Source: Paraburkholderia sp. BL10I2N1 (lineage in GTDB: Bacteria; Pseudomonadota; Gammaproteobacteria; Burkholderiales; Burkholderiaceae). Taken from it: a stretch of DNA of 64,000 nucleotides. Every line of letters begins with the position of its first letter. Position 1 is the first letter of the stretch. Under the pieces are notes generated by a model. The model made no database searches, was not told the DNA's origin, and saw only the letters and a list, made by a program, of their open reading frames with translations. A program made the position numbers and the translations under genes. This document shows, piece after piece, positions 1-64,000 of the stretch. The DNA lies in assembly GCF_004361815.1 (NCBI RefSeq), contig NZ_SNWA01000001.1, positions 2,790,001 through 2,854,000 of the forward strand, written 5' to 3'.

Positions 1-1
1 G

Positions 2-619
2 ACGCTGATCGCGGTCACCTCGGGCGCGAACATGAATTTCGACCGGATGCGCTTTGTCGCCGAGCGTGCCGAAGTGGGCGAGGCCCGCGAAGCGGTGTTC
101 GCCGTGACGATCCCCGAAGAGCGCGGCAGCTTCAGGCGCTTCTGCGATGTGGTCGGCACCCGCAGCGTCACCGAATTCAACTACCGGATCGCCGATGCGC
201 GTTCGGCGCACATCTTTGTGGGCGTACAGATCCGCAATCGCGGCGAATCGGCGGAGATCGCGAAGGCGTTCGAGGCGCACGGCTTCGCCACCGTCGACCT
301 GACGAACGACGAACTGTCGAAGCAGCACATCCGCTACATGGTGGGGGGCCGTTCGCCGCTCGCGCACGACGAGCGGCTGTTCCGCTTCGAATTCCCGGAG
401 CGGCCGGGCGCGCTGATGAAGTTCCTGTCGTCGATGGCGCCGGACTGGAATATCAGCCTGTTCCACTACCGCAACCAGGGCGCGGACTACAGCTCGATCC
501 TGGTCGGCATTCAGGTGCCCGGCACGGAAGACGGCGAATTCGCCCGCTTTCTCACGACGCTCGGCTATCCGTACTGGGAAGAAAGCGCGAATCCGGTCTA
601 CCGGCTGTTCCTCGCCTGA
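2..619 (+). CDS. ilvA: Threonine ammonia-lyase (dehydratase), biosynthetic, C-terminal part
   Basis: The reading frame is already open at the window edge, so the gene starts upstream. The first visible residues (TLIAVTSGANMNFDRMR) are the end of the PLP-dependent catalytic domain of IlvA, which deaminates threonine to 2-oxobutanoate for isoleucine synthesis. What follows is two tandem ACT-like regulatory domains (PEERGSFRRFC near codon 40 and PERPGALMKFL near codon 140). This two-ACT arrangement is that of the long, isoleucine-inhibited biosynthetic form rather than the short catabolic TdcB form. The C-terminus (NPVYRLFLA) is typical. No irregularity is seen in the visible part. Confidence 0.95.
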   Translation, partial: TLIAVTSGANMNFDRMRFVAERAEVGEAREAVFAVTIPEERGSFRRFCDVVGTRSVTEFNYRIADARSAHIFVGVQIRNRGESAEIAKAFEAHGFATVDLTNDELSKQHIRYMVGGRSPLAHDERLFRFEFPERPGALMKFLSSMAPDWNISLFHYRNQGADYSSILVGIQVPGTEDGEFARFLTTLGYPYWEESANPVYRLFLA

Positions 620-627
620 CAGACCGG

Positions 628-649
628 CCGGGAATACCGCCGTTCCCGG
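628..649 (+). terminator. Possible hairpin after ilvA
   Basis: CCGGGAA (628-634) and TTCCCGG (643-649) form a perfect 7-bp stem 9 bases after the ilvA stop. There is no following T-run, so this is at best a weak intrinsic terminator. Confidence 0.3.
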
Positions 650-876
650 AACGAAGGCGCTATGTAAGCCTTTGATGACTTGCCGCGGCAAGCCCGGCAA
701 CGTCACAGCGTCATTCCCCGAGGCCGGCGCGTGGAACCGGGGCTGCTGCGACGATCAATTGGCAAGGCCGGGCGACGGCTCGTGGGGGCTGAAGCCTTGT
801 TCCACGGGACCCGTAAAAAAAATTGAAGTCTGGCGAAGTTTGTACCGTTATAGGGGGTGTCTTCACACGGCAAACC

Positions 877-1356
877 ATGATGTCGCACTCCACTCCGGTA
901 TCGCCTTCGGGCAAGAAGCGCCGCGTCGCCAGCCAGGTAGCGGCCAGTACGCGATTGCTGCCGCTCCCCGATGAGGTGGTGAGCGCTCTGCTGATCGACT
1001 ATCACATGGCTTTGGCCAGTCTGCGTCAGGGACGCGGCGATCTGCGCCATTTTGTGACGATGGCGCGGGTTGTCGTGGTGTCCTGCCACCTATTCGACGC
1101 AGGTTACGGTGAGGCCCATATCGACGGTTTGATGGAAGTTCAGGACGCGCTGGATCGCAGCCACCGGATGGCGGCGGAGTCCACCAACTGGTGCGTGGAC
1201 GACGCAACGTTCGAATTGCTCGCCGACCTGTTGACGCTGCACGAGCAGCAACTCCGTGAAGCACCGTTTCACGTTGTCGCCAGATCGAACGAGAAGATGG
1301 AGCTGGGCGTCAGCATGTCCGGCACCCGGGCGTCGGGTATGCGCACCGCGGCGTGA
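877..1356 (+). CDS. Hypothetical protein, conserved-looking, unknown function
   Basis: A protein of about 159 residues starting at the tandem ATGATG (877/880); an in-frame upstream extension to 823 lacks a convincing ribosome site. The N-terminal ~30 residues are basic and Ser/Ala-rich. The rest looks like an all-helical soluble domain (LPDEVVSALLIDYHMALASL, then MEVQDALDRSHRM). There is no signal peptide or membrane helix. Similar Burkholderia proteins are sometimes labelled Fis-type regulators, but I see no recognisable helix-turn-helix. It stands alone between ilvA and a convergent sterol-desaturase gene. Function is not known. Confidence 0.6.
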   Translation: MMSHSTPVSPSGKKRRVASQVAASTRLLPLPDEVVSALLIDYHMALASLRQGRGDLRHFVTMARVVVVSCHLFDAGYGEAHIDGLMEVQDALDRSHRMAAESTNWCVDDATFELLADLLTLHEQQLREAPFHVVARSNEKMELGVSMSGTRASGMRTAA

Positions 1357-1398
1357 TTCGCGCGGTATCAGTCCCTTCTATCTCCTCTGCCGGCGAAT

Positions 1399-2403
1399 TC
1401 AGCTTGACGCGCTTCCATACGTCCGGCGTCCGCGCACGCGCTCGACGATCCGCCCGAACGCGAGCCATTGCTGCGCCAGCAGACCCTGTCCATAGGCGCG
1501 CCCCACGCCGTGCGGCGCAGGCAACTGGTCACGGATACCAGTCGGCTCGACCCTCCTGTTCCACGAGGCGGTGCGAAAGATCATGTCCCACCACGGAAAC
1601 AGCACGCCGAAATTACAGCCATAGCGGGTGCCCTCGTGGCCGTAGCCGACCGCATGATGCCGCCGATGAAAAATCGGGCTGACGATCAGACGTTCGAGCA
1701 ACCATCCATAGGGCAGGCGGGCGTTCACATGCTGGACGCTCTGCATGAAATTGCCGACAGCCACCAGCACGACGAACTGGGTCGGCTGCACGCCGATGAA
1801 GAGCGAGATAGCCGCGAAAAACGCTGCCTGGATGATGTCGTCGAGAAAGTGGTTGCGATCGTCGGCCCATAGCGACATCTGCTGCTGGCTGTGATGCACG
1901 GCATGCAGTTCCCACCACACGCCGAAGCGATGCTGCCACCGGTGATACCAGTAGCCGGCGAAATCGAGCACGACGAGATAGATCAGGAACGACACGACCG
2001 GCTGGTCCGTCACGCCAGGCCAGATGCTGTCGAGATCGGTGTTGGGCACGTAGTGGATGACCATCAGGCTCTGCCAGTGATTGAACAACGGCTGCAGCAT
2101 AAAAAAGAACGCCGTGTTGATGATGCCCAGTTTGGCGATCCAGGTGTAGATGACATCGGCGCGCAGCGCCTTGCGGTCGTGCCATGTTTCGGCGGGCCGC
2201 AGCGCCTCGAGCGGCCGCAACGCGAGATACGTCACGCTGACCTGCAGCGCGCCAATGATCACCCAGTAAAGCGCGTCGTACGTATCTTCGTCGTACCCCA
2301 TCAAACCGACGCGGTAGAAAAAGGGTTGTACGACATCGACGTACAGCAGCGTCTGCAGCGCCGAGATGCCGTTGTCGAGCTGGGCGAGGATTGCTTGGAT
2401 CAT
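1399..2403 (-). CDS. Sterol desaturase / fatty acid hydroxylase family membrane protein
   Basis: A 334-residue integral membrane protein with several hydrophobic helices. It carries the di-iron histidine clusters of the fatty-acid-hydroxylase superfamily: HRWQHR and HAVHHS (around 180-200), then HVNAR and HRRHH (around 255-280). These enzymes hydroxylate or desaturate lipids or sterol-like substrates using O2; the substrate here cannot be read from sequence. I place the start at 2403 (MIQAILAQLDNG), which gives the usual family length and has a purine-rich stretch upstream. The longer frame to 2571 would overlap the relic gene upstream. The gene lies directly downstream of that relic, probably once in one operon with it. 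Confidence 0.88.
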   Translation of the reverse strand: MIQAILAQLDNGISALQTLLYVDVVQPFFYRVGLMGYDEDTYDALYWVIIGALQVSVTYLALRPLEALRPAETWHDRKALRADVIYTWIAKLGIINTAFFFMLQPLFNHWQSLMVIHYVPNTDLDSIWPGVTDQPVVSFLIYLVVLDFAGYWYHRWQHRFGVWWELHAVHHSQQQMSLWADDRNHFLDDIIQAAFFAAISLFIGVQPTQFVVLVAVGNFMQSVQHVNARLPYGWLLERLIVSPIFHRRHHAVGYGHEGTRYGCNFGVLFPWWDMIFRTASWNRRVEPTGIRDQLPAPHGVGRAYGQGLLAQQWLAFGRIVERVRGRRTYGSASS

Positions 2404-2453
2404 CAGAGGTCTCTTTGAAAGCGGGTCATGCCAGGCAGCATCGAGTTGGCCCT

Positions 2454-2719
2454 TCAGTCCGGATTCGGGGCGACGACCGGCGCCCGTTCGGCAAAGTACA
2501 GGCCGTGCGGCGAGCGGCCGACTGCAATCGTCTGGACCAGCTTGTGCGTGGTCATGTCGATCACGCCACATGCTTCGCGAACCGGAACCTCACCCATAGA
2601 TAGCGGCGATCGGCCGATAGTTCCATGTCATCCGGTCCGGGCATCAGTCCGGTAATATCGCCGACTTTCGTCAGGGTGTCGGAAGCTGTAAGGAAGCCGA
2701 CGGACGGGATGTCTGCCTA
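2454..2719 (-). pseudogene. Relic of a YVTN beta-propeller repeat protein (C-terminal fragment, frameshifted)
   Basis: On the minus strand, one frame from 2716 down encodes DIPSVGFLTASDTLTKVGDI followed by MPGPDDMELSADRRYLW and FRFAKHVA, then hits a stop. Shifting one base near 2573 continues as VIDMTTHKLVQTIAVGRSPH, ending VAPNPD with stop at 2456-2454. Joined, the two pieces read as the last repeat of a YVTN/NHL-type beta-propeller (SADRRYLWV, VIDMTT, TIAVGRSPHG). An in-frame stop at 2719-2717 bounds it upstream and no start is present. This is seen in the sequence; the ancestral function is not known. It lies just upstream of the sterol-desaturase gene in the same orientation. Confidence 0.7.
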
Positions 2720-2843
2720 ACGGATGAGCGGGTGCAGTGGATGACAGGCAAGCGGGTTCAGCTTAAAAAAAATCGTATGGATTCGCGTGTTTGGGCTTTG
2801 TTTGTCCGCTGTGAAGGTACGAAGTCAAGAGCGAAGCGGATCT

Positions 2844-3653
2844 TCACGCGTCGTCCGCTGTGCCGGTGATCGCCGACGCGGAAATCCATTCCTGCCACTG
2901 GGACGCGAAATCAAAACCGGAATCGACTGCGAAGGCCGCATCCAGTGCCTCTCCTAGCGTCGATCCGCGCTGCAACGCGACGAACGCAGCGTGTGCGGCA
3001 GCGGAGTGAAGCAGTACCGTGGGACGCCACAACGGACGGACGACGAGCGTGTGCGTCGGTACGTCGATGTGTTCAGGAAAAACGCCGCCCGGTTGATGGG
3101 CGAGCCAGATGTCGGCAATCGCATACGGCGACACGATGGACGCGCACGCAGGATGCACCGCGAGGCGCGCATCGAGCAGCGCTTCGCTGCCGGTTTCGTT
3201 CCACGCTTGCGGCGTGAAGACGGCAACGTCCGCGGCGAACCAGGCGGCGTGCACCGCCCATTCGAGGCGCGCGACATCAGCGAAATATCGAAAGCGTGGA
3301 TCGTGTTCGCGGGCTTCGATGAAAACCGGCATAGATGCACCAAAGCGGTTGAGGTCGCCGCTTTGCGACGGATGCGCCCGTCCGTAGGCGAGCGACAGCG
3401 CGTCGAAATAGCTGTCGCCGACGAGGGCAAGCAGTACCGGATAGGCACTGGCGAGTGCCGCTCGCCAGTGAGCCCTCAGGTTGCGCCGGTACAGCTCGAT
3501 GCGTTTCGGGAGCTCGCCAGGTGGATTGGGCGACGATGGCGCGGGTTTCAACGCGGCGAGTGCCGCCGGTTCACATTCCGTGCCGGCCAGCGCATCCGCG
3601 AACACGCGCTGAAGCGAGTCAAGTGACACCGGCGACTCAGGTTGCGACGTCAT
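2844..3653 (-). CDS. bufC: DUF2063-family partner protein of a DUF692 RiPP enzyme (BufC/HvfC-like)
   Basis: About 269 residues with the DUF2063 signature: an N-terminal helical domain ([12 protein letters not shown], then [20 protein letters not shown] and [20 protein letters not shown]). It is followed by a C-terminal mixed domain. In the HvfABC/Buf systems this protein binds the precursor peptide and works with the DUF692 iron enzyme. I start it at MTSQPESP (3653); an ATG at 3671 is also in frame. Either way its start overlaps the end of the DUF692 gene, indicating translational coupling in one operon. Confidence 0.82.
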
Positions 3654-4521
3654 CGCCGTGTCCCTCAGCAAGCGTTGCAGCGCTGGCGCACCTTTCTGCC
3701 CGATGCTGTCGTGTGAGTCGAACCTCGTCGAGCAGCACGCTCAACGGCGGCAAATCGGTGTCCCATTCGATCAGCGTCGGCGTCTTGCCGAACCGGTCGA
3801 GCGCGTATCGATAGAGCGTCCAGACGGCGGGCGCGACGCGTGAACCGTGATCGTCGATCACAGCGACGTCGGTCACGCAATGTCCTGCAAGGTGGATCTC
3901 GCCGACCATCCCGGGCGACAGGTCGTGCATCGCGGCCACGGCGTCTTCGCCATGATTGCACTGATTCACGTAGAGATTGTTGACGTCGAGCAATACGCCG
4001 CAGCCGGTGCGGCGCGACAGTTCGGCGAGAAAAGCGGTTTCGCTGTATTGGTCATCGCGATAGCGTAGATACGTCGAAACGTTCTCGACGAGGACTGGCC
4101 GGCGAAGCGTGTCCTGCACTTCGCCGATCCGGGCGCATAGCCGCTCGAGCGCCGCATCAGTCAAGGGCATCGGCAGGAGGTCATTCAGATGGCCCGCCGA
4201 TGTCGCGGACCAGCATAGATGTTCGGAGACCACCGCGGGCTCGATTCGCTCGACAAGACGCTTGAGCCTGCCCAGATGCGCGGTGTCGAGAGGAGGGGGC
4301 GAGCCGAGGCCCAGGCCGACACCATGAAGGCTCACAGGCAGATCGCGTCGTACGACGCCGAGCACGTGCAGGTCATAACCACCGTCGCCGAAGTAGTTCT
4401 CGCTGTGCACTTCGACCCAGTCGACTGCCGGCGTGGCGCCAAGGAAGTCGTTGTAGTGCGCGTGACGCAGCCCGATACCGACGCCGGGTGGTGCGCTGGC
4501 CAGTAAGTTGTGGTCAGTCAT
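3637..4521 (-). CDS. bufB: DUF692 multinuclear non-heme iron oxidative enzyme (BufB-like)
   Basis: About 294 residues from MTDHNLLAS, the expected length for this family. It has the TIM-barrel metal-ligand motifs [39 protein letters not shown] and EIHLAGH. Family members use a di- or tri-iron centre to convert cysteines of a precursor peptide, for example to thiooxazole-type groups that bind copper. The upstream DUF2282 precursor is frameshifted so that the two are now in one continuous frame up to 4821 (394 residues); DUF692 proper begins near 4521. Ribosome site before 4521 is weak. Its overlap with the DUF2063 gene supports a bufABC operon. Confidence 0.88.
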
Positions 4522-4565
4522 GCTGGAGCGGGTGTGAGCGCCGGTCGGGCGGCAACGTGAGAGCG

Positions 4566-4821
4566 TCAGGTACCGACCGTGCCACCGAGTTTTTTCGCAG
4601 GTGCCTTTCGGGACATTCTTGAAGTCGCCCTTGTCGTTGTCGACTTTCGCCTCGCCCGCGCAGCCGTGCACGCCGGTCTTGCTGGCGCAGTCATTCTGGC
4701 CGGCTTTGGCGATACCGTAGCACTGCACGTTTGCTTCCGCGTGGGCGGCCGGGATGCCAGCCGTGGCGAGGCCGGCGAGTGCCGCCGCGACCAGCGCCTG
4801 GCGGCCGAGATTCGGGTTCAT
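4566..4821 (-). CDS. bufA: DUF2282 cysteine-rich precursor peptide (BufA1-like), frameshifted at an A6 run
   Basis: It starts at 4821 with a strong ribosome site (AGGAGAAGACC before ATG). Residues 1-28 are a Sec signal peptide ([18 protein letters not shown]). The mature part has four cysteines in the DUF2282 pattern ([35 protein letters not shown]). At 4590-4595 the coding strand has six A residues. With five, the frame would read [10 protein letters not shown] and stop at 4568-4566, the normal end for this family. With six, the frame runs on into the DUF692 gene. The precursor is periplasmic and copper-binding in characterised bufferins. Whether the extra base is real, slippery or a sequencing error cannot be told here. 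Confidence 0.75.
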
Positions 4822-5039
4822 GGTCTTCTCCTGGGTGTTTTCCTACCGATCAATATAAGGACTTCGTGTATCCACCGCGATGTTCAGGTGAACCACATCG
4901 CCATTTTCCTCAAAAATCGGCAGGAGAGGTGGTCCGTCGCAGGGCAATGGCATGAAATGTCAGAGAGTGCATAAAAGTTAGCCGGAAGGGTTGTCAACAG
5001 AATGGGGGCGTTGACTCTGGTTTTTGCCCCCCGGGGAAA

Positions 5040-5510
5040 CGGATGCAGGACACTGGGCTGGCTACGTCCCCCTATTCCGCTGGAACAGGGCATTCCCTTT
5101 CACGACACCTACGGTCGAGTCTTCGCTGCACTCACTGAGCCGGCTCGCATGGAACTGGCCAGCCGTGCATCTTCAGTGACCTTTATCACCCGATGGCAGT
5201 AGCCGGCGCTGTGGCCCGGCATGCACTCGATCGTGATGGTTGAGGTCACCCGCGAGATCGGCGACAGGATGAGGAAAGAGCGCCGCTGCTACGTCTCCAG
5301 CCTGCCCTGGACGCGGCACGCATCGCCCATGCGGTGCGCTCCAGCTTGCGCATTGAAAACAACCTGCGCTGGTGTCGTGACGTGGCCTTCGGCGAAGACC
5401 AACGCCGGGTGCGCGTGGGTCACGCCGCGCAGAACTTCGCCCTCCCCAGACGCCTCGTGATGAGCCTGCTGCACCAGGACGGCACGACTAGGACATGACT
5501 GAAAAAACCT
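5040..5510 (+). mobile_element. ISAs1-family transposase relic, copy 1
   Basis: Fragments of an ISAs1-type transposase are readable in shifting frames: PLEQGIPFHDTYGRVFAAL near 5075-5135, and later SLRIENNLRWCRDVAFGEDQ near 5345-5405, then RVRVGHAAQNFALP. These match the conserved HDTxxRVF block and the C-terminal IENxLHWxLDVxFxED block of the family. There are stops and frameshifts and I see no intact ends or terminal inverted repeats, so it is a dead fragment. A shorter copy of the same relic lies before the second adhesin. Confidence 0.65.
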
Positions 5511-5966
5511 TCGTCTGAAGGCCCGCGTGAGCGATGTTTATCGCGCTCAAGTCCTTGCCCGGCAAGCGATCTGGTGATCTGATGCGTCATGCCAATTGCC
5601 CTGATCGGATATTAGGACTGTGCCTATTTGCACTCCCTCTCGAAAATATAGACTGGAGTCCGCTAAAGAGATCAGCGCAAAGCGATCTGACTCTTCCGGG
5701 ATTCAACAGTTAACGACCGGTCGTCACCGGCTGTCCGGTGTTGGCGAGCGCGTGACCGTCACCATTTTCTAGCGAGAACTTGCTGATCTGGAAGGCAGGG
5801 ATTGTCTCCATAAGATAAGTAGTACTACGTTATATCGATTAACCAACTCTTGTAAAAGGAACGCATCATGAACAAGTCATATGTCAGCGTCTGGAATGAA
5901 GCGCTTGGGTCGTGGGTAGCGGCCTCCGAGAATACGGCGGCGCGCGGCAAGCGTAGCAAGGCAAAG
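5440..5966 (+). repeat. Duplicated upstream region plus signal-peptide start of adhesin, copy 1
   Basis: From the IS relic end to about codon 33 of the adhesin this segment is nearly identical to 8278-8803, at an offset of about 2837 bases. It includes the whole 5' region (GACTGTGCCTATTT, GACCGTCAC, CGTTATAT-GATTAACC), the ribosome site AAAAGGAACGCATC and the first codons. Both adhesins therefore probably share one promoter type. I cannot place the promoter with confidence. Confidence 0.8.
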
Positions 5967-7712
5967 GTAGTCAAGGCCATTGCTGCAGCGTCGCTTTTCG
6001 CGGCGGCACAGGCGGGTCACGCGAGCGTCGTCGCATCGGGCGACATCCCCACGGGCGGGGCTGCCTGCCCACCCAGCGGTACCCCGTTCACTTGGCTTGG
6101 TACCTCGTACACGAGCCAAAGCGTGGTAGATGGCAGTGGATACATTTCGATGGTAGGAGGGTGTTCGGCCAATGGTAATAACAACACTGGCGTCACGCTC
6201 TACGGCGCCTTTACGACTGTGACCGGGGACGGAGGTACGGCTTTAGGCTTCGGGAGCAGTGCTGCAGAGTATGGAACGGGGGTGGGCGTTCTGGCGAATG
6301 CCTCTGGAACAAGCAGCAGTGCGTTAGGCTTTAACGCTCTTGCTTCGGGTGCGTCCTCGGTCGCACTCGGTACCGCCGCGACTGCAACGGCGGATAATTC
6401 GGTAGCGCTGGGCGCCGGTTCGACGACGACGGCGAACCTGGCAACGCCGGGCTACAACCCGGGATCGAAAGCGCTCGCGGGCATAGCATCGGCGGCGAAC
6501 GGCGAAGTGTCGGTGGGTTCGTCGATGAACCAACGTCGCTTGACAAACGTCGCCTCCGGTTCGGCCATGACGGATGCGGTGAACGTCAGCCAGTTGCAGT
6601 CGGAAGCAGCAAAGTCGAACACGCTCGGCGCGGCTACGGCGGCAGCGCTGGGCGGCGGTTCGACCTATAGCGACTTAACCGGTGCGATCAGCGCGCCGAG
6701 CTACAGCGTGGGTGGCACGACGGTGCATAGCGTAGGCGATGCCGTCACCAACCTTGATGATCGTGTGACGGAGAACACGACTGACATCACGAAGATCCAG
6801 AACCAGCTCGGTGATGTCGGGACGCAATTGTCGGGTGCGGTGCAGTACGACCGCAACGCCGACGGTTCGGTGAATTTCAATTCGGTCACGCTGGGCGGAG
6901 GCCAGAGCGCAGGTCCCGTGGTCCTGACCAATGTCGCGAACGGCACAAGCCAGTACGACGCGGTGAACTTCGGCCAGCTGTCGGCGTTGCAGGACCAGGT
7001 GACGGATCTCAATGGACAGGTGTCGAACCTGACCGGACAGATGGAGAACGTCCAGCCGGGAAGCCCGACAACCGATATTCCGTCGGCGAGCAGCGGCGAT
7101 GGCGCGGAGATCAATGCGGCGATGCCTGGTACTGGCGTAGGCAGCACGGCCGCCGGTGCGGGTGCGGCTGCCTCGGGCAACTACGCCACGGCGATCGGCG
7201 CGAACGCCAGTGCGGTGGCGGACAACGCTGTGGCAGTCGGCGCCAGTGCGGCGGCGACGGGTGTCAACTCGACGGCAATCGGCACGGGCTCGCAGGCTGC
7301 CAATACGAACTCGGTCGCGTTGGGTCAGGGTTCGGTGACGGACCGCGACAACTCGGTGTCGGTGGGCTCGGCGGGTAACGAACGCCAGATCACCAATGTC
7401 GCAGCAGGTACTGCGCCGACCGACGCGGTGAACGTGGGTCAGTTGAACAGCGTGCGCAGCGATATGAACGACCTCCGCAAGGACGCGATGGGCGGTGTCG
7501 CCTCCGCGATGGCTCTTGCAAACCTGCCGCAGTCAGTCCTGCCAGGCCGGACCATGGTTGCGATGGGCGCAAGCACCTACGGCGGGCAGGTCGGTACCGC
7601 GCTCGGTATGTCCTACATGACGCGTGACAGCAAGTGGACGGTCAAGGGAGCAGCTACCACGAGCACCCGTGGCGAGATCGGTGGAGCGCTCAGCGCGGGC
7701 TTCTATTTTTAA
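5868..7712 (+). CDS. Trimeric autotransporter adhesin (YadA/BuHA type), short form
   Basis: A 614-residue type Vc secreted adhesin. It starts with an extended signal peptide region (MNKSYVSVWNEALGSWVAAS) and a hydrophobic core ending in AAAQAGHAS. Head-type SLG repeats follow (SSALGFNALASGASSVALGT, DNSVALGAGSTTT), then a neck motif (RRLTNVASGSAMTDAVNVSQ), a coiled-coil stalk, a second head block (NYATAIGANASAVADNAVAV) and neck. It ends in the four-strand YadA anchor terminating in aromatic GFYF. Trimers anchor in the outer membrane and display the passenger outside. Its last ~270 residues before the anchor are nearly identical to the second adhesin, but the anchor sequences differ. Confidence 0.93.
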   Translation: MNKSYVSVWNEALGSWVAASENTAARGKRSKAKVVKAIAAASLFAAAQAGHASVVASGDIPTGGAACPPSGTPFTWLGTSYTSQSVVDGSGYISMVGGCSANGNNNTGVTLYGAFTTVTGDGGTALGFGSSAAEYGTGVGVLANASGTSSSALGFNALASGASSVALGTAATATADNSVALGAGSTTTANLATPGYNPGSKALAGIASAANGEVSVGSSMNQRRLTNVASGSAMTDAVNVSQLQSEAAKSNTLGAATAAALGGGSTYSDLTGAISAPSYSVGGTTVHSVGDAVTNLDDRVTENTTDITKIQNQLGDVGTQLSGAVQYDRNADGSVNFNSVTLGGGQSAGPVVLTNVANGTSQYDAVNFGQLSALQDQVTDLNGQVSNLTGQMENVQPGSPTTDIPSASSGDGAEINAAMPGTGVGSTAAGAGAAASGNYATAIGANASAVADNAVAVGASAAATGVNSTAIGTGSQAANTNSVALGQGSVTDRDNSVSVGSAGNERQITNVAAGTAPTDAVNVGQLNSVRSDMNDLRKDAMGGVASAMALANLPQSVLPGRTMVAMGASTYGGQVGTALGMSYMTRDSKWTVKGAATTSTRGEIGGALSAGFYF

Positions 7713-7755
7713 GCAGTAGTTTCCCGGCTGCGCAGGCAGCCGGGGAAGTTCGGGG

Positions 7756-7788
7756 AAAGCACGCGTCAGATGTTCTGATGCGTGCTTT
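7756..7788 (+). terminator. Hairpin terminator after first adhesin
   Basis: AAAGCACGCGTCAGA (7756-7770) pairs with TCTGATGCGTGCTTT (7774-7788), a 15-bp stem with one mismatch and a 3-base loop, 44 bases after the stop. A second smaller stem (CCCGGCTGC / GCAGCCGGG) lies at 7723-7744. T-run is short. Confidence 0.55.
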
Positions 7789-8057
7789 GTCATATGTGGA
7801 GAACGGCACTTCATCGAAGGCAGTCTGCATCCTGATTACATTGTCGCCGGCAGCCGCTGTAAGTCCATCGCCGGTGCAACGCATGGGTGACGACATTGCT
7901 GGCGGGGCAGTATATCGTGTTTGACCGGATTGTTCTCCTTAACCGATGGATCCGCGCAGCCGTACGTCGGCTCACGATATGACGCAGATGCTGGTGGTGG
8001 CGCTGTGCGCGCTTCAGTTGGGCGCACAGTCGGGTGCGATCCAGATCTGGGGAGAAG
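7789..8057. other. Intergenic spacer without recognised gene
   Basis: Between the terminator of the first adhesin and the second IS relic I see no convincing coding sequence or regulatory motif. Confidence 0.5.
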
Positions 8058-8336
8058 TGAAGTTTGACTGGCTACGCCTCCTTCTTCCGCTGGAACAGGG
8101 CATTCCCTCTCATGACACCTACGGTCGAGTCTTCGCTGCACTCACTGTGCCGGCTCGCATCAGGCTGGCCAGCGGTGCATCTTCAGTGACCTCTATCACC
8201 CAATGGCAGCAGCGGGCCCTGTGGCCTTTGGCGAAGGCCAGCGCCGGGTGCGCGTGGATAACGCCGCGCAGAACTTCGCCCTCCTCGGACGCATCGTGAT
8301 GAGCCTGCTGCGCCAGGACCGCATCACTAGGACATG
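8058..8336 (+). mobile_element. ISAs1-family transposase relic, copy 2 (internally deleted)
   Basis: It repeats the relic at 5040-5510 (PLEQGIPSHDTYGRVFAAL, then RVRVDNAAQNFALLGRIVMS) but lacks about 180 internal bases. The deletion joins CTGTGGCC directly to TTTGGCGAAG. In copy 1 GTGGCC occurs at both deletion ends, so recombination between short direct repeats is the simplest explanation. No intact ends. Confidence 0.65.
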
Positions 8337-8803
8337 ACTGAAAAACCATCGTCTGAAGGCCCGCGCGAGCGATGTTTATTGCGCTCAAGTCCTTGCCTGG
8401 CAAGCGATCCGGTGATCTGGCACGTCATTCGATGGCTATGATCTGATATTAGGACTGTGCCTATTTTCACTCTCTCTTGAAAATATAGACTGGAGTCAAT
8501 TAAAGAGATCAGCGCAACGCGATCTGAGTCTTCCGGAATTCAACAGTTATTGACCGATCGTCACTGGCTGTCCGGTGTTGGCTAGCGTGTGACCGTCACG
8601 ATTTTCTAGCGAGAAGTTGCTGATCTGGAAGGCAGGGATGGTCTCCATAAGATCAGTACTACTACGTTATATAGATTAACCAACTCTTGTAAAAGGAACG
8701 CATCATGAACAAGTCATATGTCAGCGTCTGGAATGAAGCGCTTGGGTCGTGGGTAGCGGCCTCCGAGAATACGGTTGCGCGCGGCAAGCGTAGCAAGGCA
8801 AAG
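8278..8803 (+). repeat. Duplicated upstream region plus signal-peptide start of adhesin, copy 2
   Basis: Near-identical to 5440-5966, including the sequence around the ribosome site and the first ~33 codons. Single-base differences are scattered, and one A is lost in the run near 8342. Confidence 0.8.
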
Positions 8804-11800
8804 ATTTCCGCCGTTGTGGCGACTGTGCTTGTGGCCGCAGCCTCGTGGGCGCCGGTAGCACACGCACAGTACAACGCGGGCGGTGGTGTTGCCAAGGGAT
8901 TACATTCGATTGCAATTGGCTCAGGGGCTACGACTAATGGTACCAATACCAACAGTATAGCTATGGGGTATAACGCTTCCGCGAATTCTGGTACGTCGGC
9001 AGGTGCATATAGTGCTACTGCTATCGGCACCAATGCGACCGCAGCCGGTGATGGTGCTGCCGCACTTGGTGATTACGCCAAGGCCACTGCGGACAAGGCG
9101 ACTGCAATTGGCCGCGGTGCATTAGCCAACGCGGCCAATTCAAGCGCAATCGGCGCAGGCGCCGCGGCTAGCGGGGATGGCTCTACAGCAGTCGGCGTAG
9201 ATTCCATGGCTGGCGGGGAGGGGGCCACAGCACTCGGCCATCAGTCGACCGCGTCGGCTAAGAACTCAGTCGCTTTGGGGTTTAATGCACTCAGCACAGG
9301 TGACGCTGGCATTGCCATGGGTCAGTACGCTACTTCGAAAGGGAATGCCTCCATGGCGATAGGTGCATACGCTACTTCGACAGGGGACTACTCCACTGCA
9401 ATTGGTCTGGCCGCTGATTCGGCAGGGGATAGCTCGGTGGCACTGGGTAATAACGCCTCTGCATCGACGGCGAACTCGGTGGCGTTGGGCGCAAGATCGA
9501 CAACGACGGCCGACCTTGGCGCAGCAGCTTACAACCCGGGTACGACTGTACTGTCGGGCACGGCCAGCGGTGAAGTGTCGATGGGTTCGTCGGGCAATGA
9601 ACGTCGCGTGACGAACGTGGCGGCGGGTTCGGCTGCAACGGATGCGGTGAATGTTAGCCAGTTGCAGTCGGAAGCAGCAAAGTCGAACAACATTGGCGCC
9701 AGTGCGGCAGCAGCGCTCGGCGGTGGTGCTGCCTATAACCCGACGACCGGTACGATCAGCGCGCCGAGCTACAGTGTGGGCGGCACGATCGTCAGCAATA
9801 TGGGTGATGCAATTACCAACATCGACAGCCGTACGACGCAGAACACGGCGAACATCGCGACCAACACGACGAACATCGCCGGCAACGCGACGGCGATCAC
9901 CAGCATCGACGGCCGGGTGACCAGCGTGGAAGGCTCGGTGACGAACCTGACGCAGCAACTGGACAGCGGCAGCGTCGGCCTGGTGCAGCAGGACGCGACC
10001 AGCAAGGCCATCACGGTGGCCAGGGATCTGGACGGCACGACGGTGGACTTCAGCGGTACCGAAGGCGTGCGCACGCTGGGCGGCGTGCAGGCCGGTGCGC
10101 TGGGCGACACCAGCACCGAAGCGGTGAACGGCTCGCAGCTGTACGCGACCAACCAGAACGTGACGGCCAACACGGCCAGCATCGCAACCAACACGACGAA
10201 TATCGCCGGCAACGCGACGGCGATCACCAGCATCGACGGCCGGGTGACCAGCGTGGAAGGCTCGGTGACGAACCTGACGCAGCAACTGGACAGCGGCAGC
10301 GTCGGCCTGGTGCAGCAGGACGCGACCAGCAAGGCCATCACGGTGGCCAGGGATCTGGACGGCACGACGGTGGACTTCAGCGGTACCGAAGGCGTGCGCA
10401 CGCTGGGCGGTGTGCAGGCCGGTGCGCTGGGCGACACCAGCACCGAAGCGGTGAACGGCTCGCAGCTGTACGCGACCAACCAGAACGTGACGGCCAACAC
10501 GGCCAGCATTGCGACCAACACGACGAACATCGCCAGCAACGCGACGGCGATCACCAGCATCGACGGCCGGGTGACCAACGTGGAAGGCTCGGTGACGAAC
10601 CTGACGCAGCAACTGGACAGCGGCAGCGTCGGCCTGGTGCAGCAGGACGCGACCAGCAAGGCCATCACGGTGGCCAGGGATCTGGACGGCACGACGGTGG
10701 ACTTCAGCGGTACCGAAGGCGTGCGCACGCTGGGCGGTGTGCAGGCCGGTGCGCTGGGCGACACCAGCACCGAAGCGGTGAACGGCTCGCAGCTGTACGC
10801 GACCAACCAGAACGTGACGGCCAACACGGCCAGCATTGCGAGCAACACGACGAACATCGCCAGCAACGCGACGGCGATCACCAGCATCGACGGCCGGGTG
10901 ACCAACGTGGAAGGCTCAGTGACGAACCTGACGCAGCAACTGGACGGCGGCAGCGTCGGCCTGGTGCAGCAGGACGCGACCAGCAAGGCCATCACGGTGG
11001 CCAGGGATCTGGACGGCACGACGGTGGACTTCAGCGGTACCGAAGGCGTGCGCACGCTGGGCGGCGTGCAGGCCGGTGCGCTGGGCGACACCAGCACCGA
11101 AGCGGTGAACGGCTCGCAGCTGTACGCGACCAACCAGAACGTGACGGCCAACACGGCCAGCATTGCGGCCAACACGACGAACATCGCCAGCAACGCGACG
11201 GCAATCACCAGCATCGACGGCCGGGTGACCAACGTGGAAGGCTCGGTGACGAACCTGACGCAGCAACTGGACAGCGGCAGCGTCGGCCTGGTGCAGCAGG
11301 ACGCGACCAGCAGGGCCATCACGGTGGCCAGGGATCTGGACGGCACGACGGTGGACTTCAGCGGTACCGAAGGCGTGCGCACGCTGGGCGGCGTGCAGGC
11401 CGGTGCGCTGGGCGACACCAGCACCGAAGCGGTGAACGGCTCGCAGCTGTACGCGACCAACCAGAACGTGACGGCCAACACGGCCAGCATTGCGACCAAC
11501 ACGACGAACATCGCCAGCAACGCGACGGCGATCACCAGCATCGACGGCCGGGTGACCAACGTGGAAGGCTCAGTGACGAACCTGACGCAGCAACTGGACG
11601 GCGGCAGCGTCGGCCTGGTGCAGCAGGACGCGACCAGCAAGGCCATCACGGTGGCCAGGGATCTGGACGGCACGACGGTGGACTTCAGCGGTACCGAAGG
11701 CGTGCGCACGCTGGGCGGCGTGCAGGCCGGTGCGCTGGGCGACACCAGCACCGAAGCGGTGAACGGCTCGCAGCTGTACGCGACCAACCAGAACGTGACG

Positions 11801-13585
11801 GCCAACACGGCCAGCATTGCGGCCAACACGACGAACATCGCCAGCAACGCGACGGCGATCACCAGCATCGACGGCCGGGTGACCAACGTGGAAGGCTCGG
11901 TGACGAACCTGACGCAGCAACTGGACAGCGGCAGCGTCGGCCTGGTGCAGCAGGACGCGACCAGCAAGGCCATCATGGTGGCCAGGGATCTGGACGGCAC
12001 GACGGTGGACTTCAGCGGTACCGAAGGCGTGCGCACGCTGGGCGGCGTGCAGGCCGGTGCGCTGGGCGACACCAGCACCGAAGCGGTGAACGGCTCGCAG
12101 CTGTACGCGACCAACCAGAACGTGACGGCCAACACGGCCAGCATCGCAACCAACACGACGAATATCGCCGGCAACGCGACGGCGATCACCAGCATCGACG
12201 GCCGGGTGACCAACGTGGAAGGCTCGGTGACGAACCTGACGCAGCAACTGGACGGCGGCAGCGTCGGGCTGGTGCAGCAGGACGCGACCAGCAGGGCCAT
12301 CACGGTGGCCAGGAACCTGGACGGCACGACGGTGGACTTCAGCGGTACCGAAGGTGTGCGCACGCTGAGCGGCGTGGCCGACGGTGCGGTTGCTGCGGGT
12401 AGCAGGGAAGCCATCAACGGCAGCCAGCTGTATGCGAACTCGGCGAGCGTGGCCGCGGGTCTGGGCGGTGACTCGACGGTGAACCCGGACGGCACGATCT
12501 CGGCGCCGAGCTACAGCGTGGGTGGCACGACGGTGCATAGCGTAGGCGATGCCGTCACCAACCTTGATGATCGTGTGACGGAGAACACGACTGGCATCAC
12601 GAAGATCCAGAACCAGCTCGGTGATGTCGGGACGCAATTGTCGGGTGCGGTGCAGTACGACCGCAACGCCGACGGTTCGGTGAACTTCAATTCGGTGACA
12701 TTGGGCGGAGGCCAGAGCGCAGGTCCCGTGGTCCTGACCAATGTCGCGAACGGCGCGAGCCAGTACGACGCGGTGAACTTCGGTCAACTGTCGGCGTTGC
12801 AGGACCAGGTGACGGATCTCAATGGACAGGTGTCGAACCTGACCGGACAGATGGAGAATGTCCAGCCCGGAAGCCCGTACTTCGACGCAACGGATGTTCC
12901 GTCGGCGAGCAGCAGCGATGGCGCGGAGGTCAATGCGGCGATGCCTGGTACTGGCGTGGGCAGCACGGCCGCCGGTGCGGGTGCGGCTGCCTCCGGCAAC
13001 TACGCCACAGTGATCGGCGCGAACGCCAGTGCGGTGGCGGACAACGCCGTGGCAATCGGCGCCAATGCGGCGGCGACGGGTGTCAACTCGACGGCAATCG
13101 GCACGGGCTCGCAGGCTGCCAATACGAACTCGGTCGCGTTGGGTCAGGGTTCGGTGACGGACCGCGACAACTCGGTGTCGGTGGGCTCGGCGGGTAACGA
13201 ACGCCAGATCACCAATGTCGCAGCAGGTACGGCGGCAACCGACGCGGTGAACGTGGGTCAGATGAACAGTTCGGTGGCGCAAGGCGTGCAGCAGGCCAAC
13301 AACTACGCCGATCAGCGCTTCAACGAGGCCAACCGGGCGATCAACGATGTCGCGAAAAACGCCTATGCCGGTATCGCTGCGGCAATGGCCATGCCGAACA
13401 TGACGCCGTCTGGTCCTGGCCGTACGATCGTCGCTGCCGGCGGGGCCACCTACAAGGGCGGCAGCGCTGCGGCAGTGGGAGCAACGTACCGCTCCCGTAA
13501 CGGCAAGTGGCTGGTGAACGGCGCCGTATCGGTCGCGTCGACGGGCGATGCAGGCGTGCGTGCTCAGGTCGGGTACGAGTTCTGA
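8705..13585 (+). CDS. Trimeric autotransporter adhesin, long form with repeated stalk
   Basis: A 1626-residue type Vc adhesin. Order: extended signal peptide identical to its neighbour's for ~33 residues, signal core ending APVAHA, and a long head of SLG-type repeats (to ~residue 290; AIGTNATAAGDGAAALG). A neck (RRVTNVAAGSAATDAVNVSQ) follows, then a stalk of eight 109-residue repeats (TSIDGRVTNVEGSVTNLTQQ, GTTVDFSGTEGVRTLGGV, AVNGSQLYATNQNV), a second head and neck, a short coiled coil (DQRFNEANRAINDVAKNAYA) and the YadA anchor ending GYEF. Each stalk unit combines a trimeric coiled coil and a FxG-like neck. The near-identical units make length variation by recombination likely. Confidence 0.94.
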   Translation: MNKSYVSVWNEALGSWVAASENTVARGKRSKAKISAVVATVLVAAASWAPVAHAQYNAGGGVAKGLHSIAIGSGATTNGTNTNSIAMGYNASANSGTSAGAYSATAIGTNATAAGDGAAALGDYAKATADKATAIGRGALANAANSSAIGAGAAASGDGSTAVGVDSMAGGEGATALGHQSTASAKNSVALGFNALSTGDAGIAMGQYATSKGNASMAIGAYATSTGDYSTAIGLAADSAGDSSVALGNNASASTANSVALGARSTTTADLGAAAYNPGTTVLSGTASGEVSMGSSGNERRVTNVAAGSAATDAVNVSQLQSEAAKSNNIGASAAAALGGGAAYNPTTGTISAPSYSVGGTIVSNMGDAITNIDSRTTQNTANIATNTTNIAGNATAITSIDGRVTSVEGSVTNLTQQLDSGSVGLVQQDATSKAITVARDLDGTTVDFSGTEGVRTLGGVQAGALGDTSTEAVNGSQLYATNQNVTANTASIATNTTNIAGNATAITSIDGRVTSVEGSVTNLTQQLDSGSVGLVQQDATSKAITVARDLDGTTVDFSGTEGVRTLGGVQAGALGDTSTEAVNGSQLYATNQNVTANTASIATNTTNIASNATAITSIDGRVTNVEGSVTNLTQQLDSGSVGLVQQDATSKAITVARDLDGTTVDFSGTEGVRTLGGVQAGALGDTSTEAVNGSQLYATNQNVTANTASIASNTTNIASNATAITSIDGRVTNVEGSVTNLTQQLDGGSVGLVQQDATSKAITVARDLDGTTVDFSGTEGVRTLGGVQAGALGDTSTEAVNGSQLYATNQNVTANTASIAANTTNIASNATAITSIDGRVTNVEGSVTNLTQQLDSGSVGLVQQDATSRAITVARDLDGTTVDFSGTEGVRTLGGVQAGALGDTSTEAVNGSQLYATNQNVTANTASIATNTTNIASNATAITSIDGRVTNVEGSVTNLTQQLDGGSVGLVQQDATSKAITVARDLDGTTVDFSGTEGVRTLGGVQAGALGDTSTEAVNGSQLYATNQNVTANTASIAANTTNIASNATAITSIDGRVTNVEGSVTNLTQQLDSGSVGLVQQDATSKAIMVARDLDGTTVDFSGTEGVRTLGGVQAGALGDTSTEAVNGSQLYATNQNVTANTASIATNTTNIAGNATAITSIDGRVTNVEGSVTNLTQQLDGGSVGLVQQDATSRAITVARNLDGTTVDFSGTEGVRTLSGVADGAVAAGSREAINGSQLYANSASVAAGLGGDSTVNPDGTISAPSYSVGGTTVHSVGDAVTNLDDRVTENTTGITKIQNQLGDVGTQLSGAVQYDRNADGSVNFNSVTLGGGQSAGPVVLTNVANGASQYDAVNFGQLSALQDQVTDLNGQVSNLTGQMENVQPGSPYFDATDVPSASSSDGAEVNAAMPGTGVGSTAAGAGAAASGNYATVIGANASAVADNAVAIGANAAATGVNSTAIGTGSQAANTNSVALGQGSVTDRDNSVSVGSAGNERQITNVAAGTAATDAVNVGQMNSSVAQGVQQANNYADQRFNEANRAINDVAKNAYAGIAAAMAMPNMTPSGPGRTIVAAGGATYKGGSAAAVGATYRSRNGKWLVNGAVSVASTGDAGVRAQVGYEF
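9842..12457 (+). repeat. Eight tandem 327-bp stalk repeats
   Basis: The unit recurs exactly every 327 bp (109 codons); for example CAGCATCGACGG occurs at 9901, 10228, 10555, 10882, 11209, 11536, 11863 and 12190. Units 1-7 differ by only a few bases (S/N at DGRVT[SN]VEG, S/G at QLD[SG]GSVG, occasional R for K). Unit 8 diverges after about 12365. The opposite strand is also free of stops over ~2.7 kb, a by-product of the repeated codon usage. Confidence 0.95.
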
Positions 13586-13639
13586 TAAAGAACGAGGAAC
13601 GGCAAATGAGCAAGTAAGAAGTCGCAGGAGGGTAAAGTT

Positions 13640-13679
13640 GCACGGTCTTGCCGGTCACGGCAGACCGTGCTTTTTTTTT
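13640..13679 (+). terminator. Intrinsic terminator after long adhesin
   Basis: GCACGGTCT (13640-13648) and AGACCGTGC (13662-13670) form a perfect 9-bp stem, followed directly by nine T residues (13671-13679). Confidence 0.9.
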
Positions 13680-13798
13680 GACACAGCGTATGTGGGTAGA
13701 TTGAATCGAACGGTCTGCGCAGTGAGGACGCACTGGGTATCGAAGAAGCTTTTGGGGATTCGAAGGAAATCTCCCCGTGGTCCGGCGGCCGTCAAAGC

Positions 13799-14173
13799 CT
13801 ATTTCACGTCGAACGCGTAATCGCCGTGGGTGCGATGTCCATCCGAGGCGACGGCTACCCAGTGCACCGTGTAGCGCCCGGCTCCCAGAGCCGGTAACGG
13901 GACGGAAACCACAGCCGGATGATGTTCATCGACCGTGGATTTAGCGGTGTTCACCTGCTTTCCAGTTGAGTCGGTGACGGTGAGCGTCGTAAATGCAGGC
14001 TCGAGCGGTCCGTCGAATGTGATCTTCACCTGGGCGGGCGCCGCGACCGTCGCGCCGGCTCCCGGCTCCTGTTTCTGCGGAAAGACATGCGCGAACGCCG
14101 CACTGGCGAAGACGAGTCCTGCGCAAAACGCGGACCACATCACCATTGTCTGTCGCAGGCCATTTCGATGCAT
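13799..14173 (-). CDS. CopC-domain copper-binding periplasmic protein
   Basis: About 124 residues from MHRNGLRQ (14173), with GGGGAG about 12 bases upstream; in-frame ATG/GTG codons at 14194/14197 also exist. The signal peptide ends AAFA and the mature protein begins with His (AHVFPQKQEP), the Cu(II) N-terminal ligand of CopC. Further conserved pieces are ITFDGPLEPAFTTLTV, DEHHPAVVSVPLP, YTVHWVAVASDGHRTHGDYA and FDVK. CopC proteins bind copper in the periplasm and often pair with CopD, which is absent here. The gene just upstream is a relic whose stop overlaps the ATG at 14194 (TGATG), so copC was once the second gene of an operon. Confidence 0.85.
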   Translation of the reverse strand: MHRNGLRQTMVMWSAFCAGLVFASAAFAHVFPQKQEPGAGATVAAPAQVKITFDGPLEPAFTTLTVTDSTGKQVNTAKSTVDEHHPAVVSVPLPALGAGRYTVHWVAVASDGHRTHGDYAFDVK

Positions 14174-14193
14174 TTTCACTATCGACTCCCCCA

Positions 14194-14386
14194 TCACTGG
14201 AATAGCAGCTTACCGATCGTCGTTGGTGCGACGTCGTCGAAGAAAATGTGGGCCTGCACCAGGATGCCCATGCGAACCGCTCGCGCGGTTGACCGGCAAT
14301 TGCGCCTCGAGGCCAAACTGACCGTAACGGTTGATCCAGATGAAGCCGTTGAGCGGACCCAATTTGCGCCTTTGTTTTCAACTACG
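14194..14386 (-). pseudogene. Relic of a gene upstream of copC (C-terminal fragment)
   Basis: The minus strand reads LGPLNGFIWINRYGQFGLEA, QLPVNRASGSH, then after a 2-base deletion (CATGGGC where CATATGGGC would restore the frame) ILVQAHIFFDDVAPTTIGKL, ending LFQ at 14194. The repeated aromatic/beta pattern ending in a Thr-Ile-Gly-Lys tail looks like the last strands of an outer-membrane protein. I cannot name the family. There is no start and the upstream part is gone. Confidence 0.45.
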
Positions 14387-14435
14387 GGAAAACCCCTATA
14401 TGCGATATCATGTCGTCCGAAAGGAACATCGACAT

Positions 14436-14648
14436 ATGCCCCATCGTTTTCAGCTATTTGAAAGAATCGCCTTCTCGCTGGTCGTGCTTTTCGCAGTTGC
14501 CTGCACCGCGTTCATTGCCTACGAGCAATGCCCCGGTGTCGAAAGTGCACTTCACGAGGGAGAGGATCTGCTTCGCCAGAGTGGCGAATATGCGCTCGCG
14601 TGCTCGGCGCCAGCGAACAATCCGTGTGCCGGGGTGCCGGTCGACTGA
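14436..14648 (+). CDS. Small single-helix membrane protein, unknown function
   Basis: 70 residues starting MPHRFQLFERIAFS, with AAGGA (14421-14425) 10 bases before the ATG. One N-terminal membrane helix (FSLVVLFAVACTAFIAYE) is followed by a ~45-residue tail with three cysteines (EQCPGVES, LACSAPANNPCAG). It is divergent from the copC relic and stands alone. It could instead be an uncleaved or lipoprotein-like signal sequence, but there is no clear lipobox. I do not recognise the family. Confidence 0.5.
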   Translation: MPHRFQLFERIAFSLVVLFAVACTAFIAYEQCPGVESALHEGEDLLRQSGEYALACSAPANNPCAGVPVD

Positions 14649-14744
14649 GTAATCGCCTCGCCTGGTAGCGGGCTTCAGCAAGCCAGTGCAGGCTTGCCAT
14701 GCGTTCGCTGCGACAGCGCGGCAACGTCCGTCACACAGGGCGTT

Positions 14745-15122
14745 TCAGAGCGGATCATCAAGGTCGTCCCCCGCGTGAGGCGTCTGCGACGCCGCATCGC
14801 CACCCAGCGCCTGGCGCTTGCGCCGAACGTTGTACGCCGTGAGCAACCCGTGCGCCACCATGTCGAGTGCGGGCTTCACGAGGCCGTTCTTGTCCGTCCA
14901 CACCTTGGGCGTTAGCGCTCCGGTCAGCGCCACGCTATCGGCGTCGCTCAAGGCGAGCAGGGCGGTCTGCACGTCGTCGTCGAACGCGATTACGTTCACA
15001 AATAGCGTTTCGCCATCCCCGGCGGTTGCGCGCACCTTGCACGTCACAAAGCGCTTGCCGTTCTGTCCCGTCCGGATCTGCGCTTCGCCGTAGAGCCGGC
15101 CACCTACCAGTCCATCGATCAT
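14745..15122 (-). CDS. SSB-like OB-fold single-stranded-DNA-binding protein
   Basis: 125 residues starting MIDGLVGGRLYGEAQIRTGQ, with an AGAGGGA ribosome site upstream. The OB-fold pattern of SSB proteins is visible: GRLYGEAQIRTGQNGKRFVT, FVNVIAFDDDVQTAL, VALTGALTPKVWTDKNGLVK, then an acidic C-terminal tail (DDLDDPL). It is shorter and more divergent than the essential SSB and lacks the DDDIPF tip, so it is probably a paralogue with a specialised role. It is not part of an obvious operon. Confidence 0.78.
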   Translation of the reverse strand: MIDGLVGGRLYGEAQIRTGQNGKRFVTCKVRATAGDGETLFVNVIAFDDDVQTALLALSDADSVALTGALTPKVWTDKNGLVKPALDMVAHGLLTAYNVRRKRQALGGDAASQTPHAGDDLDDPL

Positions 15123-15245
15123 CGTCCCTCTTCTGTTCGTTTAACCTGCACGCGGCACGGCGGCAGCGCATGCTGCCACAATCCATTCCCCAAGGTAACC
15201 CGAATCAGGGCAAGGCGTGCGAAGCGCCAGGCGACCGGACAGGCG

Positions 15246-16718
15246 TCATTGCAATCCCTCACCCTGGTGCGGCGAATTCGACGCGACGGTGTCGGTTTCC
15301 CATCCGCCACCGAGGGCGAGGAACAGGTTCACCTGGTCAAGCGCGACCTGGACTTCGGCAGCCGCGACCTGCGCATGCGTCGAAGTCAGCGTGCGGGTCG
15401 CATCGAGATCCGAGATGAACGATTCGCGTCCGGCGACATAGAGCCGGTGTGTTTCGCTCGCCGACTCGGAAGCGGACTGATACGCCGAACGCAACGCGTC
15501 TGCGCGGTTGTAGTCGGCGGCATAGGTGGCAAGGTTGGTCTCGGTCTCGCGCAGCGCATTGAGCACGACCCGGTCGAAACTTGCCAGCGCGGCGCTCGAA
15601 TCCGCCTCGGCCTCACGCACGCGACCGCGTGCCCCGTTGACCGGGAAGGTCCAGCTGATGAGCGGCCCGAAAGCCCAGCGCGCCGTGGGCTGCGTGGGGA
15701 TGTCTTCGAGAATCCCGGTAAATCCGGCGGATGCCCCGAAGCTCACCGTCGGATACAGCGCGCCGGTAGCGACGCCGATCCGCGCCGTCGATGCAGCCAG
15801 CTGACGCTCGGCCTCGCGCACGTCCGGGCGGCGCTTGAGCAATGCAGCGCCGTCGCCGACGGGGATCGGCTGTCTGATCTGCGGCACCTTGTTGCAGGTC
15901 TTCACGGCCGCCGGCAGTTCGGACGGCTTGCGCGCAAGCAGCATGGCGAGCTGGTACTCGGCGATCCGGCGGCCCGCCGTGAAGCGCGGGATGTCGGCCG
16001 CGAGCGTTGCCACCTGCGTCTGTCCGCGGGTGACGTCCGGCTGGTTGCCGCGGCCGGCGTCGCGCAACCTGCGCGATACCGCGACACGCTGCTTTTGCAG
16101 ATCCAGCGAGCGCTGCGCGATAGTGAGTTCTTCTCCCGACGAGCAAGCCTCGACATACGCGCGCACGACACTGGCGACGACCGTGATCCGCGCGAGATCA
16201 CCGGCCGCCGCGACGGCGTCGCTATCCGCGCCAGCCGCTTCGACGCCGCGACGCAGCTTGCCGAACAGATCGAATTCGTACGAGATGCTGATGCCGAAAT
16301 CGCCTTCGTTGGCAACCGGCAGCTTGTTCTCGAGCAGGAACTGTTCCGCCGATTCCTGCGCCCGCTCGACGAGTGCCGATGCGTTGCCCGAGAAGCCCCC
16401 CTGCGCCTGCGCGACGCCGAGCGCCTCGCGCGAACGCGCCAGGTTGGCGGCGGCGACGCGCAGGTCGGCGTTCGACTTCATGGCCTCGCTGACGAGTCCT
16501 TCGAGCACGGGGTCGTCGTAGAGATGCCACCATGCGGCGGGCACGGTCTGCTGCGAGACGGGTGCGCCATCGGTGCCTTCGAGCGGTGCGTTGGCGAGCG
16601 GCGCGTTGATGAGCGCCTCTTTCGGCAGCGAGTAGTTGGGTCCGACGGTCATGCACGCGTTGAGCGCGAGCACAACGGGCAAAAGCGGAAGGAGCGCAAG
16701 GGCGCGCGACAGCTTCAT
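15246..16718 (-). CDS. Outer-membrane efflux channel (OprM/NodT family lipoprotein)
   Basis: 490 residues. The N-terminus is a lipoprotein signal (ALLPLLPVVLALNACMTVGP; Cys in LNAC). Two OEP domains follow, with the paired periplasmic helices and the hallmark RRPDVREAERQLAASTARIG. It forms the TolC-like trimeric exit duct for the HlyD/FUSC pump encoded just upstream. Its ATG overlaps the stop of the HlyD gene (ATGA at 16715-16718). It ends the operon marR-FUSC-DUF1656-hlyD-omf. Substrates of such pumps are typically aromatic acids or fusaric acid; the actual substrate is not shown. Confidence 0.9.
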   Translation of the reverse strand: MKLSRALALLPLLPVVLALNACMTVGPNYSLPKEALINAPLANAPLEGTDGAPVSQQTVPAAWWHLYDDPVLEGLVSEAMKSNADLRVAAANLARSREALGVAQAQGGFSGNASALVERAQESAEQFLLENKLPVANEGDFGISISYEFDLFGKLRRGVEAAGADSDAVAAAGDLARITVVASVVRAYVEACSSGEELTIAQRSLDLQKQRVAVSRRLRDAGRGNQPDVTRGQTQVATLAADIPRFTAGRRIAEYQLAMLLARKPSELPAAVKTCNKVPQIRQPIPVGDGAALLKRRPDVREAERQLAASTARIGVATGALYPTVSFGASAGFTGILEDIPTQPTARWAFGPLISWTFPVNGARGRVREAEADSSAALASFDRVVLNALRETETNLATYAADYNRADALRSAYQSASESASETHRLYVAGRESFISDLDATRTLTSTHAQVAAAEVQVALDQVNLFLALGGGWETDTVASNSPHQGEGLQ

Positions 16719-17701
16719 TGCGCAGCGCCCGATGCCGGTTGTGCCGCGGGCCGCGACGCCGAAGCCGGCACCGATGCGGAGGCCGCAGCCGATGCCGCCG
16801 CGCTACCCGAGGCGGCACGCGCACCCTTCGCACGCGCGGGCTCCCGCACGGACACCGTGGCGGTGCGCCCTGCGATCAGGCGGAAATCGGCGGGCACTTC
16901 GTCGAGCGCGACGCGCACCGGAATGCGTTGCGCGAGCCGCACCCAGCTGAATGCGGGATTCACGTTCGGCAGCAGGTTGGGACTCGACATGCGATCCCGG
17001 TCTTCGATCCCCGCGACGATGCTCAGCACATGACCGCGCAGCACGTTCGGCTCGCCCATCACCTGGATATCGACGGGCCGGCCGATATCGATGCCGTGCA
17101 GCTTGGTCTCCTCGAAATAGCCGTCGACGCGGAACGAATGCATGTCGACGACCGCCAGTACCGGCCGGCCCGACGCGACATACTCGCCGGTGCGCGGCGC
17201 GCGGTCGTTGAGGTAGCCATCGACCGGGCTCACGATGGTCGTGCGCTGCAGATTGAGGCGGGCCGTATCGACGGCGACTTCCGCGTCGGCAAGTTGCGCC
17301 GTGGCCTGCTCGACACGCGAGCGGGTTTCTTCGCTGGCTTCCTGCGCGACCAGGTCGCCGAGCTTGCGGTTACGCACATCTTCGCGCCGTGCCTGGTCGA
17401 GTGTGGCGCGCCGCTGCAGCACGGTGGCCTGTGCCTGGCGAAGCGTGAGCGCGTAACGCGCCTGGTCGATCACGAACAGCACCTGTCCGCGCTTGACCTG
17501 CTGGTTGTCGACCACATCGACCGACGTGATCAGTCCGGAGACGTCGGGCGCGACCTGGATGATGTCGGCGCGCACGCGGCCGTCGCGGGTCCACGGGGAG
17601 AACATGTAGTAGTCGACCAGCTTCCACAGTACAACGGCCGCGATCGCCACCACGACCAGGGTCAGCAGGATCTGTCCAACGGAGAACCAGGTTTTTTTCA
17701 C
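16715..17701 (-). CDS. HlyD/AaeA-type membrane fusion protein of FUSC efflux pump
   Basis: About 328 residues starting at a GTG (17701) 2 bases after the DUF1656 stop. One N-terminal membrane helix (VGQILLTLVVVAIAAVVLWK) precedes the biotinyl-lipoyl half-motif (DGRVRADIIQVAPDVSGLIT and VDNQQVKRGQVLFVIDQARY), a helical hairpin, the second lipoyl half (ATIVSPVDGYLND region) and a beta-barrel domain. The extreme C-terminus is Ala/Ser/Pro-rich (SGSAAASAAASASVPASASR) and probably disordered, which is unusual in length. It bridges inner-membrane FUSC protein and outer-membrane channel. Confidence 0.9.
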   Translation of the reverse strand: MKKTWFSVGQILLTLVVVAIAAVVLWKLVDYYMFSPWTRDGRVRADIIQVAPDVSGLITSVDVVDNQQVKRGQVLFVIDQARYALTLRQAQATVLQRRATLDQARREDVRNRKLGDLVAQEASEETRSRVEQATAQLADAEVAVDTARLNLQRTTIVSPVDGYLNDRAPRTGEYVASGRPVLAVVDMHSFRVDGYFEETKLHGIDIGRPVDIQVMGEPNVLRGHVLSIVAGIEDRDRMSSPNLLPNVNPAFSWVRLAQRIPVRVALDEVPADFRLIAGRTATVSVREPARAKGARAASGSAAASAAASASVPASASRPAAQPASGAAQ

Positions 17702-17703
17702 GG

Positions 17704-17907
17704 TTAGAGTCGATGCGAAACGATGACGACAAGACCCAGCACCAGCACGTAAATGCCGAGATCGAAGATGGAGCGATGCCAAACGAAACGGTAAAAGCCG
17801 ATGCGTGCGAACACAGTGCGAATCGCGAGATTGATCAGGTAGGCGATGAACATCAGCACGAGCACGGTCGGCACGAAGACGCCGAGAATGTCGATTTCGC
17901 CGATCAT
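17704..17907 (-). CDS. DUF1656 small membrane protein (AaeX-like)
   Basis: 67 residues with two membrane helices (IDILGVFVPTVLVLMFIAYL and a second ending VLVLGLVVIVSHRL). DUF1656 proteins are always found with FUSC/HlyD efflux pumps and are thought to assist the inner-membrane component; the exact role is unknown. It sits 34 bases after the FUSC stop and 2 bases before the HlyD start. Confidence 0.88.
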   Translation of the reverse strand: MIGEIDILGVFVPTVLVLMFIAYLINLAIRTVFARIGFYRFVWHRSIFDLGIYVLVLGLVVIVSHRL

Positions 17908-17941
17908 CGTCTGGTCGCCTGAAAATGGGTAAGGGTGCGCA

Positions 17942-20032
17942 TCAGAGGGCGGGTTCCTGTCGGGGTGGGGCGGCAGGCGCGAGGGTCGCCGGAAAAAGCG
18001 ACAGACGCAGGCCGACTAGCGCATGCAGCGCGTCGCGCAACTGCCGCCTGGAGATCTCCGCGCTGTCCGACTGACTGGCGAGGCCTTGCGCCGTCACGCG
18101 CTCGACCGCTGCATCGATCGACGTCTTCAGGCTTTCCGGCACGGGTTGCCGTGCGCGCCGGTCGATACACAATGCGAAGTGGGCCTCGACGCCCTCGAGC
18201 ACATGGTCGAGGGCGGGAGGTACATCGCCGCGCAGTCGTGGGCGCAGGCGCCGCAGGTCGAGCGCGTTGAAGGCGATGCGCAGGTCGCGGAAGCCTTCGA
18301 TGGACGGATGGCGATGGTCGTCGGTTGCGGCAAGACGCGGGATCAGCTGCATCAGCCGGTCGAGCATGCGCGAGGCGAGATTGCGCTGATCGTCGATCGG
18401 CCGTGTCGACGCGCTCAACGCGACGTCCGCCCAGCTCGAACGCGTCAGCCGCGCCGCTGCGAGCTCGGCGCCGAATGGGCGCGTCGCGCGCGTCCAGATG
18501 AAGGCATACAGCAGGCCCGCGACCCCTGCAATGTTGCTGTTAAGAAAGACGAGGAAGTCGGCTTCGTAAGCGCCCTGGATGCTGATGAAGGTGGCGGTGT
18601 TGATCGCAACCAGCATGCTCACGAGATTGAACTGCGGGCGCGGGATCAGCGTGCCGACCAGGATGAAGGGCCCGGCGAATATCACCACGAGCATCGGGAA
18701 GTCGTGGACGTGCGGCAGGATGACGAACAGATAGAGGCCGGCGAACACGACGCTCGCGCTCGTGGCGAGGAAGAATTTGAACACCTGGGGAGCCGGCTCG
18801 TCGAGCGCGGCGAAGAAGCAGCAGGCGACGGCCGCGAGCGAGACCGCCCCGGCGCCGTCGTTCCAGCCCGAGGTGATCCACAGACCACACGCGAGGATGA
18901 TTGCCCCGACCGCCGAGCCGGCCGAGAACAGCAGCATGCCGCGGTCGAAATAGAGCTCGGTGCCGCCGGTTCGCCAGTGTCTGAAGCGCGGCCGCCATGA
19001 ACCCTCTTCACGCGCAATGATCACACGCAGCGTGCGGCAGTCCTGCCAGACGTCGATGGCTTGCCGCAGGCGCCATAGCGCATTCGACAGCAGCGCGCCG
19101 TCCCAGCTCGCGAGCGCGTCACCGTGCGGCTGCAGCGCGGCGATGCGTTCGCGCAGCGCGTCGGCGACGGGGTCGGGCTGTTCCCCGGCACGTGCTTCGG
19201 GCAGCGGAGCGTCGAACCATTTGACGGCGTCGGCGAGGAGTGCCTCCAGCCCGGCCGGCCGCGCCCCTTTGCCGCCGAGAAGCGCAATGAGCGGATCGGC
19301 AAGCGACGACATGATCGGCAGCAGCAGTTGCATGCGGCCGCGCAGTTCGTGGGCGCGTTTCAGGATATCCGGCCGGGTGTGGTCGTAGGCGAGTTGGCTC
19401 AGCAGGAATTCGAGGCCGTTGACGGTCGCGGCGAGCCGTTGGCGGCAGGCCGAAATGGCGGCACCCGCGATGCGGCCTGACAACGTTTCATGTGCATAGA
19501 ACGCGGCGTCGCGGAACCAGGCATCCGTGCGCTCGATGAGGGAGGGTGCGAGCCGGTTCGGAAACACGACACCGCCCACGATGCTTGCGCACACGATGCC
19601 AAGCGTGATCTCCTGGGTACGTGTGATGGCCAGATCGAACACGTTCGTCGGATTGGTCACCGCCGGCAACGCGATCAACGGCAGCGTGTAACCGGCTAGC
19701 AGGCAGATATAGCTTTTCGCCGTGCGATCGGAGATCGCCAGATAGAGCAGTGTGCCGGTCCACAACGCGACGATCACGCTGAAAATCCAGGGCGATTCGA
19801 CAAACGGCGGCACGAACAGCACCGCTGCCGAGGCCCCAAGCGCAGTGCCGAGCACACGATAGATCGCCTTCGAACGCGTGGCGCCGACGAACGGATTCGA
19901 CACGATGTACACCGTCGCCATCGCCCAGTACGGCCGCGGCAACTGCAGCGCGAGCCCGATATAGAGGGCGATCATCGCAGCGGCGAAGGTCTTGATCGAA
20001 TACAGCCAGTCGCGCAGTGAGGGATAGATCAT
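17942..20032 (-). CDS. FUSC-family inner-membrane efflux protein (AaeB / fusaric acid resistance type)
   Basis: 696 residues with two hydrophobic blocks of about five or six helices each. The first includes FAAAMIALYIGLALQLPRPY and MATVYIVSNPFVGATRSKAI; the second starts around residue 355 (GAIILACGLWI). A cytoplasmic helical region lies between them. This is the layout of AaeB/FusC pumps that expel aromatic carboxylates using the proton gradient. The gene starts 6 bases after the marR-type gene stop and is followed by DUF1656, HlyD and channel genes. Confidence 0.92.
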   Translation of the reverse strand: MIYPSLRDWLYSIKTFAAAMIALYIGLALQLPRPYWAMATVYIVSNPFVGATRSKAIYRVLGTALGASAAVLFVPPFVESPWIFSVIVALWTGTLLYLAISDRTAKSYICLLAGYTLPLIALPAVTNPTNVFDLAITRTQEITLGIVCASIVGGVVFPNRLAPSLIERTDAWFRDAAFYAHETLSGRIAGAAISACRQRLAATVNGLEFLLSQLAYDHTRPDILKRAHELRGRMQLLLPIMSSLADPLIALLGGKGARPAGLEALLADAVKWFDAPLPEARAGEQPDPVADALRERIAALQPHGDALASWDGALLSNALWRLRQAIDVWQDCRTLRVIIAREEGSWRPRFRHWRTGGTELYFDRGMLLFSAGSAVGAIILACGLWITSGWNDGAGAVSLAAVACCFFAALDEPAPQVFKFFLATSASVVFAGLYLFVILPHVHDFPMLVVIFAGPFILVGTLIPRPQFNLVSMLVAINTATFISIQGAYEADFLVFLNSNIAGVAGLLYAFIWTRATRPFGAELAAARLTRSSWADVALSASTRPIDDQRNLASRMLDRLMQLIPRLAATDDHRHPSIEGFRDLRIAFNALDLRRLRPRLRGDVPPALDHVLEGVEAHFALCIDRRARQPVPESLKTSIDAAVERVTAQGLASQSDSAEISRRQLRDALHALVGLRLSLFPATLAPAAPPRQEPAL

Positions 20033-20038
20033 GGGGAC

Positions 20039-20521
20039 TCAGGCTGCATCGTTGCTGTCAGGATCTGCCGTATCCGCCAGCTGATCTGAAGCCTGAAAGG
20101 CCTTCAGCACGCGCAGCGTCGCTTCAAGGTCGGCGCGGGTCACGCCTTTCAGCACCTCCGCGCGCAACCCCACCAGTTCCTGTTCCATCTTTGCGGTGAC
20201 CGCGCGGCCTTCGCCGGTGAGCGAAACGGTCTTGGCCCGGCGGTCGTCCGGGTCTTCGTCGCGACGCATGAGGCCCGCTGTGCACAGTTGATCGAGCAGG
20301 CGGACGAGCGACGGCCCTTCGATGCCTACGTGTTCCGCGAGCGTGACCTGGCGCACGGCCTCGCCGAGCCGGCCGGCCGCGAGCAGCGGCGCAGCGCAGG
20401 CTTCCGAGACATTGAAGGTGGCCAGCACCCCGTGGCTGGTGCGTCGCCACTTTCGGGCGGCAACGACGAGCGTGCTGCTGACGGAGCGGCGCAGGTTGTC
20501 GAGATTCGGCATGGGCCGCAT
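20039..20521 (-). CDS. MarR-family regulator of the efflux operon
   Basis: About 160 residues starting MRPMPNLDN (20521) or MPNLDN (20512). The MarR winged helix is clear: QVTLAEHVGIEGPSLVRLLD, GLMRRDEDPDDRRAKTVSLT and a dimerising C-terminal helix. MarR proteins repress adjacent transport genes until an aromatic ligand binds. It is the first gene of the efflux operon. A 16-bp palindrome lies immediately before its start, so it probably represses itself and the pump. Confidence 0.9.
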   Translation of the reverse strand: MRPMPNLDNLRRSVSSTLVVAARKWRRTSHGVLATFNVSEACAAPLLAAGRLGEAVRQVTLAEHVGIEGPSLVRLLDQLCTAGLMRRDEDPDDRRAKTVSLTGEGRAVTAKMEQELVGLRAEVLKGVTRADLEATLRVLKAFQASDQLADTADPDSNDAA

Positions 20522-20537
20522 TGTATTTCGGAATACA
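20522..20537 (-). promoter_or_regulatory. Candidate MarR operator
   Basis: TGTATTTCGGAATACA: 6-bp perfect arms (TGTATT / AATACA) around a 4-base centre, ending one base before the ATG at 20521. Position and symmetry fit a MarR dimer site blocking expression of the whole efflux operon. Confidence 0.55.
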
Positions 20538-20693
20538 TTCGTTAGCAAACTATCGAAATGCTTGTGCGAAGTCTCCGACACCGAAGGCCGGCAAGGTCCG
20601 GAATCGCCTGCGCGTGTGCCCCGTACAGACACGGGGTACGCGCGCGTCACGCAGTTGTAACGGGAGGGTTTGCTTCAGTGCTGCTGCAAACGC

Positions 20694-20722
20694 GCGGGAC
20701 CGCTTTGTGTGAGCGGTCCCGC
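20694..20722 (-). terminator. Hairpin terminator after leader-peptide gene 1
   Basis: GCGGGACCGCT (20694-20704) and AGCGGTCCCGC (20712-20722) form a perfect 11-bp stem with a 7-base loop, 9 bases beyond the stop at 20732. Only a short T-run follows on the minus strand. Confidence 0.6.
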
Positions 20723-20731
20723 ACGCTGCAT

Positions 20732-20950
20732 TTACTTGTGCAGAATGCTTTGTGGCGGGATGCCATCGTCGACCGGCTGGCGGGCGGCTGGAAAGCCCGG
20801 CGGATAGTCGACCACGCGCGATGCGGCGGGAACCGGTTGCGCGATAACGCCGGCATGGGTGCCGATCCTTGCGCCGCCGATGATGGCGGTCATGGCCCTT
20901 CTGTCCAGGTCGACACTTTCGGCCAGGTCCTTGATCGCGATGGTTGCCAT
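20732..20950 (-). CDS. Double-glycine leader peptide 1 (candidate exported peptide)
   Basis: 72 residues with CAGGA 7 bases before the ATG. Residues 1-26 (MATIAIKDLAESVDLDRRAM then TAIIGG) match the leaders at 21394, 27588 and 40303: Asp8-Leu9, Leu15-Asp16, Met20, Ala22 and Gly25-Gly26 are invariant. The predicted mature 46 residues are Pro/Val-rich (GVIAQPVPAASRVVDYPPGF) with no Cys. They lack the S-x-x-[VF]-x-A-x-Q-x-N-x-T core of the other three. It lies 165 bases downstream of peptide gene 2 in the same direction, so it may share that promoter. The C39-ABC transporter at 34810 is the likely processing exporter (inference). Confidence 0.75.
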   Translation of the reverse strand: MATIAIKDLAESVDLDRRAMTAIIGGARIGTHAGVIAQPVPAASRVVDYPPGFPAARQPVDDGIPPQSILHK

Positions 20951-21115
20951 AGCTGTTCCTGAAGGTTGAGGTCAATAACCGGTACCGCTCGAAGGCAAGC
21001 TTGCCCGCCGGGCTGCAGATGGTCCGCTCAACCAGTATAGGAAATCCGCTTCCAGCGCGCAGCGAATTGCGATGCCGGCGGGTGAGAGCCGGTACGGTCT
21101 CGCGCGCCGCCTGTT

Positions 21116-21394
21116 CTATTTCATGATGATGTTGTTGTTGTTCTCCACCTTAGGGCTGATTGTCGTGTTGACATTGCTCAGGAAGGCCGAGTTGTCGCCG
21201 GTGGCGGCCTGGATTTCGAGCAGCGTGTTGTTCGACTGACTGGCCGCGACGTACTTGCTGAAGTCGAACGAGACAGGCGCATAGTTGAAGTAGCTGTACG
21301 ACGGGAAGGGCACCGAGCCGCCGCGCACCGCTGTCATCGCCGTGCTGTCGAGCTGTTCGGTGAGGGGCAGATCCTTGATCATCAGCGTGTTCAT
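21116..21394 (-). CDS. Double-glycine leader peptide 2 (candidate exported peptide)
   Basis: 92 residues starting MNTLMIKDLPLTEQLDSTAM, with GGAG 7 bases before the ATG. The 26-residue leader ends TAVRGG. The mature 66 residues are Ser/Asn-rich, Cys-free, and contain SKYVAASQSNNT and GDNSAFLSN, shared in position with peptide 3 (SKNVFATQSNGT, GSAFLTD). The end is NNNNIIMK. A sigma-54-type promoter and a dyad lie upstream. No RiPP-type modifying enzyme is adjacent and there are no Cys to modify. In-frame extension to 21649 is possible but has no conserved features. Confidence 0.8.
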   Translation of the reverse strand: MNTLMIKDLPLTEQLDSTAMTAVRGGSVPFPSYSYFNYAPVSFDFSKYVAASQSNNTLLEIQAATGDNSAFLSNVNTTISPKVENNNNIIMK

Positions 21395-21462
21395 TTCAGT
21401 CTCCGTGGAGGACATCAGGTCTTGCGGGTTTCGTGAATCATGTCTGTCCGGATGTCGTTGAT

Positions 21463-21478
21463 GCACAGGGCATGCCAG
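21463..21478 (-). promoter_or_regulatory. Sigma-54-type promoter of leader-peptide gene 2
   Basis: Minus strand TGGCATGCCCTGTGCA matches TGGCACRNNNNTTGCW at 14 of 16 positions, with the essential GG-N10-GC spacing. The -12 C is 70 bases before the ATG of the peptide gene. The sigma-54 activator at 37866 is the likely partner. Confidence 0.7.
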
Positions 21479-21598
21479 CCTTTTCGGTGTGCTGTTCTTA
21501 AAACGCGGGGATGCTGATACGTATAGGTTATGGGCGCAGTCGTGCCGCGTCGCGGCGACGCGTCTGGCAGGATCGCACGCCGCCGATGGTGGCTCGCA

Positions 21599-21625
21599 GC
21601 CAACAACCGGCCGCACCCTGTTGGC
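21599..21625. promoter_or_regulatory. Inverted repeat, candidate activator (UAS) site for peptide gene 2
   Basis: GCCAACA (21599-21605), 13 bases, TGTTGGC (21619-21625): a perfect 7-bp dyad centred 148 bp upstream of the -12 element. This is the normal distance for a sigma-54 enhancer. A related dyad with the same spacer and the same 148-bp distance precedes peptide gene 3. Confidence 0.55.
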
Positions 21626-21672
21626 CACCTTGCAACACCCGCCCTGCACATGCGCCGCGGGCCTATCCTGGT

Positions 21673-21701
21673 TTGCGAAAGGAGCAGGTGCGGGCTAGTA
21701 T
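21673..21701 (+). promoter_or_regulatory. Sigma-70-type promoter of the kinase gene
   Basis: TTGCGA (21673-21678), 17 bases, TAGTAT (21696-21701). It lies about 80 bases before the kinase ATG and inside the divergent region shared with peptide gene 2. Confidence 0.5.
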
Positions 21702-21782
21702 CGAAAAAGGGCACATGTAACTGGTTACGACAGCGATTCCCCCGGTTTTCCGGTCACCACGGAGCTGCTTTGCTTCGCACAA

Positions 21783-23930
21783 ATGGCTAGCCTTGCGCAT
21801 GTGATTCGCGATTTCCAGAATGGCGGGCTGTCGCGCGACGAATTCGTCGCGCAGCTCGACAGCACGCTGACGACAGAAGGTCTCAGTTCTGCACGCCTGC
21901 TGGAAATCCTTGGCGAGGCGCACACACGTATACCGTTGCCTTCCGACCTCTACGCGGAAGTGCGCCGCAGGATCGAGCAGCTACCGGTGTCGAATCTCGC
22001 GGCCGGCGGCGAGGAAACCCGCGTGCTGACGGCGACTGAACACATGCCTTCGCTGACTTCCGGCATCGCTGCGCCGCCGCCCGGACTGGATCAGATCAAG
22101 GGCACCGGCGACACACTGAACAATCGTTTCGTGCTGGAAGAATGCCTGGGTGTCGGCGGGATGGGCACCGTCTACAAGGCGCTCGACCTGCGCAAGCTGG
22201 AAGCATCTGACCGCAAGCCTTACCTGGCGATCAAGGTCCTCAATGTGCAGTTCCGTGGCAACCCGAAATCGCTGATCGCGCTGCAACGCGAAGCGAGGAA
22301 GGCGCAGGTGCTCGCGCACCGGAACATCGTCACCGTGTACGACTTCGATCGCGACGGCGCGATCGTCTACCTGACGATGGAATATCTGTCGGGCAAGCCG
22401 TTGAGCCAGATCCTGCGCAGCGAGGACTTCAAGGGCATGCCGCTACGCGCCGCGCAGCCGATCGTACGCGGCATGTGTGGCGCGCTCGCCTACGCGCATG
22501 AGCGCGGCTTCGTGCACTGCGACTTCAAGCCTGCCAACGTGTTTCTCACCGATACGGGCGAAGTCAAGGTGATCGATTTCGGCATTGCGCGCGTCTTCCA
22601 GCGGCCGGAAGAGGAGAGCGACGCGACGGTATTCGACCCGGGCAGTCTCGGCGCGTTGACCCCCGCTTATGCCAGTCCGGAGATGCTGGAGCATCGCGAA
22701 CCCGACCCACGTGACGACATCTACGCGCTGGGTTGCATCACCTATGAACTGCTGACCGGGCGGCATCCGTTCGACCGGCAGTCCGCCACCCAGGCGCGCG
22801 CCACGGGCCGCGTGCCGGAGCGGCCGGAAGGACTCGGCACGCGTCAGTGGCGGGCACTGCGCTCGGCACTGTCGTTCGACCGCAATACCCGCATGCCAAC
22901 GGTTGCGCGTTTTCTCGAAGAATTCTGCGCGGAGGAGCGCCCGGCGAAAAAGACGGCGCCGCGTGTGAAGCGCGGCGCGCTCGTGAAGGCGGGCGTGGCA
23001 GGGATCGCCGTGCTGTGTGCGGCGGGTGTAGGCGTGTATGTGCATCATCGGGCGGCGCCGGGCGAAAATGGCGCGACGGCTCCGTCGTCGATGGCGTCGG
23101 GCACGTCCGTTCCTGCTTCCGATGTTCAGGGCGCGTCCGCTGCGCCCGAGACACTTACAGCGTCGGCCCCGGCATCAGCCGCACCTGGCGTCGAGGCGGC
23201 AACGCCAGCAACGCCGTCCGCGCCGCCGGCCGTCCAGCCGCCCGCGCCGCCGCCGCTGTCGCTGGCGGCCGTTACGCCGCTACTGGCGCAGGTGCCGTGT
23301 TCGGCACTGGTGGCCGATGTGCAGGGTCACGCATTGAAGGTGCGAGGATTCGTTGCGCAGCGATACGGTGCGACGCGTCTGAAGAATGACCTCAGCGCAC
23401 TGCCCGGTGTCGAGTCACTGAACCTTGACGTCGAGCAGATCGCCGACGACAAGTGCGACGCGATCAAAACGTTCGCACCGTACTGGACACACAACTGGCA
23501 GGCCGGCCGCGTCGCCGCGCTGCATGTGCGGCCGCCCGATGCGCAATTGACCGCAGGCGATCCGCTCGTTGTCGACGTGACGACGCCCGGCTTCGATTCC
23601 TACGTCAATCTCGACTACTACGTGCTGGACGGCAGCGTCGTGCATATGGTGCCGGGCCCGCGGGCGAAGGACAACCAGGCTCCGCCGCACTATGCCGCGA
23701 CGATCGGCAGCGCGGGCGACTGGACCATCTCGAAGCCGTTCGGAACGGAGATGGTCGTGCTGCTCATCACGCCCGTGCCGCTCTTCGACAGTCTGCGGCC
23801 CGAGAGCGAGTCGCGTGCCGACTATCTGCATGCGCTCGAAACGCGCCTTGGTCAGATCGCCAGCAAGTATGGGCAGGACCGCATCGTTGCCGATATTGCG
23901 CTGATCACGACGAAGGCGCGCACGCATTGA
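21783..23930 (+). CDS. Membrane Ser/Thr protein kinase (Hanks/PknB type) with periplasmic DUF4384-like region
   Basis: 715 residues. The N-terminal ~110 residues are helical and uncharacterised. The kinase domain (~114-385) has the Gly loop LGVGGMGTVYKALD, lysine in YLAIKVLN, catalytic HCDFKPANV (Cys for the usual Arg of HRD) and VIDFGIARVF. One membrane helix (~402; AGVAGIAVLCAAGVGVYVHH) is followed by an Ala/Pro/Ser-rich linker and a periplasmic domain with LTAGDPLVVDVTTPGFDSYV and VNLDYYVLDGSVVHM. The Cys in the HRD position suggests an RD-independent enzyme. It probably phosphorylates targets recognised by the FHA protein at 29856; the PP2C at 39243 is the natural counterpart. Confidence 0.92.
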   Translation: MASLAHVIRDFQNGGLSRDEFVAQLDSTLTTEGLSSARLLEILGEAHTRIPLPSDLYAEVRRRIEQLPVSNLAAGGEETRVLTATEHMPSLTSGIAAPPPGLDQIKGTGDTLNNRFVLEECLGVGGMGTVYKALDLRKLEASDRKPYLAIKVLNVQFRGNPKSLIALQREARKAQVLAHRNIVTVYDFDRDGAIVYLTMEYLSGKPLSQILRSEDFKGMPLRAAQPIVRGMCGALAYAHERGFVHCDFKPANVFLTDTGEVKVIDFGIARVFQRPEEESDATVFDPGSLGALTPAYASPEMLEHREPDPRDDIYALGCITYELLTGRHPFDRQSATQARATGRVPERPEGLGTRQWRALRSALSFDRNTRMPTVARFLEEFCAEERPAKKTAPRVKRGALVKAGVAGIAVLCAAGVGVYVHHRAAPGENGATAPSSMASGTSVPASDVQGASAAPETLTASAPASAAPGVEAATPATPSAPPAVQPPAPPPLSLAAVTPLLAQVPCSALVADVQGHALKVRGFVAQRYGATRLKNDLSALPGVESLNLDVEQIADDKCDAIKTFAPYWTHNWQAGRVAALHVRPPDAQLTAGDPLVVDVTTPGFDSYVNLDYYVLDGSVVHMVPGPRAKDNQAPPHYAATIGSAGDWTISKPFGTEMVVLLITPVPLFDSLRPESESRADYLHALETRLGQIASKYGQDRIVADIALITTKARTH

Positions 23931-23983
23931 GCGTCGGGCGCCGTCGTCCGGCACCTCAGGCGCGTGATGACGCAGACGGGCTT

Positions 23984-25921
23984 TCACGTCAGATCCCTGA
24001 CGACCCTGAAGCCGTTCTGCGACTGGCGCACGGTGGCGCTGTACTTGAAGCGCGTCGAGGTGAGCATGTAGTTCGCGCCTTCGCGCCACGAACCGCCACG
24101 GATCACGCGCATGTCGCAGCCTGGGATGTCCCACGTGCGGCCGTCGGCAGGGGCGTTCTGGTACGAGTTGTGCCAGCAATCGCTGACCCATTCCCATACG
24201 CCGCCGTTCATACCGTACAGGCCCCAGGGATTCGGCGCGAATGCGTCGACATTTTCCGGGCCTTCGGTGTGCCAGGGGTCGCCGCAATCCTTGCAGTTCG
24301 CGCTGCCCTTGCGCATCTGGTCGCCCCACCAGTATTTCGTCGTCGTGCCGCCTTTGTCCGCATACTCCCATTCCGCCTCGGTGGGTAGGCGGTAGGGCTT
24401 GCCGGTGACCTTGACCAGCCACTTGACGTACTGCTGCGCGTCGTCCCAGCTCAGATCGCGGGCGGGTGCATTTCTCGTCGTACTGTTCTCGCTGGAAAGC
24501 CGCGCGCAGGCTTTCGCATCCACGCAGGCGTCCCATTGTTCGACCGTCACCGGGTACTTGCCGATCGCGAAGGGCGCGCCGATCGTGACGCGATGCACCG
24601 GTTTTTCTGACGGGTCATCGGTGCTGCTGCCCATCATGAAAGAGCCCGCAGGCAATGCCACCATCACGGGGCAGGCCGCGCAGTCCTTGCTTTCGCTCGT
24701 GCCGGAGGCGTTGTTCACCGCTTTAGACTGAGGCGACGGGGGAGCAACCGGCGCCGGTGCTGCCGCAGACGGGGCCGGAGCGGGCGCCGGCGCAGGCGTA
24801 ATCGCCCGTGGATGCTCCTGTGGCGGCGCGCCGGCAGATGCCGCTTGAGGCGCTTGCGTTGTAGTGGCTGGCGTTTGCGGCGCGAACGCTCGCAGCCGTT
24901 CGATGCGCGCGCGCGCAAGCGGCGCGAAACGGCCGTTCGGATAGGCCTTCAGATAGGCCTCGTAGTCACTCGGATAGGTGCTGTTCTTGATCGAGTCCCA
25001 GAACGTGATCTCGTATTGCTCGCTGCTGTCCTTCGGCAGTATCCCGCGACTATGCAGCGTGACGACCGCTTCGTCCGTGCCGTTCGATCGGGCGTCGGCG
25101 AGTAAGGCCGCATCCACCCGGCCGGAACCAGGCAGTGCGTCGTCTGAAAGCGATGACGCAACCCAGGGCCTCTGTTCGCCGTGCGTGACTTCGCGAACGT
25201 CAGCCGCGACACGCCGCAGCATGGTCGCGAGGTCGGCCGACGGCGCTGCTGCGAGCGTACGCAGCAGCGCACCCGTGTATACCCCATGACGCTTGCCATC
25301 TGCGGCAGATCCGCCCGGAGCAGCAGCGTAGGCAATCATCGTCCGGTCAGGGAGTGCGGCGGGGAACGGCGTCGCATCGGCGGCCTGGAACGGGTCGTTC
25401 AGGCACGTATCGAGTATCACCAGATTGAGCTTGTCAGGACGTGGCGCCGACATCGCGCGAAGCACGCTCGACAGTCCCATGCCGCTCTCCAGAAGAAGCG
25501 CGGGCGAACCCACATCGACGCCTGCCGGGACGAGCACCGCGTCGTTGGCCGCCTTGAAGCCGTGCCCACCGAAGTAGAAGACGCTTGTGCCGCCCGCGCG
25601 CAGGCGCCGGCCGAAATCGGCGAGCGCCTGTTTCATCTGCTGCGGCGTTGCGTTCGTGCGGAGGATCACGTCGAAGCCAAGCGCGCCGAGCGTGTCGCTC
25701 ATGCTGCGGGCGTCGCGCGCCGCGTTAGGGAGCGCGCCGGCCGGATAGTCGTCGTTGCCGATCACGAGCGCGACGCGCGGGTTGTCCGCGTGAGCGGACG
25801 GCGCTGTGACCCGGGCAGTCGCAGCCACGGTTCGGGGGGCTGGCTGTGCCTCGACGCCGAGCCACGGTGCGAGGATTGCCCCGGCCATGCACACGAGCAG
25901 GAGTTTTCGCCACATATTCAA
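23984..25921 (-). CDS. Secreted caspase-like (C14) and formylglycine-generating-type (SUMF1) two-domain protein
   Basis: 645 residues. Signal peptide ([20 protein letters not shown]). The caspase-like domain (~45-270) starts [20 protein letters not shown], with catalytic His in VFYFGGHGF and Cys in [13 protein letters not shown] middle region carries a [20 protein letters not shown] block and a Pro/Ala linker. The C-terminal SUMF1 domain (~415-645) shows [53 protein letters not shown] and [11 protein letters not shown] oxidises Cys or, in relatives, modifies other substrates. No exported peptide here has a Cys, so FGE-type action on them is unlikely. It converges on the kinase gene (53-base gap). 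Confidence 0.9.
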
Positions 25922-26202
25922 ATCCTGTTTTGGTATGGATCGAACATCGGTATCCGTCGACGGGCAATTCGCTGTCGGTCACTGCCATGCGCGCGGCGAA
26001 TCTCCGCGCAATCTGCATGCAGCGCCTCGAGGTCGTCATCAACAACGATAGCACGCAGTCAAGGCGTCAGAACGAGAACGAGAGTGGCGTATCTTTTTGG
26101 CAAGTTCCGTCCTAAGCTAAAGCACAAAGAACACAGCACTGATCGGGGTCTTTTACCGGTCGTTCCGACACGCACGTGTGCACACACCCGCCGCGAAGGT
26201 GT

Positions 26203-26218
26203 GGGAAGGCTCTTTGCA
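26203..26218 (+). promoter_or_regulatory. Weaker sigma-54-type promoter before the DUF4399 pair
   Basis: GGGAAGGCTCTTTGCA has GG-N10-GC and a perfect TTTGCA, with 12 of 16 consensus matches. The -12 C is 42 bases from the ATG at 26259. No GCCAACA-type dyad was seen at the expected distance. Confidence 0.35.
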
Positions 26219-26258
26219 CGAGAGGGGCGACCCGGACAATTCTTCGGGAGAAGGTGCA

Positions 26259-26762
26259 ATGCAAAGAAGAACAATGCGCTGCAGGCTGGCCGCTCGCGTG
26301 AGTCCTGCTGGCACCACGGTAGTTGCCACTGTAGTCACCACGTTCATTGTCGCGGTTCTCGCCTCCCTGGTATGGGGTACGGCGCTGGCGGCCCCGCCAA
26401 GAACCCCGTCTCCGCCGAACGCGGAGGAATACATCATCTGGCCGGCCGACGGCACGGTGATCCATGGCGGCAAGCTGTGGGTGCGCATGGGGCTTCGCAA
26501 CATGGGCGTCTGCCCTAAAGGCGTCGACTCCCCGAAAACCGGGCACCACCACCTGCTGATCGACACCGATCTGCCGCCGCTCGATCAGGAAATTCCATCG
26601 GATCGCAATCACCTGCATTTCGGCGCAGGCGAGACGGACGCGCGCATCGAACTGCCGCCTGGCAAGCACACGCTGCAGCTTTTGCTGGGCGACCAGAACC
26701 ACGTGCCGCACGATCCACCGGTGTATTCGAAGAAGATCACCATCATCGTCAAAGCCAATTGA
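26259..26762 (+). CDS. DUF4399 protein A, exported
   Basis: 167 residues from MQRRTMRCRLAARVS with a strong GGGAGAAGG ribosome site. A long signal/membrane segment (VVATVVTTFIVAVLASLVWG, ending ALAAPPRT) is followed by the DUF4399 domain: EEYIIWPADGTVIHGGKLWV, then TGHHHLLIDTDLPPLDQEIP and DRNHLHFGAGETDARIELPP. The clustered His residues suggest metal binding. The domain's function is unknown. It overlaps the frame of the next gene by 4 bases if that gene starts early, and is 35 bases from its preferred start. Divergent from the caspase/FGE gene. Confidence 0.85.
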   Translation: MQRRTMRCRLAARVSPAGTTVVATVVTTFIVAVLASLVWGTALAAPPRTPSPPNAEEYIIWPADGTVIHGGKLWVRMGLRNMGVCPKGVDSPKTGHHHLLIDTDLPPLDQEIPSDRNHLHFGAGETDARIELPPGKHTLQLLLGDQNHVPHDPPVYSKKITIIVKAN

Positions 26763-26797
26763 CCCGCTTCGGTCTGTCAGGACGGGGAGCACACTCC

Positions 26798-27223
26798 ATG
26801 CACAAGATTATCGTCGCCGCGGCGCTTGCCGCTCTGGCTTTCCTGAACTTCGCCTATGCGGGCACCACGCCGTCGCCCCCCGGCGCATATGCGTATATCG
26901 GCTATCCCAACGATGGCCAGGTCGTTCCCGCCAACAAGCCGTTTCGCGTATGGTTCGGGCTGCGCTACATGGGTGTCGCGCCCAAGGGCGTGAAGTTTCC
27001 AAATACCGGACACCACCATCTGCTGATCGACACCGACCTGCCGCCGATGGACCAGGAAATTCCCTCGGACCGCAACCATCTGCATTTCGGCGCGGGCGAA
27101 ACGGAAACGATGATCGAACTGCCGCCCGGCAAGCACACGCTGCAGTTGTTGATGGGTGACGACAAGCACATCCCGCACAACCCGCCGGTCTATTCGAAGA
27201 AGATCACCGTCATCGCGAAGTGA
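26798..27223 (+). CDS. DUF4399 protein B, exported
   Basis: 141 residues from MHKIIVAAALAALAFLNFAYAG, with GGGGAG before the ATG. The mature part is closely similar to DUF4399 protein A from TGHHHLLIDTDLPPMDQEIP to VYSKKIT, so the pair is a tandem duplication. It begins with a Sec signal peptide and is probably periplasmic. The job within the peptide-export locus is unknown; a role as a periplasmic partner of the secretion channel is only a guess. Confidence 0.87.
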   Translation: MHKIIVAAALAALAFLNFAYAGTTPSPPGAYAYIGYPNDGQVVPANKPFRVWFGLRYMGVAPKGVKFPNTGHHHLLIDTDLPPMDQEIPSDRNHLHFGAGETETMIELPPGKHTLQLLMGDDKHIPHNPPVYSKKITVIAK

Positions 27224-27351
27224 GCGGGTAGATACCGGCTCATAGGCCTGCCCTGCAGTCAGGCGACCCTTCAATACATCTGCTCTCGCGTAGCTGCCTC
27301 GTCTTGCGCGACGTTCGGGCAGCTCGCGCGAAAAAGCCACTGTCTTCTCCA

Positions 27352-27380
27352 GCCCAACACCCTCGTGCGCGCTGTCTGGC
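27352..27380. promoter_or_regulatory. Imperfect inverted repeat, candidate activator (UAS) site for peptide gene 3
   Basis: GCCCAACA (27352-27359), 13 bases, TGTCTGGC (27373-27380). It has the same half-site and the same spacer as the perfect dyad before peptide gene 2 and is also centred 148 bp upstream of the -12 element. Two positions break the symmetry. Confidence 0.5.
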
Positions 27381-27499
27381 GCAGCCCGTCACCGACGCAC
27401 GGGCGCATCTTCCGGGCGCCGCCCGGGCTTCATCGGTGCGTGGTGACGTCCCAATGTCTTTAAGCCCAGGCGCGGTTTCTCCGGTGTCCGGCGTGCGCC

Positions 27500-27515
27500 T
27501 GGCACAGGCCATGCG
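27500..27515 (+). promoter_or_regulatory. Sigma-54-type promoter of leader-peptide gene 3
   Basis: TGGCACAGGCCATGCG: 14 of 16 consensus positions with GG-N10-GC. The -12 C is 74 bases before the ATG at 27588. Apart from this site and the dyad at 27352-27380, the 364-base region 27224-27587 shows nothing else I recognise. Confidence 0.72.
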
Positions 27516-27587
27516 TAAGTAACCTCCGGGCAGACAGCATTCTCGAATCCGAACGCAAGACCTGACCTTCCTTTCAGGAGAACCGGG

Positions 27588-27863
27588 ATGAACACCCTGA
27601 CGATCCAAGACCTCCACGTGACCGAAGAACTCGACATCGCCAGGATGCGCGCCGTACGCGGCGGCCTCATGCCGATCCCGTCGAACAACTTCGTGAACAT
27701 CACGCCGATCAGTCTCGACACCAGCAAGAACGTCTTCGCCACGCAGTCCAACGGCACCGGCATCGACATGCTGATTTCCACCGGCACCGGCTCGGCGTTC
27801 CTGACCGACATCTACACGAAGTCGAATCCGTACGTGGATAACGGCAACAGCATCGCGCTTTAA
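27588..27863 (+). CDS. Double-glycine leader peptide 3 (candidate exported peptide)
   Basis: 91 residues with an AGGAGAACCGGG ribosome site. The leader (MNTLTIQDLHVTEELDIARM then RAVRGG) is exactly 26 residues, like the other three. The mature part (65 residues) contains PIPSNNF, PISLDTSKNVFATQSNGT and GTGSAFLTD, and is clearly homologous to peptide 2. It is rich in Asn, Ser and Thr and has no Cys. It sits between the DUF4399 pair and the secretion operon. A stable hairpin follows 75 bases downstream. Confidence 0.82.
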   Translation: MNTLTIQDLHVTEELDIARMRAVRGGLMPIPSNNFVNITPISLDTSKNVFATQSNGTGIDMLISTGTGSAFLTDIYTKSNPYVDNGNSIAL

Positions 27864-27938
27864 ATAGGATCGTTGCGGGGAGACCACCGCTCAGGCCTCG
27901 ATGCCCCGGCGGACCGCAGCCCGAAGATAGCCCCGGCG

Positions 27939-27967
27939 CCGGACGACTACAGCACTGCGTCGTCCGG
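27939..27967 (+). terminator. Hairpin downstream of leader-peptide gene 3
   Basis: CCGGACGAC (27939-27947) pairs perfectly with GTCGTCCGG (27959-27967). No T-run follows, so it may act as an mRNA end or attenuator before the outer-membrane gene. Confidence 0.45.
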
Positions 27968-28141
27968 TAACCGTAAAAAGCAACCCGTAGCCAATCGTTC
28001 TTTCCACACGCCCCGCATCACGCACCAACACCCGCGCCCCCCTTTTTGCGCCGGTCTCGATGGAGATGCCGGACAGGACATGCTTTACTTGAAAGGCGCA
28101 TTGCCGACATGTGGTGCAGCAGGGATTTACCGGAGAAAATC

Positions 28142-29653
28142 GTGTCAGCGTCGCTTCTTTCGATCGTCCGTCATGGCTGGCGCCTTGCGTCGGCGAACCG
28201 CTGCGCGACGGACGACGTGGACGGTGTGGCGAGCGTGGGACATCGTCATGCCGCAACGCGCGCGCTTGCCGCGGCGACGTTGTGCGCCTTAGTTCTCTGC
28301 GCCTGCGACGTCAGCATGCCGGTCTACAAGCGTCCTGATACGCCTGCCAAAGCGGGGTGGTCCGACAAAAGCGGCTCCGCCATCTCCGCCGCCGATACGA
28401 TCGACCCGGAGTGGTGGAAGGGCTTTCACGACCCGTATCTGGATACGTTGATCGCAAAGGCGATCGCCGGCAACTTCGACATCAAGGTGCTGGCCGCCCG
28501 TATCGACGTCGCCGGGGCGCAGATCGGCGAGGCGCAGGCCGGCGCGCTACCGACCGTGGACGTCGGTGCCGGCGCCAATTTCCAGAAGACCAACGGCGCG
28601 CCGTTCCTGAAGCAGTACAACGTCGCCACCCAGGTCAACTGGGACATCGACATCTGGGGCAAGGTCGAGAAAGGCGTGCAGGCGCAGAAGGCCGAATACC
28701 ACGCCACCGAGGCGGACTGGCGCGCGGGCTATCTCGAACTCGTGGCGGTTGTAGCGAGCACATATTTCCAGATCCTGCAGTTCGACGACCAGATCGAGCA
28801 GCAACAGAAAACCCTCGCCACCAACAGACAGATCCTCGCGATCTACGACGGTCAGAACCGCAATGGCCTGATCCCGAAGACCCAGGTGATGCGGCAGCAG
28901 GCAGAAATCAATCGTCTGACCAACGAGTTGCTGGAACTGCGCCGCTCGCGCGACGTGGCGAACAACGCGCTGTCGACGCTGATCGGCGTGCCCGCCGGCG
29001 AATTCACGCTGCCCACCGGCCATCTGCAGCAACGCGTGCAACAGCCGCCGGTGCCGGCTGGCCTGCCTGCGCAACTGCTGTCGCGGCGTCCGGACATCGT
29101 CGCGTCGGAACTGCGGGTGCTGGAAGCGTACAACCTCGTCGGCGAGGCGAAGCTCGCGCAGCTCCCGTCGATCAGCCTGACCGGTCACGCCGGCACCGCC
29201 AGTTTCGCGCTGACCGACCTGCTGAAGTCGTTCACGTATGGCTTCATGCCGAGCATCAACCTTCCGATCTTCGACCCCAGCGTGCGCGCGCATATCAAAA
29301 CGACCCTGGCGCAAAGCACGGTCGCGGAGCAACAGTATCGAACCACGGTGATGGGTGCGTTCGAAGAAGTGGAAAACGCGCTCGTCAACCTGAACGCGCA
29401 CAAACTGCAGCGCGTGGAACTGCAGCAGGAGGTCTCGCGCTTGCGCATGGTGGCCGACCAGATCGAATCGCAACTGCGCGAAGGCCTGGTGTCGCAGCTC
29501 GAAGTGTTCGAGACGGAACGCACGCTGCTGCAGGCGCAGCAGGACCTGCTCACCAATCATCAGCAGATTCTGTCCGATACCGTACTGCTCTATAAGGCGT
29601 TGGGTGGCGGCTGGCCATCCGTCGACGTGCAGGCGGAAGTAAAGGAGCACTGA
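28142..29653 (+). CDS. Outer-membrane efflux factor (TolC/OprM family) of the peptide-export system
   Basis: About 503 residues from the GTG at 28142, which has CCGGAG 7 bases upstream. A lipoprotein-like signal (AAATLCALVLCACDVSMPVY) is followed by the OEP double repeat: WWKGFHDPYLDTLIAKAIAG, QVNWDIDIWGKVEKGVQAQK, LLSRRPDIVASELRVLEAYN and FDPSVRAHIKTTLAQS. It forms the outer-membrane duct. Being followed by FHA, HlyD, parvulin and C39-ABC genes in the same direction, it is assigned to the peptide exporter rather than to a drug pump; this is inference from context. An earlier in-frame ATG at 28109 is less well supported. Confidence 0.88.
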   Translation: MSASLLSIVRHGWRLASANRCATDDVDGVASVGHRHAATRALAAATLCALVLCACDVSMPVYKRPDTPAKAGWSDKSGSAISAADTIDPEWWKGFHDPYLDTLIAKAIAGNFDIKVLAARIDVAGAQIGEAQAGALPTVDVGAGANFQKTNGAPFLKQYNVATQVNWDIDIWGKVEKGVQAQKAEYHATEADWRAGYLELVAVVASTYFQILQFDDQIEQQQKTLATNRQILAIYDGQNRNGLIPKTQVMRQQAEINRLTNELLELRRSRDVANNALSTLIGVPAGEFTLPTGHLQQRVQQPPVPAGLPAQLLSRRPDIVASELRVLEAYNLVGEAKLAQLPSISLTGHAGTASFALTDLLKSFTYGFMPSINLPIFDPSVRAHIKTTLAQSTVAEQQYRTTVMGAFEEVENALVNLNAHKLQRVELQQEVSRLRMVADQIESQLREGLVSQLEVFETERTLLQAQQDLLTNHQQILSDTVLLYKALGGGWPSVDVQAEVKEH

Positions 29654-29711
29654 GTTCACGCGCAGCCGCCTGCCTTGCAGGATGCGCGGCAGCATCACCC
29701 GTACCTGACAA

Positions 29712-29739
29712 TTGACTACCGCCATGTGTGACTTACAAT
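29712..29739 (+). promoter_or_regulatory. Sigma-70-type promoter of the FHA/secretion operon
   Basis: TTGACT (29712-29717), 16 bases, TACAAT (29734-29739): close to consensus at both boxes. It would give a leader of about 110 bases before the ATG at 29856. The machinery thus looks constitutive, unlike the sigma-54-driven cargo genes. Confidence 0.65.
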
Positions 29740-29855
29740 CTTTTAGTGACCGCCGGACGGGTGGTTCATTCGAACAGTGCTTGCTCGCCGCGATTCCCTC
29801 CAGCATTCCTCTGATGCTTTCGCAGCAGCGGGTAAACGATTAGTGATCCAGACAA

Positions 29856-32393
29856 ATGACTCCCGGCGAAGCTTCGATTGCGGAGGTGAGAACGACACTG
29901 GACCCGGAGTTCGATGTCGTACTGGCGCCGGTGTCGCACCCGGCGCTCGGCGCGATACGGATCATCGACAGTCTGTTTGCGATCGGGCGCAGTGAGGCGC
30001 CGTTCGCGGACTATCCGCACGAGCTGCTCACACGGCTCTCGCGCCGCCATGCGCGCATTTTCACGGAGCATGGTGCCGTTTACGTCGCGGACCTCGACAG
30101 CAAGAACGGTACGACAGTCAACGGCAAGAGCGTGCGTCAGACGCCCAGCCGTGTGCGCGCCGGCGATGAACTCTGTTTCGGCGGCGAACTGAAATACCGG
30201 GTCGGCGTCGAGCCGCGCGCGCGTATCGTCGCGGCGGCCCAGACCGCGCCGCACGTCGCGCTCGTGCTCGTGCCGCAGCGCGACGACCTCGGCCTCCAGC
30301 CCATCGATGTCAGGGCGTTTCCGTTTCTCGTCAGCAAGACCGACGAGATTTTCGCGCGCTACAAGGATCGCTATCCGCACCAGGTCAATTACATCTCACG
30401 ACGCCATGCGCATATCTTCCTGAAGGCGGGTGACCTGTACGTGGAGGACCTCGGCAGCACGAACGGTACATTCGTCGACGGAAAGCGGCTCGACGAGACG
30501 GCCCATGCGCTCTCGGAAGGCGACGTCGTTGCATTCGGCGGCGACCATTTCGTCTACAGGGTGGAACTGCAGAAAGAGCCTGAATTTGAGCCGACCGTGA
30601 CCCAGATGATTTCAACGCCGCCGATCGACGACTTCGACGCCGACAAGACGACGTTTGTCGGCGCCGCGCATTCGTTCCTCGACATTTTCTGCGTCGACCG
30701 GGCGCTGCAGCGCGAGGACGAAGTCAACGAGGCGGCGCAGCCGGCCGCGGAGGCCGCCGGGCGCAACGGGCAAACCGATCGCCCGACCCATGCCAACCGC
30801 GCGGGCAGCCGCATGAGCCGTACGCAGCGCCGGTGGCGCCTGCTCTTCGGCGAACTCACGCGCGCCTTCGCCGGCGACCAGCGCACCACGGTTCCGCGAA
30901 CGGCATGGTGGGGGCTCGCGGGCGTCGCGCTGCTGGTCGTGGTCGCCGTGGCGATGTATATGCGGAACGCGTCCGAGCGCGAACTGAAGAATCTGCTCGC
31001 AACCGGCGACTATGGCCAGGCGATCGCCGTCGCGAACGACTATCTGGGCCGTCATCCGGCTGACGAGCACATCAGGGCGCTCGCCAGCGAAGCGTTGCTG
31101 AAGGCGAAGGTTCCAGGCTGGCTCGCCGCGCTGCAGGCGCGCGAGTTCGGCCGCGCCGATGCGTTGATCGCCCAGATGAAAGCGTTGAGCCAGCCGAACG
31201 CCGACGCTGCATCACTCGTCGGCGAACTGCGGTGGGTGGGAGATCTGGAGCGCTTTTTCGTCGGCCGGGGAGGGGTGGATGCGCCGATCCGGATCTATGC
31301 GGACGAGGACCGGATCAACAGCCTCCTGAAGCGCTGGGAGGACGACGCGAAGAGCCACCAGCGCGCGCTCGACCGGATCGCGTCGTACGCGCCCGAGTTT
31401 GTCGAGCCGTACGCGCTCGCCATGAGCCACCTGCGCAAGCTCGAAAGCGACGATTCGGTGTACGTCGCCGCGATCGACCGGCTCAATGCCACGATCGACA
31501 CAGAACTGGGACGGGATAAACCCGATGCGCTGCCCGCTGCGCTGGACGACTACGCGCAGCGCTATCCACGCCTCGCCGGTCTCGATCGGGTGCGCGAAGA
31601 TCTGCGGCAGTACATGGCCGTACTGAACGAAGCCACCGCTCGCCGTCTTGTGCCGTTGCTGGCTTTGCTCAGGAAAGTGCGCTTCACGACGCCGCCGTTC
31701 CAGGCGCACTTTCGGCAACTGGCCGCCACCCGCCTGCCTTCGGCGGATGTGATCGCCCGCCACGACGCAGCGTCGGCTGCCTGGCAGCGCGGCGACGGAC
31801 ACGCGGCGCTGACGGATCTGCAGGCGATACCGGCGGGCCCATGGTCCGATGTGCTTGCCGCCGAGCAGGCGCACAAGAAAGCCCTCTTCGACCAGTTCAG
31901 CGACCTGCAGAAGACCCGCGGCACGAAGGACTACGACGAGCGGCTCCTGTCGTTCTACGCAGGACTCGATCCGGCGGAGGACGCCTGGTTCGTTCATGCC
32001 ATCCAGTCTGACGTCGCCGCGCTGCGCGACAAGGCGCTCTCGCGTGCGCAGGATCTGCTCACGCGCGCGCAGGGTCTGTGGCGTCAGTATCGGGCGAACG
32101 GCGCGATCGGCGGCACGCAGCGGCTCGAGTCGGGCATCTCCGAGGGGTTCCGCAGCCAGGCGCGGCTCCTGACCGAGGCGCAGACGCTCGCGCATCAGGG
32201 CATGCGCATCTACACGCAGCTCAAGGCAGACCACGCGTCCGACTGGGACCAGCTGGTCGACGACGTCGACGCCGAAGCAGAGCTGCAACGCCGCTCGCTG
32301 GAGGAGTTGCGCATGGTCCTCGAACCTGCGCTGCTGAAGTCGAAGCTGGCACTCATCGGAGGCAACAGCGGTGAAGCGCGACAATCACCTTAA
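29856..32393 (+). CDS. Twin-FHA-domain membrane protein
   Basis: 845 residues. FHA1 (~30-110) has AIGRSEAP, LSRRHARIF and DLDSKNGTTVNGKSV. FHA2 (~120-245) has YISRRHAHIF and EDLGSTNGTFVDGKRL; both keep the phosphothreonine-contact residues. A single membrane helix (~350-370; GLAGVALLVVVAVAMYM) is followed by a ~470-residue helical, repeat-rich periplasmic part with no known domain. The protein could read phosphorylation by the kinase at 21783 on the cytoplasmic side and touch the export channel outside. Its last 23 bases overlap the HlyD gene, so it is translationally tied to the secretion machinery. Confidence 0.88.
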   Translation: MTPGEASIAEVRTTLDPEFDVVLAPVSHPALGAIRIIDSLFAIGRSEAPFADYPHELLTRLSRRHARIFTEHGAVYVADLDSKNGTTVNGKSVRQTPSRVRAGDELCFGGELKYRVGVEPRARIVAAAQTAPHVALVLVPQRDDLGLQPIDVRAFPFLVSKTDEIFARYKDRYPHQVNYISRRHAHIFLKAGDLYVEDLGSTNGTFVDGKRLDETAHALSEGDVVAFGGDHFVYRVELQKEPEFEPTVTQMISTPPIDDFDADKTTFVGAAHSFLDIFCVDRALQREDEVNEAAQPAAEAAGRNGQTDRPTHANRAGSRMSRTQRRWRLLFGELTRAFAGDQRTTVPRTAWWGLAGVALLVVVAVAMYMRNASERELKNLLATGDYGQAIAVANDYLGRHPADEHIRALASEALLKAKVPGWLAALQAREFGRADALIAQMKALSQPNADAASLVGELRWVGDLERFFVGRGGVDAPIRIYADEDRINSLLKRWEDDAKSHQRALDRIASYAPEFVEPYALAMSHLRKLESDDSVYVAAIDRLNATIDTELGRDKPDALPAALDDYAQRYPRLAGLDRVREDLRQYMAVLNEATARRLVPLLALLRKVRFTTPPFQAHFRQLAATRLPSADVIARHDAASAAWQRGDGHAALTDLQAIPAGPWSDVLAAEQAHKKALFDQFSDLQKTRGTKDYDERLLSFYAGLDPAEDAWFVHAIQSDVAALRDKALSRAQDLLTRAQGLWRQYRANGAIGGTQRLESGISEGFRSQARLLTEAQTLAHQGMRIYTQLKADHASDWDQLVDDVDAEAELQRRSLEELRMVLEPALLKSKLALIGGNSGEARQSP

Positions 32394-33744
32394 GCCGCTA
32401 TCCGAAGCGCTGGAAGATCACAGCGCGGAAGGCATCGCGATCCTCACCGCCGAGCCGGTCCGGATGGCGTATGCCCTCGTGCTGACGATGGTGGCGCTGG
32501 TCGTGGCCGGACTGCTGTGGTCGTTCATCGGCCGCGCGGATGTGATCGTGAGCGCGCAGGGCACGCTCGCGCCGGAGTCGGACGTGCGACGTATCTACGC
32601 GCCCATCGACGGCGAACTGGCGGACCTGTATATCGCCGAAGGCCAGCCGGTGTCGAAAGGTGATGTGCTCGCGAGACTGAACGCGCGGGGTGCGATCGAA
32701 GCGGCGACCAACGCGCTGCAGGCGCAGTTGAAGCTCGACGACGCCGAGCGCGAATGGAAGCAGTTTCCGGAGCAGAAGGCGCTGATGGAACGCAAGGCGG
32801 CGGCCTTGAAGGAACAGATCGAGGTCGAATCGAAGCTGCACGAGAACCGCATTTCCGAAGGCACGACGAAGCTCGCAGAAGGGCAGAAAGCCGAACTGGA
32901 GCAGGCGCGCAGCGAACTCGAAAACGCCCGCCGGCTGCGCGACGCGGCACGCCAGGAACTCGACAGCTACTCACGGCTCTTCGCGCAGCCGGGCGGCGGC
33001 GGTGTCGCGGAACTGCAGGTCGAAGCGAAGAAAACTGCGTATCTGCAGGCGGACAATGCGTACCGTGTCGCGCAGTCGAAACTCGCGGAACTGGATTTCC
33101 GCCTGAGCCACGAATATGCGCAGGCGAATGCGCAGCTCGAAACCAGCGGCCAGCAAGCCACCAATCTGCAGATCCAGTACGACGCGGCCACGCGCGAGAT
33201 CGCGAACGCCGAAGACAAGCTGCGCCTGCAGGTTCAGACCGCGCGGCTGGTGGCCGACGCCGCCGCGCGCATCCGCTTCGAGAACATCGACAAGGACAAT
33301 TTCCTGCTGATTCTCGCACCGACTTCCGGTGTCGTGACCGACGTGACGACCACCCAGCCTGGCGATAAGATCCAGGCCAACGCGCCCCTAGGCGGTATCG
33401 CGCCGAAGGATGCGCGTCCCGTGCTGAAGATCGAGATCGCCGAGCGCGATCGCGCGTTCCTGCACGAAGGCCTGCCGGTGAAGATGAAGTTCAGCGCGTT
33501 TCCCTACCAGCGCTATGGGCTTATCAGCGGCACGCTCGCTTATATTTCGCCCGCGACCAAGCCGTCTGTGCAGGACAAGCAGCCAGTCTACGAAGGGCGC
33601 GTCACACTTGAGCGCAACTATTACCAGATCGCCGAAAACAGGTATCCGTTGCGATACGGGATGACGGCGAGCGCGGAGATCGTCGTACGCGAGCGGCGCC
33701 TGATCGATCTGGGGCTCGACCCGTTCAGGCAACTCGCCGGATGA
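32371..33744 (+). CDS. HlyD-type periplasmic adaptor of the type I secretion system
   Basis: 457 residues starting at a GTG with GGAGG 8 bases upstream (32358-32362), inside the end of the FHA gene. One membrane helix (YALVLTMVALVVAGLLWSFI) is followed by the lipoyl half YAPIDGELADLYIAEGQPVS, a long coiled-coil hairpin (~110-280), the second lipoyl half (LAPTSGVVTDVTTTQPGDKI) and a beta-barrel C-terminal region. This is the long-hairpin form seen in ABC-coupled type I secretion and bacteriocin export. It links the C39-ABC transporter to the outer-membrane factor. Confidence 0.9.
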   Translation: MKRDNHLKPLSEALEDHSAEGIAILTAEPVRMAYALVLTMVALVVAGLLWSFIGRADVIVSAQGTLAPESDVRRIYAPIDGELADLYIAEGQPVSKGDVLARLNARGAIEAATNALQAQLKLDDAEREWKQFPEQKALMERKAAALKEQIEVESKLHENRISEGTTKLAEGQKAELEQARSELENARRLRDAARQELDSYSRLFAQPGGGGVAELQVEAKKTAYLQADNAYRVAQSKLAELDFRLSHEYAQANAQLETSGQQATNLQIQYDAATREIANAEDKLRLQVQTARLVADAAARIRFENIDKDNFLLILAPTSGVVTDVTTTQPGDKIQANAPLGGIAPKDARPVLKIEIAERDRAFLHEGLPVKMKFSAFPYQRYGLISGTLAYISPATKPSVQDKQPVYEGRVTLERNYYQIAENRYPLRYGMTASAEIVVRERRLIDLGLDPFRQLAG

Positions 33745-33792
33745 GCGGCGTGCCGATGCAATGCGAGCGCCAGGTCGTGCGATGTGATGGAG

Positions 33793-33892
33793 CGAACCGA
33801 ACCGGAAGCGAACCGGAACCGAACCGGAACCGAACCGGAACCGAACCGGAGCCGAACCGGAGCCGAACCGGAGCCGAACCGGAGCCGAACCC
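33793..33892 (+). repeat. 11-bp tandem repeat between HlyD and parvulin genes
   Basis: About eight or nine copies of GAACCGGAACC, with the later half drifted to GAACCGGAGCC. It lies in the 215-base gap inside the secretion operon. The 11-bp period would change frame with each copy, so it is unlikely to be coding; copy-number variation could change spacing or mRNA structure. Confidence 0.85.
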
Positions 33893-33959
33893 CAAGGCCG
33901 CACGCGCATGCAAGCCCCGGCGTGCGGGCCGGAGAATGCCAACCTGAGGAGCGGATGAG

Positions 33960-34712
33960 ATGACCGCGATTGTACGAATCGATGAAGAAGTCGTGGACGT
34001 CGCCGAATTCATACGTCTACTGAAACTGACCGGCCAGTTCGAGAGCCTGATCGAGCAACTCGTGCGCGACAAGCTCACCGTGCACGCCGCGAAGAAGCAG
34101 GGCATCACCGTATCGGCGGAACAGATCCAGGAACGCGCGGATCAGTTTCGCCGGGTGCGTGGGCTGCACCGCGCTACCGATATGAACCAGTACCTCGATG
34201 CGCTCGGCGTGAGTCTGGACGAATTCGAGGTGTTCATCACGGACGGCCTGTATCAGGAACGCATGCTCGACCAGGTGAGCAACCAGGCGGCGATCGAGGA
34301 GTACTTCTCGCTGAACTCGCCGAAGTTCGATGCAATCGAGGTCAGCCACATCGTGCTCGATAGCGAGGGCAAGGCGAAAGAAATGATCTCATACCTGCAC
34401 GACGATCCGGAGAGCTTCGCCGACATGGCGCGCGAACATTCGATCGCGGATACGCGCGAGTCGGGCGGCGTGATCGGCAAGGTGCTGCGCGGCTCGCTCA
34501 AGCCGGACATCGAGGCGAAGATCTTCAATGCGGCGGTCGGCGATCTGCTCGGGCCGTTTCCGTCGCCGGACCGTTCCTGCTATGAGATTTTCGCGGTCAC
34601 GGCCAAATATCCGGCGAAGCTCGACGAAGATGTCGCCGCCGAAGTGAAGCGTTTGTTGCGCGAGGGATGGCTGATTGCGCGCGCACAGGAGCATGTCATC
34701 GAGGCGCGCTAG
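33960..34712 (+). CDS. Cytoplasmic parvulin-type peptidyl-prolyl isomerase (PpiC/SurA-like)
   Basis: 250 residues from MTAIVRIDEEVVDVAEF, preceded by GAGGAGCGGATGAG. The N-terminal SurA-type helical chaperone region (LIEQLVRDKLTVHAAKKQGI, then EQIQERADQF) is followed by a parvulin domain (~125-220): VSHIVLDSEGKAKEMISY, PESFADMAREHSIADTRESG and IGKVLRGSLKPDIEAKIF. There is no signal peptide, unlike SurA or PrsA, so it acts inside the cell. It most likely keeps the cargo peptides export-competent for the next gene's transporter, as PpiC-like proteins do in some C39-ABC operons. Confidence 0.88.
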   Translation: MTAIVRIDEEVVDVAEFIRLLKLTGQFESLIEQLVRDKLTVHAAKKQGITVSAEQIQERADQFRRVRGLHRATDMNQYLDALGVSLDEFEVFITDGLYQERMLDQVSNQAAIEEYFSLNSPKFDAIEVSHIVLDSEGKAKEMISYLHDDPESFADMAREHSIADTRESGGVIGKVLRGSLKPDIEAKIFNAAVGDLLGPFPSPDRSCYEIFAVTAKYPAKLDEDVAAEVKRLLREGWLIARAQEHVIEAR

Positions 34713-34809
34713 CGCCTGAGGCAGGCTGAAACAATCCACGGCACCTGGGCCCGTGCAGGCTCAGGACGCACGACGCACAGCACGCGCCAACGTCGAGGTT
34801 CGCAAGCAC

Positions 34810-37800
34810 ATGGACGCACCCCAGACATCTCCGTCCGCGGCGGAGTTTCTGTCATCGGTCGAGATCCTGTCGCCATTTTCGCGCGAGGAACTCGAACGCA
34901 TGGCGGAGCATGCGCAAAGCCGCTTCTACTCATTCGGCGAGACGGTGTGCAATGCGGGCGAGCCGGCGGAAGGACTCTTTATCGTCAAGTCGGGCTCGGT
35001 GCGCATCTTTACCGAGGAGCACGGCAAGGAAATCAGCATGGGCGTGCGCAAGACGGGCGAGATCTTTGCCGATATCGCGATGCTGCGCACCTATGTGCAT
35101 GAATCGTCGGTGCGGGCCTCGGCAAAAACCGAACTGCTGTTCATACCGCGCGCAGCGATCGGACCGGTGATTGGCGGCAACCAGGTCGCACTAGCGTTCG
35201 TCGCGAGCTATGTGGCGATCAGTTCCGCGGGCGGGTTCGTTGCGCAACTGTTCGATCTGCGCGGCAAGCTCAACAAGGCCGAGCTGGAAGAATACGTGCG
35301 CAGCGTCGGCGTGAAGCGGGTCAGCGCGGGCAAGGAAATCCTCAAGCAGGATTCGCGTGAAGACCGACGGCTCTACGTCGTGCGGCAGGGCGAAGTGCGG
35401 ATCGTGCGGCGCGACGACGACAAGGACTACACGCTCGCGACCCTGGGCGAAGGTGAGATCTTCGGCGAGAAGGCCTGCCTGATGCGCCAGGAGCAGATGG
35501 CTTCGGTCATCGCGACTGCCGACACGCGGCTGCTCGTGATCCCTGAGCGAACCGTCCATTTCATCCTGGAGCGCAATCCGAAACTTCGCGAAGTGCTCGA
35601 AGAACGGATTCGCTATTCCGACCGCGAACTCGAACGCCAGAAGCGGATCGAGCAGCGGCGCAAGCTGCCGTTGACGCTCGACCTTCACACGAAGCCCGAG
35701 TTCGGCGAGAAGGTCATCAAGCGGTTTGCGTTCGTCGAGCAGGCCGAGGAGATGGATTGCGGCGCGGCCTGTCTCGCGATGGTGTGCAGGCACTACAGCA
35801 TCCCCATGACGCTCGGCAAACTGCGCGAACTTGCCAACGTGACGACACAGGGCGCGACGCTCGACAGCCTCGCGCGCGCCGGAGAGTCGCTCGGCTTTAC
35901 GGCGCGCGGCGTGCAATGCACGTTCGATGCGCTACGCGGCTTCGATCTGCCGTTCATCGTGCACTGGGAGGGCTATCACTACATCGTGGTGTATGGCCTG
36001 TCGAAAGACTATGTGTGGGTGGCCGACCCGGCGCTCGGCTTCAGAAAACTGAGTGTCGAGGATTTCGAGCGCGGCTGGAGCGGCACCTGTCTGATCTTCA
36101 CGGCGGGGCCGAATCTCGCGCAGATGGCGGCGGCGCGCTCGCCGTGGATACGCTTTGTCGGTTACCTCACGCCCTACAGGAAGATCCTCGCGAACCTGTT
36201 TCTTGCGACCTTCGTGATTCAGGTGCTGGGCGTGATTCCGCCGCTCATCATCCAGAACATCCTCGATGGCGTGATCGTGCATCAGAATGTCAGCCTGCTG
36301 CATCTGTTGATCGTGGGGCTGATCATCTCCAACGTATTCACGCAGCTGATGTCGACCATTCGCGCCTATCTGGCGAATTTCATGGTTCGCAACATGGACT
36401 TCGCGATGATGTCGCAGTTTTTCAAACACACGATGTCGCTGCCGTTCTCATTCTTCGCGAAGCGCAAGACCGGCGATATCTTTGCGCGCTTCCAGGAAAA
36501 CCAGACGATCCGCGCGTTCCTGACCGAATCGACCGTCACGACCGCGTTGAACCTGCTGATGGTGTTCATCTACTTCTCGATCATGTTCTTCTATAACGTG
36601 AAGATGACACTGGTGCTGATCGCCTTCGTGATTCCGATCATGGCGCTCACTGCGCTTGCCACGCCAAAGCTCAAGTCATACGCGCGTTCCGTGTTCGCCG
36701 CCTCGACCGATTCCAAATCTTTCCTGATGGAAGCGCTGGCCGGTGTCGAGACGGTCAAGGGCATGGGCATCGAGCGTCCGGTGCGCCTGCGCTGGGAGAA
36801 GAAGTACGCGAAAGCGCTGGAATTGCAGTACCGGGCGCACGCATTCAACATTCTGGTCGGACTCGGCAGCCAGCTGCTCAACGCCGCAACGACCATCGCG
36901 ATCCTCTGGGTGGGCGCGAATCTGGTGCTGGCGCGCGAGATGACGATCGGCCAGCTGATTGCCTTCAATGCGTTCATGGGCAGCGTGCTGAGTCCGCTGA
37001 TGGGGTTGGTGGGCCTGTGGAGCATGTTGAACGACGCAGGCGTCGCGATGGAAAGACTTGGCGACGTCCTCGACATCGAGCCCGAACAGAAGCCGGAAGA
37101 TCTGCCCTCGCGGGTGATGCTGCCGGACCTGCAGGGCGAAATCAGCATGAGCGGCGTGTATTTCCGTTACGGGGAGAACGACAGCGCCTATGTGCTCGAG
37201 AACATCAGCTTCGATATCAAGCCGGGTGAGCTGGTGGCGATTGTCGGCCGCAGCGGCTCGGGCAAGACGACGCTCGCCAAGCTGCTGGTCGGATTCTATG
37301 CGCCGTCCGAAGGCAAGATGACGGTCGACGGCTACGACATGAATGTGATCGACAAGGCCTACTACCGCGCGCAGATCGGCTACGTGATGCAGAGCAATCT
37401 GCTGTTCTCCGGCACGATCGCCGAGAACATCGCGAGCGGCGACGATGCGCCCGAGCGTCGCCGCATCGAAGAGGTCGCGAAGATGGCCGACGCGCATGCG
37501 TTCATCAGCAAGATGCCGCTCGGCTACGAACAGATTGTCGGCGAGCGCGGCATCGGGCTGTCGGGCGGCCAGATTCAGCGCCTGTGCATCGCGCGGGCGC
37601 TCTATCACGATCCGCGTCTGCTGGTGTTCGACGAGGCCACCTCGGCGCTCGATTCGCAGTCGGAAAGCAATATTCTCGGCAACATGCACGACATCCTCAA
37701 GGGCCGTACTGCGGTGATCATCGCGCACCGGCTCAGCACCATCATGCGTGCCGACAAGATCCTCGTGCTTTACGAGGGCGCAATCGTCGAACAGGGGCGG

Positions 37801-37866
37801 CACGAAGAACTGGTGGAGAGGAAGGGCATGTACTACCAGCTTGTCCAGAAACAGTTGAGCGCCTGA
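34810..37866 (+). CDS. C39-peptidase ABC exporter with two N-terminal cyclic-nucleotide-binding domains
   Basis: About 1018 residues from MDAPQTSPSAAEFL; a GTG at 34753 would add 19 residues. Two cNMP-binding folds (~15-130 and ~165-280; SGSVRIFTEEHGKE, QGEVRIVRRDDDK and GEGEIFGEKACL) precede the peptidase. The C39 domain (~310-445) has catalytic Cys in AEEMDCGAACLAMVCRHY, His in HYIVVYGLSKDYV and Asp in VADPALG. Six membrane helices follow, then the nucleotide-binding domain: GRSGSGKTTLAKLLVG, GIGLSGGQIQRLCIARALYH and LLVFDEATSALD. C39 domains cleave after Gly-Gly of leaders such as the four found here. The cNMP folds probably gate transport. Confidence 0.94.
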   Translation: MDAPQTSPSAAEFLSSVEILSPFSREELERMAEHAQSRFYSFGETVCNAGEPAEGLFIVKSGSVRIFTEEHGKEISMGVRKTGEIFADIAMLRTYVHESSVRASAKTELLFIPRAAIGPVIGGNQVALAFVASYVAISSAGGFVAQLFDLRGKLNKAELEEYVRSVGVKRVSAGKEILKQDSREDRRLYVVRQGEVRIVRRDDDKDYTLATLGEGEIFGEKACLMRQEQMASVIATADTRLLVIPERTVHFILERNPKLREVLEERIRYSDRELERQKRIEQRRKLPLTLDLHTKPEFGEKVIKRFAFVEQAEEMDCGAACLAMVCRHYSIPMTLGKLRELANVTTQGATLDSLARAGESLGFTARGVQCTFDALRGFDLPFIVHWEGYHYIVVYGLSKDYVWVADPALGFRKLSVEDFERGWSGTCLIFTAGPNLAQMAAARSPWIRFVGYLTPYRKILANLFLATFVIQVLGVIPPLIIQNILDGVIVHQNVSLLHLLIVGLIISNVFTQLMSTIRAYLANFMVRNMDFAMMSQFFKHTMSLPFSFFAKRKTGDIFARFQENQTIRAFLTESTVTTALNLLMVFIYFSIMFFYNVKMTLVLIAFVIPIMALTALATPKLKSYARSVFAASTDSKSFLMEALAGVETVKGMGIERPVRLRWEKKYAKALELQYRAHAFNILVGLGSQLLNAATTIAILWVGANLVLAREMTIGQLIAFNAFMGSVLSPLMGLVGLWSMLNDAGVAMERLGDVLDIEPEQKPEDLPSRVMLPDLQGEISMSGVYFRYGENDSAYVLENISFDIKPGELVAIVGRSGSGKTTLAKLLVGFYAPSEGKMTVDGYDMNVIDKAYYRAQIGYVMQSNLLFSGTIAENIASGDDAPERRRIEEVAKMADAHAFISKMPLGYEQIVGERGIGLSGGQIQRLCIARALYHDPRLLVFDEATSALDSQSESNILGNMHDILKGRTAVIIAHRLSTIMRADKILVLYEGAIVEQGRHEELVERKGMYYQLVQKQLSA

Positions 37867-39206
37867 TGAAGATACTCGACCAGACCGAAGAGGGGACGAG
37901 CCCCGCCATCTCATACGCAGGCTTGATCGAAAAGATCGAGATCCTGCGCTCGACGCTGCGCTGGTCGTCGAGACTCGAGCGCGCGGACATCGACAAGCTG
38001 CTTCGCCAGGCGAGTTCGCTGCGCGACGAGGTCATGCAGATGTCGCACCGCGAGCGCTTCGTGCAGGCGGTCGCGGAACCGGCGCGCGTCGATCAGTCGC
38101 GAGGGGCACGGCGCCAGGCACTGCTCGAACGCAGCTTCATCTTCGAAGGAACGTTCGGTGACAACCCCAAGCTGCTCGAAGCGCTCGAAATCGCCGAGAA
38201 AGCCGCGCCAACCGATCTGCCCGTGCTGATCGATGGCGAGAGCGGAACCGGCAAGGAACTGATGGCGAAGGTGATTCACGCGAACGGCAGCCGGGCCGAC
38301 AAGCCGTATATCTCGGTCAACTGCGGCGCGATTCCCGACAACCTGCTGGAGTCCGAACTGTTCGGCCACCGGCGCGGCGCGTTCACGGGGGCATCGAGCG
38401 ACCGCAAGGGCAAGTTCGAAAGCGCGCATACCGGCACGATCTTTCTCGACGAGATCGGCGAGTTGCCGCTGGCAGGCCAGGTGAAGCTCTTGCGCGTGCT
38501 CGAAGCGCACGAGATCCAGCGCGTGGGCTCGGACGAAACGATCGCCGTCGATACCCGCATCGTGGCCGCGACGAACCGCAATCTGCGTCGCCTGAGCGAG
38601 GAGGGGACGTTTCGCGAAGACCTGTTCTACCGGTTGAGCGTGATTCATGTGACGCTGCCGCCGCTGCGCGAGCGGCGCGACGAGATTCCGCTGCTGGTCG
38701 CCTACTTCGGCGACGAAGCGGCCGGCACGCTCAAGCGGCGGCCGGTCAGGCTGACGCCGAGGCTGCGCGATTTCATGCTGACCTACGCGTATCCTGGCAA
38801 CATCCGGGAGCTGCGCAACGTGATGTACCGCATCTCGTGTCTCGCGGGCGATACCGCTGATCTGGAACACTTGCCGGTGGATATGCGGCCGGTGCCGGTG
38901 AGCTCAGGTGTGCAGGGTAGCGTGGGTGGTGCAGGGGCAGGTGGCGCGAACGTATCGAACCTGCTGTCGCTCGCGGATGCCAAGCGGGCTGCCAGCGACG
39001 AGGCTGAAAAGGCGTTCCTCGAACGCGGGTTGCATGAGGTTGGCGGCACGGTGGCCGAACTGGCGAGACGGGTCGACATGAACCGGTCGCATCTGCAGAT
39101 GCTGTTGAAGAAGCACGGCCTGCATTCGAAGGATTTTCGCCATCAGGGCGAGAAGAAAAACGGCCAGGGGAAAGACGACAACGGCGAGGACGCCGAAGCT
39201 GGCTGA
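37866..39206 (+). CDS. Sigma-54-dependent activator without a recognised sensor domain
   Basis: 446 residues; the ATG overlaps the transporter's stop (TGATG). The N-terminal ~100 residues are charged and helical with no REC, GAF, PAS or FHA fold. The AAA+ domain (~100-330) has GESGTGKELMAKVIHANG, the sigma-54 contact motif RRGAFTGASSDRKG, and Walker B TIFLDEIGELPLAG. A C-terminal Fis-type helix-turn-helix reads GTVAELARRVDMNRSHLQML, followed by a Lys/Gly/Asp-rich tail. It is the only sigma-54 activator in the window, and sigma-54-type promoters precede the peptide genes, so those are its probable targets. Signal input may come through phosphorylation or FHA contact. Confidence 0.92.
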   Translation: MKILDQTEEGTSPAISYAGLIEKIEILRSTLRWSSRLERADIDKLLRQASSLRDEVMQMSHRERFVQAVAEPARVDQSRGARRQALLERSFIFEGTFGDNPKLLEALEIAEKAAPTDLPVLIDGESGTGKELMAKVIHANGSRADKPYISVNCGAIPDNLLESELFGHRRGAFTGASSDRKGKFESAHTGTIFLDEIGELPLAGQVKLLRVLEAHEIQRVGSDETIAVDTRIVAATNRNLRRLSEEGTFREDLFYRLSVIHVTLPPLRERRDEIPLLVAYFGDEAAGTLKRRPVRLTPRLRDFMLTYAYPGNIRELRNVMYRISCLAGDTADLEHLPVDMRPVPVSSGVQGSVGGAGAGGANVSNLLSLADAKRAASDEAEKAFLERGLHEVGGTVAELARRVDMNRSHLQMLLKKHGLHSKDFRHQGEKKNGQGKDDNGEDAEAG

Positions 39207-39242
39207 CCGCGCGGACCTGGCGTTGATGCGAATCTGCCGCGC

Positions 39243-40013
39243 TCAGGGTGCCGGATTCAGCAGGGTCTTGTCCGACGCGTGAGGATCTTCGGCCTGCACG
39301 ACCACCGCCGAGATATTGTCGCGGCCGCCGCGCGCCAGTGCGATGTCCACCAGTTCTCCGGACGCGCGGTGGCAATCCACGTTCGCCAGTGTGGTCAGGA
39401 TCTCGTCGTTGGTGACTTCGTTGCTGAGGCCGTCGCTGCACAGCAGGAAGACGTCGCCATCAGCGACTTCGATGGCGTCTTCGTCGAGGGTGAGCCGGTC
39501 GGTCGCACCGACTGCGCGCGTGATCATGTGCTGGGCCGGGTGGTGGCGCGCCTCTTCGTCGGTCAGACGTCCCTGTAGCCGGAGTTCCTCAACCTGGCTG
39601 TGATCGCGCGTCAACTGCCGCAATTGACCCTGCCGGTAAAGATAGAGGCGGCTGTCGCCCGCCCACAGATACCCGCAGAAGCGGTCGCAGGCAAGCAGCA
39701 CGACGACCGTGCTGCCGATCCGTTGCACCTGACGCCGCGCCGCTTCTTCTCTCAGCTGACGATTCGCGACCTGCAGGCGCGTGCGCGCGTCGGCGATGAA
39801 GCGCTTCATGCTGGCAGGCGGCGACATCTGGCTCAAGGTGTCGACCACGAGCCGGCTCGCGAGATCGCCGACGGCGTGGCCACCCATGCCGTCGGCGACG
39901 GCCCAGCGCCCTTTGTCCGGCTGGTCGAGGCAGGCGTCCTCGTTGATTTCGCGTACGCGCCCCACATCGGAACGCGCCGACGAAGCCCAGCGAAACTGGC
40001 TTGCGCAGATCAC
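39243..40013 (-). CDS. PP2C-family Ser/Thr protein phosphatase
   Basis: 256 residues starting at a GTG (40013), with the peptide-4 stop 8 bases upstream. All PP2C metal motifs are present: VGRVREINEDACLDQ, WAVADGMGGHAVGDLAS, DVFLLCSDGLSNEVT and RGGRDNISAVVVQAE. It is soluble and cytoplasmic, the small PrpC/Stp type. It is the natural antagonist of the kinase at 21783 and is in one transcription unit with leader-peptide gene 4. If that unit is sigma-54 driven, cargo induction would also raise phosphatase and give negative feedback. Confidence 0.93.
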   Translation of the reverse strand: MICASQFRWASSARSDVGRVREINEDACLDQPDKGRWAVADGMGGHAVGDLASRLVVDTLSQMSPPASMKRFIADARTRLQVANRQLREEAARRQVQRIGSTVVVLLACDRFCGYLWAGDSRLYLYRQGQLRQLTRDHSQVEELRLQGRLTDEEARHHPAQHMITRAVGATDRLTLDEDAIEVADGDVFLLCSDGLSNEVTNDEILTTLANVDCHRASGELVDIALARGGRDNISAVVVQAEDPHASDKTLLNPAP

Positions 40014-40018
40014 GGGAT

Positions 40019-40303
40019 CTACCCCGCAGTGTTGGTGTTGCGAGCGTCGGGAGAGGCGTTGATGGTCAGGTCCGAGCCGGTGTTGTGTACGTTCACGGAC
40101 TGGAACGTGTTGTTCATCTGGTTAGCATAGAAGCTGTTGGAGATCTCGTACAGGTTGACGACCGGTCCGACGGTCGGCGTTTCGCGCACGAACGGCTGGA
40201 TCCAGCCGTACACCCAGGGGGCCCCGCCGCCGCGGATGGCGGCCATCGCCTTGCGGTCCAGCGCGATGTTGAGCGAGAGGTCACTGACAGTGATGGAGGA
40301 CAT
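40019..40303 (-). CDS. Double-glycine leader peptide 4 (candidate exported peptide)
   Basis: 94 residues with CTGGAGACCC just before the ATG. The 26-residue leader (MSSITVSDLSLNIALDRKAM then AAIRGG) fits the family. The mature 68 residues start GAPWVYGWIQPF and contain SNSFYANQMNNT, matching the S-x-x-[VF]-x-A-x-Q-x-N-x-T core of peptides 2 and 3. The rest differs and is Asn/Thr-rich, ending NTNTAG. No Cys. The gene leads directly into the PP2C gene. An in-frame start at 40336 lacks a ribosome site and the leader signature. Confidence 0.8.
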   Translation of the reverse strand: MSSITVSDLSLNIALDRKAMAAIRGGGAPWVYGWIQPFVRETPTVGPVVNLYEISNSFYANQMNNTFQSVNVHNTGSDLTINASPDARNTNTAG

Positions 40304-40368
40304 GGCGGGTCTCCAGAGGTGGCCGCCGAATCGCACGGCCTTGGATCAAGAAAAGTTGAATGACATGG

Positions 40369-40384
40369 TGCAAGTGCCATGCCA
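40369..40384 (-). promoter_or_regulatory. Sigma-54-type promoter of leader-peptide gene 4 / phosphatase
   Basis: Minus strand TGGCATGGCACTTGCA: 15 of 16 consensus positions with GG-N10-GC. The -12 C is 67 bases before the ATG at 40303. Confidence 0.75.
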
Positions 40385-40493
40385 GTTTGACGCCGCGCCG
40401 GCACGCTACCCGTAACACCTTGATTGGCTGGCGATTTCCCGCGTGAGGCTGCATGCGGGCAGCGTCGCGTGACGGACAGGACGTTGGATGAAC

Positions 40494-40615
40494 GCCAACA
40501 GAGACGGCGGGAAAAGGTGGTCTGCCCAACACTTCTGCGATGCATTCGCGTCGCATTGATTCGTACCCGGTTGATGGGGACCTGCCAACAGTTCGAGGCA
40601 AAAAACTGTTGGGCA
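40494..40615. promoter_or_regulatory. Cluster of GCC(C)AACA half-sites, candidate activator region
   Basis: In the 473-base divergent region between peptide gene 4 and the LRAT gene: GCCAACA at 40494-40500, TGCCCAACA at 40522-40530, and an inverted repeat TGCCAACAGTT (40583-40593) / AACTGTTGGGCA (40604-40615). The same half-site builds the dyads upstream of peptide genes 2 and 3. The inverted repeat is centred about 105 bp from the LRAT -12 box and about 229 bp from that of peptide 4. Nothing else recognisable lies in this region. Confidence 0.45.
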
Positions 40616-40689
40616 TGCCCGTACACAACACTGCACCCTTCCTCGCCTCATTTAAGGAAAATTCATGTAAATCAATAGCTTGGATAACA

Positions 40690-40705
40690 TGGCCCGGTTG
40701 ATGCG
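40690..40705 (+). promoter_or_regulatory. Sigma-54-type promoter of the LRAT-like gene
   Basis: TGGCCCGGTTGATGCG: 13 of 16 positions with GG-N10-GC. The -12 C is 73 bases before the ATG at 40777, the same layout as the peptide genes. Confidence 0.5.
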
Positions 40706-40776
40706 GAAGACCTCGCAACAGTGTTGGTCAATCGATGCAAGCCACGCTTGCAAGAACGAGGAAACCGGGGCAAGCC

Positions 40777-41307
40777 ATGAACCACTACCAGCAGCAGGCG
40801 AGCATCGAAGGGCGGAGCGCAGACCGCGCTGTCGTGTCGACTTTACCTGACGTTCCGCTTGGCGACTTCGACGAACTGATGCCCGGTGCGCATCTCGTCA
40901 CGCAACGCAGTGGTTATGAACATCATGGCATCTACGCCGGCGGCGGCAAGGTCGTTCACTACTCAGGTTTTGCCTGCTCCGCGCATCGCGGCCCGGTTGA
41001 GGAAGTCTCGCTCACGCGCTTCGCCGCTGGCCATCCGGTTGTAGTCCGCCCGAACCCCTTCCCGAAGTACTCCAGCGACGAAGCCGTGCTGCGCGCGCGC
41101 TCCAGGCTCGGCGAAAACCGCTATCGCCTGTTGACGAACAACTGCGAGCACTTCTGCGCATGGTGTCTGCTTGGCGAAAGCCATAGCGAACAGGTACGTA
41201 CCTGCCTCACGCATCCGCGCACAGGGCTGCACGCTCTTGTGTGCCTGTGCAAGGCGCTTGTCGAAACGGGTGTGAAGGGCGGCTACGGCGTCGCACAGCT
41301 TGCATGA
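40777..41307 (+). CDS. LRAT/NC-domain (NlpC/P60-like) protein
   Basis: 176 residues from MNHYQQQASIEG. The circularly permuted NlpC/P60 fold of the LRAT family is marked by GAHLVTQRSGYEHHGIYAGG with catalytic His, KVVHYSGF, and the Cys motif NNCEHFCAWCLLGES. Members act as acyltransferases, phospholipases or thiol hydrolases; bacterial substrates are mostly unknown. A C-terminal hydrophobic stretch (LHALVCLCKALVETG) may attach it to membrane. The promoter layout suggests it belongs to the peptide regulon, perhaps acting on a lipid or a peptide end (inference). Next gene follows after 67 bases. Confidence 0.82.
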   Translation: MNHYQQQASIEGRSADRAVVSTLPDVPLGDFDELMPGAHLVTQRSGYEHHGIYAGGGKVVHYSGFACSAHRGPVEEVSLTRFAAGHPVVVRPNPFPKYSSDEAVLRARSRLGENRYRLLTNNCEHFCAWCLLGESHSEQVRTCLTHPRTGLHALVCLCKALVETGVKGGYGVAQLA

Positions 41308-41374
41308 ATACTGTCGACGACCAAATGAACGGACGCGGCGAAGTCACCAGGAAACAGGACTGAAGGAGAACGAG

Positions 41375-41623
41375 ATGATCACCGCGGAAAAATCGTTGCA
41401 CTGGGCCGTCGACAAGTGGCTCGCCCCGACACCCGCGATGCCGGCGCGCGTCGCGCGTTGCTGCCGTACCGGTACGCACCGCCGGCGCTATGTGTGCATC
41501 GAGGCGTTGCGCCCGGGTGGCCTGCTGTCGATCTTCTTCTTCCGCCATGACGACGGTACATGGAACGTGTTTCCGCCCGCGGCTGAGCGGCCGGCGATGA
41601 ATGGCTACCGGCGGGCAGCGTGA
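41375..41623 (+). CDS. Small basic protein, unknown function
   Basis: 82 residues from MITAEKSLHWAVDKWLAP, with AAGGAGAACGAG before the ATG. It is basic, has a pair of Cys (ARCCRTGTHRRRYVCIEALR) and a beta-rich C-terminal half (GGLLSIFFFRHDDGTWNVFP). No signal peptide or helix. It follows the LRAT-like gene in the same direction and may be co-transcribed with it. I do not recognise the family. Confidence 0.6.
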   Translation: MITAEKSLHWAVDKWLAPTPAMPARVARCCRTGTHRRRYVCIEALRPGGLLSIFFFRHDDGTWNVFPPAAERPAMNGYRRAA

Positions 41624-41740
41624 TCGAGGACGGCGGTAGTGACGGGCTTGTTTCCCCGGTTGCTGCCGGTACGCATGTGCTTGAATTCAGCTGTGGAATC
41701 GTGTTCTCATCCAATATCCAAATCGGAACGAGAGTGCAGC

Positions 41741-42595
41741 ATGGCGGGGAACCTGGAGCGGGCGCTGTCGATCATCGAATTGCTGGCGAGGGAAGGCGGC
41801 AGCATGCAGCTTGCGACCATCGCCGATACGCTGAACATTCCACGCAGCGGCACCCATCGTTTGCTGGCGGAGCTGATCACAGAAGGCTACGTGCGCCAGG
41901 ATGAGCACGGCGAATACGTGCTGGCGCTCAAGCTGGTGTCGCTCGGGCTGATGTGGCTGTCGACGGGCGGCGTGCTCGACATCTCGCAGCCGGTGCTCGA
42001 CCGGCTGGCGGTGGCCTCGGGCGAGCTGGCGCGGTTGGGCGTGGTTGAAGACGATCACATTACGTTTGTCGGCAAGGCGCAGGGCGCGAAGTCCGGCCTT
42101 CGCTACGACCCGGACATGGGGAGCCAGCCGCCGCTGCATTGCACCGCGAGCGGGCAGGCGTGGCTCTCGACGCTAAGCGACGAGGAAGCGCTCGAGCTCG
42201 TGTCGCGCCAGGGCGGGATCGGCAGGCCGGGGCAGGGCGGACCGAAGGCGCCGAAAACCATCCAGCAGTTCCTGCAGGAACTGAACGGCGCCCGCAAGCG
42301 CGGCTACGGTATCGCGAGCGAGACCTACGAGGCGGGGATGACGTCGATGGCCGCGGCGATCCGGCATCCGGTGACCGGCAAGGTGGTGGGCATCGTCAGT
42401 CTCGCCGGGCCGACGAGCCGTCTGCCCGAGGCGCGTCTGAAGGCACTCGCGCCGGCGTTGCTGGAGGCCGCGTCGGACATGGGTGCGGCGACGCTCAGTT
42501 CGCCGTACTTCAGGCGCAGCGTGAACGTCGCGCCCGCGGTCGCGGTGGTGCCGAAGGTCGAGGCGAAGCGCAAGGGGCGCCCGCGCGCGGCATGA
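41741..42595 (+). CDS. IclR-family transcriptional regulator
   Basis: 284 residues from MAGNLERALSIIELLAREGG. N-terminal winged helix (MQLATIADTLNIPRSGTHRL, then LAELITEGYVRQDEHGEYVL) and the IclR effector domain (GAKSGLRYDPDMGSQPPLHC, TASGQAWLS and YGIASETYEAGMTSMAAAIR). The C-terminal tail is basic (KVEAKRKGRPRAA). IclR proteins control catabolic genes in response to small acids. The next gene, a penicillin acylase, starts 87 bases downstream, but no direct link is shown. Confidence 0.92.
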   Translation: MAGNLERALSIIELLAREGGSMQLATIADTLNIPRSGTHRLLAELITEGYVRQDEHGEYVLALKLVSLGLMWLSTGGVLDISQPVLDRLAVASGELARLGVVEDDHITFVGKAQGAKSGLRYDPDMGSQPPLHCTASGQAWLSTLSDEEALELVSRQGGIGRPGQGGPKAPKTIQQFLQELNGARKRGYGIASETYEAGMTSMAAAIRHPVTGKVVGIVSLAGPTSRLPEARLKALAPALLEAASDMGAATLSSPYFRRSVNVAPAVAVVPKVEAKRKGRPRAA

Positions 42596-42682
42596 GTGGT
42601 GACGAAGTCGAGGACGTCGTAGCAGGTCGCGACGTCGGCGAGAGGCATGGCAGTACCGCAGCAGTCACCTCCGTGATCTGGG

Positions 42683-45151
42683 ATGACCCGTTCGAACCGC
42701 TCCTCACGAAGACCGCTTTTTGCCTGGCTGGCGATCCTGCTGGGGCTGCTGGCCGTCGTCCTCGCTGCAGGTGCAATGGCGGGCTGGCTGGTGTTGCGCG
42801 CAAGTCTCCCGCAACTCGATGGCAGCCACTCCGCCCCCTCGCTGTCCGCGCCCGTTACGATCGAGCGTGACGCGCTCGGCGTGCCGACACTGCGCGGCAC
42901 GACGCGAACCGACGTCGCATGGGCCACCGGCTTTCTTCATGCTCAGGACCGTTTCTTCCAGATGGATCTGCTGCGCCGTGTCGCTGCGGGGGAGATGAGC
43001 GCGCTTGTCGGATCGTCCGCGCTCGAACTCGATCGACGCAATCGCGTGCACCGCTTCCGCGAGCGCGCGCGGACCGTGTTCGATGCGCTGCCTCCTGACC
43101 AGAAGCAGATCATCGAGGGCTATACGGCGGGGGTCAACGACGGGCTTGCGTCGCTCGCTGCGCGTCCGTTCGAGTACTGGGTGCTGCGGGTGCGTCCGTT
43201 GCAGTGGCGTCCGGAGGACACACTGCTCGTCGTGTATGTGATGTACTTCGATCTGCAGATGCACGAGGTACGCCGCATCCTGTCGCGCGCGGCATTGCGC
43301 GAGCGCGTGCCGGCCGACGCCTTCGCCTTCCTGCTGCCGGCCACGAGCCACTGGGATGCGCCGTTCGACGTCGCCGTGCCGCCGCACGCACCACTTGCGA
43401 CGCCGCCCGCCACACGCCCGGACTGGCTGCGTGCGTCGAAGCCCGCCGGGGTCGCGCGAGGGGAGCGCGCGCCTTTCGATGGCCACTCGATGACTGGCAG
43501 CAACGGCTGGGTCGTTGACGGCGCGCACACGGTTCATGGCGGCGCCATCCTTGCGAGCGACATGCACCTCGGCCTGTCGCTGCCGAACATCTGGTACCGC
43601 GTGTCGCTAGTCTGGCCTCGCGCGGACGGGCGGGACCGCCGCATCACGGGTGTCAGCTTGCCAGGCGCGCCGCTTGTGATCGCCGGGAGCAACGGGCAGG
43701 TCGCCTGGGGGGTCACCAACAGCTATGGCCGCTTCATCGACCTCATCGAATTGCAGCGTAATCCGTCGGACCCGTTGCAGTACCGGATTCCGGGCGGCGC
43801 CTGGGCGCGCGCGACGATTCACCATGAACGCATCGATGTGAAGGACGGCGCGCCCGTCGACCTGCCGGTCGTCGATACGCGATGGGGTCCGCAGATTGCG
43901 GTCGGACCGCACGCCTATGCGCTGCGCTGGGTGGCGCACGATCGCGAAGCGGTCAACCTGAACCTGCAGCATCTCGAAGACAGCGCCGACGTTACGGATG
44001 CGCTTCATGCAGCGCAAACCAGCGGCATCCCGACGCAGAACTTCATGGTTGCCGACGCGCACGGCAACATCGGCTGGACCCTGGCGGGTCCGCTGCCACA
44101 GCGCGGTGGCGGTGATGCTGGCAGCACCGAAGCGCGCGGACAGCCTGACGATCTGCCCTTCGATTCGTCCAGCTACGAAGGCTGGCACACCTACCTGCCG
44201 CCGCAGGCGTACCCGTCGCGGATCGACCCGCCGCCCGGACGTCTGTGGACTGCGAACAACCGCACGTTGCCGCCAGCTGAAGCGGTACTGCTGGGCGATG
44301 CGGGCGCTGACCTGGGTGCCCGCGCATCGCAGATCCGCGACGATCTGCTGGCGTTGCCGCACGCCGGTGAGCGCGACATGCTGTCGATCCAGACCGACGA
44401 TCGCGCACTGTGGATCGACAACTGGCGGCGCCTCGCGTTGTCCGCACTCGACGACGACGCGCTCAGGGATCATCCGCAGCGCGCGGAATTCCGCCGGCTC
44501 GTAGAAACGTGGAACGGCCGCGCGGATGCGGACGCGGTTGGCTATCGCCTCGTGCGCGCGTTTTACTTCTCGCTTTACGACGCGTGGTTCGGCAAGCTCG
44601 ACGCGGATCTCGCCGCGCGGGATCCGCAACTCGGCTTGCGCTGGGCGAGTTCGCGCTACGTCGTGGTGATGGAAGCGCTCGCCGCGCATCGTGCGTGGAT
44701 ACCGGACGGTTTTGCCGACTGGCGCGCGTTCATGCTCGACCGGATCGACCGCGCGATCGGGCAGTTGCCTCGCACGGACGTCGATGGAGCGAAGCTCGAC
44801 GAAGCACGCTGGGGCGAGCGCAACCGCGCGGCGATCGAGCATCCGTTTGCGCGAATCGTCCGGGCATGGCTGCCGTGGGTGCGCGGCTGGCTGGGTGCGC
44901 CGCGTGATCCGCTGCCGGGCGACTTCAACATGCCGCGGGTGCAGTCGCCGAGCTTCGGCGCATCCGAGCGGATGGTGGTGTCACCGGGGCGCGAGCAGGA
45001 CGGCATCTTCGAGATGCCAGGTGGGCAGTCGGGTAATCCGCTGTCGCCATATTTTCTTGCAGGACATGAAGCGTGGGTCCGCGGCGCGGCGACGCCGTTC
45101 CTGCCCGGCGCCGCGAGCCATCGGCTCGAACTGACGCCACACGCTCGCTGA
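42683..45151 (+). CDS. Penicillin acylase family (Ntn) amidase
   Basis: 822 residues. N-terminal hydrophobic signal/anchor (FAWLAILLGLLAVVLAAGAM). The alpha-chain region has IERDALGVPTLRGTTRTDVA, WATGFLHAQDRFFQMDLLRR and GEMSALVG. The autocatalytic site is at GHSMTGSNGWVVDGAHTVHG, where Ser becomes the N-terminal nucleophile of the beta chain. Further family motifs are GVSLPGAPLVIAGSNGQVAW and PTQNFMVADAHGNIGWTLAG. Such enzymes hydrolyse N-acyl bonds of beta-lactams or acyl-homoserine lactones; the substrate is not predictable here. Probably periplasmic. Confidence 0.93.
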   Translation: MTRSNRSSRRPLFAWLAILLGLLAVVLAAGAMAGWLVLRASLPQLDGSHSAPSLSAPVTIERDALGVPTLRGTTRTDVAWATGFLHAQDRFFQMDLLRRVAAGEMSALVGSSALELDRRNRVHRFRERARTVFDALPPDQKQIIEGYTAGVNDGLASLAARPFEYWVLRVRPLQWRPEDTLLVVYVMYFDLQMHEVRRILSRAALRERVPADAFAFLLPATSHWDAPFDVAVPPHAPLATPPATRPDWLRASKPAGVARGERAPFDGHSMTGSNGWVVDGAHTVHGGAILASDMHLGLSLPNIWYRVSLVWPRADGRDRRITGVSLPGAPLVIAGSNGQVAWGVTNSYGRFIDLIELQRNPSDPLQYRIPGGAWARATIHHERIDVKDGAPVDLPVVDTRWGPQIAVGPHAYALRWVAHDREAVNLNLQHLEDSADVTDALHAAQTSGIPTQNFMVADAHGNIGWTLAGPLPQRGGGDAGSTEARGQPDDLPFDSSSYEGWHTYLPPQAYPSRIDPPPGRLWTANNRTLPPAEAVLLGDAGADLGARASQIRDDLLALPHAGERDMLSIQTDDRALWIDNWRRLALSALDDDALRDHPQRAEFRRLVETWNGRADADAVGYRLVRAFYFSLYDAWFGKLDADLAARDPQLGLRWASSRYVVVMEALAAHRAWIPDGFADWRAFMLDRIDRAIGQLPRTDVDGAKLDEARWGERNRAAIEHPFARIVRAWLPWVRGWLGAPRDPLPGDFNMPRVQSPSFGASERMVVSPGREQDGIFEMPGGQSGNPLSPYFLAGHEAWVRGAATPFLPGAASHRLELTPHAR

Positions 45152-45322
45152 ACGGGCGATCCGTCGCGCGTTGCGAGCTGAAGTCGAAGCGTGCGGTCCA
45201 CGCGCATGATTGCGGTCCCCGCTATTTACAATGGAGGCTGGGCAATATCATGATCCGCAATCGACACGTCTTTGAGTTTTTAACCCGTTCAACCAGACCG
45301 GCCAGACAGAGGGCAATCAAAA

Positions 45323-45919
45323 ATGAACAAGCGCAAGTTTCTGACCAGTGCCGCCGTGCTAGGCGCTGCAGCATCATCCGCGTTCGGCCAGAAGAGCGTC
45401 CCTCACGACGCGTGTGCGGCATCGCCCGTGCTGCTGACCGTGAGCGGCGCGATCAAACACAGCAATCGCGGCCCGCTCGATCCAGCGCTCGATCAGCTGC
45501 TCGCTAAACATCTGGTGAAGTTTGACGAAGCCTATACATTCGATTTCCCGTCGATCGCGGGCATGTCCCGCGTGACGATCAAGCCCACGCTCGAATACGA
45601 CGCCAAGCCGCACACGCTAAGCGGGCCGCTCCTCTCGGCTCTACTTGAACGCGTCGGGGCGCCTGGCTCGGGCGACACGAAGATCGTGCTGCGAGCCATC
45701 GACGGTTACGCAGTCCAGACGACACTCGATACGGTGCGTGCCAACCGTTTCATCGTGGCGACACATCTGGATGGCAAGCCGTTGTCGTTGGGTGGTCTGG
45801 GTGCGCTATGGGCGGTTTATGACGCCGACCGTATCCCCGAACTGGCCGCGAAGCCGTTGAAGGAACGGTTCGTTCTGTGTCCGTGGGGCATGTACCAGAT
45901 CCAGGTCAATGCCGCTTGA
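45323..45919 (+). CDS. Secreted molybdopterin-oxidoreductase-fold protein
   Basis: 198 residues. The signal peptide MNKRKFLTSAAVLGAAASSA resembles a weak Tat type (KRKF). The mature part follows the sulfite-oxidase-like molybdopterin-binding fold: LLTVSGAIKHSNRGPLDPAL, FDEAYTFDFPSIAGMSRVTI and LRAIDGYAVQTTLDTVRANR. The single Cys residues do not sit at a clear Mo-ligand position, so cofactor binding is uncertain. It stands alone with no molybdopterin or cytochrome partner in the same unit, although a cytochrome b561 gene follows about 700 bases later. Confidence 0.72.
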   Translation: MNKRKFLTSAAVLGAAASSAFGQKSVPHDACAASPVLLTVSGAIKHSNRGPLDPALDQLLAKHLVKFDEAYTFDFPSIAGMSRVTIKPTLEYDAKPHTLSGPLLSALLERVGAPGSGDTKIVLRAIDGYAVQTTLDTVRANRFIVATHLDGKPLSLGGLGALWAVYDADRIPELAAKPLKERFVLCPWGMYQIQVNAA

Positions 45920-45953
45920 TCAACGAGGCGTGCTCCACCAGGCGTGGTGCGGG

Positions 45954-46367
45954 CTACAGGTTCGCCTTGCGGGCGTCCCGCGCCCAGTCCACGGTAAAGC
46001 ACGCCTGTCGAAGTCCAGCTTCGATACCGCTGCAAATCAGATCGCCGTCTTTAACAGGTAATACGCGCACGGAAAGGCAATCAGATGAAGCGTCGTGTGC
46101 GCCATTGAAGTCCTGACTGAAGGCTTGGCGGATCTTCTGCTTAAGGTTCCCTTCAGGCTGACTCGCTACCATCCGCTCGTGTTCGATCGACATGAAGCTG
46201 TGTGCGGAACACGTCCCAACTCGCGTTCTGATGTCGTCAGAATACGGCAAGGTAAATGAAAGTACGTTAGAGCCACAGACACGCGCTAAACAGGTCATGA
46301 GATCTTCCACCCGGGAAATGCTGTGAGCGTATCTCACGACCGCTTTGCTCGCAGCCGCGGCCATCAA
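45954..46367 (-). CDS. Possible hypothetical protein
   Basis: An open frame of up to 137 residues, antisense to nothing known, in the 696-base gap 45920-46615. The sequence (ISRVEDLMTCLARVCGSNVL, then FTLPYSDDIRTRVGT) looks protein-like, and base composition is lower in GC than the neighbours. I see no clear ribosome site and no family signature. It may be a regulator fragment or a relic. The remainder of the gap shows nothing recognisable. Confidence 0.3.
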   Translation of the reverse strand: MMAAAASKAVVRYAHSISRVEDLMTCLARVCGSNVLSFTLPYSDDIRTRVGTCSAHSFMSIEHERMVASQPEGNLKQKIRQAFSQDFNGAHDASSDCLSVRVLPVKDGDLICSGIEAGLRQACFTVDWARDARKANL

Positions 46368-46615
46368 AGCGGCCGTTCCGATTGGCCGTGAAGAACAGGT
46401 ATGCTACGGTCTTTGGTGCGGACGCCGAGAACATTTCCGTGCCGCCGCACTTTCCGGGGTGCCAGCTCGTCATGCTTCATCTGCGCTTTAGCCGCAAGCT
46501 GTTCGAACTGGCTCCGTTCCAGAACCTACTGTCCGGGTGTCCGTCGCTACGATCGCTGCGGTCGTGACGGCAGGCGTGACAAAGCCGGGCTCTGTTAAAA
46601 ATTCAAGGACTTGTC

Positions 46616-47155
46616 ATGGTAGATCTGCAAGAGCGGCTGGACCCCGCTTACGATGGCGTAGCCCGCTTCCTGCACTGGATCGTGGTGTTTTTGATCGCGG
46701 CGCAGTTCGTGATCGGCTGGATCATGCCCGATGTGCACCGCGATACGAAGCCGGTGGGGTTGATCGCGTGGCATCTGGGCGTCGGAGCCGCATTGATCGC
46801 CGCGATGGCTGTCAGAATCGTCTGGCGGTTCACTCACCGGCCACCGCCCGGCACGCTGTCTCCCGCGATGAGCATGATCTCGCGGATCACGCATTTCCTG
46901 CTGTATGCCGCGCTCGTCGTCGTGCCGCTGCTCGGATGGGCCAACGCTTCGTCGCGTGGCTGGGCGGTCAGGCTGCTGGGCGTATTGAACCTGCCGCCCC
47001 TAGCGCCTGCGGGATCCACCGCGGGACACACAGCGGGCGATATTCACGGTGTACTCGCGTGGGTGCTTTTCGCGTTGATCGTCATGCACGTCGCTGCGGC
47101 GCTGTTTCATCGCTTCGTTCTCAAAGACCGCGTTTTGCAGCGGATGATGCCGTAG
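46616..47155 (+). CDS. Cytochrome b561 family protein
   Basis: 179 residues with four membrane helices and paired haem-ligand His: RFLHWIVVFLIAAQFVIGWI, LIAWHLGVGAALIAAMAVRI, ITHFLLYAALVVVPLLGWAN and DIHGVLAWVLFALIVMHVAA. It transfers electrons between quinol and a partner in or at the inner membrane. No partner is obvious in the unit; the HpnK gene follows in the same direction. Confidence 0.9.
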   Translation: MVDLQERLDPAYDGVARFLHWIVVFLIAAQFVIGWIMPDVHRDTKPVGLIAWHLGVGAALIAAMAVRIVWRFTHRPPPGTLSPAMSMISRITHFLLYAALVVVPLLGWANASSRGWAVRLLGVLNLPPLAPAGSTAGHTAGDIHGVLAWVLFALIVMHVAAALFHRFVLKDRVLQRMMP

Positions 47156-47221
47156 GGCACGATTCCATGAATACGCTGCTTTTGCATGCCCGTCGTTCGA
47201 CGGTTCCGCAGACGGGTCGCG

Positions 47222-48082
47222 ATGACTGACAGGCACCGCGGCCATCGCCCGCTTCAGCGCGCGCTGATCATTACGGCTGACGACTTCGGCCTCGATCCCC
47301 GCGTCAACGAAGCGGTCGAGCAGGCCCATCTGCATGGCGTGCTGACGGCGGCGAGCCTCATGGTCGCGGCGCCTGCCGCGCGCGACGCGGTCGAACGTGC
47401 GCGGCGTTTGCCCGATCTGCGTGTCGGCCTGCATCTGGTGCTCGCCGACGGGGCGTCCATCTTGCCGCACAGCGCGATTCCCGCGCTCGTCGATGCAGAG
47501 GGCCGGTTCGGCGGCAACATGGTGCGCGACGGCTTTCGCTTCTTCTTTTTGCGCCACGTGCGCGAGCAGCTCGCGCTGGAGATTCGCGCGCAGTTCGATG
47601 CGTTCGCGAAGACCGGGCTGCCGCTCGATCACGTCAACACACACAAGCATTTTCATCTGCACCCGACGGTGCTTTCGCTCATCCTCGACATCGGGCGGGA
47701 GTACGGCATGAAGGCCGTGCGTCTGCCGTTCGAATCGCACGCGCCGTTCTGGCTCAGGCCGTGGATGGCGCGCGTGCGTGCGCGCCTTGACCGGGCGGGT
47801 GTGGCGCACAACGATTACGTCGTCGGGATCGCCAGCACGGGGCAGATGGACGAGGCCGCGATGCTGGACGCGCTTGCGTCGTTGCCGGACGGTGTCGGCG
47901 AGATCTATTGCCATCCGGCGTCAGCGGACGGGGGCGCGCTTACACCAGCGATGCACGCCTATCGGCACGCCGACGAACTCGCTGCGTTGCTTTCGCCGCG
48001 GGTGGCTGAGGCTATCGCCGCCGCGGGCGCGACCCGCGGCGGGTTCGCTGATGTGTTCGCTGAACGGGTGCAGGCGTCATGA
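47222..48082 (+). CDS. hpnK: HpnK-like ChbG/YdjC deacetylase (hopanoid biosynthesis-associated)
   Basis: About 286 residues from MTDRHRGHRPLQRALIITAD; an earlier ATG at 47186 is also in frame. The YdjC metal site is present: ALIITADDFGLDPRVNEAVE, and DHVNTHKHFHLHPTVLSLIL. The C-terminal part has EIYCHPASADGGALTPAMHA. The enzyme removes an acetyl group from glucosamine-bacteriohopanetetrol in hopanoid synthesis when paired with HpnI. No other hopanoid gene is in the window, so the exact substrate is only probable. Confidence 0.82.
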   Translation: MTDRHRGHRPLQRALIITADDFGLDPRVNEAVEQAHLHGVLTAASLMVAAPAARDAVERARRLPDLRVGLHLVLADGASILPHSAIPALVDAEGRFGGNMVRDGFRFFFLRHVREQLALEIRAQFDAFAKTGLPLDHVNTHKHFHLHPTVLSLILDIGREYGMKAVRLPFESHAPFWLRPWMARVRARLDRAGVAHNDYVVGIASTGQMDEAAMLDALASLPDGVGEIYCHPASADGGALTPAMHAYRHADELAALLSPRVAEAIAAAGATRGGFADVFAERVQAS

Positions 48083-48263
48083 AAATGGCTGCAGTTGGCC
48101 CGGTCTGCCGGTCAGCATTGCACGCCTGATTGCGCTTGTCCTGCATGAGCGCATCGGCGATGTCGCGCTAAACGGAAAGGGTAGTTTTCTTCAATACGCG
48201 GGTGGCCTGCGTCCCATACCTTCGGTCCTTGACTGTTTCGATTGAAGGTAATGAGGACGTTCA

Positions 48264-48851
48264 ATGAACATTTTTCTTTCGATGGCGGGGTTCGCGCTGG
48301 CCTCGTCGATTTCTCCTGGCCCGGTCAATATCGTGGCGCTGGGGGCCGGTGCGCAGTACGGATTCAGCGCGAGCATGCGGCATGTGACGGGCGCGACGGT
48401 GGGCTTTGTCCTGCTGCTTCTGCTTTCCGGCCTGGGGCTGCACGAACTGTTGAGCCGCTGGCCCGATCTGACCCGCGCAATCCAGTGGTGCGGCGTGGCG
48501 TTTCTGCTTTTCATGGCATACCGGCTGGCCGTCGATGACGGCAGACTCGGCGCGGACAAAGTGGTGCAAGGCCCTTCGATGATGTACGGCGCCGCGATGC
48601 AATGGGCCAATCCGAAAGCGTGGCTGGCGTCGCTCGCCGGAATGGGCGCCTATGCGGCCGATGGCGGCAGCATGCAGATCTTCCGCTTCGCCGCGATCTA
48701 TTTTGTGATCTGCTATCTGGCGATCGCGTGCTGGGCCTGGGCAGGAACGTTTCTGCGTCAGTACCTGAACGACGTGAGGCGTGTGCGGCTGCTCAATCGT
48801 GTGATGGCGGCGTTGCTGACTGTGAGCGCCATCTACCTGCTTTACGCCTGA
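48264..48851 (+). CDS. LysE-family amino-acid exporter
   Basis: 195 residues with five or six membrane helices: MNIFLSMAGFALASSISPGP, NIVALGAGAQYGFSASMRHV, TGATVGFVLLLLLSGLGLHE, and a WANPKAWLASLAGMGAYA block with the family's NPK motif. These proteins export lysine, threonine or similar compounds. The AraC-type regulator gene converges on it 25 bases away, a common pairing. Confidence 0.9.
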   Translation: MNIFLSMAGFALASSISPGPVNIVALGAGAQYGFSASMRHVTGATVGFVLLLLLSGLGLHELLSRWPDLTRAIQWCGVAFLLFMAYRLAVDDGRLGADKVVQGPSMMYGAAMQWANPKAWLASLAGMGAYAADGGSMQIFRFAAIYFVICYLAIACWAWAGTFLRQYLNDVRRVRLLNRVMAALLTVSAIYLLYA

Positions 48852-48875
48852 GTTGTCACTGTCTCGTTGCGATGT

Positions 48876-49748
48876 TCAGCCGCGGTACCGGTATTGCCCG
48901 GGCGTCGCGGCGACGAAGCGCTTGAATTCGCGTTGCAGATGCGCCTGATCGGAGAACCCGGCTTCGAGCGCGACGTCGGCAATCAAGTGGCCGCGCCTTA
49001 GTTGTGCGCGGCTGTACTGGATGCGGCGATTGATCAGATACGCATGAGGCGTCATGCCGTAGCGCTCCTTGAACGCTCGGATCAGATAGGACGCGGAAAG
49101 CCCTGCCGCCGCGCAGATTTCTTCGAGTTTCAGTGAGCGGGTGCAGTGCTCGGCGATGTACTCCGCTGCGTGGACCAGCTTATGGTTGGCTTCTGCGATC
49201 GGGACTGGCGCGGGGTTGAGCTTTTGCTGGACCTCGGAGAAAAAAGCGATGGCCGCGCCCTGCTTTTGCAGATGCTCCGCATGGGCGTCGGTGAGGATGG
49301 CGTACAGGCGGTCCAGCCCGGCATACAGGCGGCCATCGGTGCTCATCGTAGTCGAGAACGGCCTGAAGTCGAGGTTCTGGCTAAAGCCCAGTTCATGCTG
49401 GAGTTGGGTAAGCCAGCGCACGTCCACATAGAGCATGCGATACGACCATGGCTGATCGCCATCCGGATTGCAGGCGTGAACCTCTTCCGGGTTCATGACG
49501 ACTACCGTGCCGGCGCCGATGCGTTCGCGCACCCGGCCGTTGAGATAGATGCTGCGGCCGCCCGTCACCATGCCGATCGAGAAGGTTTCGTGCGAGTGCC
49601 TGGCGTAACAGATCCTGCGACCGTCCTGGATTGAACGGGCCTCGACAAACGACAGCGCGTCGTCGCGCCAGAATTTCGGAGCCGAAGGATCTTTCGCCGG
49701 AAGCGTCACGCTGTTCGCCTTGATGAGAGTGAGGGCAGGATGGGGCAC
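48876..49748 (-). CDS. AraC-family regulator with cupin sensor domain
   Basis: 290 residues. An N-terminal AraC-type beta-barrel (ICYARHSHETFSIGMVTGGR, MNPEEVHACNPDGDQPWSYR) is followed by two helix-turn-helix motifs (SLKLEEICAAAGLSASYLIR, then HLIADVALEAGFSDQAHLQR and EFKRFVAATPGQYR). It probably regulates the neighbouring LysE exporter in response to a small molecule. Confidence 0.92.
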   Translation of the reverse strand: MPHPALTLIKANSVTLPAKDPSAPKFWRDDALSFVEARSIQDGRRICYARHSHETFSIGMVTGGRSIYLNGRVRERIGAGTVVVMNPEEVHACNPDGDQPWSYRMLYVDVRWLTQLQHELGFSQNLDFRPFSTTMSTDGRLYAGLDRLYAILTDAHAEHLQKQGAAIAFFSEVQQKLNPAPVPIAEANHKLVHAAEYIAEHCTRSLKLEEICAAAGLSASYLIRAFKERYGMTPHAYLINRRIQYSRAQLRRGHLIADVALEAGFSDQAHLQREFKRFVAATPGQYRYRG

Positions 49749-49835
49749 GCATACTCTACCGCATGCCCGGCAGACAGACTACCCGGCGCAGTCCGGCAGA
49801 CGCCGGCGCAAGCCCGTTATTGGCGTGAACAGGCC

Positions 49836-50315
49836 CTATGTACGCCCGGCCTTCGCGCGGTACGCGTCCAGCCCCTTTCTCGCCTGACGCCGGATCGCGT
49901 TTTTCAGCAAGGGCGTCCAGCCGAGCAGGGCGCCCTTGATGCCCAGCGCCTGCTGTGACCAGTTCCATAAATCGAAGGTATCGCGCTGCTCAACGATGCG
50001 GCCGTGACGGAACCGGAAGCGCGACCGGACGCGATTGACGACCGGCCGACCGCTTTGCGTGAAGATGTAGCTCGCTACCCAGTTCGCACTTCCTGCGTCG
50101 TCAGTTGCTTCGACGCTGCTGAAGGCCACCGAAAAGCCCTGCGCGCGCTGCGTGAGCATGTGCCACATATCGCCGATCTCGCTGCCACGCAGCTCGCCGA
50201 ACACCGGATCGCTGAACACCGCATCGGCGGCATAGCATTCGTTCATGCCTTCGGCGTCGAGCCGCTGAAATGCGGTGTAGAAGCGCTCGATCAGCTCTGC
50301 GTTGGCATCGCTCAT
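49836..50315 (-). CDS. NTF2/SnoaL-like fold protein
   Basis: 159 residues from MSDANAELIERFYTAFQRLD, with AGGGAAATC upstream. The cone-shaped NTF2 fold is visible: YAADAVFSDPVFGELRGSEI, MWHMLTQRAQGFSVAFSSVE, FTQSGRPVVNRVRSRFRFRH and IVEQRDTFDLWNWSQQALGI. Such proteins are small isomerases, hydrolases or ligand binders; no activity can be assigned. A frame extension to 50501 shows no conserved features. Confidence 0.85.
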   Translation of the reverse strand: MSDANAELIERFYTAFQRLDAEGMNECYAADAVFSDPVFGELRGSEIGDMWHMLTQRAQGFSVAFSSVEATDDAGSANWVASYIFTQSGRPVVNRVRSRFRFRHGRIVEQRDTFDLWNWSQQALGIKGALLGWTPLLKNAIRRQARKGLDAYRAKAGRT

Positions 50316-50809
50316 TGTCTGATTTCCCTGGTTGGCAGAATGCGCGGTGCGCGTGGCGTGCGTGACGTGGGGTGGTGTGGCCGATCCGGACGTGTCGCAC
50401 GTCGCAAAGGTTGCCTGCAACGACCGTTGCTGTCCAGCGTCGCTCATCCGTGGCCCCTGCTGAACGGGTTCCTTGAGCCGATGGTGATTGCGTGAGGGCA
50501 AGCGTGGAGCGCGCTATCCAGCTTCACCAGGGAAAACCGCCAGCCGTGAAAGCCGATCGCGCACATCTGTCAGGACCGTTGCCGAATTCCGCGAGATTAT
50601 CGCGGTGCAGCATCCAGGAGGGTTGTACCGCTTTGGCACGGCAAGCAATGCCTGGCATGATCGATTTTCGGTACCCGCCAGCCGAATTCGGGAGATTCTC
50701 CCGCCCGCGTCCATTGTCAAGCGCTGCTCCGATGGACTAAGTTGGATAGTGGGCCTGCTCGCTCGCTGACGCGCGGGTCCCGACTGCGAACAATATGCCG
50801 GAGACAACG
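50316..50809. other. Intergenic region without recognised gene
   Basis: About 490 bases between divergent genes. It must hold their promoters, but I cannot place -35/-10 boxes or operators with confidence and see no RNA gene. Confidence 0.5.
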
Positions 50810-51871
50810 ATGCATCTCAAACAAACGGCCACGCGCATCACGCTTCTATCGGTCATTGCGGTAATCGGGACGGGCGCGACACCATCGCGGGCCGCCGCGC
50901 CAACCGCCTATGTCACGAGCGAAACGGCCGGTGTCGGCGTGATCGATCTGGACCAGATGACGCTCGCGAAGACTTTTCCGGTCGGCGACGACGGTCCGCG
51001 CGGCCTGAGTCTGAACGCCGACGGCACGCGGCTTCTCGTCGCCAACAAGAAGACGGGTGACCTGGCCGAAATCGACACGTCGACGGGCCAGGTCACCCGA
51101 CGCGTGAAGATCGGCAAAAACCCCGAGTTCGTGCGGGTGCGTGGCGGCTACGCGTACGTGACCTACGAGCCAGGCGATACAGGCGCCCCGCCATCCGCGT
51201 CGGGCGGAAAGGATGATGACGACGAGGCCAACAAGCCGCCCGCGGAAATCGCCGTCATCGACCTGAAGAGCCTGAAGGTGATTCACTCGGTCAAGAGCGG
51301 GCACGAGACGGAGGGCGTCGAATTCTCGCCGGACGGCAAGCTGCTGCTCGTCACCAACGAAGGCGACGACACCGTGTCGGTCTATCGCGTCGGCACGGGC
51401 GAGCCGTATCGCACTGTGGAACTGCCCAAAGGCTCGCGCCCGCGCGGCATAAGGGCGTCGCCCGATGGCAGGCAGTACGTGGTGACGCTGGAGAATTCGA
51501 ACAAGTTCGTCGTGCTCGATGCGGACGACCTGAAGACGGTCAAGACCGTCGATACGAAGCTCGGACCCTACGGCGTTGCGTTCGATCCATCCGGCAAGCA
51601 TCTGCTGGTCGCGGCTGCACGCGACAAGACACTGCAGGTGTTCGATGCGAAGACCTACGAGCACATCAGCGACGCTGAGATCGGTCAGCGCTGCTGGCAC
51701 TTCAGCTTCACGCCCGACGGCACGAAACTGCTGCTCGCGTGCGGCCGGTCGAATGGAGTCTATGTGCTGGACGCCACCAATTACCAGACGATCAAGCAGA
51801 TCGGCGATCTGCCGCTCGCATGGGGAATCGTGACCTGGCCGCGCAGCAGCGGCTCAATCGAATCGCGCTGA
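50810..51871 (+). CDS. YVTN-family beta-propeller protein (PQQ-associated type)
   Basis: 353 residues from MHLKQTATRITLLSVIAVIG, with CCGGAG 6 bases before the ATG; an in-frame ATG lies at 50795. The signal peptide ends near SRAAA. Seven-bladed YVTN/NHL propeller repeats follow, for example GPRGLSLNADGTRLLVANKK, ETEGVEFSPDGKLLLVTNEG and RPRGIRASPDGRQYVVTLEN. An acidic insert (GGKDDDDEANKPP) sits in one loop. Relatives occur next to PQQ-dependent dehydrogenase genes, matching the pqq genes nearby. Periplasmic; function unknown. Confidence 0.88.
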   Translation: MHLKQTATRITLLSVIAVIGTGATPSRAAAPTAYVTSETAGVGVIDLDQMTLAKTFPVGDDGPRGLSLNADGTRLLVANKKTGDLAEIDTSTGQVTRRVKIGKNPEFVRVRGGYAYVTYEPGDTGAPPSASGGKDDDDEANKPPAEIAVIDLKSLKVIHSVKSGHETEGVEFSPDGKLLLVTNEGDDTVSVYRVGTGEPYRTVELPKGSRPRGIRASPDGRQYVVTLENSNKFVVLDADDLKTVKTVDTKLGPYGVAFDPSGKHLLVAAARDKTLQVFDAKTYEHISDAEIGQRCWHFSFTPDGTKLLLACGRSNGVYVLDATNYQTIKQIGDLPLAWGIVTWPRSSGSIESR

Positions 51872-51932
51872 CAAGGCGCGCTGCCGGCAGAAACCCACGC
51901 GGCGTCCGGCTATGTCGGCGCCGCCCGGGTGG

Positions 51933-54254
51933 CTACTTCCACGCATAGCGCATTCCGACCCACACGCCGCGCGGCGCCCCGAGACCCAGGAACTGCTCGT
52001 TCACCGGGTTCGCGCCGTCGAACGTGTGGTTCGGACCGTTGAAGAAGTTTTCGCCAAGGATGCCGAAGGTCGAGTACTTCTTGTTCAGCAGGTTCTTGAC
52101 GGTCGCGAACACCTGAAGCTGTTTCGTGACGTTGTACGTCGTATCGAGGTCGATCAGGAAGTAGCCTGAAATCGTGCCGTTCACATCCTGGTTGTTTTCG
52201 TCGCCACGCGCGAAGATGCTGCTGCGATACGTCAGGTTGGTGCCGATATTCCATTTCGCGAACGGCATATAGTCCAGCCGCAGCTTGACGGTATTGGCTG
52301 GAATGCCGGGAATGCGATCGCCCGATTTCACCATGATGTTGCCGTTGGCGTCCGCGCTGGAGTTGCTCGCGCTGTTCTCTGTCCATGTAGACCTGTAGGT
52401 CGCGTCGACATAGCTGTAGCTCGCGCTTACACCGAGCGGTCCAAACTGGGTTCGACCGGCAAGCTCGAGCCCCTGCCGACGGGTCCTGCCGACGTTCTGG
52501 AAGAACCCGAGCGTGCTCGCCGCGCCATTACTGCTGACGAACTGGATGTCGTCGTCGAGCGTGGTGCTGTAGATCGCGGCGCTCCATGTGGTCGACTGGC
52601 CGATACGCCCGCGTGCGCCCACTTCGAAGGTCTTCGAGATCACCGGCTTCAACGCGGGGTCCGCGACGAAGTCGTTGGGCAGCGAGCAGGGCGCGGCGGG
52701 GTCGGCGCAGGCCAGTTCGATGGCGGTCGGCGAGCGCATGCCTTCGTTGTAGGTGGCATAGGCGGTGAAATAGTCGGTCGGATTCCAGTTGAAGCCGATC
52801 GCCGGGTTAAAGCGGGAGAACGTATGGTTGCCGTTGAGCAGCGGCTCCAGGCCGCTCTCGTCGTTGATCACCGCTTTGGCCCAGTTGTAGCGTCCGGCAA
52901 GTGTCATCGACCATGCTTCCGAGAACGACAACGTGTTCTCGAAGTAGATGCCGTAGTTCTCGTTGCGCGTGTCGGCGTTTGTCTGCTGTTCGAACGGGCC
53001 GATGCCGACCGTCGCACGCGTGTCGGTAAAGAACGCGTCCTGCTGGGACTGCGTGAAATGCGAGTTGGCGAGATCCGCGGCGGCGCCGAGCACCAGCTGG
53101 TTGTCCATGCCCGCGACCCGGTTCAGCAGTGTCAGTTGCAGGCTCGCGCCGTAGCTGTCGGTGACGATCACCGACTCATCGTTGATCGCCTGAACGGTGT
53201 CCACATTGCCGGCGCTATCGACGTTGCCGAACTCGTTATTGACGTTGCTGCTGGTGTTGGTGTTGCGATAGTGGCGGTAATACAGGTTGCCGCTCAGTTC
53301 GATGTTCGGCGTGAAGTAGTGCTCGCCCGACAGCGTCAGATAGCCCACGCTGTTGTGGTTCGTGTCCGGATACGTATAGGCCTGGTTACGGTTGTCGAGA
53401 AACGAACGCGGGATGGTCTGCGACCCGTTGAGCGTATTGTCGGCGCCGCCCATCGACAGCGATACCGTCGTGTCGGAGTCGTGATAACGCAGCTTGCCGA
53501 AGGCCTGGCGCAGGCGGCTCGAATTGTGATCGGCCCAGCCATTATCGTTCGTCACGTTGGCGGTGAAGTAGTAGTCGAGGTTCTGCCCGATCGCGCCACC
53601 CTGCTCGATCTGCGCGACCTTGCGGCCCCACGACCCCAGGCTCACTTCCGCGTTGCCGCCCGGGTACGCGCTGCCGTTCTTTGTCGTGATGGCGATCGCG
53701 CCGCCCAGCGTATTGAGGCCGAAACTCGGATTCGAGCCCGGAATCAGTTGCATGGTGCTGATCGCGGCCTGTGGAATGAGGTCCCAGTTCACGACATCGC
53801 CGAACGGCTCGTTGACCCGCACGCCGTCGAGGAACACCGAGAGGCCTTGGGGTGTGCCGAGGAGCGGCGAGGCTGTAAAGCCGCGATAGTTGATGTCGGT
53901 CTGCGAAGGGTTGCCCTGCGCATCGGAGATGTCGACACCGGGCAGGTTCTGCGCGAAGAACCCGGAAAGCGTGACGGGGTGCTGCCGCTCGATTTCGCGC
54001 GCGCGGAAGGTCTGCACGTTGGCCGGCACGCGTTCGAGCGGCGTGCCCACACCGACGAGCGGGGTGGTGCCGATCACGAGAATCGGCGGCAGCTCCTGCA
54101 CGGCGGCCGCGGTAGCGGATGACGCGGCAGCGGGCGCTTCCTGCGCCCACGACACGGCGCTCACACTGGCGAGCGCGCCACCGAAGCACAGGCGTAGCGC
54201 AGCAAGAGGCTTGATCGAATGCCTCCTGGGTGGTTTGCGCAGCTTGCTCGTCAT
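51933..54254 (-). CDS. TonB-dependent outer-membrane receptor
   Basis: 773 residues from MTSKLRKPPRRHSIKPLAAL (54254), with GGGGAC just upstream. The signal peptide ends SAVSWAQ. The plug domain has ERVPANVQTFRAREIERQHP, YRGFTASPLLGTPQGLSVFL and NTLGGAIAITTKNG. A 22-strand barrel ends in MRYAWK with a C-terminal aromatic/basic pattern (GMRYAWK). It takes up a metal chelate or other ligand. Position beside pqq and fhc genes makes a metal-related (for example lanthanide) ligand conceivable, but nothing in the sequence proves this. It converges with the beta-propeller gene. Confidence 0.92.
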   Translation of the reverse strand: MTSKLRKPPRRHSIKPLAALRLCFGGALASVSAVSWAQEAPAAASSATAAAVQELPPILVIGTTPLVGVGTPLERVPANVQTFRAREIERQHPVTLSGFFAQNLPGVDISDAQGNPSQTDINYRGFTASPLLGTPQGLSVFLDGVRVNEPFGDVVNWDLIPQAAISTMQLIPGSNPSFGLNTLGGAIAITTKNGSAYPGGNAEVSLGSWGRKVAQIEQGGAIGQNLDYYFTANVTNDNGWADHNSSRLRQAFGKLRYHDSDTTVSLSMGGADNTLNGSQTIPRSFLDNRNQAYTYPDTNHNSVGYLTLSGEHYFTPNIELSGNLYYRHYRNTNTSSNVNNEFGNVDSAGNVDTVQAINDESVIVTDSYGASLQLTLLNRVAGMDNQLVLGAAADLANSHFTQSQQDAFFTDTRATVGIGPFEQQTNADTRNENYGIYFENTLSFSEAWSMTLAGRYNWAKAVINDESGLEPLLNGNHTFSRFNPAIGFNWNPTDYFTAYATYNEGMRSPTAIELACADPAAPCSLPNDFVADPALKPVISKTFEVGARGRIGQSTTWSAAIYSTTLDDDIQFVSSNGAASTLGFFQNVGRTRRQGLELAGRTQFGPLGVSASYSYVDATYRSTWTENSASNSSADANGNIMVKSGDRIPGIPANTVKLRLDYMPFAKWNIGTNLTYRSSIFARGDENNQDVNGTISGYFLIDLDTTYNVTKQLQVFATVKNLLNKKYSTFGILGENFFNGPNHTFDGANPVNEQFLGLGAPRGVWVGMRYAWK

Positions 54255-54463
54255 CGTTGTCCCCAGCCGGTACATTCGCTATCGTTGCCGGTATCGGCAT
54301 GAAGCTGTCAGCGCGGCTTCATCGCCTTACGGAGAGCCTCGCACAAGCTGTCGCCACTGCCACGGGAGGTTCTCCCGATTGTGTAGGGAAGCATTCCCAA
54401 ACGTCGTTTCACACGCGCCGCGCGTGCGATCAAGACGGGATCGATGAGTAGAATGGCTTCGTG

Positions 54464-55486
54464 ATGCCACCAGAATCCTCGACCACTTCCGCTGAGGGCA
54501 ACGCCCCCGCGCCCCGCTCGACGGTGTGGCGCGATCTCGCCTGCGTGGCCGCGCTCACGGTACTTGCCGCCGCGCTCGGCGCGTTCTTCGACTTCGGCGA
54601 ACGCGTCTACCAGTGGACGCGCAGTGTCGAGCGCTTTCAGCTCGACGAGCTGCCCGCTACGCTCTTCGTGCTGGCGAGCGGCCTCGCGTGGTTCGCGTGG
54701 CGCCGCTATGGCGAGTCGCAGCGGGAACTGCGTCGTGGCCGCGCGCTGGAGCAGGAGGCCGAGCGGCTCCTTGCCGACAACCGGCGTCTCGCGTCCCAGG
54801 GTATCGATGCGCAGGAGAGCGAGCGTCGTCACCTCGCGCGCGAGCTCCACGACGAGCTAGGTCAGTATCTGAACTCGATCTCGCTCGACGCGGCGCGCAT
54901 TCGCGATCTGTCGGCGGAACGCGAGCCGGAAATCCATCGCGTGTCGCTCGCGTTGATCCAGAGCGCGCATCACGTGTACCGTGAAATCGGTGGCATGATC
55001 CGCCGTCTGCGGCCAATCGGTCTCGATGAATTCGGTTTGCCGACTGCGCTCGAACATTGCGTCGATGGCTGGCGCGAGCGGTTGCCGGGCGCGTCGTTTG
55101 CGCTGACCGTGGAAGGCGATTTCTCGGCGCTCACCGACACGCAGAACATCACGCTCTACCGTCTGGTGCAGGAGGGGCTCACCAACGTTTCCAAGTTCGC
55201 GCGCCATGCACGGGTGGAAATCTATCTGGTGCGTACGTCGGCTGACCCCGGCGAAATCGTCGTCACCATGGCCGACGATGGTCCGGGCACCGACCTCACG
55301 AAGCCGCGCGCGGGGCTCGGACTGATCGGCATGCGGGAGCGCGTCGAAGCGTTAGGCGGCGAATTCCATATCGCCAGCAAGCCGCAGGGCGGCTTTCTGT
55401 TTTGCGCACGCGTGCCGGTTCAGGCAAGGTTGCCGGTGCCAGGCGCGCCGAACGATCCCGCCGGGCTGGCGAAGTCGGAGAAGTGA
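54464..55486 (+). CDS. Membrane sensor histidine kinase, HisKA_3 type
   Basis: About 340 residues; ATG at 54464 or GTG at 54461. Two N-terminal membrane helices flank a short periplasmic loop (VAALTVLAAALGAFFDFGER and LPATLFVLASGLAWFAWRRY). The kinase has the NarX/DegS-type H-box HLARELHDELGQYLNSISLD and an ATPase domain with LVQEGLTNVSKFARHA and ADDGPGTDLTKPRAGLGLIG. Its 3' end overlaps the convergent regulator gene by 67 bases (55420-55486). The regulator is its probable partner. Confidence 0.92.
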   Translation: MPPESSTTSAEGNAPAPRSTVWRDLACVAALTVLAAALGAFFDFGERVYQWTRSVERFQLDELPATLFVLASGLAWFAWRRYGESQRELRRGRALEQEAERLLADNRRLASQGIDAQESERRHLARELHDELGQYLNSISLDAARIRDLSAEREPEIHRVSLALIQSAHHVYREIGGMIRRLRPIGLDEFGLPTALEHCVDGWRERLPGASFALTVEGDFSALTDTQNITLYRLVQEGLTNVSKFARHARVEIYLVRTSADPGEIVVTMADDGPGTDLTKPRAGLGLIGMRERVEALGGEFHIASKPQGGFLFCARVPVQARLPVPGAPNDPAGLAKSEK

Positions 55487-56118
55487 AGTCCGAGGCGATT
55501 CGCCATCTGCGCGAGTTGCACGCCGTTGTCCGCGCCGAACTTTTGCCGGATCACCGATTGATGGTTGGCGACGGTCTTCTGGCTAAGTCCCAGCCGCTCC
55601 GCGATGCTCGGCAAGGTATAGCCCTGCACCAGCAGCCGCAACACCTCGAATTCACGCGCGGAAAGCTGTCGTCCCGGCGGCCCTTCCTGAAAGGTCGCGC
55701 GCAACGCGAGCGCCTGGGAGACGTCCGCGCTGAGATAGCAGACGCGCCGTGCGACCGCGCGTACCGCTTCGACCAGCACATCGGGGGCGCTCGCCTTGGT
55801 GACATAGCCGCGTGCGCCGGCGTCGAGCGCGCGGCGCACGAAGATGGTTTCCTCGTACACGCTGAAGATCAGCACGTGGGCGTCCGGTTCACGCGCGAGC
55901 ATCCGCCGCATGGCCTCGATGCCGCTGGCACCGGGCAGCGCCAGGTCCATCACGACGACGTCGGGCTTTAATGCGCAGAAGCATTGATAGGCGAGGGCGG
56001 CGTCACCCGCTTCACCCGCGACGCGCACATCCGGGCTGAGTTCGAGCAGGCGCCGGTAGCCTTCGCGGACCACGGCGTGATCGTCTACCAGCAGGACGGA
56101 AATGCCGGCGGTGGTCAT
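55420..56118 (-). CDS. LuxR-type response regulator
   Basis: 232 residues from MTTAGISVLLVDDHAVVREG, with GGAGGAG before the ATG. The receiver domain has the phospho-Asp in PDVVVMDLALPGASGIEAMR. The NarL/LuxR helix-turn-helix reads SAREFEVLRLLVQGYTLPSI and AERLGLSQKTVANHQSVIRQ. The ATG overlaps the pqqE stop, so the regulator is made with the PQQ operon. It probably controls quinoprotein and C1 genes with the kinase at 54464 (inference from context). Confidence 0.92.
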   Translation of the reverse strand: MTTAGISVLLVDDHAVVREGYRRLLELSPDVRVAGEAGDAALAYQCFCALKPDVVVMDLALPGASGIEAMRRMLAREPDAHVLIFSVYEETIFVRRALDAGARGYVTKASAPDVLVEAVRAVARRVCYLSADVSQALALRATFQEGPPGRQLSAREFEVLRLLVQGYTLPSIAERLGLSQKTVANHQSVIRQKFGADNGVQLAQMANRLGLHFSDFASPAGSFGAPGTGNLA

Positions 56119-57362
56119 GGGCGCGCTCCTCCAGGGGCCGCATGGCGAGACTCGCTTTCGCTCCCGGATGCGGCAGCCAGCCGTCGCGAATTGGCATCGT
56201 TGCGAAACAGAACCGGGTATTCGTTCGGGTATGCGTTCGGATGGTCGTCCGGCTTGTGCGCCGCCGCGTTCCGCACAATCTGGACCACGCGTTCGTGCAG
56301 AGGGGACTTGTCGCAGACGGGATCGGCGTTCGCGGGGTCGCCGGTCAGCAGGTACGCCTGGCAGCGGCAGCCGCCGAAATCGCGGGCTTTTTCCTCGCAA
56401 CTGCGGCACGGCTCCTTCATCCAGCCGAAGCCGCGGAAGCGGTTGAACGCATCGCTTTCATACCAGATCTCGCGCAACGACGTCCCGGTGACATTGGGAA
56501 ACGTGAGGCCCGGCAGCGAACGCGCGGTGTGGCAGGGCAGCGCTGCGCCATCCGGCGCAATGCCGAGGAACACCGAGCCCCAGCCGTTCATGCAACGCTT
56601 CGGCCGGGTTTCGAAGTAGTCAGGGACGACGAAGTAGATCGTGCAGCGCTTGCCGATCTCCTGGCGGTACCGGTTCACGACGGCTTCGGCTTCCTGCAGT
56701 TGCTCCGCAGTCGGCATCAGTTGCGCGCGGTTTGTGTGCGCCCAGCCGTAGTACTGCGTGTTCGCGAGTTCCAGATACTCGGCGCCCATCGCGAGGGCCA
56801 TGTCGATGATCTTGCCGACGTGCGGCAGGTTGTAGCGATGCAGCACGCAGTTGAGCACCATCGGAAAGCCATGCGCCTTGATCGACGTGGCGACGCGCTT
56901 TTTCAGATCGAACGTGCGGGTGCTGCTGAGGAAATCGTTGAGTTCCTGTGTCGAGTCCTGGAAAGACAGCTGGATATGATCGAGCCCGGCGGCCTTCAAC
57001 GCATCGAGACGCGCATCCGTCAGGCCGATGCCCGAGGTGATCAGGTTCGTGTAGTAGCCGAGTTGCCGCGCCTCGCCGACCAGCACTTCGAGATCGTCGC
57101 GCAACAGCGGCTCGCCGCCGGAAAACCCGAGCTGCGCGGCGCCGAGTGCGCGCGCCTGGCGAAGCACGTCGATCCATTGCGCGGTGTCGAGTTCGCTGGT
57201 GTGGTCGGTGTAGTTCACCGGGTTGTAGCAGAACACGCAGTGCAGCGGACAGCGATACGTCAGTTCCGCGAGCAGCCATAGCGGCGGCGCGACGGTGGGC
57301 GTGACGTCGTCTGCTTGCATGGCGGTCTGCGCGAGCGGTTCGGGTGGCGTGAGGTCGGTCAT
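56115..57362 (-). CDS. pqqE: PQQ synthesis radical-SAM enzyme PqqE
   Basis: 415 residues from MTDLTPPEPLAQTAMQADDV. The radical-SAM Cys motif is at residues 38, 42 and 45 (LTYRCPLHCVFCYNPVNY), with GGEPLLRDDLEVLV. The C-terminal SPASM cluster has CMNGWGSVFLGIAPDGAALP, PCHTARSLPG, EPCRSCEEKARDFGGCRCQA and DPVCDKSPL. It cross-links Glu and Tyr of PqqA with PqqD as chaperone. The C-terminus is extended by ~40 Ala/Ser-rich residues after the usual end. Confidence 0.95.
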   Translation of the reverse strand: MTDLTPPEPLAQTAMQADDVTPTVAPPLWLLAELTYRCPLHCVFCYNPVNYTDHTSELDTAQWIDVLRQARALGAAQLGFSGGEPLLRDDLEVLVGEARQLGYYTNLITSGIGLTDARLDALKAAGLDHIQLSFQDSTQELNDFLSSTRTFDLKKRVATSIKAHGFPMVLNCVLHRYNLPHVGKIIDMALAMGAEYLELANTQYYGWAHTNRAQLMPTAEQLQEAEAVVNRYRQEIGKRCTIYFVVPDYFETRPKRCMNGWGSVFLGIAPDGAALPCHTARSLPGLTFPNVTGTSLREIWYESDAFNRFRGFGWMKEPCRSCEEKARDFGGCRCQAYLLTGDPANADPVCDKSPLHERVVQIVRNAAAHKPDDHPNAYPNEYPVLFRNDANSRRLAAASGSESESRHAAPGGARP

Positions 57363-57367
57363 GCTGT

Positions 57368-57667
57368 CTACTCCAGCCAGCCGCGCGTCTTCGCGTGGTC
57401 GACGAAGGCCTGTACCTCGGGAGCGAGGCCGGTCGCGTTGAACGCCTTTTCGAGGTCCGCGACGAGCGACGCCATGTCGTGCGTGCCGTCGCAACGCAAA
57501 AGGATCTGCGCGGCGCTCGGGTTCAGTTTGACCATGCCTTCGGGGTAGAGCAGAACGTGGGCGTCCTGCGCCGGCTCCCATTGCAGGCGGAACAGTTTCC
57601 TGAGCTGCGGGCGCCACGTGCCTGACGTGTCCGCTGCGGGGTTCTCGATCGGGGCGTTGTCGTTCAT
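57368..57667 (-). CDS. pqqD: PQQ synthesis peptide chaperone PqqD
   Basis: 99 residues from [20 protein letters not shown]. The winged-helix RRE fold is readable: [40 protein letters not shown] and LVADLEKAF. PqqD binds PqqA and delivers it to PqqE. Its ATG overlaps the pqqC stop, and pqqE starts 5 bases after its stop. Confidence 0.92.
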
Positions 57668-58434
57668 GTCGGGAAGGCCTTTTCGATGGCATCCAGCATG
57701 GTCCACAGGATGTCGAGCTTGAACTGCAGGATCTCCAGCGCGCGCTCCTGCTGCTCACGCGTCCTGAAGTAATCGAGCGTCACCGCGAGACCGTGCTCCA
57801 CATCGCGCTGCGCAAGCGAGATGCGCGAGCGGAAGTAGGTGAGGCCAGCCGGTTCGATCCACGGATAGTGCTGTGGCCACGTCGCGAGCCGGTCGCGATG
57901 GATCTGCGGCGCGAAGATTTCGGTGAGCGACGAGCACACCGCTTCCTGCCACGGCGCACGGCGCGCGAAATTCACATACGCGTCGACGGCAAAGCGCACG
58001 CCAGGGGCAACGTGTTCGAGCGACCACAGCTCGTCGCGCGTGAGGCCCACCGCATCGCCAAGACGAGCCCATGCTTCGATGCCGCCTTCGTCGCTGCCAT
58101 AGCCGTCGTGGTCGAGAATACGCAGCACCCAGCGGCGGCGCGTCTCCCGATCGGGGCAATTCGCCATGATCGCGGCATCTTTCAGCGGAATGTTGATCTG
58201 ATAGTAGAAGCGGTTCGCGACCCAGCCGCGGATCTGTTCGCGCGAAGCGCCGCCGCTGTTCATCTTCACGTTGAACGGATGATGAATGTGATAACCCGCG
58301 CCTTTCGCACGCAACTGGGCTTCGAACTCCGCGCGGGTCCACGCCGGCTTCGTGGGGTGATCGCGGGCGGTGTCCGGGTTCAGGTCCATCGAGGCCGTCT
58401 GCAGGGCGGTAGAAGGTGCGTCGATTGAGTTCAC
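57664..58434 (-). CDS. pqqC: Pyrroloquinoline-quinone synthase PqqC
   Basis: About 256 residues from the GTG at 58434, which has CGGAG 8 bases upstream; an ATG at 58461 is also in frame. PqqC motifs: [60 protein letters not shown] and [20 protein letters not shown]. It catalyses the final eight-electron ring closure and oxidation to PQQ. Confidence 0.95.
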
Positions 58435-58470
58435 CAGCAGGTCTCCGTCAATTGGAATCACAGGTCATGG

Positions 58471-59388
58471 TCAGAGTTCGAACGCCATGCCGTCGCAGGC
58501 AACCTCGATGCCGTGTTCGGCAAGCAGGCGCCGCTCCGGACCATCTTCGACAAGGATCGGATTGGTGTTGTTGATATGGATCAGTACTTTGCGGACATTG
58601 GGACGATCGATGGAATCGAGCACGTCGATCATGCCGCCCGGACCCGTTTGTGCGAGATGACCCATGTCGGCAGCGGTTTTCTTCGACAGACCGAGCTTGA
58701 TCATCTCGTCATCGGTCCAGCAGGTGCCGTCGACCAGCAGCAGGTCCGCGTCCTTCATCGCCGCCATCACATGCGGCTCGATCTTGCCGAGTCCCGGCGC
58801 GTAAAACGCGCGCTTGCCGGATGAGGCATCGATGAAGGTGAGGCCGATGTTGTCGCCCGGTTGCGGCGCGTTGCGGTGCGGCGAATACGGCGGCGCCTTG
58901 CTCGACAGCGCCAGCGCCTCGATGCCGACGCCGTGCAACGCAGGGATCGAAAACCCGCCTGCAAGCGGGATCGAGTGACGTTCGACGCCGCAGTAGTGCG
59001 ACAGGATCGACGTCACCGGAAAGCCGCTGCTCAGGTCCTGCCAGACGACATCGGTCGCATGGAGCGGCAGCGGTGTATCGCGCTCGCGCAGCATCAGGAG
59101 GCCGGTCACATGATCGATCTGCGCGTCGATCGTCAGCACGGCAGCGATGCCGCTGTCGCGTGTGCGACGGGCCGGTTGAAGCTCGGGATGCGCGGCGATC
59201 TGCGCAAGGATATCCGGCGATGCATTGACGAGCAGCCAGTCCTCGCCGTTCGCACTGACGACGATCGACGACTGCGTGCGCGGCGTCGCCTTGAGTGTGC
59301 CGCGACGCACGCCGTCGCAGTTGCGGCAGTTGCAATTCCACTGCGGAAAGCCACCGCCAGCGGAAGAGCCGAGTACGCGGATTTTCAT
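58471..59388 (-). CDS. pqqB: PQQ synthesis protein PqqB (metallo-beta-lactamase fold)
   Basis: 305 residues from MKIRVLGSSAGGGFPQWNCN. The N-terminal CNCRNCDG Cys cluster and the metal sites LTIDAQIDHVTGLLMLRE and LLVDGTCWTDDEM are present. PqqB hydroxylates the Tyr of the cross-linked intermediate. It is 36 bases ahead of pqqC and follows the cytochrome b gene by 40 bases in one transcription unit. Confidence 0.94.
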   Translation of the reverse strand: MKIRVLGSSAGGGFPQWNCNCRNCDGVRRGTLKATPRTQSSIVVSANGEDWLLVNASPDILAQIAAHPELQPARRTRDSGIAAVLTIDAQIDHVTGLLMLRERDTPLPLHATDVVWQDLSSGFPVTSILSHYCGVERHSIPLAGGFSIPALHGVGIEALALSSKAPPYSPHRNAPQPGDNIGLTFIDASSGKRAFYAPGLGKIEPHVMAAMKDADLLLVDGTCWTDDEMIKLGLSKKTAADMGHLAQTGPGGMIDVLDSIDRPNVRKVLIHINNTNPILVEDGPERRLLAEHGIEVACDGMAFEL

Positions 59389-59428
59389 CGCTGATCCTTG
59401 TGATGTCCGTGATACGGCAGAGCTATCG

Positions 59429-59995
59429 TCATGGCAGCATCCTCGCAAGCAGTCCGTCGCGGTCGATCAACTGATGCTTGAACGCCCCTGCGATATGCAG
59501 CGCGACCAGCGCGATCAACACCCAGGCGCAGACGTCATGAATGCCGAAGAACAGGCTGCGCAAACCTTTGTCGTCCCAGCCCCACTTCGGCAGCGCGATA
59601 CCCCAGAAGCGCGTGCCGTACTGGTTGAACGACGAGCCGAGATAGCCCGAGAGCGGCATCACGACCATTGCTGCGTATAAAAGAACCTGCGTAGTGCGCG
59701 CGGCGGCGCGTTGCCACGCTCGCATCGGCGGCAGGGCCGGTCGTCCGACGGCCATGCGCACTACCATGCGGATCAGCACCAGCAGGAAAACCGTCATCCC
59801 GAGCGACTTGTGGAAGTTGATCAGTGTCGCCTTGAAGGGCAGGCCCTTCGGCAGTCCGACCATATAGAGGCCAATGCCGAGCATCGCGATGATGATGAGC
59901 GCGATCAGCCAGTGCAGCACGATCAGCGACGGGGCAAAGCGCGCCTCGGCGTCAACTGCGTCGTGTGTCGCGCCCGGCGTTTGCGCAGTGTTCAT
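59429..59995 (-). CDS. Cytochrome b561-type protein upstream of pqqB
   Basis: 188 residues with AAAAAAGGAGACGAC before the ATG. Four membrane helices carry the haem His pairs: LIVLHWLIALIIIAMLGIGL, NFHKSLGMTVFLLVLIRMVV, QVLLYAAMVVMPLSGYLGSS and GIHDVCAWVLIALVALHIAG. It may link quinoprotein or periplasmic cytochrome electron flow to the quinone pool. The unit order cytochrome b-pqqB-pqqC-pqqD-pqqE-regulator is tight. A hairpin (AAGCGTC / GACGCTT) lies at 60018-60038 upstream. Confidence 0.9.
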   Translation of the reverse strand: MNTAQTPGATHDAVDAEARFAPSLIVLHWLIALIIIAMLGIGLYMVGLPKGLPFKATLINFHKSLGMTVFLLVLIRMVVRMAVGRPALPPMRAWQRAAARTTQVLLYAAMVVMPLSGYLGSSFNQYGTRFWGIALPKWGWDDKGLRSLFFGIHDVCAWVLIALVALHIAGAFKHQLIDRDGLLARMLP

Positions 59996-60132
59996 GTCGT
60001 CTCCTTTTTTATCGCTAAAGCGTCTGCCTTGGACGCTTCTTGGACTCTCCGATTGTTCCTCTCAAGTCGAACGGGCTATCCGGCCTTACCCCGGGTTTGC
60101 GCCCCGCTTCGGCCCCGGGTCCAGCCAGCCCG

Positions 60133-60951
60133 TCACCTGACGATCAGCAGCTCGCCCCTTCCGTCTACCGCCAGGTCGCCCGCGTAACGGCGCGGCAGCG
60201 AGGTGGCGCGCAACGTCGAAAAAGGCGCAATCTCGTTCGCGAGCGAACGCACCAGCAGCGACCAGAACACATCGAATCCATGGCCGCCTTCGGTGAAGGT
60301 CGGCGGCAGCCTGTCGGGCGCCTGCGTGAGCAGCAGCGTGCCGCGTCGCATGCCGTAACCATAGTGTGCGCCGAGTCGCCCGGCGATGCCGAGCGTGCCC
60401 GCGACGAGGCGCGAAGCGGCGCATTCGCCCGCATCGCCGCCCACCAGTACGAGGCCGCGCCGCATGCGGTCGCCAAGGCGTGCGCCAGCGTTGCCGTGGA
60501 TCGTCAGCGTGCCGCCTGTCATGCCTTCCATGTCGCCTGGCAGCGCCCCGGCGGCGAAGTCGCCGCTATTGCCGGTGATCGTCAGGCGACCGCCGCTCAT
60601 CCCGCAACCGCTAAAGGCGCCCGCATCGCCTTCGACGCGCAATTCACCGCCGGCCATCCGGAAACCGGCGTAATCCCCGCACGAACCGTGCACGGTGAGG
60701 CTGCCTTCGCCGAGATGCGCGCCGAGCCGGTCGAGCCAGCGCACGTCCCCGTCGATGGCGAGCGCAACGGTTTCGCCGTCGGCGCGCGAAATCTCGAAGA
60801 GCTCGCCTGTCAGACAGCTTTCATTGCCTGCTGGCAGCACGATGCGCGCAATCTCCGCGACCGGGAGCGGCGCGAGCTTCGCCGGTAAAAGTTGCGACGC
60901 ATCCACGCGGAAACCGGGCGCCTGTTTCAGGCGCAATGTGATCGCGCTCAT
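60133..60951 (-). CDS. fhcC: Formyltransferase/hydrolase complex subunit C (FhcC)
   Basis: 272 residues of right-handed beta-helix with the GxxxG-type repeats of FwdC/GltS C-terminal domains: GSCGDYAGFRMAGGELRVEG, GNSGDFAAGALPGDMEGMTG and GNAGARLGDRMRRGLVLVGG. The Fhc complex moves formyl from tetrahydromethanopterin to methanofuran and releases formate during formaldehyde oxidation. Its ATG overlaps the fhcD stop. Confidence 0.94.
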   Translation of the reverse strand: MSAITLRLKQAPGFRVDASQLLPAKLAPLPVAEIARIVLPAGNESCLTGELFEISRADGETVALAIDGDVRWLDRLGAHLGEGSLTVHGSCGDYAGFRMAGGELRVEGDAGAFSGCGMSGGRLTITGNSGDFAAGALPGDMEGMTGGTLTIHGNAGARLGDRMRRGLVLVGGDAGECAASRLVAGTLGIAGRLGAHYGYGMRRGTLLLTQAPDRLPPTFTEGGHGFDVFWSLLVRSLANEIAPFSTLRATSLPRRYAGDLAVDGRGELLIVR

Positions 60952-61889
60952 GCTGGCCTCCCCACGACATCGCCGGCCAGCTTGTGCAGATGGAAGTGAT
61001 AAGGCCCGAGCTTGCCGCCGTAGTTGCCCGCGGAGATGCGCAGCACGCCCGCCCGGAAGCCCCGCCCGGCGGCGGCGGCAATGCCCGCCGTCATCGCCGC
61101 GCCAACGTCGCTGTCGGTGAGGCCGTCGATCACGATCTCCATCACGCAGCCCACATCGGCTGTGAGTTCGCTTTGCTTCGACAGGCCCATGAGGGTCGGG
61201 CAGAACGCGTCGTTGGTGGACGCCGTGGCGCCGGCATATTTCGAACCGATCTTGGAGCCCGAGCGAACGACGCCGCCCGGAAACGGCATGATCACATTCG
61301 GCAGCGCGCGCATCGCGTCGGCGGCGGCCTCGGCCGCAGCGAGCGCTGCGTCGAGGTCGCGCGCGAGCAGCAGCAGGTTGCCGCCGCCCACTGCCTTGAC
61401 GGTGACCGTCGTTTCCTCGCAGACGAATTCGCCGTCCATCACCGGCACGCGCCAGTAGCGCGTCTGGCCGATCATTTTCGAAATCTGCCAGCCGTCGCCG
61501 AAAAACCGCAGGCCCGCCCCGAGCGACGCGCGGTCGGACAACGGTGCGCGGCTCGTCGCCGGATCGATGCCGCTATAGACGGCGGTAGTCGGGCAGGTCA
61601 GCACGCATTGCCCGACGCGCCGTTCGATCTGCTTCGCCAGTTCCTTCGACGACACCGCGAACAGCAATACCGCGACACCCGGCCGTCCGTCCGGGGTTTC
61701 GCCGGGCGCAAGCCTGCGCTCGATGCCGGCCTCGCAGCCGCAGCCGATCACCGAGGTCGCGAAGCCCGTCAGCGACTGCGCAGCGTGATTCGCCCACACG
61801 GGCGTATGCGCGGTGATGACGAGCCGGGTCGCTTTCATCGGAAACGCTTCCGCGAAGGTGTCGTCGATCAGGGTGCCGTTGATGTCCAT
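60948..61889 (-). CDS. fhcD: Formylmethanofuran-tetrahydromethanopterin formyltransferase (FhcD/Ftr)
   Basis: 313 residues from MDINGTLIDDTFAEAFPMKA, the family's start. Conserved blocks: RLVITAHTPVWANHAAQSLT, FATSVIGCGCEAGIE, VLTCPTTAVYSGI, DGWQISKMIGQTRYWRVPVM and GSKYAGATASTNDAFCPTL. It transfers the formyl group between the pterin and methanofuran carriers. Gap of 16 bases from fhcA. Confidence 0.95.
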   Translation of the reverse strand: MDINGTLIDDTFAEAFPMKATRLVITAHTPVWANHAAQSLTGFATSVIGCGCEAGIERRLAPGETPDGRPGVAVLLFAVSSKELAKQIERRVGQCVLTCPTTAVYSGIDPATSRAPLSDRASLGAGLRFFGDGWQISKMIGQTRYWRVPVMDGEFVCEETTVTVKAVGGGNLLLLARDLDAALAAAEAAADAMRALPNVIMPFPGGVVRSGSKIGSKYAGATASTNDAFCPTLMGLSKQSELTADVGCVMEIVIDGLTDSDVGAAMTAGIAAAAGRGFRAGVLRISAGNYGGKLGPYHFHLHKLAGDVVGRPA

Positions 61890-61905
61890 GGGCCGCTCGC
61901 GCTCG

Positions 61906-63615
61906 TCAGGGGTTCGCGAAGCAGGCGACGGGCAGCAGCTTGCCGCCCCGGCAGCACCCGCAGATTTCGTCGTCGCTGATGGCGGCGTGCGCGAAGTTGC
62001 CCACCAGGTTGGCGTCGCTATAGGCGCGCAGCGTCTTTTCGATCCCGCGATCGAAGTCCGGCGATACATAGTGAATGCCGCCCGTCGGCGTGGCGACGAG
62101 CGTCCCGTCCCGCGCGACCAGCTGGCCGTCCTTGAACACATAGGCGGGCGACGTAAACATCCGCTCGCGATCCGGCTCGTCGCGATAGACGGCGATATCG
62201 GCCGCCGCGCCTGCGCCGAGATGCCCGCGATCTTTCAGGCCGAGGAGCCGCGCCGGTCCGGCACGCGTGATGATCGCGATTTCGTACAGCGACAGTTCGC
62301 GCTTCAGTTCGGGCAGGGCGCTGGCCACCTGGGCTTCTGGATGGAGCTTCGCGAGCTGCTCGTCGCGAAACGTCTTGTCCATCAGCAGGCGGATCAGATG
62401 CGGGTAGCTCGTGAACGGACCGCCGTTAGGATGGTCGGTTGTCATCGACACGCGCCACGGGTCGTCCACCAGCAGGAAGATCTCGAGGCCGATGATCCAT
62501 TGCAGCGCGTTCACGTAACTCTGTTCGCGATAGCGGAACGGCACGATGCCGCAGCCGGCATCGCATTCGATGTCGCCGACGATCCACTTGCGCGGTGTCG
62601 ATAGCGGCGCGTTTTTGAACTGCATCATCGTGTCGCCGGACGCGGTGACGGTTTGTCCGAAGATGATCTGCCCGACGTCGATCGACACATTCGGCCGGGC
62701 GTTCACCGCATCGGCAATCGCGCGTGCGCCTGACGAGAATTTGCGCGGACCTTCGACGCCGTAGCTATGGAACTGGATATGCGTGAGATGGATGGGGAGG
62801 CCGTCGGCGGCGTCCATCGTGGCGATCGTCGAATCGATGTTGCCGGGCACGCCGAGATTGCTCGCATGCACATGCAACGGATGGGGCACGCGCAGTTCGG
62901 TCAGCGCGCGCGACAGCGTGCGCAGCACCTCGCGCGGCGTAATGCCGTAGTGCACGTGGGCTTCGTCGACGTCGAGCGAACGCTGGTTGAACTTGAACGC
63001 CGAGATGCCGCCCGGATTGACCACCTTCACGCCGAGGGCCTTGCTCGCGCAGAGCGTCCAGCCGACATAGTCGCGCAGACGCTCGAAGTGGTCGCGCGCG
63101 GCAAGCATCTGCAGGAACAGTTCGTCGTTGCCGAGCATCACATAGGCGCCGTGGTCGATGATCGGCGTGTCGCCCATTTCGAGGTGCGTGTGGCGCGCGT
63201 TGGACGGCATCATCGCCGGCTCGAATGCCGCCGTGTAGCCCATTTCCGCGTAACGGTAGCCGGTCGCGAGCGTGCCCGGCGTACAGACTCCGCACGAAGG
63301 CAGACGCAGATAGCGGCCCGCGCTGTCCTGCACCCCTTCGTAAGCGGAATCGCGCACAGGGTCGCTGCGATGATCTTCGGGCAGCAGGAGGCGCGACAGG
63401 TTGGTCTTGCCGCCGCCGATGTGCGAATGCAGATCGATGCCGCCTGCCATCACGATCATGCCGGTGGCGTCGTATTCGTGATCGACCGTGACAGCGCTCG
63501 CGCTGGCCGGATCAGCGACGACGCGGCCGTCGCGAACGTACAGATCGCGGCGCTCGCCGTTCACGCTGTGGGTGGGGTCGTAGAGGATGCCGCCTTTCAG
63601 CCGGGTGAGGCTCAT
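61906..63615 (-). CDS. fhcA: Formyltransferase/hydrolase complex subunit A (FhcA, amidohydrolase)
   Basis: 569 residues from MSLTRLKGGILYDPTHSVNG. Amidohydrolase fold with the metal pair GGIDLHSHIGGGKTNLSRLL, then LHVHASNLGVPGN and HLTHIQFHSYGVEGP, and the late Asp region VSMTTDHPNGGPF. It hydrolyses formylmethanofuran to formate within the Fhc complex. Its ATG overlaps the stop of fhcB. Confidence 0.95.
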   Translation of the reverse strand: MSLTRLKGGILYDPTHSVNGERRDLYVRDGRVVADPASASAVTVDHEYDATGMIVMAGGIDLHSHIGGGKTNLSRLLLPEDHRSDPVRDSAYEGVQDSAGRYLRLPSCGVCTPGTLATGYRYAEMGYTAAFEPAMMPSNARHTHLEMGDTPIIDHGAYVMLGNDELFLQMLAARDHFERLRDYVGWTLCASKALGVKVVNPGGISAFKFNQRSLDVDEAHVHYGITPREVLRTLSRALTELRVPHPLHVHASNLGVPGNIDSTIATMDAADGLPIHLTHIQFHSYGVEGPRKFSSGARAIADAVNARPNVSIDVGQIIFGQTVTASGDTMMQFKNAPLSTPRKWIVGDIECDAGCGIVPFRYREQSYVNALQWIIGLEIFLLVDDPWRVSMTTDHPNGGPFTSYPHLIRLLMDKTFRDEQLAKLHPEAQVASALPELKRELSLYEIAIITRAGPARLLGLKDRGHLGAGAAADIAVYRDEPDRERMFTSPAYVFKDGQLVARDGTLVATPTGGIHYVSPDFDRGIEKTLRAYSDANLVGNFAHAAISDDEICGCCRGGKLLPVACFANP

Positions 63616-64000
63616 GGCACGCTCCGCCTTGCCTGTGCGAGCCGCGCGGACAGAAGGGCCGCAATGGTGGCCACCGTCGGAAGCTCGACCTTGCGCGCGG
63701 CGAAGAGCGGCACGACGACCGATCCATCGACGCGAAACAGATGCCCACTGCTATCGATCCCCGTTGTCGCAACCGGGATGTAGACGGCGGGCGCGCGGCG
63801 GTTGCCACCTGCGGGACCGCGTGCAAGCGCCGGGTGCCCCAGTACGATCACCGGCACGTCCGGATCGAGCGCCTCGGGAAGCGGCTCGGGGCCGAACGCG
63901 GAGACCCACAGCAAGGCGTCGATTGTCTGGTCCGCGAGCAGACGCGCTGTCCGATAACGGTAGGGATCGTGTTCGAGCGGCGGCTCGTCGGCGCGTCGGG
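63612..64000 (-). CDS. fhcB: Formyltransferase/hydrolase complex subunit B (FhcB), C-terminal part
   Basis: The frame is open to the window edge, so about 129 C-terminal residues are visible. LLWVSAFGPEPLPEALDPDV, AVYIPVATTGIDSSGHLFRV and DGSVVVPLFAARKVELPTVA are characteristic of the molybdopterin-type subunit B, which in bacteria has lost catalytic function. Upstream sequence continues outside the window. Confidence 0.9.
   Translation of the reverse strand, partial: RRADEPPLEHDPYRYRTARLLADQTIDALLWVSAFGPEPLPEALDPDVPVIVLGHPALARGPAGGNRRAPAVYIPVATTGIDSSGHLFRVDGSVVVPLFAARKVELPTVATIAALLSARLAQARRSVP

Follow-up and report, generated by a model that had tools for sequence, protein, structure and literature searches.

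A conserved Paraburkholderia locus resembling a kinase-, phosphatase- and FHA-equipped export system for double-glycine-leader peptides

The 64-kb stretch of the Paraburkholderia sp. BL10I2N1 genome analysed here, called the window below, carries a block of about 17 genes that is present in most of the Paraburkholderia species examined (Table 1). Judged from its sequence, the block looks like a single machine that would always be built, that would deliver small secreted peptides on demand, and that has kinase, phosphatase and FHA parts of its own. Gene calls together with Pfam and NCBIfam scans recovered every gene family named in the original prediction at the place claimed for it, the Pfam scan covering 20 proteins within 17942-42595. 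An Rfam scan of positions 20000-42000 and a tRNA scan were empty, and the DUF4399 proteins gave no match in a PDB profile search. Among nine proteins submitted to PADLOC, the kinase, the caspase/FGE protein, the PP2C phosphatase and the sigma-54 activator were matched, which we read as generic domain matches, and the other five had no match. A literature search returned no account of this kinase-linked peptide export system; the main text of papers on RpoN and nitrogen in Paraburkholderia phymatum held nothing relevant, and that strain may lack the locus.

Table 1. Coordinates of genes and candidate regulatory elements of the locus (window positions)
Feature	Position	Strand	Basis
pepD, 72-aa GG-leader peptide; mature part of basic/Pro-rich family	20732..20950	-	gene call, leader pattern
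pepA, 92-aa GG-leader peptide, A/B family	21116..21394	-	gene call, leader pattern
pepA sigma-54-type -24/-12, TGGCATGCCCTGTGCA	21462..21477	-	promoter scan
pepA enhancer-like half sites: CCAACA 21619-21624, TGTTGG 21600-21605	21600..21624	-	motif scan
Ser/Thr kinase of Hanks type; single TM by eye; C-terminal part resembling DUF4384, below Pfam cut-off	21783..23930	+	family scans
Caspase (C14) + FGE/PvdO-like protein; signal peptide by eye	23984..25915	-	family scans
DUF4399 protein a	26298..26762	+	Pfam
DUF4399 protein b	26798..27223	+	Pfam
pepB enhancer-like half site CCAACA	27354..27359	+	motif scan
pepB sigma-54-type -24/-12, TGGCACAGGCCATGCG	27500..27515	+	promoter scan
pepB, 91-aa GG-leader peptide, A/B family	27588..27863	+	gene call, leader pattern
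NodT-type outer-membrane factor	28142..29653	+	TIGR01845, 318.4 bits (cut-off 210.05)
Machinery-operon sigma-70-type promoter, TTGACT-N16-TACAAT	29712..29739	+	24/24 genomes
Twin-FHA protein, one TM by eye	29856..32393	+	family and motif scans
HlyD-type periplasmic adaptor	32371..33744	+	family scans
Parvulin resembling TIGR04500	33960..34712	+	95.9 bits (cut-off 180)
ABC exporter: two N-terminal cNMP-like domains, C39 peptidase domain with Cys	34810..37866	+	family and motif scans
Sigma-54 activator, AAA+ with GAFTGA, no receiver domain found	37866..39206	+	family and motif scans
PP2C phosphatase	39243..40013	-	family and motif scans
pepC, 94-aa GG-leader peptide	40019..40303	-	gene call
pepC sigma-54-type -24/-12, TGGCATGGCACTTGCA	40369..40384	-	promoter scan
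pepC enhancer-like TGTTGG half sites x3, at -116, -147, -206	40495..40590	-	motif scan
LRAT-like protein (NCEHF); weak sigma-54-like site 5'	40777..41307	+	family and motif scans
g40, conserved 82-aa protein, no family assigned	41375..41623	+	family scan, neighbourhood comparison

The exporter is a C39 peptidase domain (PF03412) fused to ABC domains, with the motif DCGAACL or DCGAASL in 29 of 30 orthologues, and it is encoded beside an HlyD adaptor and an outer-membrane factor, the NodT gene lying directly 5' of the machinery operon. Its scores fall below the curated type I/NHLP cut-offs (TIGR01846, 621.7 against 725.55; TIGR03796, 557 against 853.3). The protein also carries two N-terminal cNMP-like domains, which the original prediction did not mention. 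Neither copy has the Arg that is usual in cNMP-binding domains, and they may not bind nucleotide. The parvulin had been called cytosolic, in agreement with the lack of a signal peptide by eye; its score is below the TIGR04500 cut-off and the first 88 model positions are unmatched, which leaves it outside that family as defined. The catalytic motifs of the system are mostly intact: the kinase retains HCD-KP-N and DFG, and GAFTGA was found in 26 of 29 activator orthologues. The caspase Cys motif was recovered by pattern in only 18 of 29 orthologues, a shortfall that stems partly from cut matches.

The promoters divide the locus in two. The sigma-70-type site proposed 5' of the machinery operon was found exactly as described, and it recurs in all 24 genomes compared, that of the window among them. 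Sigma-54-type sites had been proposed for the cargo genes, and this held for pepA, pepB and pepC; pepD has no site of its own and lies downstream of pepA in the same orientation, probably as the second gene of a pepA operon. Across the 24 genomes such a site precedes 34 of 34 A/B-type peptide genes, which is above chance because only 0.047 are expected per 250 nt, the 34 genes coming from related genomes and thus not being independent. It also precedes 17 of 18 C-type genes, the pepC of one genome (G007) having none. These counts cover the peptides caught by the leader pattern, which missed among others the pepB of G021, G032 and G008, and one A-type peptide of G016 was counted under family E by its automatic label. 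The site 5' of the LRAT gene is graded only as a probable sigma-54-like promoter, since its scan relied on a less strict pattern and on start sites projected from tblastn matches.

Further upstream, an enhancer-like repeat, TGTTGG-N7-CCAACA with a degenerate second half, occurs at mostly fixed positions 5' of the peptide promoters. In 52 regions of 220 nt (pepC of G007 excluded) 80 half sites were counted, or 1.54 per region against about 0.11 expected, the latter scaled from a background of 0.099 per 204 nt, and they lie mostly at -147/-128 or -147/-115. The composite pattern matched twice in the 9.2-Mb genome, both times 5' of peptide genes, and the reversed-pattern control also matched twice. 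The conserved -24/-12 elements at similar distance, the enhancer-like sites and the GAFTGA activator together point to a sigma-54-dependent regulon, and the conserved promoter split supports the idea of standing machinery with switched cargo.

Among 144 genomes of the genus, whose lists were compared by eye, the parvulin was found in 110, the twin-FHA protein in 111, the kinase in 110 and the peptides in 111. All four are present in 109 genomes and none in 33, counts that, given the shared ancestry of the genomes, do not stand for independent events, and the two mixed cases are fragmented assemblies. Kinase, FHA and peptide genes distributed independently of the transporter would have spoken against a single system; instead, the pattern is all-or-none in 142 of 144 genomes. 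A comparison of 22 neighbourhoods of at least 30 kb matched the kinase, caspase/FGE, DUF4399, NodT, FHA, HlyD, parvulin, ABC and activator genes in 22 of 22, and PP2C, pepC, LRAT and g40 in 21 of 22, and g40 belongs to the conserved unit; PP2C, pepC, LRAT and g40 are absent from the 32 kb of G019. The gene set is kept across ten right-hand flank contexts, its linkage surviving both differing flanks and internal rearrangement, and it is largely kept in Caballeronia, Trinickia and Noviherbaspirillum. Among laboratory strains, P. xenovorans LB400 has the locus on chromosome 2 (L174). Co-occurrence, linkage and promoter split thus all favour the original inference of one system. A sample of the order, in which parvulin and peptides occurred in the same 3 of 399 genomes, own included, had suggested a system confined to the genus, a view overturned by a named-genome collection and a class-wide search.

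That search revealed that a core of FHA protein, sigma-54 activator, parvulin, HlyD and cNMP-C39-ABC exporter recurs in other families of the same class. At four of these loci (L188-L191) the core is found at 34-36% ABC identity, with the activator gene first rather than last, and the distant FHA proteins, where scanned, have a single FHA domain rather than two. No kinase was seen in the stretches examined around the distant cores, which therefore places the kinase outside the older core. One core (L190) is adjoined by a PP2C match and another (L195, in G867) has an FGE protein about 10 kb away. Some adjoin genes of adhesin or biofilm type, encoding TpsB, an MBG-domain protein and a LapD-like protein. 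Two adjoin proteins resembling ATP-grasp peptide maturases, at 59.9 and 83 bits and thus far under the cut-offs of 475 and 350, and a third lies near a weak maturase match (E 0.003).

Taken together, we favour, at a probability of about 60%, the reading of the locus as one dedicated export system for double-glycine-leader peptides, gated by kinase and PP2C through the FHA protein and with sigma-54-switched cargo. The sequences directly document the gene content, the joint inheritance, the promoter layout and the mostly intact motifs; the pairing of activator and enhancers, the cleavage of leaders, the phospho-gating and the direction of control are inferred. The sigma-70 promoter would keep the FHA protein, HlyD, parvulin, C39-ABC exporter and activator standing, while the cargo operons pepA-(E)-D, pepB and pepC would be switched by sigma-54 and the co-encoded activator, bound to the TGTTGG-N7-CCAACA enhancers. 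Precursors would probably be held by the parvulin, and the C39 domain would cut off their leaders during export, the double-glycine leaders of the four peptides predicting both cleavage and export. The membrane kinase would act as envelope sensor, possibly by way of the secreted caspase/FGE protein; an FGE fold also occurs in TagR, a protein of the type VI pathway. A partner phosphorylated by the kinase would be bound by the twin-FHA protein and reset by PP2C, and this phospho-switch could gate the exporter, free the activator or do both, restricting cargo synthesis to times at which the channel can take it.

The closest working analogue of such a system is the PpkA-PppA-Fha pathway known from type VI secretion, whose mode of operation would here be set on a type I exporter. 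That pathway is described as threonine phosphorylation with a periplasmic activator (PMC10482370, PMC6082577), and the locus shares with it a membrane Ser/Thr kinase, a PP2C and an FHA protein encoded together with a secretion machine, as well as a periplasmic protein that might feed into the kinase. It differs in having a C39-ABC exporter as its machine, an apparently membrane-anchored FHA protein with two FHA domains and a sigma-54 activator within the operon, and none of the 20 proteins scanned within 17942-42595 matched a type VI family in Pfam. We suggest tentatively, with the odds somewhat against it, that a type VI-like checkpoint on a type I exporter, also gating sigma-54 cargo transcription through the co-encoded activator, serving new, nearly uncharged, Asn/Gln-rich and possibly self-assembling peptides, and built on an older core with other cargo elsewhere in the class, represents a kind of secretion control that has not been described before.

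The nature of the cargo admits other readings. A Cys-bearing C39 domain on an ABC exporter, an HlyD adaptor, an outer-membrane factor and double-glycine-leader peptides are features shared with PCAT/NHLP-type, ComA and class II microcin export, and the mature parts of the A and B peptides evolve fast (median dN/dS 0.75 and 0.67), as would suit a multi-peptide, class II microcin-like bacteriocin system for competition. The exporter differs from PCAT/NHLP proteins in its cNMP-like domains, its scores and its ties to FHA, activator, kinase and PP2C. The bacteriocin reading is nevertheless unlikely: pepC is strongly constrained (dN/dS 0.21), and family scans recognised no immunity-like gene, though short ORFs without an assigned family, such as g40, may still include one. 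By composition, the mature parts of the A, B, C and E peptides (1-4% K+R, 2-6% D+E, 0-0.2% Cys, 19-21% N+Q) carry almost no charge, are rich in Asn/Gln and poor in Cys, and in this differ from typical bacteriocins, and the best bacteriocin model among 28 peptides reached an E of 0.061, which is not significant. The same composition, with motifs such as GNNxAF and the adhesin-type genes beside some distant cores, makes it a real possibility, though short of an even chance, that the peptides are amyloid-like or coat-like surface subunits with a curli- or Fap-like role, secreted through type I export. Pseudomonas Fap subunits are described as Asn/Gln-rich and their secretion as requiring a C39 protease (PMC5557850). 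Fap differs in that its subunits are exported by Sec, its C39 protease is periplasmic and its pore is FapF. Moreover, scans of the 28 peptides gave no curlin-type, other known amyloid or otherwise meaningful family in Pfam (E up to 1) and none in NCBIfam, PDB profile searches returned chance matches only, AlphaFold models were uninformative (mean pLDDT 62.6 for pepA and 37.1 for pepC), and no internal repeats were recognised by eye. With low confidence, extracellular action as a surface or matrix peptide is the most likely role of the cargo.

Maturation and export of a graspetide-type RiPP would account for the TIGR04500-like parvulin; MirC, a member of that family, serves graspetide synthesis as a partner protein and is encoded in a cluster that also contains a C39-ABC exporter (PMC13097080), and the maturase-like proteins near three distant cores point the same way. 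No ATP-grasp enzyme was found among the 20 scanned proteins of the locus, however, the parvulin lacks the first part of the model, and the low Asp, Glu, Lys and Arg contents leave few of the usual crosslinking residues, which makes this reading quite improbable. Very unlikely, too, is a division in which exporter, activator, FHA protein and peptides form one system and kinase, PP2C and caspase/FGE a separate neighbouring module for envelope stress. The kinase was not seen in the stretches examined around the distant cores, and it can be unlinked from the transporter: kinase and pepA operon lie 736 kb away from it in G081 and at a separate locus in four Caballeronia-type genomes. Both parts are still kept within the same genome in these cases, though, and the kinase stays divergent from the pepA operon at the inspected loci, even after relocation. 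Within the genus the kinase is present in 109 of 110 genomes with parvulin and missing in 33 of 34 without, the lone exception (G144) being an assembly in fragments in which the FHA gene is present, and the PP2C match and FGE protein near distant cores also argue against a separate module.

If the reading as one dedicated export system is true, an unrecognised and elaborately controlled form of peptide secretion would exist in about three quarters of the genus genomes (111 of 144), many of them from plant and soil bacteria, and control of a secretion machine by kinase, phosphatase and FHA protein would not be special to type VI. The predicted regulon of peptides, enhancer and activator would then be clear and open to bench testing at once. 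In a 5.2-Mb relative (G008) the kinase, FHA and ABC genes are all broken, whereas HlyD, parvulin and activator still match at full length, and the decay therefore does not extend to all parts.

The genes of the locus are inherited as a set. Searches of 144 genus genomes, among them the window's own, gave the parvulin in 110 (E <= 1e-20), the twin-FHA protein in 111 (E <= 1e-15), the kinase in 110 (E <= 1e-90) and the double-glycine (GG) leader peptides in 111 (E <= 1e-6); on comparing the presence lists by eye, all four were present in 109 genomes and none in 33. The two mixed cases were G144, without parvulin, whose assembly is 86% complete and in 450 contigs, and G069, without kinase, in 770 contigs. 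The original prediction of a single system is thus supported, since these four parts are all-or-none in 142 of the 144 genomes and independent distribution was not seen; that kinase, PP2C and FHA protein tune the type I peptide export is a proposal. Kinase and parvulin share a contig in 104 of the 109 genomes having both, including G081, where they lie 736 kb apart, and stand on different contigs in five drafts. In an order-wide sample, the parvulin was found in 3 of 399 genomes and the peptides in the same three, own included. Five genomes (G064, G065, G133, G148 and G150) have paired peptide matches of equal or almost equal score about 2.1-2.3 kb apart, a pattern resembling tandem duplication of the pepA-pepE pair; in G108 there are two repeated pairs of this kind, far from each other.

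The linkage was also followed at gene level. Stretches from 23 relatives were fetched and the window proteins mapped onto them, which gave 22 neighbourhoods of at least 30 kb, window included. Kinase, caspase/FGE protein, DUF4399, NodT, FHA, HlyD, parvulin, ABC and activator were matched in all 22, some partly, and PP2C, pepC, LRAT and the gene g40 in 21, the exception being G019, whose fetched stretch has none of these four. The right flanks of the 22 genomes fall into 10 groups, so that the linkage is not merely shared chromosome order. Of the window's flanking genes FUSC, MarR, IclR and PvdQ, the stretches fetched from relatives, which include little left flank, gave only a partial match to FUSC (G021) and a weak one to IclR (26%, G017). 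In G016, G011 and G018, the kinase has been relocated together with pepA/E/D across the machinery, still within the locus. In the 5.2-Mb genome G008 (G008:C6, L076, L077), ABC, FHA and kinase are broken, and HlyD, parvulin and activator give full-length matches.

Named genomes were scanned with the peptide alignment, and the best 80 of 178 matches were kept, corresponding to 69 loci from Paraburkholderia, Caballeronia, Burkholderia sp., Trinickia, Noviherbaspirillum, Herbaspirillum and MAGs labelled Herminiimonas, Caballeronia, Rhodocyclaceae and Proteobacteria; besides peptide genes, 61 of these 69 contain one or more other genes of the system. Most of the system was seen in Noviherbaspirillum autotrophicum (L114, whose sequence ends before HlyD and FHA, LRAT being unmatched) and in a Rhodocyclaceae MAG (L147, ending after HlyD). 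Caballeronia concitans, C. grimmiae, Burkholderia sp. 8Y and Caballeronia sp. GAFFF1 retain both the machinery and the kinase with pepA/E/D at separate loci, which suggests three modules: kinase and pepA-E-D; caspase/FGE-DUF4399-pepB-NodT-FHA-HlyD-parvulin-ABC-activator; and PP2C-pepC-LRAT-g40.

Gene models and Pfam/NCBIfam scans placed every predicted family in the locus at the predicted coordinates and revealed two features that had been overlooked: two cNMP-like domains at the N-terminus of the C39-ABC protein, and a resemblance of the parvulin adjoining the ABC gene to TIGR04500 (95.9 bits, cut-off 180). The Arg expected in cNMP domains for nucleotide binding is absent from these cNMP-like domains, whose sequences are, for example, GEIFADIAMLRTYVHEASV and GEIFGEKACLMRQEQMAS. 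Signature motifs of kinase, PP2C, FHA, C39, ABC, activator and LRAT are kept in nearly all orthologues, and the pattern used for the caspase Cys motif matched 18 of 29, partly owing to cut matches. The window carries four GG-leader peptides; those of relatives were grouped as A/B, C, D or E, and no family E peptide was found in the window.

Coordinates of the window and of neighbouring or related features
Feature	Position	Observation
Window	G000:C1:2790001-2854000	inside the 9.2-Mb own genome
Large protein gene, 1382 aa	window 9437-13585	repeats around called start resemble trimeric autotransporter adhesin heads by eye; true start may lie further upstream
Efflux-type operon	window 15246-20512	directly adjoins locus; outer-membrane factor, HlyD, small membrane protein by eye; FUSC, MarR by Pfam/NCBIfam scan
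PvdQ-like acylase	window 42776-45151	adjoins locus; weak NCBIfam match
C39-domain protein	G000:C1:2381803	own genome, outside locus
C39-domain protein	G000:C1:2436811	own genome, outside locus
C39-domain protein	G000:C2:2994194	own genome, outside locus
Three clustered small proteins	L106:9844-11990 (G000:C1, ~1630843-1632989)	common leader MTSLMIKDLSLDKELSRKEMTAVSGG, similar to locus leader
Cys-containing GG-leader peptide, 58 aa	L109:10122+ (G099:C10)	different peptide, away from locus

The promoters divide as foreseen, in line with standing machinery and switched cargo. A sigma-70 site precedes the machinery operon, before FHA, in 24 of 24 genomes at -135 to -155 (-191 in G008), scoring 8.5-10.4 against a 99th percentile of 8.2 over 400 random windows, and none of the 24 has a sigma-54 site there. 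With a sigma-54 consensus and the genes found by leader pattern, a site within 250 nt was found at 34/34 A/B and 17/18 C genes, all 51 at -62 to -101, against a background of 0.047 per 250 nt. Family D (2/21) and family E (3/9, one such gene really being an A) share no fixed site. Among the other machinery genes, sigma-54 sites precede NodT in 1, parvulin in 3 and activator in 2 of 24 genomes. A probable sigma-54-like site stands before LRAT in 14 of 22 cases (0.07 expected).

Before the -24 element, half sites TGTTGG/CCAACA occur, the majority at -147 plus -128 in A and B and at -147 plus -115 in C; 80 were counted in 52 regions of 220 nt, about 0.11 being expected per region, and 49 regions hold at least one. 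Their contexts point to a dyad, TGTTGG-N7-CCAACA, whose second half is degenerate. This composite matches the own genome twice, once at pepA and once at pepC, and the reversed-pattern control likewise gives a count of 2; over 20 genomes there were 46 matches, of which 22 fall inside the locus, and the other 24 are close to the control total of 26. The sigma-54 site is also present at orphan peptide operons, and five of these, from Herbaspirillum, Noviherbaspirillum and one MAG, have TGTTGG at -127 to -129 (L111, L113, L120, L144, L150); in L110 and L112 the exact half site was not found.

Parvulin relatives were found in 6 of 368 class genomes other than own. The two closer ones (62% and 55%) keep activator, ABC (72%, 68%), parvulin, HlyD, FHA and NodT in one block, and each has one peptide gene with a sigma-54 site at -92/-93, without the exact half site. 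The other four (25-29%) hold activator, parvulin, HlyD (in L191 judged solely by resemblance of its ORF), full-length ABC (34-36%) and an FHA protein with one FHA domain in one block, the activator being first, versus last in the window locus. Both ABC proteins scanned (L188, L190) have two cNMP domains and C39. Outer-membrane factors adjoin three of these distant cores, a PP2C match adjoins L190, and an FGE protein lies about 10 kb from L195; no kinase was found in the stretches examined around them. A3-type peptides are present in the genomes of both closer relatives (E 2.2e-16 and 3.6e-6) and were not found in those of the four distant ones. Exporter, FHA protein and activator are thus a deep unit, with variable cargo and kinase. 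Beside the distant cores (L188-L191, L193-L195) lie ATP-grasp peptide maturase-like proteins, which score below the cut-offs, as well as TpsB (ShlB), a GNAT enzyme, an MBG-domain protein and a LapD-like EAL/GGDEF protein; this suggests that their cargo is different and that there is a connection with c-di-GMP.

As a mechanism, the standing machinery would await cargo whose genes sigma-54 switches with the help of the co-encoded activator. In Pfam this activator matched neither a receiver nor any other known sensor domain, consistent with control through a partner, for instance the FHA protein of the same operon. Kinase, PP2C and FHA protein would form a checkpoint from envelope to cytosol, and the caspase/FGE protein may be its input. 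TagR of the type VI pathway, for comparison, has an FGE fold. Reports on type VI secretion describe phosphorylation of Fha by PpkA, which starts assembly, its reversal by PppA, and a periplasmic protein as input (PMC10482370, PMC6082577). No description of the present system was found among the papers listed from an open-licence library. Each machinery protein family is known; what appears to be new is how they are put together, along with the enhancer-marked regulon and the peptide families.

The mature parts of A, B, C and E contain 19-21% N+Q, 1-4% K+R, 2-6% D+E and 0-0.2% Cys; the mature D part is Pro-rich and, at 14% K+R, basic. Median dN/dS, over pairs with dS 0.15-1.5, is 0.75 for A (104 pairs), 0.67 for B (183), 0.21 for C (145), 0.50 for D (145) and 0.42 for E (28). 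Judged by composition and dN/dS, the cargo looks unlike a cationic or Cys-rich bacteriocin. Neither structure prediction nor family searches gave information on the fold. The peptide profile has 713 database relatives; 120 were listed, and the names shown there are those of hypothetical or uncharacterized proteins, with 'PPE family' given as well for one. The small proteins of L106 have cores mutually alike and unlike the locus peptides, no other system gene was matched in the 20 kb around them, and they are possibly further cargo. The L109 peptide has a sigma-54 site (score 14.0) at -109.
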